Positions 1-36,273 of a stretch of 36,273 bases of DNA are shown here, one piece after another. Source of the stretch: Limisphaerales bacterium (GTDB taxonomy: Bacteria > Verrucomicrobiota > Verrucomicrobiia > Limisphaerales > UBA11358); the NCBI GenBank assembly GCA_003161635.1, contig PMOA01000103.1:17480-53752 (forward strand). Reading direction: 5' to 3'. Every line of letters starts with the position of its first letter. Position 1 is the stretch's first letter. The notes under the pieces are model-generated. The model was not told the DNA's origin and did not search any database. It saw only the letters and a program-made list of their open reading frames with translations. A program made the position numbers and the translations under genes.

Positions 1-65
1 ACCACCAGCAGTTCGATCAGGGTAAAGCCGTTTCGCTTGGTGGGGTTTGCCGTCGTCTTTTTCAT
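1..65 (-). CDS. Prepilin-like protein, N-terminal fragment (cut by window edge)
   Basis: Only the first 21 codons are in the window. They read MKKTTANPTKRNGFTLIELL followed by V: a short basic leader, then the G/FTLIELLV prepilin peptidase cleavage and methylation signature. The product should be cleaved after the Gly and anchored in the inner membrane as a type IV pilin or type II secretion pseudopilin-like protein. In Verrucomicrobia and Planctomycetes this leader is common on the large DUF1559-type family, but the body of the protein lies outside the window, so the subfamily cannot be told. It is the last visible gene of the minus-strand run that starts with the sigma factor at 3365. Confidence 0.85.
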   Translation of the reverse strand, partial: MKKTTANPTKRNGFTLIELLV

Positions 66-78
66 TTTTTTGTGTTTG

Positions 79-213
79 TTAAATATAGCCCGAATGTGAA
101 TGAAAATCTACTTCCACGATTTCTTTTTCGGCCTTGAACTTGAGCGGGTCACTCGGCAGGTTCAAGCCAGGAGCAACGGCGCCGGTTCGCAGAATCATTT
201 CACGGCGGTTCAT
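79..213 (-). CDS. Small 44-residue ORF with twin-arginine-like leader; possible gene remnant
   Basis: An ATG at 213 opens a 44-codon frame beginning MNRREMILRTGAVAPGLNLP and ending in TAA at 79. The start resembles the Tat leaders (N-R-R-E/D) common on exported oxidoreductases and isomerases in this phylum, but a proline-rich stretch interrupts the hydrophobic core. The remaining 24 residues are charged and match no domain I know. It sits 26 bases after the VOC gene and 13 bases before the prepilin-like gene, so it would be co-transcribed. It may be a real small protein or the stump of a deleted Tat-exported enzyme; I lean towards a stump. Confidence 0.4.
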   Translation of the reverse strand: MNRREMILRTGAVAPGLNLPSDPLKFKAEKEIVEVDFHSHSGYI

Positions 214-239
214 AAGGTTGATAACATAAGGTGGGGGTT

Positions 240-1187
240 TCAGTTTTTGGGTTGCGACGACGGATGAGGCGGTGGCGCCGTGGAAGGTGGTGCGGGAATT
301 CCATTTACAGTCTGCGGTTCCATCAATTCAACGCGCGTGCCGTCCGGGTCATAAACGTTCAACTGCCGTTTGCGGTTGACGCCGGTTTGGATTTCCAGCG
401 ACTTCGTGTAACCGATGCGCGCGGCGCGCTGTTCCAGAATGGCCCTGGCCTTTTCGATGTCCGGGGCTGCGAGGCAAAAGTGATGTTGCTTGCCGCGTTT
501 GTCCGCGTCGGGCAGTTCGGAATAAAGCATGAATTCAAAAAAACCTTTCCCGTCGGGAATCTGCTCGTGAACCCAGCTCAACACGGCGGGATTTTTAGTG
601 CCGCGCCAGGTTTCATGAAAGCCGAGAATGCCCTCGTAAAACTTTTTCGCCGCCTCCAGATCGCCCACCAAAATTCCCATATGCGGCATATTTGTGGAAA
701 TGCGCGTGTCCGGCAGGAATTTCCCCTGGTTGAGCATCGTCCAGCCGTCGGGCGCGTATTGGACAATTTCCACGGTGTGTCCGTCCGGATCTTTGATGAA
801 ATAATTCAGGTTGCCGATTTTTCCCTTGCCGGCTTTGTCCGGCACAGGCACGCCGTGAGCGGCAAGATAATCACGCATTCCAATCGCATCGTCGGTTTCG
901 ACCGCGACGTGATACAATCGGTCAGTGTTGGTTGCCGGCTCGGGAAAAAGTTCGATGGACTGCCGGTCGTTTATTTTTATCCACGTCAGATGCAGGGTGC
1001 CATCCTTGTTCGTCAACGAGTAAGGTTCGTCGAACCCGAGGAAATCCTTGTAGAACGCGCGCGACTTGTCCAAGTCATGCACATACAAGGCAATATGCGA
1101 AAGTCCGATGATGTGCGGACGCTTTGGTTCATCCGCCGCCAACAACGACAGCGAAGCAAAGAGCGTGGCAACAAATGCGAGTTTCAT
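240..1187 (-). CDS. Exported VOC (glyoxalase/bleomycin-resistance fold) protein with two domains
   Basis: The product has 315 residues. Residues 1-18 look like a signal peptide (MKLAFVATLFASLSLLAA), implying a periplasmic protein. Two vicinal-oxygen-chelate modules follow, the first around residues 28-145 (HIALYVHDLDKSRAFYKDFL) and the second around 167-295 (HMGILVGDLEAAKKFY). Each ends with a D-P-D-G-x-x-V-E-type strand (DPDGHTVEIV, DPDGTRVELM), the usual position of a metal-ligand glutamate. A proline-rich tail of about 18 residues ends the protein. The substrate cannot be told: the family includes lyases, dioxygenases and binding proteins. The gene begins 10 bases after the FecR-LamG gene and should be the third gene of the sigma operon. 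Confidence 0.85.
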   Translation of the reverse strand: MKLAFVATLFASLSLLAADEPKRPHIIGLSHIALYVHDLDKSRAFYKDFLGFDEPYSLTNKDGTLHLTWIKINDRQSIELFPEPATNTDRLYHVAVETDDAIGMRDYLAAHGVPVPDKAGKGKIGNLNYFIKDPDGHTVEIVQYAPDGWTMLNQGKFLPDTRISTNMPHMGILVGDLEAAKKFYEGILGFHETWRGTKNPAVLSWVHEQIPDGKGFFEFMLYSELPDADKRGKQHHFCLAAPDIEKARAILEQRAARIGYTKSLEIQTGVNRKRQLNVYDPDGTRVELMEPQTVNGIPAPPSTAPPPHPSSQPKN

Positions 1188-1197
1188 TTTCTGAATT

Positions 1198-2826
1198 TTA
1201 TTTTTTTGCGGCCGCCAGTTCGGATTGCGGCAGTTGATTGTCTTTCATCAATTGCACGATTTCCAGCGGCTCAAGCGCGCGGTCGGCGATGAACAACTCA
1301 TCCATCTCGCCGCGGAAACGTTCCTGTCGCACGCCGTCAATGCCGAGACGGCAACCGAGCCAGACAGTGCCGCTGGTGGCGCCGCTCAATTTTGAAAAAA
1401 TTTCACTGCCCGGCGGTGAAGACTTGCCTTCGCCTTCAAACCGACCATCCACATATTGCTTCACTTCCACAAAACTTTTCGCGTCTTCGCCAGGAATCAA
1501 AACGACACTGATGTGATGCCAGCGTCCATCGCGCAACGGCGTTGACCCGAGCGCAAAGCCGCCGCCGTAATCCGTCCGCAAAACACCGACCGTTCCTTCA
1601 TTTGGATTTCGGTTCCAGCCGATGTGAATGGGATGTGAGTTAAAATATTTGCTGTTCATGCCCCACGCGACCATCGCATAAGCATTGGAGAGGTTTGCGT
1701 CTTTCGGCACTTTCACCCAGAACACCACCGTATGCGGCGAAGTTCCGGAGATGTCGGGAAACGCGGCTTTGGCAAACAAACGGCCGTCAAATTGCAGCGC
1801 GTTTCCCCAGCGTCCCGGTCCGTGCGCGGTGGCAAATTCCGAGGACGAAATATTTTCCAGTTGCGCATTGGCCGCATCAAACGGCTCGCCGGAAGCATCG
1901 GCTTTGAAAATAGATCCATCGGCTTCGTTGAACGACCAATGCATGTAATCCGTCGGTGGAATGAAATGGTCGAGCGACACAGATTGGGTGAACCGTGCAA
2001 ATTTCTGTTCGCTATTATTGATGCTGGAAACGCCGGAAGCCGCAAAACGCCGGGATTCCTTCTCGTGCAGCACGATGGGTTGTTGATCGGCACCGGTGTT
2101 GGGCTGCGCCTCGACTTCGCCCTTGAGCACAAGCACCTCGGTGGCCGCTCCGATGGCGTCGGCAAACATCGTGAACTCGGTGCCGAGGTCAACGACTTCA
2201 ACCTTCGGATTGGAAATGCTGAAACCTATCGCCTCCGGCGGGACGCTCGCCTTGAGCGTGCCGCGATTCAAAGTCGCCGCCCACGCCGATTTCACATCCA
2301 GTGACACCGGCCCTTGCAAGACGATTTGCGCGCCGGAATCAAATGTGATTTCGGCAAAACCTTTTGCCAGTTCAAGTTTTTGTCCCTTGCGCAGACGACC
2401 GCCGGGCTGCACCGATGAACTATTGTCAACCCATTGACATTCTTTCGAGCCGGTCAGGTGAGCAACAAATTCATTAACCGGAGCTGCGGCGGAAATTATA
2501 TTTTGCTTCGGCCATTCAATCCAAGACACCAGTGCGATTGACGCGGCGGCGGCCAGCGCGCCGAATTTCCACCATTTCCACCACCATCCGACATGAATAA
2601 TTTTCGCGAACGACACGGCGGCATCCGGCTCTTCCGTTTGCATTTCACCCGCGTAACTGAACAGACTGGCGGAAAGTCCCATGGCGCGGACGTAAAACTG
2701 CCGCGCTGCCTCCGAAGTGGCGAGCCAGTGCGACAGGTGCGCCTTTTGCGTCTCGTTGAGCGTTCCTTCAACGAGCGCGTTGCAAAGTTCGTTCAACTCC
2801 AAAATATCCTTGTCCGCAAGATTCAT
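1198..2826 (-). CDS. FecR-domain membrane protein with C-terminal LamG-like domain (probable anti-sigma factor)
   Basis: The product has 542 residues. The cytoplasmic N-terminus (1-85) is helical and resembles anti-sigma FecR proteins of Planctomycetes and Verrucomicrobia. One membrane helix lies at about 87-103. A FecR-type beta domain follows at about 135-260, with hallmarks such as FAEITFDSGAQIVLQGP and VVDLGTEFTM. A concanavalin A/LamG-like domain covers about 315-525 (HWSFNEADGS, GNALQFDGR). The start at ATG 2826 is chosen because it overlaps the sigma stop codon as ATGA, a translational-coupling signature; a longer frame to 2862 would run into the sigma gene. Membership of the FecR family and the pairing support an anti-sigma or surface-signalling role. 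The carbohydrate-binding role of the LamG domain is inference. Confidence 0.88.
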   Translation of the reverse strand: MNLADKDILELNELCNALVEGTLNETQKAHLSHWLATSEAARQFYVRAMGLSASLFSYAGEMQTEEPDAAVSFAKIIHVGWWWKWWKFGALAAAASIALVSWIEWPKQNIISAAAPVNEFVAHLTGSKECQWVDNSSSVQPGGRLRKGQKLELAKGFAEITFDSGAQIVLQGPVSLDVKSAWAATLNRGTLKASVPPEAIGFSISNPKVEVVDLGTEFTMFADAIGAATEVLVLKGEVEAQPNTGADQQPIVLHEKESRRFAASGVSSINNSEQKFARFTQSVSLDHFIPPTDYMHWSFNEADGSIFKADASGEPFDAANAQLENISSSEFATAHGPGRWGNALQFDGRLFAKAAFPDISGTSPHTVVFWVKVPKDANLSNAYAMVAWGMNSKYFNSHPIHIGWNRNPNEGTVGVLRTDYGGGFALGSTPLRDGRWHHISVVLIPGEDAKSFVEVKQYVDGRFEGEGKSSPPGSEIFSKLSGATSGTVWLGCRLGIDGVRQERFRGEMDELFIADRALEPLEIVQLMKDNQLPQSELAAAKK

Positions 2827-3365
2827 GTCGCACCTCTGCCGGCCAGTTCGTTGCTCACACAATCCAAAAGGAATTTTCGCAATCGCGCGAGCGCCTTGTA
2901 AGCGGTCTGCAACGTGCGCCCGGACCGCCGCGCCGCTTCTTCAACGCCGCTGCCCGGCTCGTAGCGCGTCAGCACGAGTTCGCGGTCGCGCGGATGAAGT
3001 TTTTGCAGGCAATTTCCCAATGCCTCGTGACGGCTGTCGAGTTCGCTCGTCATCGTGCTCGCGGTTTGGGCCACCGCATCCACAATCTCCTGATTGAAGA
3101 CGACCTTGGAACGCGCAAATTTCTGCCGCGAATAACGGATGCGCCAGTAGGCGATCTGACACGCCCAAGCCACAAAATCGGTGCCATCCTCGAACTCGTT
3201 GAATTTTTCGCAGATCACGAGACTGGTCTCCTGCAACAAATCCTCGGCGTCGTAGCGGTTGGGCACGAGCGCATAGATGTAACCAAAAATCTGCCGTTGA
3301 TGCCGCGTGATCAGCATCATCAGCCGCTTGCGGCTCTCGGTTTCGTTTTGCGAATCGTTTTTCAT
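2823..3365 (-). CDS. ECF RNA polymerase sigma factor, Rhodopirellula/Verrucomicrobium family
   Basis: The product has 180 residues, the normal size for an ECF sigma factor. Region 2 spans about 20-90 and includes NRYDAEDLLQETSLVICEKF and the promoter-melting segment DFVAWACQIAYWRIRYSRQ. Region 4 spans about 120-170 with a helix-turn-helix (LHPRDRELVLTRYEPGSG, then TLQTAYKALARLRKFL). The layout matches the sigma-70 subfamily described for Rhodopirellula and Verrucomicrobium, which typically lies next to FecR/LamG proteins as here. The gene overlaps its downstream partner by 4 bases. A promoter-like element at 3437-3469, shared with five other transcription units in the window, precedes it. Its target promoters are unknown; one candidate is that same element. 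Confidence 0.93.
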   Translation of the reverse strand: MKNDSQNETESRKRLMMLITRHQRQIFGYIYALVPNRYDAEDLLQETSLVICEKFNEFEDGTDFVAWACQIAYWRIRYSRQKFARSKVVFNQEIVDAVAQTASTMTSELDSRHEALGNCLQKLHPRDRELVLTRYEPGSGVEEAARRSGRTLQTAYKALARLRKFLLDCVSNELAGRGAT

Positions 3366-3436
3366 TCAACCCGCGGCCGCTTTCAAAATCGTCAAATGCC
3401 CAATTAATCGCGGCAGCGATTTTACTATATCCAAAG

Positions 3437-3469
3437 AGTAATAGCACAGCCACCTGCCATTTAGGACAC
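3437..3469 (-). promoter_or_regulatory. Shared promoter-like element, copy A (upstream of sigma operon)
   Basis: Read on the minus strand: GTGTCC (3469-3464), an 18-base spacer beginning TAAAT, then GCTATT (3445-3440) followed by ACTCT. It matches the consensus of the five other copies; this is the only one with an 18-base spacer. It lies 74 bases upstream of the sigma start codon and points towards it. Its promoter nature is inferred from the spacing, orientation and position. Confidence 0.7.
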
Positions 3470-3489
3470 CGAAAATTGACCGGCAGAAT

Positions 3490-4503
3490 CTAACTGGATT
3501 TTTCCACCAGCCAGATGTTGCGGAACCGAAGCGGCATTCCGTGCTCCTGCAACATGAGCGGGCCGGTGGGCGCTTCGCCCAGACGGCTCGCCGCGCCGTG
3601 CGGCAGATCGAGTTCTTGATTGTCGTAAATTTTCACGCCGTTGAGCAGCACAGTCGCGTGGGCGCTCGCAATTTTTTTGCCGTTGGCATCGAAGCGCGGC
3701 GCGCGGAAATCAATATCGAAGGTTTGCCAGTCGCGCGGCGGGAAACTGGGGCGTATGCGCGGCTCGACTTTATCTGTGCAGTTGTCGAAGCCACCGTTCG
3801 GAGTACCGTCGAGGCGACCATAGGTTTCGTTGATGTTCGCCTCGTAACGGTCTTGCAGAAAAACGCCGCTGTTGCTTGGCAGGCCGAGCGTGCGGAATTC
3901 GACATGGACGTGGCAGTCGCCGAATTTCTGGTGGGTGATGATGCAGTCGCTGCCCGGCACGACTTCGACCACGCCGCCGTTCACCAGTTTCCATTTCGCC
4001 GGGCCGTCTTCCGTCAGCCAGTCTTTTCCGGCCTTCTTTGCCCAAGCGTCGAGATTTTTTCCGTCAAAGAGAACGATTGCGCCTTTCGGAGGCTTTGCTC
4101 CTTGGGTTGGTGAAACGCGCTTGATGTGCTGCAAGTCAAAATTTTTATCGCCTTTGCTGCCGTTGAAATGCGAATTCTTGATCGTGCCAGTCCAGCCATC
4201 GCCGCTAAACGCAATTATGTTACTGGATGACACGCCTTGCAGAACGGCGACGACATTGCTTTCCGTGTCGAAAGCCGACAGCAGGTTCGCCTGATATTTC
4301 CCACCGGTCGCCGGGAAAACCTGGGCGACCACGCCGCCTTTGCCCTGCCAGTCGCCCATCAACGGATCGGCCTTGACCGGAATAAAATTGGCCGGCTTCT
4401 CGACTTTTCTGCCGTTGTTTTCCGGCGCGGTTTGCGGCGTGTCAGCGCCGAGCAGCGGGAACGCGATGATGCAGAGCAATGCGATGAGTTTTGTTTTTTT
4501 CAT
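3490..4503 (-). CDS. Exported DUF1080 protein (3-keto-disaccharide hydrolase family)
   Basis: The product has 337 residues with a signal peptide at about 1-20 (MKKTKLIALLCIIAFPLLGA). Residues about 45-130 form a small beta-rich region. The DUF1080 domain (Pfam PF06439, concanavalin-like fold) covers about 140-335, with the typical GAIVLFDGKNLDAW opening, SNSGVFLQDRYE core and GPLMLQEHGMPLRFRNIWL close. Family members are reported to hydrolyse 3-keto-disaccharides. The gene is last in the five-gene operon from 9026, 24 bases after the transporter gene. With two sugar-isomerase-like proteins and a transporter upstream, a role in periplasmic sugar or keto-glycoside breakdown is likely; the exact substrate is not visible. 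Confidence 0.9.
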   Translation of the reverse strand: MKKTKLIALLCIIAFPLLGADTPQTAPENNGRKVEKPANFIPVKADPLMGDWQGKGGVVAQVFPATGGKYQANLLSAFDTESNVVAVLQGVSSSNIIAFSGDGWTGTIKNSHFNGSKGDKNFDLQHIKRVSPTQGAKPPKGAIVLFDGKNLDAWAKKAGKDWLTEDGPAKWKLVNGGVVEVVPGSDCIITHQKFGDCHVHVEFRTLGLPSNSGVFLQDRYEANINETYGRLDGTPNGGFDNCTDKVEPRIRPSFPPRDWQTFDIDFRAPRFDANGKKIASAHATVLLNGVKIYDNQELDLPHGAASRLGEAPTGPLMLQEHGMPLRFRNIWLVEKSS

Positions 4504-4527
4504 AAAATGGTTTTGCAGATTTTGTTT

Positions 4528-5877
4528 TTATTCCGGCAGTGGTTTGTCTTTGGTTTCCGGCAGAAACGGCAGCACGAGAATTCCCAGCAGCAGGACGAGG
4601 CTCACCCACATTCCGGCGGTGCGGAAACCTTCGATGTTGCCGCCGAGACTTTTCGTGATTCTGCCGATGGTGAACGGCGCGGTCGCCGCGACGAGCCGCC
4701 CGAAGTTGTAACAAAAACTCGTGCCGGTGCTGCGCAGGCTCATCGGGAAAAGTTCCGGCAGATAAATGGCATAGACGCCAAACACGGAATACTGGCCGAA
4801 GCCCATGATTGGAAGCATCCAGTAAATCTGGTCAATCTCGCGGAGATAGCGGAAAACCAGTTGCGTGCAAAAAAATGAAAGCAGCAGCGCGAGAACGAAA
4901 GCCGGACGGCGGCCTTTGACTTGCGCGAATTTTGAGAGCGTCAACATTCCAAAAAATCCGCCGATGTTTTGCAGCAGCAGGCCGAGCGAACTCCAGTAGG
5001 CTTTTTTGCTCGCCAGCGCGGCGGGAGATAAATTGTCGCCGGCGAGATGGGTTTCAATAATTGAGCGGACAATTTTCGGATGAAAATTTCCGATGCCCCA
5101 AAGCCCGACGATTCCCGCGCTGCAAAGGATGAGTCCGAGCCAGGCGTGCTTCGACCACGTCGGATGTTTTAGCAAACTGAAGTAAGAGCCGAACTTCACG
5201 CCGGTTTTCGCGCCCTCGGCCCTGGCTTTCACCCATTTTTCAGGTTCTTTGAGCCGCGCCAAAATGAAAACGCAGAGAAATGCGGGGACGGCGCCGGCCA
5301 GAAACATCGCCTGCCATGCCTTGAGGCCGAAGGGCAGAAAATTTTTCGCGGCCAGAAGCCCGATGCCCATGCCGATCAGACCGGCGGTGATGTTGCCCCA
5401 ACTGGAAAGCGATTGAAGAAGTCCCAGCGCCGGCGCGCGACTTTTTTCCGGGACGGAATCAGCCACCAGCGCGACGGACAAACCAAAAACGCCACCCACG
5501 CCGAGGCCGGTGAAAAAAACGCACGCGCAGAAACCAAAATAACTCGTGGCAAAAGAACTCAAGCCGGTGCAAACGGAATAAATCAAAAGCGAAACGGTCA
5601 AAATGCGCGCGCGGCCAAAGCGGTCGCCCAGCGAACCAAAGATAAGACCGCCAATCGCCCAGCCGGTGAGAAAAAACGATGTGGTGTAAGCCGCGAGTTC
5701 AATCGCCTTGGATTTGTCGCCAAGCAAGTCTTCAACCGCGCCGTCGCGCGAGAGGTTGAAAATCTGCTGGTCAAGACAGTCGAAAAGCCACGCCAGAGAC
5801 GCGACGATAAAAACGCTCCAGTGATAGCGGTTGAGAGAACGCCACCACGGTTGCGGGTTGGAGGTTGTTGAACTCAA
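4528..5877 (-). CDS. MFS transporter, probably for a sugar or organic acid
   Basis: The product has 449 residues with about twelve hydrophobic segments. The inter-helix motif GSLGDRFGRARIL between helices 2 and 3 is the major facilitator signature, and a related PELFPMSLRSTGTSFCYNFGR motif sits near residues 375-395. No ATG suits the N-terminus. The start used here is a TTG at 5877 that overlaps the stop codon of the upstream thioredoxin-like gene, giving MSSTTSNPQPWWRSLNRYHW. Overlap with its upstream neighbour and a 24-base gap to the DUF1080 gene place it inside the operon. Uptake of a product released by the exported enzymes of the operon is a reasonable inference. The substrate is not predictable from the sequence. 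Confidence 0.87.
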   Translation of the reverse strand: MSSTTSNPQPWWRSLNRYHWSVFIVASLAWLFDCLDQQIFNLSRDGAVEDLLGDKSKAIELAAYTTSFFLTGWAIGGLIFGSLGDRFGRARILTVSLLIYSVCTGLSSFATSYFGFCACVFFTGLGVGGVFGLSVALVADSVPEKSRAPALGLLQSLSSWGNITAGLIGMGIGLLAAKNFLPFGLKAWQAMFLAGAVPAFLCVFILARLKEPEKWVKARAEGAKTGVKFGSYFSLLKHPTWSKHAWLGLILCSAGIVGLWGIGNFHPKIVRSIIETHLAGDNLSPAALASKKAYWSSLGLLLQNIGGFFGMLTLSKFAQVKGRRPAFVLALLLSFFCTQLVFRYLREIDQIYWMLPIMGFGQYSVFGVYAIYLPELFPMSLRSTGTSFCYNFGRLVAATAPFTIGRITKSLGGNIEGFRTAGMWVSLVLLLGILVLPFLPETKDKPLPE

Positions 5878-7088
5878 TTTGTTGTGGGGCTGTAATAAGC
5901 CCCGAGTTGATCCACAAGTTTTGCCGAAAGGCCGGCGGCATCAATTTGATTCGCGCGGCGATAAATTATTTTGCCGCCGGGCGCGACGACAATCGTGTAA
6001 GGCACAGGACCGGGCGATGCGGGATCAAGCGCCTGCATCAAGGCATCGAGGTTCGCGCCGGTGAAAAGATAGTTGTTCGTGCGCCGGCCTTCCATTTTGA
6101 GCGAACGCTGCACGCGGTTCGGGACGGTGGCGTGTTGCTTTTCCAAAAATTGTTTCACCTTCGCCTCGTCCTTCGGATCGTCCACGCTGATGGTGATGAC
6201 CTCGAAGTCGCGGTTGGCGAACCGGTGGGAAATGGAAACGAGTCCGGGAAATTCCTGAATGCACGGCACGCACCAGGTCGCCCAGACGTTGATGAGCCGC
6301 AATTTTTTTGTGTTGTTGCGAACCAATGCGGCGACGTTCGTGGCGTCAATTGATTCCAGCACCACCGGCGCGCCATACATCTTCTCGTCAATTTGAATCA
6401 GCTTGACTTTGTTCTCGATCCACTTGGTGGAGCAGCCAAATGGCTTGGTGACTTCCGTCGTTACCGATTTTCCTGCTAGCAATTCTTCAACCGCATTGCG
6501 CGCGTCGGTCGAGTGAACCGTGTTGGTTTCGGCAAAACGCGAATCGTCAAAGCGCCCCAGGTAACGCAGCTTGCGGTCGCGGTCGAAAAGAAAAATGTGC
6601 GGCGTGCAGAGGCAGCCGTAAGCCTTCGCCGTGGTTTGCGTGTCGCCGTCGTAAAGATAGGGAAACGTGAAGCCTTGTTCTTTCGCGTAGAGCTTCATGT
6701 CTTCGTAGCTGTCGCCGTATTTGGTGTAACCGAGTTCGCCGATGGCCATGGCGTCGGGATTGTTCGGACAGATCGCCACCACGGCCAGGCCGCGCGATTT
6801 CATTTCGGCGGCGAGCGGCAGCAGCCGTGTTTCCGTCGCGTGTGAATACGGACAATGGTCCGACAGGAAAGCGACCATCAACACCGGTGCGTCCTTGAAG
6901 TCGGCGAGCGTGTAAACTTTTCCGTCCACGCCTTTGAGGGAAAAATCCGGCGCGGTGTCGCCGATTTTCAAGTGGTGCGCGTCCGGCGGCAATTCGCTTT
7001 CGAGATCAACCCCTTTTTGGGCAAACAGCGGCGCGCAAACGAATGCGAGCAACGCCGTCAAAACCAGCCGCGGCAGTGAATGTTTCAT
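5874..7088 (-). CDS. Exported double-thioredoxin-fold protein (redoxin plus TlpA-like)
   Basis: The product has 404 residues when started at ATG 7088; a TTG five codons upstream (7103) is the alternative. A signal peptide covers about 1-24. The first domain, about 35-200, is an AhpC/TSA-like redoxin (IGDTAPDFSLKGVDG) with SDHCPYS in place of a CxxC centre and a second Cys pair near CLC, so a peroxiredoxin-like or degenerate centre is likely. The second domain, about 245-395, is TlpA-like with the classic WATWCVPC motif. Fusions of this kind act in periplasmic thiol redox. Here the gene is fourth-last in a sugar operon, 23 bases after a TIM-barrel gene and overlapping the MFS gene. Its link to sugar catabolism is unclear. 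Confidence 0.85.
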   Translation of the reverse strand: MKHSLPRLVLTALLAFVCAPLFAQKGVDLESELPPDAHHLKIGDTAPDFSLKGVDGKVYTLADFKDAPVLMVAFLSDHCPYSHATETRLLPLAAEMKSRGLAVVAICPNNPDAMAIGELGYTKYGDSYEDMKLYAKEQGFTFPYLYDGDTQTTAKAYGCLCTPHIFLFDRDRKLRYLGRFDDSRFAETNTVHSTDARNAVEELLAGKSVTTEVTKPFGCSTKWIENKVKLIQIDEKMYGAPVVLESIDATNVAALVRNNTKKLRLINVWATWCVPCIQEFPGLVSISHRFANRDFEVITISVDDPKDEAKVKQFLEKQHATVPNRVQRSLKMEGRRTNNYLFTGANLDALMQALDPASPGPVPYTIVVAPGGKIIYRRANQIDAAGLSAKLVDQLGAYYSPTTN

Positions 7089-7111
7089 GGGAACGGTTTT
7101 CAAGATTTATA

Positions 7112-7999
7112 TCAGGCTGCCATTCCCGCGAGCATGCCGCGCACATAGCCGACCGATTCGGCAAGTCCGGGCACCCGGTTGTCTTCCTTTTTTTCGTATT
7201 CAAACTCGGCCTGGCAGGAATACTTGACCTCCAATAGCGCGGCAATTATGGACCGGAAATCCAGCAAGCCATGACCGACGACCGCCGGTTGCGGATCCTT
7301 CATGCCACCACCGGTCGCCATCGTATCCCTCAGATGCACTTCATAAAGGCGTTCGCGGCACTGACGAATTGTCCGGGCCGGGTTTTCGCCGGCGCGGAAA
7401 CCATGGGCCACGTCGAGGCAAAGGCCGATGCGCCGGTCATACGGTTGCACGGCCTTCCAAACATCCATGCCGGTCGCGAGTTCTTGGGTCGGCCCGTGAT
7501 TGTGGATTGCCACCTTGAGATCGTATTCCTTGACCAGTTTGTCGACCAGCGGCAGGGAGTCGGTTTGCTTTAACCAGCCGCAAAACGTCGTGAGTCCGGC
7601 CGCGCGCACATTGTCGAGTGCTTTGCGAACGACGGCCTCGTCGTTCGGCAGTTCAATCATCCCGGTGCTGGTCACCATGATCCCGGCGTCGCTGAATTTC
7701 TGGACGACAGCTTTGCATTCGTCGGGCGTGCCGTCCGCCCACGGCGCATGGGACTTGTAAAGCGAAACCCCGGTGATCTCCACCTGTTTGAGCACCTCGA
7801 TCACGCCCTCGACTGGCAGTTTGGCGAGCGAATAGGACGCGACGCCGAGCTTCAATGCGGGCGCGCGACCTGCTTTCTTGACGGATGAATTGGTTTCCGC
7901 CGCCGTGACGGATGGAACTCCGATCAAAGGAAGGCTCAAGGCGGTGAGAGCCGCAACCTTCAAGGCTTCCCGACGGTTCAAAGTGTTTTTCCCTGTCAT
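7112..7999 (-). CDS. Tat-exported sugar phosphate isomerase/epimerase-like TIM barrel (PF01261)
   Basis: The product has 295 residues from ATG 7999. An upstream ATG at 8023 would overlap the previous gene and add eight residues. The leader carries a twin-arginine motif (NRREALKVAALTALSLPLIG) and the mature part begins near residue 35. The rest is a xylose-isomerase-like TIM barrel with likely metal ligands in the VAIHNHGPTQE, LCLDVAHGF, YEVHLRDT and CQAEFEYEKK segments. Family members include isomerases, epimerases and keto-glycoside-cleaving enzymes; the export signal argues against a sugar-phosphate substrate. It is the second gene of the operon and a distant paralog of the 8007-9026 gene. 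Confidence 0.87.
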   Translation of the reverse strand: MTGKNTLNRREALKVAALTALSLPLIGVPSVTAAETNSSVKKAGRAPALKLGVASYSLAKLPVEGVIEVLKQVEITGVSLYKSHAPWADGTPDECKAVVQKFSDAGIMVTSTGMIELPNDEAVVRKALDNVRAAGLTTFCGWLKQTDSLPLVDKLVKEYDLKVAIHNHGPTQELATGMDVWKAVQPYDRRIGLCLDVAHGFRAGENPARTIRQCRERLYEVHLRDTMATGGGMKDPQPAVVGHGLLDFRSIIAALLEVKYSCQAEFEYEKKEDNRVPGLAESVGYVRGMLAGMAA

Positions 8000-8006
8000 G
8001 CCGGGT

Positions 8007-9026
8007 TCACGCCGTTTGGGCAATGGCTTCCCGAAGTTCTTTAAGAAATTTCGGCACGACTACAAAGGGATCGTAGTTGCCGACACCCCCGCGTGGAGAC
8101 AATGTCTCAATGGGAAGATAGCCACGATAGCCGGATTTGCGGACGACGCTCAATAATCTTTTCAGGTCGGTGGGGCTGGCATCTTCTGCTTCCACGCCCA
8201 ACGGACTTTGTTTGATCTGCCAGTTCACCGCGTAGGGCGCGGCTTTTGCCATCTCCGCATACGGGTCGGCCGCCTTGAAATAACCGGTGTCCACGATGGC
8301 ACCGCACCACGGCGAATCAATGCGCTTGAGGAGGCTGATCAGGTTGTCGGCGGTCTTCAGAAAATCGCCGTGGTTTTGGACGCCGATGATCACGCCGAAT
8401 TTCGCGGCGTGGTCGGCGCACGCGCGGATGTCGGCGGCGATCCATTCCTCGACCTGGTCGCGCGTCGTGCCGTTTGACACGGTTTGCCACGTCTGCGCGC
8501 GCATCTGGGTATCGGCAAACACGCGCAGCACGGGCGCACCCAGTTTGCCTGCCACCTCGGCCCAGTTCTTGATGCGCTGCACGTCTTTCGCGCGTGCCGC
8601 CTTGTCTGCCACTGTGAAATTATTTCCCACGCCGGTGCCGCTGATGCCGAGACCCAGATCGAACGCCCTCCGCTTCAGTTCGAAGATATATTTGTCGGTG
8701 GGCACACCCGGACCATTTTTCTCATAGCCGGGGAAATAATACCCCGTGACATCAAAGCCGTCGAAGTTTTGCTTCGCGCAAAACTCGGCGAGGTCGAACA
8801 GGCTGATGCCTGCGCCGCGGCCCTGGAGCTGGTCGTTGAGCAGCTTGGCGAACGAGTAGGCATTGCAGGAAACCTTGAGCGCCGAGCCGCCCGCTCTTTT
8901 GATTGGTTCGATGGCCATGGCCGAAACGGTGCCCAATCCGATGCCTGCCGCGCACAGAGGCAAAACAGATGCGCTTTTGATAAAATCCCGGCGGTTAAAT
9001 TTGTTGTTCATAATTCTAGTGTCCAT
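8007..9026 (-). CDS. Tat-exported sugar phosphate isomerase/epimerase-like TIM barrel, first gene of operon
   Basis: The product has 339 residues from ATG 9026; ATG 9011 (MNNKFNRRDFIKS) is equally good and five residues shorter. NRRDFIKSASVLPLCAAGIG is a textbook twin-arginine leader. The mature part is a PF01261 TIM barrel with probable metal-binding segments IIGVQNHGDF, CGAIVDTGYF, NWQIKQS and YLPIETLSP. It heads the five-gene minus-strand operon ending at 3490: gaps are 7 and 23 bases, then an overlap, then 24 bases. The shared promoter-like element at 9228-9256 lies about 200 bases upstream, leaving an unusually long 5' leader. Paired with the next gene, it could isomerise or cleave an oxidised sugar in the periplasm. 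That role is inferred from context. Confidence 0.87.
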   Translation of the reverse strand: MDTRIMNNKFNRRDFIKSASVLPLCAAGIGLGTVSAMAIEPIKRAGGSALKVSCNAYSFAKLLNDQLQGRGAGISLFDLAEFCAKQNFDGFDVTGYYFPGYEKNGPGVPTDKYIFELKRRAFDLGLGISGTGVGNNFTVADKAARAKDVQRIKNWAEVAGKLGAPVLRVFADTQMRAQTWQTVSNGTTRDQVEEWIAADIRACADHAAKFGVIIGVQNHGDFLKTADNLISLLKRIDSPWCGAIVDTGYFKAADPYAEMAKAAPYAVNWQIKQSPLGVEAEDASPTDLKRLLSVVRKSGYRGYLPIETLSPRGGVGNYDPFVVVPKFLKELREAIAQTA

Positions 9027-9227
9027 GTTTTATTGCAAATCGGGTCAAAGCCACAATTCGGGCAGCCAACACATTCGCTGGCATAACCAGACTCAGCGCG
9101 CAGGCGCCAATGGCGATGAAACAAAGTTTTTTTATGGTATTTATTCTTCTTCCCGCATCATTTTGTTTTGGTTTTGCGACCGGCTGAAACAACCGATTTT
9201 CCGCAGAGCATACAGTCGTCATCTGGT

Positions 9228-9256
9228 AATAGCCACGCAAAGCTGAATTAGGACAG
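9228..9256 (-). promoter_or_regulatory. Shared promoter-like element, copy F (upstream of five-gene sugar operon)
   Basis: Read on the minus strand: CTGTCC (9256-9251), a 17-base spacer beginning TAATT, then GCTATT (9233-9228) followed by ACC. It is oriented towards the gene starting at 9026, about 200 bases away. Confidence 0.68.
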
Positions 9257-9396
9257 GCCAACGCACGCTTTCGGTCCGGGCGTCATCGGGCCTCTTGTCC
9301 AATCGCGTTGACCGGTCACGGACTCATTTCCGGCAAGCCATGAAAGCACTGGCCATGTTCTTTGATGTTCCGGCTGCCAAGATTTCTTCACTCGGG

Positions 9397-9425
9397 ATGT
9401 CCTAATTATCTACTCGACCGCTATT
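9397..9425 (+). promoter_or_regulatory. Shared promoter-like element, copy E (upstream of PEP-CTERM gene)
   Basis: ATGTCC (9397-9402), a 17-base spacer beginning TAATT, then GCTATT (9420-9425) followed by ACATT. It lies 94 bases before the ATG at 9520 on the same strand. Confidence 0.7.
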
Positions 9426-9519
9426 ACATTATAACCGAAGTCGCAAGTCGTGTTCAGTGTCGTGCGGCGCGGTTTTGAACTCAGAAACTAATTAAACTAA
9501 TTAAATCAGAAAGTGCCTT

Positions 9520-10281
9520 ATGAAGAAATACTTGATTCTCGCCTTGCTGGCGTTTGCGTCCTCCAACGCCTCCGCTGCGTCATTGTTCTCGGACAATTTC
9601 AACACCTATGCCGATGGCTCACTCACCACTGTGAGTGGAGGCATTTGGGCCAATCACAGCGGAACCGCGCTTCAGGTGGACGTTCTGTCCGGGGCAGTGA
9701 ATTTGACTGCAACTGAAAGCGAGGACGTCAATGCTCTGATCAGCGGAGGGCCCTATACGTCGGGCCTTTTGTATTACAGTCTTACCGTTAATTTCTCCGT
9801 CTTGCCAGCCGTTGGAGGTGGTTACTTCGCGCATTTCAAAGACGCGACGACCGGCGGTTTTCGCGCCCGGTTGTACGCCACCACGACTGGCGCGGCGCCC
9901 GGCTTTTATCGTTTGGGCATTAACAACGGGTCAAACCTTCCCATAACCGCAACGTATCCGAGCGACCTGTCCCTGGGCAGCTTCTATCAGGTGGTGGTGC
10001 GTTATGACGCTAGTTCACCCGCAAACGCATCGACGCTCTGGGTGGACCCCACGCTTGAAACCGACCCGAGCGTTACCGCCACCGACGGGGTAACCATGCT
10101 TCCAATTACGTCGTTTGCCTTGCGGCAGTCCACAATAGCCGCCGGCGGCATGGGCACGCTTACGGCGGACAACGTCCTGGTCGCCACGACCTTCGCAGAA
10201 GTCGTTCCCGAGCCTTCCTCGATCTTATTGGTGTCGCTCGGCGGATTGTTGGGTTTGTTCCGGCTGCGGCGTAAACACTGA
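9520..10281 (+). CDS. Exported PEP-CTERM protein
   Basis: The product has 253 residues. Residues 1-19 form a signal peptide (MKKYLILALLAFASSNASA). The middle is a beta-rich region of unknown family that looks lectin- or LamG-like in composition. The C-terminus carries a complete PEP-CTERM sorting signal at about 229-253: VPEPSSI, a hydrophobic helix (LLVSLGGLLGLF) and the basic tail RLRRKH. Such proteins are processed by an exosortase and end up in the outer envelope or extracellular matrix. No exosortase gene lies in the window. The gene stands alone, with a shared promoter-like element 94 bases upstream and another one downstream that serves the next gene. Confidence 0.9.
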   Translation: MKKYLILALLAFASSNASAASLFSDNFNTYADGSLTTVSGGIWANHSGTALQVDVLSGAVNLTATESEDVNALISGGPYTSGLLYYSLTVNFSVLPAVGGGYFAHFKDATTGGFRARLYATTTGAAPGFYRLGINNGSNLPITATYPSDLSLGSFYQVVVRYDASSPANASTLWVDPTLETDPSVTATDGVTMLPITSFALRQSTIAAGGMGTLTADNVLVATTFAEVVPEPSSILLVSLGGLLGLFRLRRKH

Positions 10282-10332
10282 TTGGGATACGCAGTTCATT
10301 TATCGTCGCCGAGCATGGGGAACTGCTCTTTG

Positions 10333-10361
10333 TTGTCCTAATTTAGTAACCGTGTGCTATT
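10333..10361 (+). promoter_or_regulatory. Shared promoter-like element, copy D (upstream of beta-strand-repeat gene)
   Basis: TTGTCC (10333-10338), a 17-base spacer beginning TAATT, then GCTATT (10356-10361). It lies 143 bases before the ATG at 10505, just past the end of the PEP-CTERM gene. Confidence 0.7.
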
Positions 10362-10443
10362 TTAACTTCAGAACGCAAAGTTATTGTTTGACTGAAACCA
10401 GAGCTCATTTTTGGTTTTGACATTGACATTTGACATAGAAGCG

Positions 10444-10488
10444 CTTTCGGAATAAAGTCAAAATAGAGGCATTTTCGGAATAAAATCA
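10444..10488 (+). repeat. Pair of 17-base direct repeats in the leader of the beta-strand-repeat gene
   Basis: CTTTCGGAATAAAGTCA (10444-10460) and TTTTCGGAATAAAATCA (10472-10488) differ at two positions and start 28 bases apart. They lie between promoter-like copy D and the start codon at 10505. The spacing is close to three helical turns, which would suit a protein-binding site; an RNA role in the leader is also possible. Function is inferred. Confidence 0.5.
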
Positions 10489-10504
10489 TCAACCTCAACA
10501 AAGC

Positions 10505-13500
10505 ATGAAAACTCTGACTCGCACTCTTCAAACCGCCGCCGCCGCCGCCGCCGTTGCCGCCATATTGGCAATGCCTCACCTCGCGTCCGCCGCGACAAAG
10601 AAATTTACAGTCAGCGTTTCGCCGACTACAACGAACGTGTTGAACGGTGTTGCCACTAATGTCACTGTCACTGTCACCAATACGTCCACCGCTGGCAGTT
10701 TTACTGGAGTCGTGACCAATGGTGTGTCTGTTTTTCCATCAGGTCAGGGTGTGACCGCCAGTTTTTCGAGTTCAAGTTTAATCGTAATCAGTAATAGTCC
10801 AGACGTTCCCGTTAATGGTAGCGCGTCTTTAACGCTGTATATTTCAGCAACGGCTGGGGCCGTGCAAGACTCGGTTTACACGGTGACCGTGACGGGAACG
10901 AATACCGCCGCCACCGGCAATGTTCCACCAGGAGTTGCCAAGGCCACATATACTTTTATCGTAGGGACTGTGCCGACCATGGTTTGGAGTCCTGGCGGGA
11001 TAGATACGAATTGGTCAACGGCTGGTAACTGGTCCCCATCCGGACCACCAGATTCAAAGAAAGACGTCAAGTTTTTTGACCTCGGCAGTGGAGGAACCAA
11101 TGTTGTTAACACCAGTTTGACCATCGGCTCGCTGACTTACGGCCATACGAATAATTGGCACACCACGCTCATTCCTTCGGGAGTGACATTGACGGTTGGT
11201 GGAGACGTCAACGACCTCAACGGTTTGGTCACAGGCACGGGCACAGATCCCGGGAATGGCCAACTGACAAGGGCTGCGATTACGGGCGCGGGCGGCGCGC
11301 TGGCCGTCACCAACAATGGTGCCAATGTTTATGTCAGTCAGTCTCACCCCGTTACTTCCGGTGAATCTTTTTCTCAAGCCACTTTGGACCTTTCGGGATT
11401 GGGCAAATTTACAGCCACCATTTCCAGATTATTGGTCGGTGTTGACCTGACCATCAAAGGTGCCAGCGGCATTTTAAACTTGGCGCGGACGAACGTAATA
11501 ACCGCGACGGCCGGATCAGCCGCGCCGCAAATTGATGTCGGTGACAACACCCAGCCCCAAGGATCGGCGGCTATCCCGAGTATTCTGTTTCTTGGCCAGA
11601 CGAACGCTTTCTTTGCTGATTCCATTGCGGTGGGTCGCGGCAAAACCGATGACACTGGAAGCTCGATGCTATTCAACAGCAGCTTTGCCAGTCCGACAGC
11701 TTATTTCCGAGGCACGAATGGCAACACCAGCCGGGTGGGGACATGGTCAATCGGTGATGCCTATGGTTCCAAGTATACTTCATTCGATAATACTGTTGGC
11801 ACCTGTGATTTCAGCTTGGGAACGGTCAATGCGCTGGTGAACACGATGTATGTGGGCAAGGGTGCGGATGCCACGATTACTCCCGGTGCCAGCATTAAAG
11901 GACTGGGCACGCTGATGTTTGGTGCCGGAACCATTGACGTCAACATTTTGCAAGTTGGGGTTTCAGCCACTGCCACCGGCACGGGAACGGTGAACGTCAA
12001 CGGCGGTTCGCTTCTGGTGAACACTTCTTTGGAGTTGGCTAATGGCAGCGGCTCTTCCGGCACGCTCAACATTTCCGGCGGAATGGTGACGGCCAACACC
12101 GGCATCACCGCTGGTGGTGGATCGGCCACAATCAACCTGACCGGCGGCACGCTCAATGTGACCAACGTCACCGCTACAATCGGGACGACGGCAAATCCGC
12201 TCAACACGTTCAGTGCTGCCAACGCGACTATCAATCTGGCCGTTCGAAGCACCACGCCCAGTGTCGCAACCGTCAATCTTGCGGCTGGCGGCGCTGCCAA
12301 TACGATCAACATCAGATCCGTGCCTTTGCTCACAGGTTTTCCAACTCAATTTCCCATCATCCAATACGGTTTGATCGGTGGCAGTGCCAGCGGCGATTTG
12401 ACGACATTCACTCTCGGCACATTGCCTTCCGCGAGTCCGGCTTACGGCGCTTACATTTCCAACAACGTGGCGAACAATTCAATTGATATTGTTTTCACCA
12501 ATGGCCCATTTGTTCCGGCGCTCACTTGGGACGGCAAGACCAATGGCAATTGGGACGTAGCGACGACGGCGAACTGGCGGCCGGCGGCCGGACCGGACAC
12601 AACCTACGGTCAGGGAAATATTGTGACGTTTGACGACACGCTGACGGGAACGACCAACGTGAATTTGACGACGGCCTTGACTCCCGGCGCTCTCACCGTC
12701 AACAACACGCTGTCCAATTATGTTTTCAGCGGCAGCGGCAGCATCAGCGGCAGCGTCACGCTGGTCAAATCAGGCTCCGGCACGTTGACTCTGGCTGAAA
12801 CCGGCGGCGATAATTTCAGCGGCGGCATCATCGTCAACAACGGCACGGTGATTTTGGACGACGCCAACAGCGCGATTTCCGGCGGCACGACAATCAACGG
12901 CGGAACAATTCAAGTTGGAAACAACCACGTGAACGGAACTTTGCCTTCAGGCGGCGTCGCTGACACTGGCGCGCTGATTTTCAATCGCGCCGACAACATC
13001 ATCGTGACCAACGTGATTTCCGGCGCGGGCACGCTGACGCAAAGCGGCGCCAATGTCGTGACCTTGAGCGGCAACAACAGCGGGTTCACCGGCACGGCGA
13101 CCGTGGCGCAAGGCACGCTGCAAGTCGGCAGCACGAACGCCCTCGGTTCGACAACCAGCGTCACCGTGAGCAACGCGGCAACGTTTGACGTGAACGGTTA
13201 TGCTTTGTTCGGCAATGGAAATGTCAACTTGGTCGTCACCGTTTCCGGCGCGGGCGTCGGCGGCACCGGCGCGATTGTCAACAACAGCACCAACAGCCCG
13301 ACAAAAGTTTTGCACATGGTGACTATGGCTGCGGATGCGACCTTCGGCGGCAACAACGATTGGGACATCCGCAATTCCAGCGGCAACACCGCCACCGCGG
13401 ACGCAGCGTTGACCGGCGCTTTCAATTTGACGAAAGTCGGAACCAACTCAGTTTCGCTCCGGGGCGTCACGGTGGATACCGGCTTGGGCGACATCAATGT

Positions 13501-14629
13501 GCAGGCTGGCACTTTGACTTTCACCGCGACGGCAACCGCACCGCAAAACTCGCTCGGCGATTCGAGCAAAACCGCGACGGTTTTTTCCAACGCCACGCTG
13601 ACGCTGGACACGATTGGAATTATTCCGTCGAAAAATTTTGTTTTGACCAACGGCGGAACTCTCAAATGCAGCGGAACAAACACGCTAAACAGTCCGCTGA
13701 CTCTTGCGGGCGCGGCCAACAACACCATCAGCGTCGGATCCGGCGCGCAATTTACAATCACCAGCGCCATCGGCGGCGTCGGCGGTTTCTCCAAGAACGG
13801 CAGCGGCACACTGTTCCTGACAGCGAACAACACTTATAGTGGCAGGACTGTCGTAAGCGGCGGTACGCTGGCCTTGTATGGCGGCGGTTCCAACGGCGCC
13901 ATTAACTTCAGCACAAACATCAATGTCAACTCTGGCGCGACGCTTGATGTTTCAGGCCGCAGTGACGAGACACTGACGGTGGCAAGCGCTCAAACTTTGT
14001 CTGGCGGTGTCGGCACAAACGGGCCGGGCACAATCAACGGCCTTCTGGTCGTCGGCGCGTTGGCGACCATTTCACCAGGCGGAAACACCAACATGGGCAC
14101 TTTGAGCGTAATCAGCAACGCGACGTTGTCAGGCGCGACTGTGATGAAAATCAGCGCGGCGAACGGGAACGATCAGATTGACGCGGCGGGCATCACTTAC
14201 GGCGGCACTTTGGTTGTGACCAACATTTCTGGTGCGGTCACAAACGGCCAGAGCTTCCAGCTATTTGTTGCGACGAACGGCTATTCCGGAACATTCAGCG
14301 GCGGCGTGACTCTGCCGTCGGCGACCGGGTTGACGTGGACGAATACACTGGCCGTCAACGGAACGATAACCGCCGGAGTGGTTTCAGGCCCGGCGGCGCA
14401 ACCGTACATCACCAGCGTGAGTTTGTCGGGAACGAGTCTGGTGATCAGCGGAACGAACGGAACGGCCGGCCTGCAATTCGTCGTGCTGACCAGCACCAAC
14501 CTGGTGCTGCCGTTGAGCCAGTGGACGCCGGTTGTGACCAACACTTTCACCGGCGGGAACTTCAGCGTCACCATCACGGTGGATCCAAGCGCGCCGCAAA
14601 ACTTCTATTACCTGGATGTGTTGCCGTAA
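10505..14629 (+). CDS. Large secreted protein with autotransporter-associated beta-strand repeats
   Basis: The product has 1374 residues. A signal peptide covers about 1-29 (Ala-rich, ending MPHLASA). Residues 30-155 look Ig-like. Two segments with the pattern W-N-x-x-x-N-W (near 160-180 and 675-695) each open a beta-helix-like block. At least two autotransporter-associated repeats with the KSGSGTLTLA...FSGG pattern occur, near residues 754-775 and 1095-1115. The protein is rich in Gly, Thr, Asn and Ser, as expected for a long parallel beta-helix. No autotransporter barrel and no PEP-CTERM tail are present; it ends in a short module (TSTNLVLPLSQWTPV ... NFYYLDVLP) seen on other secreted Verrucomicrobia proteins. 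A surface or adhesin-like role is likely. Shared element D precedes it. Confidence 0.88.
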   Translation: MKTLTRTLQTAAAAAAVAAILAMPHLASAATKKFTVSVSPTTTNVLNGVATNVTVTVTNTSTAGSFTGVVTNGVSVFPSGQGVTASFSSSSLIVISNSPDVPVNGSASLTLYISATAGAVQDSVYTVTVTGTNTAATGNVPPGVAKATYTFIVGTVPTMVWSPGGIDTNWSTAGNWSPSGPPDSKKDVKFFDLGSGGTNVVNTSLTIGSLTYGHTNNWHTTLIPSGVTLTVGGDVNDLNGLVTGTGTDPGNGQLTRAAITGAGGALAVTNNGANVYVSQSHPVTSGESFSQATLDLSGLGKFTATISRLLVGVDLTIKGASGILNLARTNVITATAGSAAPQIDVGDNTQPQGSAAIPSILFLGQTNAFFADSIAVGRGKTDDTGSSMLFNSSFASPTAYFRGTNGNTSRVGTWSIGDAYGSKYTSFDNTVGTCDFSLGTVNALVNTMYVGKGADATITPGASIKGLGTLMFGAGTIDVNILQVGVSATATGTGTVNVNGGSLLVNTSLELANGSGSSGTLNISGGMVTANTGITAGGGSATINLTGGTLNVTNVTATIGTTANPLNTFSAANATINLAVRSTTPSVATVNLAAGGAANTINIRSVPLLTGFPTQFPIIQYGLIGGSASGDLTTFTLGTLPSASPAYGAYISNNVANNSIDIVFTNGPFVPALTWDGKTNGNWDVATTANWRPAAGPDTTYGQGNIVTFDDTLTGTTNVNLTTALTPGALTVNNTLSNYVFSGSGSISGSVTLVKSGSGTLTLAETGGDNFSGGIIVNNGTVILDDANSAISGGTTINGGTIQVGNNHVNGTLPSGGVADTGALIFNRADNIIVTNVISGAGTLTQSGANVVTLSGNNSGFTGTATVAQGTLQVGSTNALGSTTSVTVSNAATFDVNGYALFGNGNVNLVVTVSGAGVGGTGAIVNNSTNSPTKVLHMVTMAADATFGGNNDWDIRNSSGNTATADAALTGAFNLTKVGTNSVSLRGVTVDTGLGDINVQAGTLTFTATATAPQNSLGDSSKTATVFSNATLTLDTIGIIPSKNFVLTNGGTLKCSGTNTLNSPLTLAGAANNTISVGSGAQFTITSAIGGVGGFSKNGSGTLFLTANNTYSGRTVVSGGTLALYGGGSNGAINFSTNINVNSGATLDVSGRSDETLTVASAQTLSGGVGTNGPGTINGLLVVGALATISPGGNTNMGTLSVISNATLSGATVMKISAANGNDQIDAAGITYGGTLVVTNISGAVTNGQSFQLFVATNGYSGTFSGGVTLPSATGLTWTNTLAVNGTITAGVVSGPAAQPYITSVSLSGTSLVISGTNGTAGLQFVVLTSTNLVLPLSQWTPVVTNTFTGGNFSVTITVDPSAPQNFYYLDVLP

Positions 14630-14639
14630 GCTGACATAA

Positions 14640-15546
14640 CAATTAACAACTGCGACCAACACACCGGCGGGCAATTACGTCCTGACTATCACTGGAATTT
14701 TCGGAACACTCACGACCAACGTGACCGTCACGTTGAAAGTCACCGACTTCTCCATCGTCGCGACGCCGGTTTCACAAACTGTGGCGGCGGGCGCGACCAA
14801 CAATTTCACGGTGACGGCCAGCAACAACTTCAGTGCGAGCGTCACCTTAACTGCCAGCGGTTTGCCCTCGGGCGCGCGCGCTTTTCAACCCGGGTTCAAT
14901 CACGGGGTCGGGGACATCGGTGCTGACCATAACCATTTCGGGTTCAACTCCGGCGGGAACGAACACCGTCACCATCAACGGAATCAGCGGGCAGACGCAC
15001 AGCACAAATGTCACGCTCATCGTGACCGGCAGCGGCGACGTCACGAACACGCCGCCAGTGTTGTCGCCGATCTCGAACCAGTTCGTCAATGCCGGCGTCA
15101 CGCTGACGATCACCAACGTCGCGACCGATTCCGACACGCCAGCGCAAACGCTGACATTCAATCTGCTAACTGCGCCGACCGGCGCGGTATTGAATGCGAA
15201 CAGCGGGATTTTCACATGGCGTCCCGCCGCCGCGCAGGCGAACACGACCAACCTCACAACTCTGAAAGTGACCGACAGCGGCACGCCGCCGTTGAGCGCG
15301 ACGCAAAGTTTCAACATCATAGTGAATCCGCTGGCGAGACCCGTGCTTGGACTCGCCCGTCTGACCAACGGCTTCTGGAAATTGAATATCACCGGGCCGA
15401 CCGGGCCGGACTATTCCATCCAAGGCGCGAGCAACTTCGTGAACTGGACGGCGCTGACCGTGAGCAATTCTGCGACGTTGCCATTCACCTGGATCGATAG
15501 TAATAATGTGCCGGCTTGGTTCTACCGTGTGTTGCTTGGGCCATGA
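14640..15546 (+). pseudogene. Frameshifted, 5'-truncated fragment of an Ig-domain secreted protein
   Basis: Directly after the stop at 14629, coding-like sequence continues. One frame (14640 to about 14880) reads ATNTPAGNYVLTITGIFG and ends in SNNFSASVTLTASGLPSGA. The sense then passes to another frame (about 14880-15546), reading FNPGSITGSGTSVLTITISG and ending YRVLLGP before a stop at 15546. Joining the two restores a standard repeated Ig-like domain, so a single-base loss near 14875-14885 (a GC-repeat run) broke the frame. The second half holds a putative Ig/cadherin-like domain (PPVLSPISNQFVNAG) and the same kind of C-terminal module as the preceding protein (SNFVNWT ... FYRV). There is no start codon or signal peptide, so this is a truncated paralog left by recombination or deletion. 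Confidence 0.72.
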
Positions 15547-15586
15547 AAAATTCGCCGGGCGTTCCTGGCAAATTCGTCAGTCCAAC

Positions 15587-17164
15587 TTGAAAGCGAAACT
15601 TAAAGCGCCCGCCAGCGCCACACCGCTCCCTGCGGGATTGCGCCGGTATCTTTACTTCACGGCGACGACGACAGGCGCGGCCATCATGATCGTCGAAATC
15701 CTCGGCGCAAAAATGCTCGCGCCGTATTTCGGCACGTCGCACTTTGTCTGGACGGCGCAAATAGCGGTCACACTCGTCGCGCTGGCAATCGGCTACTACG
15801 CCGGTGGCCGGCTCGTGGATCGTTCGCCGCAATTGAGCGGTCTGTATTGGGCGATTCTGGTTGCGGCTGTTTATCTCGGCCTCACCGTGCTGGTCGTGGA
15901 ACCAGCAGCCTGGTGGTGCCTCGACTTCAACCTCGCAGTCGGCTCGTTGCTGGCCTCGACATTTCTGTTCTTCGTGCCGCTGGCGTTGCTCGCAATGGTC
16001 GGACCATTTTTTATCCGCGTGTTGACTGTTGCTGTCACTGGCGTGGGCGGAAATGTCGGACGACTCACGGCCATCAGCACGCTCGGCAGCTTCGCGGGCA
16101 CAGTGCTCATCGGCTATGTGTTCATCCCGTTTCTGCCGAACTCCATCACCATGTATGCGACTTCCGGCGCGCTCATGGCCGTGGCTGCGGGTTACTTCTT
16201 TGGCTGGGGACGGAAGCGGAGTTCCGCCACACCCGTCGTGGCTGGAATTATTTTTGCCCTGTTGTTGGGCGGAATTGGCGTGGCAAAGGACCAGCAGCGA
16301 GCCAACAAGGGCAACGCTTGGCACGAAGTTTACCGCGCGAATTCAAATTTTGGCCGGCTTCAGGTGATTGACACGGATGATGGCGCGCGCCGTTATTACC
16401 TGAACGACGGCCTTCCACAGAACGACTACGATCCTCGCGTGAAGAAAGCCGTGTCCTCGTTCACTTATATGTTGCACGGCCTTGCGCGCGGCTACACGAC
16501 AAACATCGAGGACGTGCTTTGCATCGGCCTCGGCGTGGGCGTCGTGCCGATGAAATTTGCGCGGGAGGGCGCGCGAGTGGACGTGGTTGAAATCAATCCT
16601 GCGGTCGTGCCGCTTGCGGAAAAATTCTTCGACCTCGAACCGGCGCGATTCAATCTCACCATTGATGACGGTCGGCATTTTATGAACCGCTGCACAAAAA
16701 AGTACGATGCCATCATCCTCGATGCATTTCTCGGCGATTCCTCGCCATCCCACCTGATGTCGCGCGAGGCGTTCACCGCGATGCAGCGCATTCTCAAGCC
16801 GAGTGGCGTGCTGGTCATCAATACTTTCGGCGAGACGGGGCCGGGCAAGGATTTTCTCGCGGCGTCGCTGGACAAAACATTGCAGGCCGTGTTTCACAGC
16901 GTGCACATCCACCGCGCGGACAAAGACAACATGTTTTTCGTCGTCTCCGACCAACCGGAAATGGAATTGCGGAACTCGCCCGACTTTTCAGAAGTGCATG
17001 AGGCTTGTCGCCAGCAAGTGCAAGACGCCTGCGCGACCATTCTGAAAACCGAACCGTCCCACGGTCTGGTGCTGACCGATGACTATAATCCGGTGGAATA
17101 TTACGACGCGGCCAACCGCGAGGAAATCCGTCGAAATCTGGTCATGGCCTTGCGGCAGCAATAA
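15587..17164 (+). CDS. Membrane-fused spermidine-synthase-like protein
   Basis: The product has 525 residues if started at the TTG at 15587. A GTG at 15506 is in the same frame but would overlap the preceding fragment by 41 bases, so it is less likely; no ATG suits. About seven hydrophobic segments fill residues 20-215 (for example IMIVEILGAKMLAPYFGTSH, a segment typical of these fusions). The C-terminal half, about 250-500, is a Rossmann methyltransferase-like spermidine synthase domain with VLCIGLGVGVVPM, VDVVEINPAVV and YDAIILDAFLGDSSPSHL. The DA in LDAF and the later DDYNPVEYY are as in the family. Such proteins are often annotated as fused MFS/spermidine synthase; real polyamine synthesis is unproven. 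The next gene begins 7 bases downstream. Confidence 0.85.
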   Translation: MKAKLKAPASATPLPAGLRRYLYFTATTTGAAIMIVEILGAKMLAPYFGTSHFVWTAQIAVTLVALAIGYYAGGRLVDRSPQLSGLYWAILVAAVYLGLTVLVVEPAAWWCLDFNLAVGSLLASTFLFFVPLALLAMVGPFFIRVLTVAVTGVGGNVGRLTAISTLGSFAGTVLIGYVFIPFLPNSITMYATSGALMAVAAGYFFGWGRKRSSATPVVAGIIFALLLGGIGVAKDQQRANKGNAWHEVYRANSNFGRLQVIDTDDGARRYYLNDGLPQNDYDPRVKKAVSSFTYMLHGLARGYTTNIEDVLCIGLGVGVVPMKFAREGARVDVVEINPAVVPLAEKFFDLEPARFNLTIDDGRHFMNRCTKKYDAIILDAFLGDSSPSHLMSREAFTAMQRILKPSGVLVINTFGETGPGKDFLAASLDKTLQAVFHSVHIHRADKDNMFFVVSDQPEMELRNSPDFSEVHEACRQQVQDACATILKTEPSHGLVLTDDYNPVEYYDAANREEIRRNLVMALRQQ

Positions 17165-17170
17165 ATTTTC

Positions 17171-18160
17171 ATGATGACTCAAAACCAAAAAATTCGCTGG
17201 GGTGTCCTTGGCTACGCGCGTATCGCGCGGGAGAATCTCATTCCGGCGATGCAGCGCTCGTCCAATTCGGAGTTCTATGCAATCGCGTCGCGCGAAGAAT
17301 CCAAACTGGCCGAGTGCCGCGCGCGTTTCAACGTGCCGAAAACTTATCGCGGTTACGACGAACTCCTGCGCGACCCGGAAGTGGATGCCGTCTATATTCC
17401 GCTCCCAAATTCGCTGCATCGCGAGTGGGTGGTCAAAGCCGCCGCAAAAGGGAAACACGTCCTTTGCGAGAAACCCATCGCGCTGAACGCCGCCGAATGT
17501 CGCGAGATGATCGCCGCTTGCGCCGCGAACAAAGTCCAATTGATGGAAGCGTTCATGTATCGCTACACCGACCGCACGCGCAAAGTGCTGGATGTCTTGA
17601 AAAGTGGTGTCCTGGGAGAAATCAAATTTGTCGGATCGACTTTTCGGTTTCTGTTGGCCAATCCCGCTTCCATCAAACTCAAACCCGAACTCGGCGGTGG
17701 CGCGCTTTACGACGTGGGTTGCTATCCGGTCAATTTCGTCGGGATGGTGGCGGATGAAATCGCGGGCCAGGCAGGCAGTTCGTTGCCGGAATCCATTTCC
17801 GCTGAAAATGTGCGGACAAACGGCGTTGACATGATTTTTTCCGCGCTCATGAAATATCCTTCGGGACTGATTGCGTCGCTAAACTGCGGATTCAACGCAC
17901 AAAAGCGCATATTTTCGGAAATCATCGGAGCGAAAGGCGCGCTCGAAATTCCTGACACATTTTTCGACAACGCAGGCGTGCTGACATTGACAGTCGGCGA
18001 GGAACGTCGCGAAATTTCAGTTGAACAGAGCGACCGCTACCGATTTGAAGTCGAAGATTTCGCTGACGCCGTTTTAAGCAATCGTGCGCCGCATTTCAGT
18101 CTCGTCGAAACCCAACGCAACATGGAAGTCATGGACAGACTTTTTGCAGCGAGCAAATGA
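17171..18160 (+). CDS. Gfo/Idh/MocA-family NAD(P)-dependent oxidoreductase
   Basis: The product has 329 residues; ATG 17171 is followed directly by a second ATG. The N-terminal Rossmann fold opens with IRWGVLGYARIARENLIPAM, where the usual G-x-G-x-x-A/G reads GYARIA. The conserved catalytic EKP motif is in GKHVLCEKPIALNA, near residue 98. The C-terminal alpha/beta substrate domain covers about 125-325, with GGGALYDVGCYPVNF holding the Asp/Cys/Tyr segment seen in xylose dehydrogenase and dihydrodiol dehydrogenase-like members. No export signal is present, so the protein is cytoplasmic. It lies 6 bases after the synthase-like gene, probably in one transcript, and converges on the GH9 gene with only 7 bases between them. 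Confidence 0.92.
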   Translation: MMTQNQKIRWGVLGYARIARENLIPAMQRSSNSEFYAIASREESKLAECRARFNVPKTYRGYDELLRDPEVDAVYIPLPNSLHREWVVKAAAKGKHVLCEKPIALNAAECREMIAACAANKVQLMEAFMYRYTDRTRKVLDVLKSGVLGEIKFVGSTFRFLLANPASIKLKPELGGGALYDVGCYPVNFVGMVADEIAGQAGSSLPESISAENVRTNGVDMIFSALMKYPSGLIASLNCGFNAQKRIFSEIIGAKGALEIPDTFFDNAGVLTLTVGEERREISVEQSDRYRFEVEDFADAVLSNRAPHFSLVETQRNMEVMDRLFAASK

Positions 18161-18167
18161 AGTCTGA

Positions 18168-20078
18168 TTATTGGTTGGCCAGGCGCGCGAAAATCAACAC
18201 GGTCGGGATGGTGTAGTCATCTGCCGGTTCGACCGTCGTCCAACTGCTCACGTCGTCTGTGTATTGAACACCGTTTCCGGAAAACGGCGCAAAAGGATTT
18301 TTGCCGCCGGGCCACGGAGTCGCGCGCGCGCCGTCCGGCACGTCGCCGCCTTTGGAAGATTTTCCGCGTGCCGGGCCATCTACTGTCGCGCCCAATACAA
18401 TCGGCGGAGTTCCATCGAGTGAACCGGCGAGATTCGCGACTTGATGCTGCATGTGAAATGGAAAAACTTTTCCCGCGCCGACGATGAATGAAGTTCCCCA
18501 CGCGTTTGCACCGAGAACAAAATCCAATTGCCGCTGCGCAAAGTCCGCATAAGTCGTCGTGTGAGTCAGGTCGTCATATAAATCCGCTTCCACGACCAAG
18601 CCCAGAACGTGCGGCACTGGATCGCCGCCCGCATAGCGGAAGCCGAGACCGAACGGGTCTTTGGCGGCGCGTTTCGCGGCGCTGTCGAGCCGCCGCTTGA
18701 GGCCGGCAAGAAGATCCGCGCGGGAAACTTCGAGGCCGGTGGCCGCACCGGATTTTTCCAGCGCGCGGCACAATTCGTAGTGCGCCAGACCGCTCACGTC
18801 GTAGAGGTTGAGCGAATCCACGCTGCCGGAATCCAGATAAGCCCGCGCCCAGTGCGCGGCCTGTTGCTTATAATTTGTCGCGTCGGAATGCGGCAGACCG
18901 GCGGGCGCTTTGCCATCGGCGAGCGCAAGATGCAATTCGGTCGCGCCCCATTCCATGTCGTCACGCCACTCATCTTCGGGATAAAATGTTCGCGGATAAG
19001 TCGTGGTCAATTCAATGACGTTGGTCGTCGCGGCCAGGTCAAAAATATTTTCAGCGGCGAGCAAGAGGCGTTTTGCATAATCGGGATCGCTGGTTTTGAA
19101 AACCTGATAGCCCAACGCAAACGCGGCGGCCAGCCGTCCGGCGAGATTTGGACTGATTTGCGCGCCCGCCGCGCCAGCCGGAAACACGGGGCGATATTTG
19201 ATGAAGTATTGCGGGTCGCCTGGTTGGACATTTAATTTGTCGTCCGCCTCCGGCAGCCGCCACACGTCGTGGTCGCCAGTGACACTTTGATTGCCGTCAC
19301 CGATGCCGACTTGGATGTAAAGCGTCTTCGTTTCGCCGTTCCACATTTTCAACAGCCAGTCTAATCCGTAACGGCCTTCAGCAGTGAAATCAGCCGGACT
19401 GCCGTGTCCCATCTGTGCCGGATAATCTCTTGCGCCTTGCAACATCATCGCGGTCACATAACTGGCGGTCTGAACAAATTTCAGATAATCGCCCGCGTCA
19501 AACCAGCCGCCGGAAACGTCCACCGGCCCGCCAGTTTTTTCCAGGCCGCCTTGCATTCCGTTTTTTCCAAAGGCCGGAACTTTATAGACAAACGCCTGTT
19601 TGTCCGTGAGGTGCGAAGGCTTGCGGTTGATTACTGCGGATGAAACATCCGCGCCGTCGCGCTGGGCTTGGAAGAAAAAAAGTAAATTGCGGAGCAACGG
19701 CGCATACACGTCGCTGCCCGTGCCGATTTGAAATGAAGGCGAAACCGCCGGAACAACTCCGTAAACTTTGATGGAATAAATCCCCGCCTTCTTCACGGAA
19801 GAAAAATCCAGCAGATAAATATTTGTATAAACTGTGCTCCATGAACCGATTTTATTTCCGACCGAAGCTGTGAGCGCAAACGGGCCGTCGGAACTGACGA
19901 CTTTGAAGATGGCGTTGCTTTCAGAGTCGGTCGCCATCAAAAGCGCCTGCTTCGTGTCATTCACGAGAAAGCCGGCTTGGTTGACACGGATTTGCGCATT
20001 TATTTCCGCTGCGTTGAGTGTTGAAAAACTAGTTGAGGCGGTTGTGAGCAACGAAAACAATTGCGTGAAACGTCTCAT
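18168..20078 (-). CDS. Exported glycoside hydrolase family 9 enzyme (endoglucanase-like)
   Basis: The product has 636 residues from ATG 20078 (a TTG just before it is the longer choice). A signal peptide covers about 1-23. An N-terminal Ig-like CelD_N domain follows at about 28-118 (IRVNQAGFLVNDTKQALLM). The GH9 (alpha/alpha)6 catalytic domain covers about 120-632. The catalytic base region GGWFDAGDYLKF is at about 190-201. The conserved C-terminal block includes FVLGANAWGTSFIVGAG and HMQHQV, and SSWTTVEPADDYTIP holds the likely acid Glu. GH9 enzymes cleave beta-1,4-glucans and related glycans. The gene lies 34 bases after the TIM-barrel gene and is probably last in the operon starting at 22150. 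The exact substrate is not predictable. Confidence 0.93.
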   Translation of the reverse strand: MRRFTQLFSLLTTASTSFSTLNAAEINAQIRVNQAGFLVNDTKQALLMATDSESNAIFKVVSSDGPFALTASVGNKIGSWSTVYTNIYLLDFSSVKKAGIYSIKVYGVVPAVSPSFQIGTGSDVYAPLLRNLLFFFQAQRDGADVSSAVINRKPSHLTDKQAFVYKVPAFGKNGMQGGLEKTGGPVDVSGGWFDAGDYLKFVQTASYVTAMMLQGARDYPAQMGHGSPADFTAEGRYGLDWLLKMWNGETKTLYIQVGIGDGNQSVTGDHDVWRLPEADDKLNVQPGDPQYFIKYRPVFPAGAAGAQISPNLAGRLAAAFALGYQVFKTSDPDYAKRLLLAAENIFDLAATTNVIELTTTYPRTFYPEDEWRDDMEWGATELHLALADGKAPAGLPHSDATNYKQQAAHWARAYLDSGSVDSLNLYDVSGLAHYELCRALEKSGAATGLEVSRADLLAGLKRRLDSAAKRAAKDPFGLGFRYAGGDPVPHVLGLVVEADLYDDLTHTTTYADFAQRQLDFVLGANAWGTSFIVGAGKVFPFHMQHQVANLAGSLDGTPPIVLGATVDGPARGKSSKGGDVPDGARATPWPGGKNPFAPFSGNGVQYTDDVSSWTTVEPADDYTIPTVLIFARLANQ

Positions 20079-20112
20079 CAATTGATTCCAGACCGGTTGT
20101 TTTATCCGGAGT

Positions 20113-20994
20113 TCAAGGCTTCAATTCTTTGACGAGCTGCTCCGTCCGGCGGCCATATTCGATAAAATTCCTTTGCATCGCCGCGTCGTCGGTGGACTGA
20201 AGTTTTGCGTCGTGAAAAACTGAAACCATGTGCGGCTCGATGGAAATACCCGCGTCGTAACCGCGAGCAAAGGCGTCCTTCAAAATATCGCGCACGCGGC
20301 CCTGTCCTTCGCCCGGCCAGTTGTAGTCCGCGTCGTCTTTCGCGGCGTTCCAGGTCGCGTCTTTGATGTGGATGTGCGCGACATGATCACGAACGTGTGT
20401 CCAGAATTCCCAAGGATCTTGCTTCGGCCACGGCTTGGGTCTGGAACGGTCGGGATTGAAAATGGGATTTGCCGGATCGAAAAGCCAGTTGAGTCCGGGA
20501 CATTTTCCCAAAAGCTCAAGCGCGTGCTGCCAGCTCATGCCGCCGTGGTTCATGCAGTTTTCGTGAACCGGCTGGATGCCCGCGTCGAGGAACATTTTTG
20601 TCACGTCCTGCACGCGGCGGAAAACCTCGGCGGGAATTTTGTGCGCGTCGTCGTCCGGCTTGAAACTCATGATGCGGACATATTTTGTGCCGAGCCGCTG
20701 CATCCGCGGAATGGCGCGTTTGATTTCCGACAAAGTAATTTCAAACGGATCGCCAACTTTTTTTGCCCAGTTCATTACCGTCGAGCCAAAGCAATAAACC
20801 CCGATGCCCGCCGCCTCCAACTTCCTGACGGCGATGTCGAACGCCGCGTCTGGAATTTCGTGGAAATTCGCCTTTGGAAATCCGGGCACTTCAACCCCAC
20901 GCATCTCGATGAATTTCCAGCCGAGTTCTTTCGTGGCGTGAATCTGGCCGTCAATCGCGTTGGCAGCCTCGTCACCAATACCCATCAGTTTCAT
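20113..20994 (-). CDS. Cytoplasmic sugar phosphate isomerase/epimerase-like TIM barrel (PF01261)
   Basis: The product has 293 residues from ATG 20994, starting MKLMGIGDEAANAIDGQIHA. A longer frame reaching 21036 would overlap the upstream gene, and the chosen start lies 4 bases past that gene's stop codon. The fold is a xylose-isomerase-like TIM barrel. Probable metal and substrate residues lie in QPVHENCMNHGG, NWLFDPANP, AHIHIKDATW and GISIEPHM. There is no signal peptide, in contrast to the two exported paralogs at 7112-9026. It lies between an oxidoreductase and a GH9 gene on the same strand, which fits intracellular conversion of an oxidised sugar derived from the GH9 substrate. That role is inference. 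Confidence 0.9.
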   Translation of the reverse strand: MKLMGIGDEAANAIDGQIHATKELGWKFIEMRGVEVPGFPKANFHEIPDAAFDIAVRKLEAAGIGVYCFGSTVMNWAKKVGDPFEITLSEIKRAIPRMQRLGTKYVRIMSFKPDDDAHKIPAEVFRRVQDVTKMFLDAGIQPVHENCMNHGGMSWQHALELLGKCPGLNWLFDPANPIFNPDRSRPKPWPKQDPWEFWTHVRDHVAHIHIKDATWNAAKDDADYNWPGEGQGRVRDILKDAFARGYDAGISIEPHMVSVFHDAKLQSTDDAAMQRNFIEYGRRTEQLVKELKP

Positions 20995-20998
20995 AAAA

Positions 20999-22150
20999 TC
21001 ATTTTCGGAACGAACTTGCGAAATCGTCCGTCGCAACCTTCACGACTTTTTTCTCAATTTTCGATTCCGCGATCAACTGGTTCAATTTCTTTTCCCACGC
21101 CGCGCCGTCCATCGGCAATTCCATCGTTTGGCCGAGCAATGATGAATATATCATCACGTTGGCCAGCTCCACCGAGTTGATGCCTTCTTCACCCGGCGCA
21201 ATGAGCGGTGCACCGTCGAGAATCGCGTTTACGAAATTCTGCACCATCGTCGCGTGCGGCGCAGCGGCGTTTTCAAAAGCAATTTCTTCCGGCCGTGAAC
21301 CGGGTTTTACAAAACCCTGTTTTGCGGTTTTGCTGAATTCAAGCATGTCCGCCTCGTTGCGCGTGAGCGTGAGCTTGTTGTTTTCGAGGACCAGTGTGCC
21401 GCGCGTGCCGACAATTTCAAAACGATTTGTGCCCGGCGTTTCGCCGGTCGAACTGATGAACGTGCCGGTCGCGCCATTCGCCCATTCCAGGTAAACCGTC
21501 ACGTTGTCTTCGACTTCAATCTGGTGAAACCGTCCGATCTGGCAAAAGCCGCGCACCCGCGCGGGCATTCCGCAAAGCCATTGCAGCGTGTCGAGATTGT
21601 GAAGGCATTGGTTGAGCAACACGCCACCGCCTTCGCCCTTCCACGTCGCGCGCCAGCCGCTGCTCGCGTAATAAGCCTCCGTGCGAAACCAGTCGGTGTT
21701 GATCCAGTTGACGCGCACGATTTCGCCCAAATCTTCCTTGATCAGCTTCTGAATTTTCAAATAACGCGGCTCGGTGCGCAATTGAAACATGCCGGCGAAA
21801 ATAATTTTCGGATGTTTTTTATGCGCGGCAATGAGTCTTTCCGCGTCGGCTTTGTGCGAGGAAATCGGTTTTTCAACCATCGCATGAACGCCGTTTTCAA
21901 GCGCGGCAATGCCGAGCGTCGTGTGCTGAAAATGCGGCGTGGCGATGATGACCGCGTCCACGGCGCCGGATTGGATGAGCTGCCCGCCGTCGCCGAAAAT
22001 CTTGAGCGGCTTGAATTGTTCGAGCGGCGCGACGTTGGCGTCGCACACCGCCACAAGTTCACAGCGGTTGATTTTTCTATTGAGCAGATATTCGGCGTGA
22101 TACTTGCCGATATTGCCCATGCCGATGATGCCTAGCCGAATTTTATCCAT
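20999..22150 (-). CDS. Gfo/Idh/MocA-family oxidoreductase, first gene of a GH9 operon
   Basis: The product has 383 residues. The Rossmann fold opens with IRLGIIGMGNIGKYHAEYLL and includes the nucleotide-binding CDAN segment. EKPISSHKADAERLIAAH holds the catalytic EKP, near residue 93. The C-terminal domain has the GGGVLLNQCLHNLDTLQWLCG motif, with a His and an Asp placed as in inositol dehydrogenase-like members, and a DNVTVYLEWANGATGTF strand. It is cytoplasmic. Four bases separate its stop from the TIM-barrel start codon. The shared promoter-like element at 22191-22222 lies about 43 bases upstream of its ATG. It would oxidise or reduce a sugar or cyclitol whose identity is not visible. Confidence 0.92.
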   Translation of the reverse strand: MDKIRLGIIGMGNIGKYHAEYLLNRKINRCELVAVCDANVAPLEQFKPLKIFGDGGQLIQSGAVDAVIIATPHFQHTTLGIAALENGVHAMVEKPISSHKADAERLIAAHKKHPKIIFAGMFQLRTEPRYLKIQKLIKEDLGEIVRVNWINTDWFRTEAYYASSGWRATWKGEGGGVLLNQCLHNLDTLQWLCGMPARVRGFCQIGRFHQIEVEDNVTVYLEWANGATGTFISSTGETPGTNRFEIVGTRGTLVLENNKLTLTRNEADMLEFSKTAKQGFVKPGSRPEEIAFENAAAPHATMVQNFVNAILDGAPLIAPGEEGINSVELANVMIYSSLLGQTMELPMDGAAWEKKLNQLIAESKIEKKVVKVATDDFASSFRK

Positions 22151-22190
22151 TGAAAGAAATTTATTGGAAGAATGTTTTGTGCTTCGTCAG

Positions 22191-22222
22191 AGTAATAGCT
22201 CAGCGGTCGCAATTTGGGACAG
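22191..22222 (-). promoter_or_regulatory. Shared promoter-like element, copy B (upstream of oxidoreductase/GH9 operon)
   Basis: Read on the minus strand: CTGTCC (22222-22217), a 17-base spacer beginning CAAAT, then GCTATT (22199-22194) followed by ACT. It lies 43 bases before the ATG at 22150, the shortest leader among the six copies. Confidence 0.72.
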
Positions 22223-22251
22223 AAAGCTTTCATAAGACCCATTCGACTTTT

Positions 22252-22280
22252 TTGTCCCAATTTAGAGGCCATGTGCTATT
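22252..22280 (+). promoter_or_regulatory. Shared promoter-like element, copy C (upstream of small exported protein)
   Basis: TTGTCC (22252-22257), a 17-base spacer beginning CAATT, then GCTATT (22275-22280). It lies 176 bases before the ATG at 22457 on the same strand and is divergent to copy B. Confidence 0.7.
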
Positions 22281-22456
22281 GACTTGATGAAGTCTGAAGT
22301 CGCCTTCGTTGACCGATCAACGAACTGTTTTGCTTTGGTGCGAACGGTGTAGGTCGTTGATAAAATTTGCCGCCGCGGAAGATTTTGTTGTAACCCATGG
22401 CGGCAGTTTATCATCTTTCGAGGTGAACGGTAAATTAAACCATCAATCATTAAACT

Positions 22457-22924
22457 ATGAAAAGAACGATACAGAAAATCACAACCCTCGCCATCTTTGC
22501 TGCAGCCATTGTCGGTACGCCGGCGTTGTCGCGTGCGGGTGACACCAACACGCCGGCGGCGACCGCGCCTGCAGCGACGCCAGACCACCAATCAGGCCCG
22601 ACCAAATTTTACGGCACGGTCAGCGCGGTGGACACGAACGCGAAGACGTTCACGGTCGGCGAACAGACTTTTTTAATCATTGGCGAAAGTCAGATGACCA
22701 AGGACGGCAAGCCGGCGACGCTGGCCGATGCCGTGGTGGGCAAACCTGCTCGCGGCTCCTATACCAAAGGCAAGGATGGCAAACTCGACATCACGAAAGT
22801 CAGATTCGGCAAACCTGTTGCCAAGGCTGGTGGTGCCGCTGCTGGCAAGGCTGGCGGCAAGAAGAAAAAGGACGCGGGCGCAGTTGATACAAACGCACCG
22901 GCGACTCCGCCACAAAACCAATAA
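22457..22924 (+). CDS. Small exported protein, DUF5666-like core with Lys-rich tail
   Basis: The product has 155 residues. A signal peptide covers about 1-27 (MKRTIQKITTLAIFAAAIVG, cleavage near SRAGD). A Thr/Pro/Ala-rich linker follows. A beta-rich core at about 50-115 (FYGTVSAVDTNAKTFTVG ... LDITKVRFGKP) has the look of DUF5666 or OB-fold-like domains. The tail is Gly/Ala/Lys-rich and includes a GGKKKKDAG stretch. No enzymatic motif is seen, and I do not recognise a function. It has its own shared promoter-like element (copy C) and is followed by a strong intrinsic terminator at 22945, so it is probably a single-gene transcript. Confidence 0.8.
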   Translation: MKRTIQKITTLAIFAAAIVGTPALSRAGDTNTPAATAPAATPDHQSGPTKFYGTVSAVDTNAKTFTVGEQTFLIIGESQMTKDGKPATLADAVVGKPARGSYTKGKDGKLDITKVRFGKPVAKAGGAAAGKAGGKKKKDAGAVDTNAPATPPQNQ

Positions 22925-22944
22925 TTTGAATTCAATCGTCTTTC

Positions 22945-22970
22945 AGGCAGGCGGCGGCGCCTGCCTTTTT
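22945..22970 (+). terminator. Intrinsic (Rho-independent) terminator
   Basis: A perfect 9-bp stem, AGGCAGGCG (22945-22953) and CGCCTGCCT (22958-22966), encloses a 4-base loop. The downstream arm runs straight into five T residues (22966-22970). It ends the transcript of the 22457-22924 gene, 20 bases after its stop codon, and separates it from the gene at 22982. Confidence 0.9.
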
Positions 22971-22981
22971 GACTTAAAGCC

Positions 22982-24217
22982 ATGATCAACTCGATAAATC
23001 CAATTTTAAGCCGCCGGTTTCTTGCGGCGCTTTTTCTCGGCGCGGCATTTGTCTCGGCTTCCTTCGCCGATACCAATGCTACACAGACAACGTTGCCACC
23101 CGGAGTAACGAAATCGTCAGTGGGTTTTTATCACCCGGGAGTTTTGGTTAATCGCCCGCAGTTGGATTTCATCAGGAGCAAGGTGGCTGCGGGGATTGAA
23201 CCGTGGAAATCCGCCTTTGAAGCAGCCAAATCAAGTGAATTCGGTTCTTTTTCCTATACGCCGCATCCGTGGACCAATTGCGATTGTGGTCCCTTTTCCA
23301 AGCCTGATCTCGGTTGCAAGGATGAACAGCATGACAGCGAGGCCGCTTATACCCAGGCCCTTCTCTGGTTTATTACCACCAACAAAGCGTATGCCGAGAA
23401 TGCGATAAAAATCATGAACGCGTGGTCGAGCACGCTCACTGGCGGTCATAAAAATGCCAACGGGCCGGTTCAAGCCGCCTGGTGTGCCGAGCAATGGCCA
23501 CGGGCTGCCGAAATTATCCGCTATACTTATACCGGGTGGAGCGCAGCCGACATCACGAAATTCCGAAACCTGCTGACCACACAATACGTGCCATCGCTGA
23601 TCAACGGCAGTTGTGAAAACGGCAACAAGGAACTTTCCATGAGCGAGGCTTTGATCAACATCGGCGTGTTCAATGACGACCGCGCCACATTTGATTTGGG
23701 CATCAAGATGTGGCGTGGACGGGCGCCCGCTTACATTTATTTGTCCACCGATGGGACGGCTCCGCTCAAAGCAGCAAACTGTGACTCGATGCCCATTTGG
23801 GGCAACAAAGGCATTACCACGCCATTCGTTGATGGACTTTTGCAAGAAACCGTTCGCGACTCCGGACACGCCAACCTTGCCTTGTCAGCGATGGTGAACG
23901 CCGCCGAGACTGCGCGGCAGCAGGGCGTTGACCTTTACGCGGAACAAGCCAAACGAATCATGGCGGCTCTCGAATTCCAGGCCCAATACTTGCCACCGAA
24001 CAACGCCACGCCGCCAAAAAATTTAGCCTTCCACACGCATCCCACTTGGGAAATCGCCTATAACCATTACCACAATCGGCTCCGATACAACTTGCCGAAG
24101 ATGGCCGCGGTTCTCCCGACGATTCGGCCCACAGGCGTCAACCACGACATGGCTTGGGAGACTTTGACCCACGCCGAAGTGGGAGCGATTGGACTCCCAC
24201 CAGTGGCAACTCCATAA
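22982..24217 (+). CDS. Exported alginate-lyase-family protein
   Basis: The product has 411 residues. A signal peptide covers about 1-30, ending near FVSASFA. The rest resembles the alginate lyase superfamily (PF05426, (alpha/alpha) toroid). It has the cysteine-rich segment CDCGPFSKPDLGC followed by DEQHDSEAAYTQALLWFITT and AENAIKIMNAWSSTL, a pattern familiar from alginate-lyase-family proteins of actinobacteria and Verrucomicrobia. QAAWCAEQWPRAAEIIRYTY and HTHPTWEIAYNHYHNRLRYN hold the Trp, Arg, His and Tyr residues typical of these lyases. It would cleave a uronic-acid polysaccharide outside the cytoplasm; alginate itself is not certain. It has no shared promoter-like element, and the terminator at 22945 isolates it from upstream. 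Confidence 0.85.
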   Translation: MINSINPILSRRFLAALFLGAAFVSASFADTNATQTTLPPGVTKSSVGFYHPGVLVNRPQLDFIRSKVAAGIEPWKSAFEAAKSSEFGSFSYTPHPWTNCDCGPFSKPDLGCKDEQHDSEAAYTQALLWFITTNKAYAENAIKIMNAWSSTLTGGHKNANGPVQAAWCAEQWPRAAEIIRYTYTGWSAADITKFRNLLTTQYVPSLINGSCENGNKELSMSEALINIGVFNDDRATFDLGIKMWRGRAPAYIYLSTDGTAPLKAANCDSMPIWGNKGITTPFVDGLLQETVRDSGHANLALSAMVNAAETARQQGVDLYAEQAKRIMAALEFQAQYLPPNNATPPKNLAFHTHPTWEIAYNHYHNRLRYNLPKMAAVLPTIRPTGVNHDMAWETLTHAEVGAIGLPPVATP

Positions 24218-24557
24218 TTAATCTCCTGCCCGCATTATAAAACGGTGAAAATTTGAATGGTGATAACAACCTGTTAATAGTGGTAACAAAAATGACGATG
24301 TTCTGACGCCTTGCCGTGCCGCCTTGACTCCAGAGCCAAGCGGACGCAAACTTTTTAACCACGGATTAACACGGATGGCAGCCCGTCAGGGCGGAAGAAG
24401 ACAGCCCATTGTTCAACGGTGGGTTCGGTGAAACCCCGCCGGTATCCCGGCTGGGACAAAAGCACTTCCTTGATTCGATGTTCGATGTTTTTCTTCCATA
24501 CCCGGCGCCACGGGACGCTTGCCACGGATGGTTCTTCGCCCGTAAAGTTGGCCCGCG
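24218..24557. other. Intergenic region without a supported gene
   Basis: About 340 bases between the lyase and cardiolipin synthase genes. The first 80 bases are AT-rich. The phrase CCACGGATTAACACGGAT near 24360, followed by a small GCCC/GGGC hairpin near 24382-24393, looks like the degenerate repeats frequent in these genomes. I see no convincing start, promoter or terminator; short frames here are not supported. Confidence 0.5.
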
Positions 24558-26000
24558 ATGGACTGGCTCAATAAAATTTCCCAGTTCTGGCCGCACTTGG
24601 CGGCGGGCTTCGATTTACTGGCCTCGCTGCTGGCCTCAGCCCATGCTCTGCTGCACAAACGCGATACCCGCGCCGCAACGCTTTGGATTGGCTTCATCTG
24701 GCTGATGCCGGCGGTGGGCCCGTTGCTTTACCTCGCGCTGGGGGTCAATCGCATCCGCCGCCGCGCGCGGACACTGGGCGTGCATAAAACCACCCGCCGG
24801 GGGATTCCGGGAGACCTTGGCGAACCGGAGCATGAAGGCGCGGAGCATTTGAAGCTGCTCGCGCGCGTCGTGGGCCGCGTCGTCGCGCAACCGCTGACAC
24901 CCGGCAACCGCTTGCAACCGCTGGTGAACGGCGACGAGGCGTTTCCGGCAATGCTCGCCGCGATTGAATCCGCGAAGCATTCCATTTCGCTGGTCACTTA
25001 CATCTTTGACAACGACGCCAGCGGGAAACAATTTGCCGACGCGCTTGGCCGTGCCGTCAAACGCGGAGTGGCCGTGCGAGTGTTGATTGACGCCGCCGGG
25101 ACGCGCTATTCGTGGCCGCCCATCACTTACAAACTGAAACACGCGCAAGTTCCGTTCGCAAAATTTTTGCCGTCGTCGTTGCTTGCGCCGTGGCGCGTGG
25201 CGACAATCAATCTGCGCAATCACCGCAAAATTCTTGTGGTGGACGGCCAGACGGCCTTCACCGGCGGCATGAACATCCGCCATGGCAACGTGCTCGCCGC
25301 CAGCCCGCGCCATCCCGTGCAGGACCTGCATTTCCGCGTCGAAGGCCCGGTCGTCACGCAATTGCAGGACGCCTTCGCCAACGATTGGACCTTCGCCACC
25401 GGCGAAATCCTTGATGGCAAAATCTGGTTCCCCAAATTGAAGGAGTCCGGCAACGTCATTGCGCGGGTCATCACCGACGGGCCGGATGCGGATTATGACA
25501 AGTTGCGCTGGACGCTGCTGGCGGCGCTGGCGGAAGCGCAGACGTCCGTGCAAATTCTCACGCCGTATTTTCTGCCGGACCCGGCGCTCATCACGGCGCT
25601 GAACCTCGCGGCGCTGCGCGGCGTGCGGGTGGACATCATTTTGCCGGCCAAAAACAATCTGCCGTTCGTGCATTGGGCTTCGCGCGCAATGTGGTGGCAG
25701 GTGCTCGAACGCGGCTGCCGCCTCTGGCTCACGCCGCCGCCGTTCGACCATTCGAAATTGATGATTGTGGACGGCCACTGGGTTTTGCTCGGTTCGGCCA
25801 ACTGGGACGCGCGCAGTTTGCGCCTGAACTTTGAGCTGAACGTCGAATGTTACGGACGCGAGTTTGCGCACGCGATGGCGGCGGTCCTCGGGAAAAAACT
25901 CCACGGCGCGCGCGAGGTGACGCTCGCCGAAGCGGACGCGCGGACGATGCCAGAGAAATTACGCGATGCCGCCGCCCGGTTGTTCTCGCCGTTTTTATGA
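24558..26000 (+). CDS. cls: Cardiolipin synthase (phospholipase D superfamily)
   Basis: The product has 480 residues, the usual size for bacterial Cls. Two N-terminal hydrophobic segments (about 10-30 and 38-65, including IGFIWLMPAVGPLLYLALG) anchor it in the membrane. Two PLD catalytic motifs follow: NHRKILVVDGQTAFTGGMNI near residues 220-240 and DHSKLMIVDGHWVLLGSANW near 395-415. Both keep the H-x-K-x4-D triad. It should join two phosphatidylglycerol molecules, or an equivalent pair, into cardiolipin. The final 30 residues (REVTLAEADARTMPEKL ... LFSPFL) are echoed by a relic at 27071-27169. An alternative is a more general PLD-type transferase, but the domain order fits Cls well. Confidence 0.93.
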   Translation: MDWLNKISQFWPHLAAGFDLLASLLASAHALLHKRDTRAATLWIGFIWLMPAVGPLLYLALGVNRIRRRARTLGVHKTTRRGIPGDLGEPEHEGAEHLKLLARVVGRVVAQPLTPGNRLQPLVNGDEAFPAMLAAIESAKHSISLVTYIFDNDASGKQFADALGRAVKRGVAVRVLIDAAGTRYSWPPITYKLKHAQVPFAKFLPSSLLAPWRVATINLRNHRKILVVDGQTAFTGGMNIRHGNVLAASPRHPVQDLHFRVEGPVVTQLQDAFANDWTFATGEILDGKIWFPKLKESGNVIARVITDGPDADYDKLRWTLLAALAEAQTSVQILTPYFLPDPALITALNLAALRGVRVDIILPAKNNLPFVHWASRAMWWQVLERGCRLWLTPPPFDHSKLMIVDGHWVLLGSANWDARSLRLNFELNVECYGREFAHAMAAVLGKKLHGAREVTLAEADARTMPEKLRDAAARLFSPFL

Positions 26001-26020
26001 AGATTCAAATAAGAAGATAC

Positions 26021-26083
26021 GGTAGGGCGGTGCTGCTGCGCCGCCCTGATTTCAATCAGGCCGCGCGACAGCGCGGCCCTACC
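26021..26083. repeat. Triple-hairpin palindromic intergenic repeat
   Basis: The element is bounded by GGTAGGGC (26021-26028) and GGCCCTACC (26075-26083). It contains three consecutive inverted repeats: GGGCGG/CCGCCC, CTGATT/AATCAG and GGCCGCGC/GCGCGGCC. It lies between cls and the iron-exporter gene. The same three-hairpin plan occurs inside the helicase gene (31392-31471), and related pieces occur at 32246-32335. It is probably a small non-autonomous repeat family. Confidence 0.7.
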
Positions 26084-26118
26084 ATCGTTGATTGTCCGGC
26101 ATTCTGTTGTCCATTTTT

Positions 26119-27063
26119 ATGAAAACCTTCGACAGCCTTACCGAACAGGAAATTCTCGCGCTGGCCATTTCGCTCGAAGAGGAGGACGCGCGCGTGTACG
26201 AAGATTTTGCCGACGGCCTACAGGAAAATTATCCCGAACAGGCCGAGAAGTTCCGCGTCATGCGCCGCGAAGAAGACGGCCATCGCCATCGTCTGCTGGA
26301 GCTTTACAAGGCCCGCTTCGGCGATCACGTGCCGCTCATCCGCCGGCAGGACGTGCGCGGGTTTGTGAACCGCCGCTCCGTCTGGCTCGTGCGTCCGCTG
26401 GGGTTGAAAACCGTTCAAAAAACCGCCGAAAGCATGGAATTGGAAACGGAACGATTTTACGAAGTCGCCGGGCGGCGTGCGACGGATACGGGCATCCGGC
26501 AGTTGCTCGGCGACCTTGCGGAAGAGGAACGCAACCACGCCCACATCGCCGAGGAAATCACGCTGACCAAACTCAGCGAAACAGAATCAGCGCAGCAAAA
26601 GCGGCTGTTCCTGTTGCAGGTGGTACAACCGGGTTTGGCTGGCTTGATGGACGGCTCGATCTCGACGCTGGCGCCGCTGTTTGCCGCCGCGTTCGCCACA
26701 CACAACAGTTGGCAAACTTTTCTCGTCGGCCTCGCCGCAAGCACCGGCGCGGGCATCAGCATGGGCTTTGCGGAGGCGTTGTCCGACGATGGGAGTCTCA
26801 CCGGCCGCGGCCATCCGTGGGCGCGTGGTTTCGTATGCGGGTTGATGACCACGCTTGGCGGCATCGGCCACACGCTGCCGTTTTTGATTCCGAATTTGAA
26901 AACTGCCGTCGCTGTCGCCGTGGGCGTGGTGCTGGTGGAACTTGGCATCATCTCGTGGGTTCGCCACCGGTTCATGGACACGCCGTGGGCGTCGGCGCTG
27001 TTCCAGGTGGCGCTGGGCGGCGCGCTGGTTTTCCTGGCGGGAATCTTGATTGGCAATTCGTGA
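26119..27063 (+). CDS. mbfA: Membrane-bound ferritin-like iron exporter (erythrin-VIT1 fusion)
   Basis: The product has 314 residues. The start at ATG 26119 (MKTFDSLTEQEILALAISLE) is preferred over a GTG-type extension into the repeat. The N-terminal half, about 5-160, is a ferritin/rubrerythrin-like four-helix bundle with di-iron ligand motifs ISLEEEDARVYE, MRREEDGHRHR, METERFYE and EEERNHAHI. The C-terminal half, about 165-312, is a VIT1/CCC1-type transporter domain with about five membrane helices (QPGLAGLMDGSISTLAPLFA, GISMGFAEALSDDG). This fusion matches MbfA of alphaproteobacteria, which senses iron with its ferritin-like part and exports it. The gene lies between cls and a leftover cls tail, suggesting it was inserted or captured by a duplication. 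Confidence 0.92.
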   Translation: MKTFDSLTEQEILALAISLEEEDARVYEDFADGLQENYPEQAEKFRVMRREEDGHRHRLLELYKARFGDHVPLIRRQDVRGFVNRRSVWLVRPLGLKTVQKTAESMELETERFYEVAGRRATDTGIRQLLGDLAEEERNHAHIAEEITLTKLSETESAQQKRLFLLQVVQPGLAGLMDGSISTLAPLFAAAFATHNSWQTFLVGLAASTGAGISMGFAEALSDDGSLTGRGHPWARGFVCGLMTTLGGIGHTLPFLIPNLKTAVAVAVGVVLVELGIISWVRHRFMDTPWASALFQVALGGALVFLAGILIGNS

Positions 27064-27070
27064 ACAAAAT

Positions 27071-27169
27071 TTCAGCGTGCGCGAAGCAACTCTGGCTGAA
27101 GTAGGCGGACGTTCGCTGCCCGCAAAATTGCGCGAATCCACGGCGCGTTTGTTCTCGCCGTATCTTTAA
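27071..27169 (+). pseudogene. Relic: C-terminal 32 codons of a second cardiolipin synthase
   Basis: The frame from 27071 reads FSVREATLAEVGGRSLPAKL and ends TARLFSPYL before TAA at 27167-27169. It aligns without gaps to the last 30 or so residues of the intact cls product (HGAREVTLAEADARTMPEKL ... AARLFSPFL). No start codon or upstream body exists, because the iron-exporter gene ends 8 bases before. This is the 3' end of a lost cls paralog or of a tandem duplication whose middle was replaced. Confidence 0.85.
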
Positions 27170-27180
27170 CTCGCATTTTT

Positions 27181-27786
27181 TGAAAATAGCCCAGCCATTT
27201 ATGGCTGGGAAAAAGTCCAATAAACGCGAATAAGTCCCGTCAGGGACGAAAGAATTTCAATCCAACATCTCCGCCTCGTAATTGTATCCGTGTTTCTTCA
27301 AGAAAACTTCCAACTCCTCGCGAAAGCTTTTTTTACGATGGTGTTCCTCCTGCGTCTGGATGTAATGAATCGTGTCCTTCACGCCCGAAACGCCGATGCT
27401 GAACGAACCAAAACCTTCCTGCCATGCGAAGTCGTGTTGCCGGAGTTCGGGGAAAGTTTCTCACAGCCATTTTGAGGAATTACCTTTCAACAATTGCATC
27501 GCCTTGGAAATGGAAAGCGTCGCTGGCAGACTCAAAAGCAAATGCACATGATCGCCCACGCCGCCGATGACCAGAGCCTTCATGTCGTGCTCGCGGGCGA
27601 TGCCGCCGAGATAAGGCCAAAGCCGTTCACGGATGGCGGCGGTGAGCAAGGGCCGGCGTTCCTGGGTGGAGAACACGCAATGCATTAGGCAGGAGTTGAA
27701 TGAGTACATTTTTCTTTCGTCCCTGACGGGACTTGTATGGTTGGTTTGGCCGGTTTACCCAGCGCTAAAGCGCTGGGCTATTTTCA
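27181..27786. mobile_element. REP/RAYT-type element: broken transposase inside nested inverted repeats
   Basis: The outer ends are perfect 15-base inverted repeats (TGAAAATAGCCCAGC at 27181-27195, complement at 27772-27786). Inside them are perfect 21-base inverted repeats (27233-27253 and 27713-27733) that include GTCCCGTCAGGGAC-type sequence. Each end also has its own hairpin: CCCAGCCA/TGGCTGGG at 27190-27209 and CCCAGCGCT/AGCGCTGGG at 27758-27777. The transposase pseudogene lies between them. The arrangement matches REP sequences flanking a REP-associated tyrosine transposase. Confidence 0.8.
27257..27709 (-). pseudogene. REP-associated tyrosine transposase (IS200-like, Y1_Tnp), interrupted by an in-frame stop
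   Basis: Read as one frame the gene has 150 codons, the normal size for a short RAYT. The N-terminal part, MYSFNSCLMHCVFSTQERRP, then GGVGDHVHLLLSLPATLS, has the HUH metal-binding motif (HVH). After KGNSSKWL a TGA (27463-27461) breaks the frame. The same frame continues at once with ETFPELRQHDFAWQEGFGSF, then HYIQTQEEHHRKKSF, and ends at TGA 27257. The catalytic Tyr (the HYI motif) lies downstream of the premature stop, so the 82-residue product would be inactive. No frameshift is needed: a single codon change explains the loss. Confidence 0.88.
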
Positions 27787-27898
27787 TCCCCCTCGTGCCG
27801 TCCTCACCGAGGAAAGTGCTTGGAGCTTCTATTTTGTCGGCTTGCTTACTCATCCGCGCTTGGATTTAGCACGGGCAAAAGAGGAGCGCGAGCAATTC

Positions 27899-29350
27899 TT
27901 AAACCGCCAGCAACTGGCGGCACGCCGTTTGAAGTTTTTTCAGATTCACCTTTGACTTCGCCTCGATGTAGCAGCGGATCAACGGCTCGGTGCCGCTGGC
28001 GCGGAACGCGACCCATTCGCGGTTCGGCAGCAGAAATTTGTAGCCGTCGGTGGTGATGAACTTTTCCACCTTGAATGGCCCGATATTTTTCAAGCCGCTG
28101 CCGAGCTTGGCTAGCAATGCGTCCTTTTTCTCCGGCGCAAAGCTGACGTTGATGCGGTCGGTGTAAAATTCGCCGATTTGTTTGGCGAGTTCCTTCAAAA
28201 TTTGTCCCAACGATTTCTTTTCGGTTGCGACCAACTCCGCCATCAGCAGGCACGCGAGGATGCCGTCCTTTTCCGGCACGTGGCCCTTGACACTCAAGCC
28301 GCCGGATTCCTCGCCACCGACGATGATGGGTTCGCTTTCCATCAGCGCGCCGATGTATTTGAAGCCGACCGGCGTTTCGTAAACTTTCACACCGAACAAT
28401 TCCGCCACGGCGTCCACCTGATGGCTCGTCGGCACGGTGCGCACAACCGCGCCCGTCCAGCCGCGATTTTTCTTTAAATGATAAAGCGCGAGCGTGAGCA
28501 CCTGATTGGGCGTCAGCCAGGCGCCGTCCTTGTCCACAATGCCGAAGCGATCCGCATCGCCGTCGAGGCCAAGTCCGATCTGCGCTTTGCCGCTGCGGAC
28601 GAATTTACTGACGTCGGCCATGTTTTCCGCGTTCGGTTCAGGATGATGCCCGCCGAAGAGCGGGTTCAGTTCGTTGTGAAACAGCGTGACCTGCGCTCCG
28701 ATTTTTTCGAGCAGCACATCGAGATAACCGTGACCCGTGCCGTAACTCAAATCAACGGCAACCTTGAGCTTCGCCTTTTTGAGCACGGCGAAATTAATCA
28801 GCTTGTGGAGTTGTTTGAAATCCGCGGGCTGCGGATCAAACGTCTGGCATTGGAACATGCCGATGACCACGCCTTTGAACGACCAGCCTGCTCGCGATTC
28901 ATCGGAGCTCGCCGCCTGAAGCTTGACGATGTTCGCCTCAATTTGTCTGGTGACTTCCGGCGTGGCGGGCGCGCCGTTGCAAGTCGAAAACTTCAAGCCT
29001 TGATACTCCGCCGGATTGTGGCTGGCGGTCATGTTGATGCCGCCGACGGCTTTGCGATGGCGGATGTTGTGCGCAATGGCCGGTGTGGGCGTGTCGCGAT
29101 TGCAAAGCAGGGGTTCAAGGCCGTTGGCGGCGAGCACCTCGGCGGCGGCCAGTGAAAACTCGTGCCCCAGAAACCGCGTGTCGTAGCCAAGAATAACCAC
29201 GGGCTTGCGCCCACAAATTTCTGATTTCCGATTTCCGATTTCCGATTTCAGGAAATCCGCGATTCCCTGGGTGGCGAGGCGGACATTGTCGAAGGTAAAA
29301 TCGCGCGCGATGATGCCGCGCCAGCCGCTGGTGCCAAATTTGATCGTCAT
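27899..29350 (-). CDS. Phosphoglucomutase/phosphomannomutase family protein
   Basis: The product has 483 residues from ATG 29350 (MTIKFGTSGWRGIIARDFTF). Upstream in-frame ATGs fall in repeat-like sequence and are unlikely. Alpha-D-phosphohexomutase hallmarks appear in order: the phosphoserine loop TASHNP near residue 128, the metal loop DGDADR near 260, the sugar-binding GGEESGG near 345 and the phosphate-binding RASGTEP near 455. It interconverts hexose 1- and 6-phosphates; whether glucose, mannose or glucosamine cannot be told. Residues about 35-48 (KSEIGNRKSEICGR) are encoded by an intrusive heptad repeat (29223-29250) absent from typical family members. It lies 90 bases downstream of nuoA on the same strand, with repeat-like sequence between. 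Confidence 0.9.
   Translation of the reverse strand: MTIKFGTSGWRGIIARDFTFDNVRLATQGIADFLKSEIGNRKSEICGRKPVVILGYDTRFLGHEFSLAAAEVLAANGLEPLLCNRDTPTPAIAHNIRHRKAVGGINMTASHNPAEYQGLKFSTCNGAPATPEVTRQIEANIVKLQAASSDESRAGWSFKGVVIGMFQCQTFDPQPADFKQLHKLINFAVLKKAKLKVAVDLSYGTGHGYLDVLLEKIGAQVTLFHNELNPLFGGHHPEPNAENMADVSKFVRSGKAQIGLGLDGDADRFGIVDKDGAWLTPNQVLTLALYHLKKNRGWTGAVVRTVPTSHQVDAVAELFGVKVYETPVGFKYIGALMESEPIIVGGEESGGLSVKGHVPEKDGILACLLMAELVATEKKSLGQILKELAKQIGEFYTDRINVSFAPEKKDALLAKLGSGLKNIGPFKVEKFITTDGYKFLLPNREWVAFRASGTEPLIRCYIEAKSKVNLKKLQTACRQLLAV
29223..29250 (-). repeat. Four heptad repeats (GATTTCC type) inside the phosphohexomutase gene
   Basis: On the plus strand: GATTTCC three times followed by GATTTCA, each 7 bases, at 29223-29250. 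A related set (GATTTGC, GATTTTT, GATTTGC, GATTTAC) occurs upstream of lpxA at 33211-33238, so this is a dispersed repeat family and not a local coding quirk. Here it is translated, in frame, as part of an exposed loop. Confidence 0.7.
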
Positions 29351-29440
29351 CGGAGGGGACATTGGAGCAATGGAGTGGTGGGTGTCGGAATGTCGGTTTT
29401 GCATTACTCCATTACTCCGGCACTCCAGCACCCAAAGTTT

Positions 29441-29842
29441 TCAACTTTTCCAATCAAACGCCTTTTTCTTCACGGCGTAGATGTAACCGGCGAACAAAAT
29501 CGCCAGGAACGAAATCATCGAGCCGAAAATCATGTTCCGGTATTCCGGGTGCAAAACATCAGTCAGCATCGCCTTGTAAACGACCGCCCACGGATAAAGA
29601 AAGACGACCTCGATGTCGAACAGGATGAACAGCATCGCCACGAGATGGAATTTGACCGACATCCGCGGGTTGCCTTCGCCCACGGGGAGCATGCCGCATT
29701 CGTAGGCGGTGTCCTTGATTTTGCTGCGCTTGCCGCGTTTGCCGAGCAACGTGGAGACTAGAATCATCCCGAACGGCGCGGCAATGGCCAGGACCAGCAA
29801 CATCAACACGGCGAGGTACTGGGTAAATTGCGACTGTTCCAT
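29441..29842 (-). CDS. nuoA: NADH-quinone oxidoreductase subunit A
   Basis: The product has 133 residues from ATG 29842 (MEQSQFTQYLAVLMLLVLAI); an upstream in-frame ATG at 29884 adds residues with no membrane or family character. Three membrane helices are visible at about 8-30, 70-92 and 100-122. The signature of NuoA/ND3 is clear: AYECGMLPVG followed by RMSVKFHLVAMLFILFDIEV and VFLYPWA. It is part of the membrane arm of complex I. No nuoB or other complex I gene lies beside it: the neighbours are a phosphohexomutase and a divergent helicase. An orphan or extra copy is therefore possible, or the operon has been broken up. Confidence 0.93.
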   Translation of the reverse strand: MEQSQFTQYLAVLMLLVLAIAAPFGMILVSTLLGKRGKRSKIKDTAYECGMLPVGEGNPRMSVKFHLVAMLFILFDIEVVFLYPWAVVYKAMLTDVLHPEYRNMIFGSMISFLAILFAGYIYAVKKKAFDWKS

Positions 29843-30033
29843 GCTCGGAAATTTAGGAACGGCGGACGGTATTTGCAACAGCAATCGCGATTTTCGTCGC
29901 CGATTAAATGTAGCTGCGATTTTCAGATCGCGTTATCTGCGCAAACTAAAACTTGCGACTGCAATTAAAAAATTTGCGCTCACACGGCTTTTTTCCTTTT
30001 GCCATCGCCCGTTTGCCATTTCAATGGCGCGCC

Positions 30034-32088
30034 ATGTCGCGCGATTACGTTATTGAACCGTTCCGTTCCGAAATCAATTTGCACATTGACTACGCGCGCG
30101 AATTGAATCCGCAGCAACTCGCCGCCGTCACCGCGCCGCCCGGCCCTGCCCTCGTCATCGCCGGCGCCGGTTCCGGCAAGACGCGCACGCTTACCTATCG
30201 CGTCGCCTACCTGCTCGAACAGGGCGTTCCCGCCGACCGCATCCTGCTGCTCACGTTCACCAACAAGGCCGCCGGTGAAATGATGCGCCGCGTCGCCGAT
30301 TTGCTTGGCCGGCAGCTTCCGTCGCTCTGGGGCGGCACGTTCCATTCCATTGGCGCGCGGATTTTGCGCTCGCACGCCGATTTGCTCGGTTACCGGCGCG
30401 ATTTCACCATTCTCGACCGCGACGACGCGAAGGATTTAATCAAAACCTGCATCGCCGAAGCGGGCATCGAAACAAAGGGCACGCATTTTCCGAAGCCCGA
30501 GGTGCTGTGCGAAATTTTTTCGCTCGCGGTCAACACGCACAAGACCACCGGTGAAATTCTTGAAGATCAATTTGATTATTTCGAGCAATTCACCGCGCAA
30601 ATCACCGACTTGCAGAAACGTTACACCGCCCGCAAACGCGCGACGAACGCGATGGATTTCGACGATCTGCTCGCGTTGTGGCTCAGGCTGTTGCAGGAGC
30701 ACGCCGACGTGTGCGAACATTATCAGCGCCGTTTCCAGTTCATTCTCGTGGACGAATACCAGGACACGAACCAGCTCCAGAGCGACCTGATTGACCTGCT
30801 GGCCGGGCGGCATCATAACGTCACCGTCGTGGGCGACGACGCGCAAAGCATCTACGCCTGGCGCGGCGCGAATTTTCAAAACATCTTCAAATTTCCAAAA
30901 CGCTATCCCGACGCGAAAGTTTTCAAGATCGAAACGAATTACCGCAGCACGCCGGAAATTCTCAAGGTGGCCAACGCCGCCATCGCCGCGAACCGGGACC
31001 AGTTCACCAAAATTCTCACGCCCGCGCGCAAGTCCGGGCTGAAGCCTGCACTCGTCACATGTGCCGATGCCGCGCAGCAGGCGGCGTTCATCGCGCAGCG
31101 CGTGGCGGAACTGCCCGAGGAAGGCGTGGACCTGAACCAGGTCGCCGTGCTTTACCGCTCGCATTTCCACGCGCTCGAACTGCAGCTCGAGCTGACGAAG
31201 CTCAACATCCCCTTCTCCATCACCAGCGGCATCCGGTTTTTCGAGCAGGCACACATCAAGGACGCCACAGCGTATCTCAAGCTGGTCGCGAACCCGCAGG
31301 ACGAACTCGCTTTCAAACGCATCGCGCTGTTGTTGCCGGGAATCGGCGCGAAGGGAGCGGACAAATTGTGGAAGGCGTTTCACGAAAAACTGGAGGGCAC
31401 TGCTTCGTCAGTGCCCAATAATTCAGGGCTGGAGCCCAATAATTCAGGGCAGCGACGAAGCGCTGCCCTCCAAGCCTGCTCCAAATCCGTCCCCACCAAG
31501 GCCGCCACTGCCTGGAAACAATTCGTCGAGACCATTTCCCAACTCGAAGACGAAATCGTCCGCCAGAGCGCCGCGAAAATGTTGCGGCTGGTGATGGACG
31601 CCGGCTACGATGATTATCTCAAGGAAAACTTCGCCAATTACCGCAACCGGCTGGAAGACCTCGAACAACTCGCTGTGTTCGCGTATCAATTCGGCTCGGT
31701 CGAGGATTTCCTAACCCAGCTCGCCCTGCTCACCAACGTTGAAGCCGAGGACGGCGACGCCGCGAACCGCGACGCCGAGCAAATCCGGCTTTCGACGATT
31801 CACCAGGCGAAGGGCCTGGAATTCGACGTGGTGTTCGTGATCATGCTGTGCGACGGACTGTTTCCGTCCGCGCGCTCGATGGAAAACGACGAAGGCGAGG
31901 AGGAGGAACGCCGGCTGTTTTACGTGGCCATCACGCGGGCGAAGAACGAGCTTTATCTGAGTTACCCGCTGATCCGCGCCGGTTACGGCAGCACCGGCAT
32001 TGACGCCATGCAACAACCGTCCCGGTTTCTGTCGGAAATCCCGCGTGATTTGTTGAACGAGTGGAACCTGCGCTCGCGCTATGCCTGA
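30034..32088 (+). CDS. UvrD/Rep/PcrA-family ATP-dependent DNA helicase with an intrusive repeat
   Basis: The product has 684 residues from ATG 30034 (MSRDYVIEPFRSEINLHIDY). Superfamily 1A helicase motifs occur in order: LNPQQLAAV (Q motif/0), Walker A GAGSGKT near 44-50, TFTNKAAGEM (Ia), VDEYQDTN (II) near 240, GDDAQSIYAWRGA (III), ETNYRST (IV), STIHQAKGLEF (V) and RLFYVAITRAK (VI). It unwinds DNA 3' to 5' in repair or replication restart. Residues about 453-480 (LEGTASSVPNNSGLEPNNSG ...) are encoded by a three-hairpin palindromic repeat in the 2B region, right after the GIGAKGADKLW motif; close homologs should lack it. All catalytic motifs are intact, so the protein is probably functional. 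Confidence 0.93.
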   Translation: MSRDYVIEPFRSEINLHIDYARELNPQQLAAVTAPPGPALVIAGAGSGKTRTLTYRVAYLLEQGVPADRILLLTFTNKAAGEMMRRVADLLGRQLPSLWGGTFHSIGARILRSHADLLGYRRDFTILDRDDAKDLIKTCIAEAGIETKGTHFPKPEVLCEIFSLAVNTHKTTGEILEDQFDYFEQFTAQITDLQKRYTARKRATNAMDFDDLLALWLRLLQEHADVCEHYQRRFQFILVDEYQDTNQLQSDLIDLLAGRHHNVTVVGDDAQSIYAWRGANFQNIFKFPKRYPDAKVFKIETNYRSTPEILKVANAAIAANRDQFTKILTPARKSGLKPALVTCADAAQQAAFIAQRVAELPEEGVDLNQVAVLYRSHFHALELQLELTKLNIPFSITSGIRFFEQAHIKDATAYLKLVANPQDELAFKRIALLLPGIGAKGADKLWKAFHEKLEGTASSVPNNSGLEPNNSGQRRSAALQACSKSVPTKAATAWKQFVETISQLEDEIVRQSAAKMLRLVMDAGYDDYLKENFANYRNRLEDLEQLAVFAYQFGSVEDFLTQLALLTNVEAEDGDAANRDAEQIRLSTIHQAKGLEFDVVFVIMLCDGLFPSARSMENDEGEEEERRLFYVAITRAKNELYLSYPLIRAGYGSTGIDAMQQPSRFLSEIPRDLLNEWNLRSRYA
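31392..31471 (+). repeat. Triple-hairpin repeat inserted in frame in the helicase gene
   Basis: An 80-base element is bounded by GGAGGGCA (31392-31399) and TGCCCTCC (31464-31471). It contains three hairpins, GGGCA...TGCCC, GGGCTGGAGCCC and GGGCA...TGCCC, separated by two copies of AATAATTCA. The plan matches the intergenic repeat at 26021-26083. The reading frame passes through without a stop. Confidence 0.8.
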
Positions 32089-32440
32089 GAAGATTCATCA
32101 ACCACGAAAAACATCTGCTTGAACCAAGCGCCTCGCCAACGGATGAAAAGTGCCAACTGATAAAAACAAGGAATTCATCCGTGGAACCTTTCATCCGTTG
32201 GCGAAAAGGACGTGCAATACCCATGGCGGAAATTTGTTGTTGTGGTAGGGCTGCGGTGCCCCGCAGCCCATTCTTCTCGTGGGTCTGAAGGCAAGGAATC
32301 AAGGCGGCGCGGCAGCACCGCCCTGCCAAATTCGTGGAACGACAGGAGTTTCAGGGAGTCGCGAGCCGATAGAAAGCATTGCTGCCAAGGTGAAATTATT
32401 TCAGATTTCAGAGACAGGCGGGACGCCTGTGCTACGCGGC
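32089..32440. other. Convergent intergenic region filled with palindromic repeats
   Basis: About 350 bases between the helicase and lpxA (convergent ends), with no supported gene. It holds a perfect 15-base inverted repeat, CGCCAACGGATGAAA at 32134-32148 and its complement at 32189-32203; a 9-bp hairpin, GGGCTGCGG/CCGCAGCCC at 32248-32269; and a further GGCGG/CCGCC-type hairpin near 32303-32325. These resemble the triple-hairpin family. One of them could also act as a bidirectional terminator, but no T-run supports that. Confidence 0.6.
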
Positions 32441-33208
32441 TTACTTGCTGATGCCGCGCTCGCTGGTGCGCACGAAGTTGAGCAGGTGCAGGACTTCCGG
32501 CAGTTGCGGCAGTTCCTTTTCTATTTTCGCCAGCGCGTTGGGAATGGTCAGACCTTCACGGAAAAGAATTTTGTAGGCCTGGCGCAACGCATTTTGTGCT
32601 TCCTCCGAAACCCCGTTGCGCTCCATGCCGATTTTGTTGATGGTGCGGGTCTCCGCCGGATTGCCATCGGCAATCATGAACGGCGGCACGTCCTGCACGA
32701 TTTTGGAGCAGCCGCCAATCATGGACATTTTCCCGACGCGACAAAATTGATGCACCGCCGCCAGCCCGCCAATCACCGCCTGATCCTCGACGGTCACGTG
32801 TCCCCCCAGCGTCGCGACGTTGGACATGATGACGTGGCTGCCAAGGGTGACGTTGTGCGCAATGTGGCAATAGGCCAGGATGCTGTTGTGCGAACCGACG
32901 CGCGTGACTTCGCCGTCGCCGGTCGCGCTGTGGATCGTGACATATTCACGAAACGTGTTGCCATCGCCGATTTCCGCGCGCGTGACGCCACCCTTCCACT
33001 TCAAGTCCTGTGTTTTCGACCCGATGCTCGCGAACGGGAAAATTTCGTTCTCCCGGCCCAGCTTCGTGTACCCGTCAATGACGACGTGCGAATGCAGTTT
33101 GCAGCCGTCGCCGAGCGCCACGTTTTCGCCGATGACGCAGTAAGGGCCAATTTCACACTGCGGGCCAATTTGCGCTTTCGGATGAATAATTGCTGTGTGA
33201 TGAACCAT
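32441..33208 (-). CDS. lpxA: Acyl-[ACP]-UDP-N-acetylglucosamine O-acyltransferase
   Basis: The product has 255 residues from ATG 33208 (MVHHTAIIHPKAQIGPQCEI). A longer in-frame start at 33268 would run into heptad repeats and is rejected. Hexapeptide repeats forming a left-handed beta-helix fill residues 1-185. LpxA-specific features are present: the catalytic His in NSILAYCHIAHNVTLG near residue 122, then GGHVTVEDQAVIGGLAAVHQ and the GNPAETRTINKIGMERNG block, and a helical C-terminus. It catalyses the first step of lipid A synthesis, transfer of a 3-hydroxyacyl chain to UDP-GlcNAc. It follows lpxC/fabZ on the same strand after 89 bases and is probably co-transcribed. Confidence 0.96.
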   Translation of the reverse strand: MVHHTAIIHPKAQIGPQCEIGPYCVIGENVALGDGCKLHSHVVIDGYTKLGRENEIFPFASIGSKTQDLKWKGGVTRAEIGDGNTFREYVTIHSATGDGEVTRVGSHNSILAYCHIAHNVTLGSHVIMSNVATLGGHVTVEDQAVIGGLAAVHQFCRVGKMSMIGGCSKIVQDVPPFMIADGNPAETRTINKIGMERNGVSEEAQNALRQAYKILFREGLTIPNALAKIEKELPQLPEVLHLLNFVRTSERGISK

Positions 33209-33210
33209 GC

Positions 33211-33291
33211 GATTTGCGATTTTTGATTTGCGATTTACAAGTTGTTCCACTTTCACCGCAGATATCACAACGGCCGCGTAAATCGCAAATC
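33211..33291. repeat. Heptad repeats forming an inverted repeat before lpxA
   Basis: Four 7-base units (GATTTGC, GATTTTT, GATTTGC, GATTTAC) fill 33211-33238. The last two units, GATTTGCGATTTAC, recur as a perfect inverted copy at 33278-33291. A 14-bp stem with a 39-base loop could form in the lpxC/fabZ-lpxA intercistronic RNA, starting 3 bases upstream of the lpxA start codon. It could affect lpxA translation. The heptad family is the one seen in the phosphohexomutase gene. Confidence 0.6.
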
Positions 33292-33297
33292 ATAAAT

Positions 33298-34644
33298 TCA
33301 TTCGGCGTCGAGGAGCATGAAAGTGACTTCCGCCTCGCTGACGATCTCCCCGCGCACCTTGCAGACGCCTTTGGATTTGCAGATTTTTCCGCGCGTTTTC
33401 ATCAGTTCGATTTCGATGAGGAGCGCATCGCCGGGCACGACCGGCTTGCGCCACTTCACTTTTTCGGCGGACATGAAATAAGCCAGCTGGCGTCCGGTCT
33501 CGGCGTGTTTCATCATCAAAAGACCGGCGACCTGCGCGATGGCCTCCAACTGAAGCACGCCCGGCATGATGGGATGCCCGGGAAAATGTCCCTGAAAATA
33601 CGGCTCGTTCACCGTGACGTTTTTGAGACCGACAATTTTATTCTCTTCAACTTTCAGAATCCGGTCCACCATCAAAAACGGATAGCGATGCGGCAATAAC
33701 TTCATGATTTCTTCAACATTCATCACGCCCCCCTGATTTTCCATCGTCTCGGATGCTGGTTCGCCGGCGGTTTTGGCGGGCGGCGGCGCGAACGTCTGCG
33801 CGGCGCGCAATGGCTTTTGCATTTGCGCGAGGATGTGCCGGACCATTTCGCAATTTGCCGCGTGACTCGGCTTCACGGCAATCAGATGCCCGTGAATCGG
33901 CCGGCCAAGCAGCGACAGGTCGCCCACGATGTCGAGCATCTTGTGCCGCACGAATTCTTCGGGATATCGCAGCGGCTCGGTCGTGAGCACCGCGTCGTCG
34001 CGGATGACCACGGCATTCTCCAGACTGCCGCCCTTGATCAGGCCGTTTTTGATGAGGTATTCGATTTCCTCGAAAAAACAAAATGTCCGGGCGTGCGACA
34101 GTTCCTTTTCCCACGTTTTGGGTGTGATTTCCGTGCTGTAAAATTGCGTGAACCGTCCGCGCTTGTCCGCGCTGGTGCAGGTGATTTTGAAAGCCTCGTC
34201 GGGAAACAACGTCATCGTCGTCTCGCCCACCTGCAACTCAATCGGCGCGGTGGGCGTGTAAGGCTCGCGATTTTCCGCCTGCGGCACGATGCCGGCGGAC
34301 TGGATAATTTTGCAAAACTCGCGCGAGCTGCCGTCGGCAATGGGCGGCTCGTTCGCGTCCAATTCGACAATCGCATTGTCAATGCCGTAACCCGCCAGCG
34401 CCGCGAGCACGTGCTCGACGGTGTGAATTTTCACATTGCCCTTGGCCAGCGTCGTGGAGCGGTTGGTCTCGCTGACATTTTCCACGCGCGCCTCGATTTC
34501 CGGTTTGCCTTCGAGGTCCACGCGGCGAAACCGCACGCCGCTGTTCGCGGGCGCGGGGAGAATGGTCATGTTCACCCGGTTGCCGCTGTGCAAGCCGGTG
34601 CCGGAAAAACTCGCGGGCCGATTCAGAGTCTGCTGATTGAGCAC
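33298..34644 (-). CDS. lpxC/fabZ: Bifunctional UDP-3-O-acyl-GlcNAc deacetylase / 3-hydroxyacyl-ACP dehydratase
   Basis: The product has 448 residues from a GTG at 34644 (first residues LNQQTLNRPASFSGTGLHSG after the initiator). The frame stays open to 34947, but the extra 101 codons are repeat sequence and are rejected. The LpxC domain covers about 1-280: HTVEHVLAAL (EH at 77-78) and RHKMLDIVGDLSLLGRPIHG (H234, K235, D238) give the zinc and catalytic residues. The FabZ hotdog domain covers about 305-448: LLPHRYPFLMVDRIL, then GHFPGHPIMPGVLQLEA with His353 and Glu367, spaced as in E. coli FabZ. This known fusion couples lipid A and fatty acid synthesis. A near-copy of its first codons, with ATG, lies at 36171-36224. 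Confidence 0.95.
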   Translation of the reverse strand: MLNQQTLNRPASFSGTGLHSGNRVNMTILPAPANSGVRFRRVDLEGKPEIEARVENVSETNRSTTLAKGNVKIHTVEHVLAALAGYGIDNAIVELDANEPPIADGSSREFCKIIQSAGIVPQAENREPYTPTAPIELQVGETTMTLFPDEAFKITCTSADKRGRFTQFYSTEITPKTWEKELSHARTFCFFEEIEYLIKNGLIKGGSLENAVVIRDDAVLTTEPLRYPEEFVRHKMLDIVGDLSLLGRPIHGHLIAVKPSHAANCEMVRHILAQMQKPLRAAQTFAPPPAKTAGEPASETMENQGGVMNVEEIMKLLPHRYPFLMVDRILKVEENKIVGLKNVTVNEPYFQGHFPGHPIMPGVLQLEAIAQVAGLLMMKHAETGRQLAYFMSAEKVKWRKPVVPGDALLIEIELMKTRGKICKSKGVCKVRGEIVSEAEVTFMLLDAE

Positions 34645-34953
34645 AGGCAGATTAGACAAAACGCACGGGCGATTGGCAAGCTTCTGCGTTTGGCGTCTAA
34701 ACCGCAACGATTCAGACGGCCCAAAGGTAGTCGCGACGCCCCGTCGCGCAGGCGTGGCAGCGACGCCCTCGTCGCCACCGCCCAAAGGTAGTCGCGACGC
34801 CCCGTCGCGCAAGCTTGATGGCGACGCCCTCGTCGCCACCGCCCAAAACCACGAACTCCTTGGTGCATGGGAGTCTCGCGGCGAAGGCACCGCAGTCACC
34901 CCACTGCGACGAGGCGTCGCAGCCACCCAACGGGGCAATTGCATCATTCCGGC
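34645..34953. other. Repeat-rich region between the GspE-type gene and lpxC/fabZ
   Basis: 309 bases without a gene. The 61-bp tandem repeats lie at 34720-34841. A further GC-rich inverted repeat with GCGACGAGGCGTCGC (about 34900-34915) follows. Bases 34645-34685 align with 36225-36263, the other side of the GspE-type gene. No promoter of the shared type is present. Confidence 0.6.
34720..34841. repeat. Two tandem copies of a 61-bp GC-rich palindromic repeat
   Basis: Copies at 34720-34780 and 34781-34841 each begin CCCAAAGGTAGTCGCGACGC and end CCTCGTCGCCACCG. They differ only in the middle (GCAGGCGTGGCAGCG against GCAAGCTTGATGGCG). Each holds internal inverted repeats (GCGACG / CGTCGC). The copies are directly adjacent with no spacer, so this is not a CRISPR array. 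Confidence 0.85.
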
Positions 34954-36174
34954 TCAAATCATGTCCACGGCCACCACGCGGATGATTTCTTCCAGCGTCG
35001 TCTGGCCGGTGACAGCGCGTTGCAGCCCGTTTTGCCACAGCGTGCGCATCCCCTCCTGGATTGCAATCTGTTCCAGCGCGGACGTCTGCAGTTTCTTCAG
35101 CACCGCTTCCCGGAAAGGCTCGGTGACCGCCAGTAATTCAGTCACCGGCATGCGTTTGGCGTAACCGGTGTGATTGCATTGGTCGCAGCCCGCGCCCCGG
35201 CGGAATTGGGCTTCGGGCAACAACGCTTCCTGCACAATCTTCAACTGGCTCGGCTCCGGTTCGTAGGGCTGCGTGCAATGCGGGCAGTTGCCCCGCACCA
35301 GCCGCAACCCCATCACGCCCAGCACACTCGACGCCAGCATGAACGGTTCGATTTGCATGTTGATGAGCCGCGTGAACGCGCCCGACGAAACGCCGGAGTG
35401 AATCGTGCTGATGACCAGATGCCCCGTCAGCCCGGCCTGCACGGCGATGGCCGCCGTCTCCGCGTCGCGAATCTCGCCCACCATGACGACCTGCGGGTCC
35501 TGCCGCAGGATGCTTTTCAGCGCCACGGCGTAGGTGAAATCCTGCGCGGGATTGACCTGCGTCTGGCTGACCATCGGCAGATTGAATTCCACCGGGTCTT
35601 CCACCGTGCTGATGCTCATGTTGATGCCGTCGCGCTGCATGATGTAACAAAGCGCCGAATACATCGTGCTCGTTTTGCCCGATCCGGTGGGGCCGGTGAA
35701 CAGGAGCAGATCGCTCGTCCGTTTGAGCAGGCGCAACAGCCCATGCAACGTCGAATCCTCAAAGCCGAGTGTGTTCAAATCAAACCGCCGGTCTTTCGGA
35801 TCGAACAGCCGCACCACAATTTTCTCGCCGCGCGTCGTGGGGAAAATGGAAACGCGCAACTGCACGCCTTCCAGTTCCGGACCGCCGATGGCCGTGCCGT
35901 CCTGCGGCAGCCCGGCCTGGTAGGTGACCAGGTTGGACATCACCTTGAAACGCATCGAGATTTTGTCCATCAGGTCGAGCGGCAGATGCGCCACTTCGGT
36001 CAGCACGCCATTGACACGGGCGCGCACTTCGATGGCTTTTTCCCACGGCTCGATATGCAGATCGCTGGCGCTGAGTTTGATGGCGTCCTGCACCATGCAG
36101 TTGACCAGCACGATGATTTCGGGCCCCTGCGCGACGACCGATTCGGATTGGAGATAATTGGTGGTATAGCTCAT
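34954..36174 (-). CDS. GspE/PilB-type secretion or pilus assembly ATPase
   Basis: The product has 406 residues, shorter than classical GspE/PilB (about 500-570) because the N-terminal MshEN-like domain is missing. Residues 18-135 form the N2-like domain (SASDLHIEPWEKAIEVRARV). The RecA-like ATPase domain follows with Walker A GPTGSGKT at 161-168, the Asp box VEDPVEF, Walker B VVMVGEIRDAET near 229-240 and the His box GHLVISTIHS. The zinc-binding tetracysteine typical of GspE/PilB is present (C297, C300, C330, C333). It would power assembly of type IV pili or a type II secretion pseudopilus, and a prepilin-like gene lies at the other end of the window. The ATG at 36174 overlaps the stop of a 17-codon ORF as ATGA. 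Confidence 0.9.
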   Translation of the reverse strand: MSYTTNYLQSESVVAQGPEIIVLVNCMVQDAIKLSASDLHIEPWEKAIEVRARVNGVLTEVAHLPLDLMDKISMRFKVMSNLVTYQAGLPQDGTAIGGPELEGVQLRVSIFPTTRGEKIVVRLFDPKDRRFDLNTLGFEDSTLHGLLRLLKRTSDLLLFTGPTGSGKTSTMYSALCYIMQRDGINMSISTVEDPVEFNLPMVSQTQVNPAQDFTYAVALKSILRQDPQVVMVGEIRDAETAAIAVQAGLTGHLVISTIHSGVSSGAFTRLINMQIEPFMLASSVLGVMGLRLVRGNCPHCTQPYEPEPSQLKIVQEALLPEAQFRRGAGCDQCNHTGYAKRMPVTELLAVTEPFREAVLKKLQTSALEQIAIQEGMRTLWQNGLQRAVTGQTTLEEIIRVVAVDMI

Positions 36175-36224
36175 GGCGATGGGGAAAAACTCACGGGACG
36201 ATTGAGCGTCTGCTGATTGAGCAT
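36171..36224 (-). CDS. 17-residue leader ORF: duplicated start of lpxC, overlapping the GspE-type gene
   Basis: ATG 36224 opens the frame MLNQQTLNRPVSFSPSP, then TGA overlapping the GspE-type start as ATGA. The first 14 residues match the start of LpxC/FabZ (VLNQQTLNRPASFS) with one internal change (Ala to Val), apart from the GTG/ATG initiator. The similarity continues upstream for about 40 bases (36225-36263 against 34645-34683). It is a truncated copy of the lpxC 5' end; whether it is translated and couples to the downstream gene is unknown. Confidence 0.6.
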   Translation of the reverse strand: MLNQQTLNRPVSFSPSP

Positions 36225-36273
36225 GGGTGGATTAGAACAGAACCCGAAGCTGGTTGGCAAGCGGCAGATTCGG

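Follow-up and report, generated by a model that had tools for sequence, protein, structure and literature searches.

Verrucomicrobiota and Planctomycetota are rich in ECF sigma factors, and little is known of how polysaccharide use is regulated in either phylum. The closest described systems include the autoregulated ECF/anti-sigma modules, among them the Rhodopirellula/Verrucomicrobium subfamily TIGR02989; as outlined in PMC8103513, later ECF definitions retain only the sigma2/sigma4 make-up. The summaries of SigI-RsgI in Clostridium thermocellum describe an alternative sigma factor that controls its own operon together with saccharolytic genes (PMC4711584, PMC6056542). Further points of comparison are the ECF/FecR-type regulators of Bacteroides glycan loci, whose signal, by the outline in PMC3878776, passes through a SusC-like porin, and also FecI-FecR-FecA and RpoN with PrsK-PrsR.

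The locus considered here lies in a 36,273-nt stretch of a Limisphaerales genome (the whole stretch that was analysed, called the window below). A preliminary description had reported six sites in it that share TGTCCYAAWT and GCTATT, and a match to the pattern TGTCCYAAWT-N12/13-GCTATT returned these six (Table 1). The reported distance between TGTCC and GCTATT, 17 nt with 18 in copy A, was reproduced; measured start to start, a -35-like box TGTCCYAA and a -10-like box GCTATT stand a nearly constant 22 nt apart. Every site is indeed aimed at its nearest downstream gene, and GCTATT lies between 43 (site B) and 201 nt (site F) ahead of the start codon, where 43 to 200 bases had been given. We also accept that all six sites are intergenic, reading as spurious the mechanical ORFs that overlap sites A (2941-3453), F (8863-9246 and 9016-9261) and C (22262-22591); ORF 2941-3453, the only one of these that was scanned, has no Pfam match.

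Table 1. Sites and genes of the locus, in window coordinates
Feature	Position	Strand	Remarks
Site A	3440-3468	-	TGTCCTAAATGGCAGGTGGCTGTGCTATT, spacer one base longer; candidate ECF-type promoter of the sigma/FecR-LamG operon
Site F	9228-9255	-	candidate promoter of the operon from Tat TIM barrel to 3-keto-disaccharide hydrolase
Site E	9398-9425	+	candidate promoter of the PEP-CTERM protein; counterpart in Bythopirellula (L058)
Site D	10334-10361	+	candidate promoter of the beta-strand-repeat protein
Site B	22194-22221	-	faces away from C; candidate promoter of operon B (Gfo/Idh/MocA, TIM barrel, GH9)
Site C	22253-22280	+	candidate promoter of the small exported protein and alginate lyase pair
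Glyoxalase/dioxygenase-superfamily protein	240-1187	-	probable third gene of operon A; 10-nt gap
FecR-LamG membrane protein	1198-2826	-	Pfam FecR and Laminin_G_3; proposed anti-sigma factor and sensor
ECF sigma factor	2823-3365	-	Sigma70_r2 and Sigma70_r4_2, TIGR02989, 180 aa; beside site A; proposed reader of the six sites
3-keto-disaccharide hydrolase, operon F	3490-4503	-	PF06439, formerly DUF1080
MFS transporter, operon F	4528-5877	-	
AhpC/TSA-thioredoxin, operon F	5874-7103	-	
TIM barrel, operon F	7112-8023	-	
Tat TIM barrel, xylose-isomerase-like	8007-9026	-	PF01261; opens operon F; twin-arginine signal by eye
PEP-CTERM exported protein	9520-10281	+	PF07589, TIGR02595; downstream of site E
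Large beta-strand-repeat protein	10505-14629	+	PATR/autotrns_rpt; exported by N-terminus read by eye; downstream of site D
GH9, operon B	18168-20081	-	
TIM barrel, operon B	20113-21036	-	
Gfo/Idh/MocA oxidoreductase, operon B	20999-22150	-	
Small exported protein, operon C	22457-22924	+	no Pfam match
Alginate-lyase-family protein, operon C	22982-24217	+	PF05426

In its exact form the element is confined to this locus. A trained matrix, at a score of at least 15, found no further site in the window or in the preceding 18.5 kb of the contig. Across the 4.3-Mb genome the 28-bp form TGTCCYAAWT-N12-GCTATT is matched exactly five times, each time within the window (site A is not among them because of its longer spacer). 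It has no match at one mismatch and three at two; two of these three (L010, L011) lie within ORFs, and the other (L009) is almost entirely intergenic but aimed at a gene on the opposite strand. When up to three mismatches were allowed, the total was 60 genome-wide, against 52 for the control. The looser pattern TGTCC-N16-19-GCTATT matched ten times genome-wide, six of these being the window sites, compared with three matches for its reversed control. The regulon is local and spans some 24 kb, though a further member may lie apart from it at G000:C16. We also compared the sites with sigma-70 consensus promoters, of which 12 were found (8.9 in shuffles); none coincides with any of the six sites, and we therefore rejected this identity for them.

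Site A lies beside the gene for an ECF sigma factor that consists of sigma regions 2 and 4 only and scores 169.9 bits against TIGR02989 (cut-off 124.55), the only protein in the genome above that cut-off; the same genome holds 20 further weak ECF-family matches. The start codon of the FecR-LamG gene overlaps the sigma stop codon (ATGA). The FecR-LamG protein has a hydrophobic segment, read by eye, and its FecR match is marginal (PF04773, 24.1 bits against a cut-off of 24). Both domains were present in all seven relatives scanned, FecR being above cut-off in six and below it in L057, where a similar glyoxalase/dioxygenase-superfamily protein also follows FecR-LamG. A FecR-type neighbour stands next to the sigma gene in 44 of 46 loci, the window included, and the 46 sigma factors form a single clade (support 100/99). 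FecR-LamG is probably the anti-sigma factor of the adjoining sigma factor, and its domain identity alone makes it a candidate glycan sensor.

The pattern did not occur in any of 100 shuffles; since it had been taken from the six copies themselves, the relatives provide the independent test. We built a matrix from the six window sites only and applied it to the relatives' sigma loci. The site upstream of sigma ranked first in its locus in 34 of 45 loci, compared with 1 of 45 on the antisense strand, 0 of 44 downstream, and a mean of 2.5 (maximum 7) for shuffled matrices, many of the loci being close kin, so that these counts are not independent. In the remaining 11 loci the upstream site did not come first; no good site turned up within 1.6 kb in L076 or G160, and the one in G217 is weak (16.5). 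A pooled count at fixed score (77 matches against a shuffled mean of 40 and maximum of 94) was not decisive because it includes weak matches anywhere, and the rank test was used instead. In an alignment of the A region with L057 the boxes stand out. The ten-base upstream block of the preliminary description holds within the window but not across relatives, where only a core of TGTC[C/T]NAA and [G]CTAT[T] is conserved. The place of the site ahead of its own sigma operon, in the window and in these 34 loci, suggests autoregulation. Most Opitutales loci have the site 770-800 nt ahead of the sigma gene, and this distance led us to suspect a structured RNA in between; we rejected it, as Rfam gave only a tRNA elsewhere (seven loci) and the gap contains a gene, five of whose proteins were examined further.

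The motif also tracks the sigma orthogroup among genomes. It was found in 5 of 6 sampled genomes with a sigma orthologue (a match of at least 58% identity; the own genome is one of the six) and in 3 of 381 without (387 in all; Fisher p 4.7e-9), where absence of sigma is not absolute since the search scored the best eight candidates per genome. All three matches in sigma-negative genomes fall within ORFs. Across 20 sigma-positive genomes there were 21 matches against one for the control; eight of the genomes had none, and six of the matches (L146, L154, L155, L156, L158, L160) overlap ORFs by simple ORF calls. At 20 loci of ECF paralogues with 33-40% identity we found one stray weak match, on the wrong strand.

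We then asked which genes follow the site elsewhere. In relatives, one planctomycete included, it precedes genes for sigma, Tat TIM barrel, alginate lyase, Gfo/Idh/MocA and PEP-CTERM proteins, and their common theme, judged from sequence, is sugar and polysaccharide breakdown. Tat TIM barrel homologues have an upstream site in L057, G122, G160 and the planctomycete Bythopirellula (L058), alginate-lyase homologues have their own site in G122 and G160, and G389 carries the same back-to-back B/C pair as the window. A PEP-CTERM gene follows the site in one further genome, that of Bythopirellula, and the ORFs downstream of sites in 11 sequences that we inspected included no counterpart of the beta-strand-repeat gene. 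Tat TIM barrel homologues at 50% identity or below had a convincing upstream site in 0 of 10 cases. A convincing site lies upstream of only one of nine PEP-CTERM homologues.

Conserved position, co-occurrence, absence from paralogue loci and recurring targets make the sigma factor at 2823-3365 the likely reader of the sites. Taken with conservation, the same lines strongly support, at the level of sequence, the earlier reading of the element as the common promoter of a regulon. The sigma/FecR operon, formerly listed only as a target, would be one through site A and would also encode the reader. We consider the following explanation highly probable as a whole. The sigma factor would recognise the -35 box TGTCCYAA and the -10 box GCTATT, using site A to transcribe the operon in which it is encoded and sites F, E, D, B and C for five transcription units nearby. 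FecR-LamG would most likely keep sigma inactive until a signal, most plausibly a polysaccharide or its product, reaches the exported FecR/LamG part and releases it. Released sigma would then amplify itself and induce, in concert, the genes for uptake, breakdown and the cell surface.

The signal may be read differently. With the same regulon, and compatibly with our explanation of the sites, it could instead come through a TonB-dependent receptor touching FecR, like that of FecA-FecR-FecI or the SusC systems of Bacteroides, or LamG could sense something other than a glycan. We regard this as a real possibility that falls somewhat short of probable: the partner is FecR-type, and G160 has a TonB-dependent receptor gene directly upstream of sigma, whereas no TonB receptor or SusC/D was found among the 27 window ORFs scanned and LamG is retained on the FecR protein in every relative scanned. 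The element might otherwise be the operator of a conventional DNA-binding activator, with sigma merely one of its targets; six co-directed sites before different operons would look alike, and the upstream box is long. This is improbable, as Pfam recognised no other DNA-binding regulator among the same ORFs, the element is not a palindrome, its near-fixed, always gene-directed layout in the window fits a promoter, and it tracks the sigma orthogroup. That the sites serve a different sigma factor, either the housekeeping one or a second ECF, with the local one having other targets, is more improbable still. The weak ECF-family matches in the genome supply candidates, but the examined flanks of those 20 loci hold a single weak match, which is wrongly oriented; the remaining genome has no exact sites, which is unexpected for a housekeeping sigma, and in relatives the site follows this sigma gene. 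Although sites B and C are separated by just 31 bp, we rejected a dispersed repeat or chance matches as scarcely credible, given copies without evident common sequence beyond the boxes, the empty shuffles and the lack of further genome copies at zero or one mismatch.

The sigma-read regulon that we favour looks like a small self-contained circuit, also present in related bacteria and one planctomycete. We tentatively raise the idea, which we hold to be rather less likely than its opposite, that it is a portable regulon moving as one unit, even between phyla, with sigma, FecR-LamG as both glycan receptor and anti-sigma factor, and a private promoter before sugar-degrading and surface-anchored genes staying together in Verrucomicrobiota, in a genome labelled Lentisphaerae and in the planctomycete Bythopirellula; if so, it would offer one-protein, SusCD-free sensing of extracellular polysaccharides. 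One sigma orthogroup, its candidate promoter, a probable anti-sigma sensor and targets can be read together here, and where a genome has a sigma orthologue, the motif can serve to search it for members of the regulon. The joining of a lectin-like domain to FecR yields a hypothesis about the sensor that is clear and can be tested. Bythopirellula polymerisocia Pla144, which has more sites, and Chthoniobacter flavus Ellin428 are both in culture and are possible test strains.

We did not recognise a description of the motif in the literature examined, and an earlier prediction within ECF classification work is possible. Compared with RpoN and PrsK-PrsR as outlined in PMC9850573, the locus likewise places a surface gene of the PEP-CTERM type under alternative sigma control, here putatively, but that system uses sigma54 with -24/-12 boxes and this one an ECF sigma. 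It shares the FecR domain of the partner with FecI-FecR-FecA and differs in the TonB-dependent receptor, which was not found among the scanned window ORFs but stands beside sigma in G160. As in the Bacteroides loci summarised in PMC3878776, polysaccharide genes are flanked by those for an ECF sigma and its membrane partner of two domains, but here the FecR protein bears its own LamG domain and SusC/D is missing from the scanned ORFs. SigI-RsgI, in the accounts cited (PMC4711584, PMC6056542), is alike in an alternative sigma factor set over its own operon and over saccharolytic genes (here putatively), its membrane anti-sigma factor (here proposed), the exported part (there carbohydrate-binding) and the overlapping gene pair, and different in sigma class and -10 box (CGWA/CGAA there, GCTATT here); Pfam gives only FecR and Laminin_G_3 in our partner protein, with no RsgI domain. 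With the autoregulated ECF modules the locus shares a sigma2 and sigma4 protein, an adjoining membrane protein of putative anti-sigma type, a candidate promoter before its own operon and a -35/-10 layout, while its boxes, TGTCCYAA and GCTATT in the window and TGTC[CT]NAA and [G]CTAT[T] across relatives, depart from the AAC and CGT given as typical in the outline of PMC8103513.

The preliminary description had placed six copies of a promoter-like element in the window, each pointing at the next gene; a pattern search of the window re-found all six at the claimed positions, and the window coordinates bear out their orientation. The pattern TGTCCYAAWT-N12/13-GCTATT has exactly six matches in 36,273 bases on both strands and none in 100 dinucleotide-preserving shuffles of the window; because this pattern was derived from the six copies themselves, the weight rests on the tests in relatives. 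In the 4.3-Mb own genome, the 28-bp form, which excludes site A because its spacer is one base longer, has five exact matches, all within the window. One mismatch adds none and two add three; allowing up to three brings the total to 60, versus 52 for the reversed control. The looser TGTCC-N16-19-GCTATT matches ten times there (control, three), six of these being the window sites. A possible seventh member, left out of the site count, lies outside the window in locus L008; its spacer is one base shorter, it scores 18.3, and it stands 56 nt ahead of a gene for a 218-aa protein, which has an export signal by eye and shares 45% identity across 165 residues with the product of a gene close to sigma (the ECF sigma factor behind site A) in locus L057.

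Coordinates of sites and genes in the window and in compared loci (L) and genomes (G; G000, own genome); export signals of window target proteins were judged by eye
Feature	Position (strand)	GCTATT to start codon (nt)	Following genes, in order, or remark
Site A	3440-3468 (-)	74	ECF sigma factor
Site F	9228-9255 (-)	201	Tat TIM barrel, TIM barrel, AhpC/thioredoxin, MFS transporter, 3-keto-disaccharide hydrolase
Site E	9398-9425 (+)	94	PEP-CTERM protein
Site D	10334-10361 (+)	143	beta-strand-repeat protein
Site B	22194-22221 (-)	43	Gfo/Idh/MocA, TIM barrel, GH9
Site C	22253-22280 (+)	176	small exported protein, alginate-lyase-family protein
ECF sigma factor	2823-3365 (-)		Sigma70_r2 and r4_2
FecR-LamG	1198..2826 (-)		membrane protein
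ORF after beta-strand-repeat gene	14721-15500		surface-protein-like beginning that gives way to odd low-complexity sequence, suggestive of a broken frame; no match in Pfam scan
LpxC and FabA-like domains	33298-34947		fused in one protein
Possible seventh site	G000:C16:9764-9790 (-)
DUF1559 proteins, prepilin-type N-terminus	L058 7763-8950; L057 8231-9100		in sigma gene string
EF-hand small exported proteins	L055 645-959; L059 6603-6962; L061 649-1029		between promoter and sigma
223-225-aa Opitutales protein	L069 9296-9967; L077 9309-9986		first sigma-operon gene
TonB-dependent receptor	L133 17696-19939		genome G160; immediately upstream of sigma orthologue

Searching genome contigs with the sigma protein yielded 42 loci, which hold 12 matches to TGTCC-N16-19-GCTATT versus 0 for the reversed pattern. 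We then scored both strands of each whole locus with a matrix built from the six window sites only, in 45 loci besides the window (L096, which holds the gene end only, was dropped, and whole-genome loci from G122, G160, G066 and G217 were added). The locus-wide best match fell within 1.6 kb upstream of sigma on the sense strand in 34 of the 45 loci, and this region contained a top-three match in 40. The same region in antisense held the best match in one locus and a top-three match in eight, the region downstream of sigma held the best match in 0 of 44, and 50 column-shuffled matrices gave a mean of 2.5 loci and a maximum of 7. These loci are non-independent, as a single tight Opitutales-type group accounts for 29 of the 46 sigma factors. 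The trained consensus of 43 sites, TGTC[C36/T7]NAA and [G]CTAT[T], is descriptive, since the sites were picked as the best per locus. No good site was found within 1.6 kb upstream of sigma in L076 and G160; in L058, from the planctomycete Bythopirellula, a site (7681, score 14.3) stands further upstream, 54 nt in front of a DUF1559 gene that lies two genes upstream of sigma.

Where another gene precedes sigma, the site stands ahead of that gene, which argues that it signals where the sigma operon begins, not mere closeness to sigma. In 13 listed loci, the frame taken as the extra gene starts 34-125 nt after the site start (mechanical start codons). In Chthoniobacter-like loci the product of this gene is small and exported and has EF-hand matches (three proteins scanned), a possible calcium link; in marine Opitutales the gene encodes the 223-225-aa protein, which lacks a Pfam match (two proteins scanned) and resembles frames in L072, L083 and L090. 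Aligned with L057, the site A promoter shows both boxes as conserved islands amid diverged DNA. The B/C region, with 85% identity to G389 across the whole alignment, is less informative. Site F was kept though its distance to the gene differs (201 versus 67 nt); the aligner left the two sites unaligned.

In a sample of 387 genomes of the phylum, with at most 8 sigma candidates scored per genome, 18 had a sigma match with an E-value of 1e-30 or lower, and in six of these (G000, G122, G160, G118, G066 and G217) the identity was at least 58%. TGTCCYAA-N14-GCTATT is present in eight genomes: five of these six versus 3 of the 381 others (Fisher p = 4.7e-9, with the own genome, the motif source, among the five). 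The matches in the three sigma-negative genomes all lie inside reading frames, and G295, the other genome from the own genus, lacks both motif and sigma match. In 20 sigma-positive genomes, TGTCCHAA-N15-CTATT gave 21 matches, spread over 12 of the 20, versus 1 for the control; six (L146, L154, L155, L156, L158 and L160) overlap ORFs by simple calling and are unlikely to be promoters. We found only one stray weak match among the loci of 20 more remote sigma paralogues (identity 33-40%) and one among those of 20 ECF matches in the own genome (L122 and L038), in both cases on the strand facing away from the sigma gene.

The sigma protein matches TIGR02989 at 169.9 bits (cut-off 124.55), the only protein above cut-off in its genome, where there are 20 weaker matches. 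Its stop codon overlaps the FecR-LamG start (ATGA), and a glyoxalase-superfamily protein gene is next. Counting the window, 44 of 46 loci have a gene for a FecR-LamG-like protein after sigma, although in most Opitutales BLAST aligns the first half of this protein only and four of the 44 are incomplete; L068 and L083, the two remaining loci, stop at that point. In a Pfam scan of seven relatives, including four of Opitutales type, all seven had both FecR and Laminin_G_3; the L057 FecR match was below cut-off. All 46 sigma factors fall into a single clade (100/99) in a tree with many weak inner branches and long outgroup rows; Bythopirellula is nested within it, which suggests transfer. L065, from a record titled Lentisphaerae, is apparently identical with the contig of G118 in the phylum sample, which agrees with it in length and site, and was not counted as a further phylum.

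We also surveyed the genes after sites in 11 sequences. Sigma recurs as first or second gene in G122, G066, G217, L055, L057, L059 and L063, the Tat TIM barrel in G122, G160, L057 and planctomycete L058, and alginate lyase in G122 and G160. AhpC/thioredoxin follows a site in G122 and a PEP-CTERM protein in L058. Further targets are a heparinase-II/III-like protein in L058, a ThuA/cytochrome protein in G066, and PSCyt1/PSCyt2 proteins in G400 and G401 (Pfam was run on the G400 protein). In G389 a small exported protein and Gfo/Idh/MocA follow a back-to-back pair as in B/C; such pairs occur in five genomes (window, G122, G160, L058 and G389). The beta-strand-repeat target did not recur in this survey, only one of nine listed PEP-CTERM homologues has a site, and none of ten Tat TIM barrel homologues at 50% identity or less has a convincing one upstream.

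Given this conservation, we take the element to be a putative promoter of the local ECF sigma factor, with a candidate regulon that would be local, with polysaccharide use as its main role. FecR-LamG is a putative anti-sigma factor, judging by its FecR identity and its pairing with the sigma gene, and a putative sensor of a glycan signal, judging by the LamG family and the target genes. In Bacteroides ECF systems, as described in part of PMC3878776, the signal passes via SusC-like porins; in contrast, no such porin was among the window ORFs scanned, while in G160 a TonB-dependent receptor gene adjoins sigma at a locus without a site before it. Our literature search, which left the main ECF classification papers outside, found no description of the motif or regulon. 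Systems made up of an ECF module and its regulon are already known. In its way of working, SigI-RsgI is the closest analogue: according to passages of PMC4711584 and PMC6056542, the anti-sigma factors there bear carbohydrate-binding parts, but FecR-LamG is outside the RsgI family. What would be new here is a predicted promoter differing from the classical AAC/CGT, together with a lectin-bearing FecR partner.
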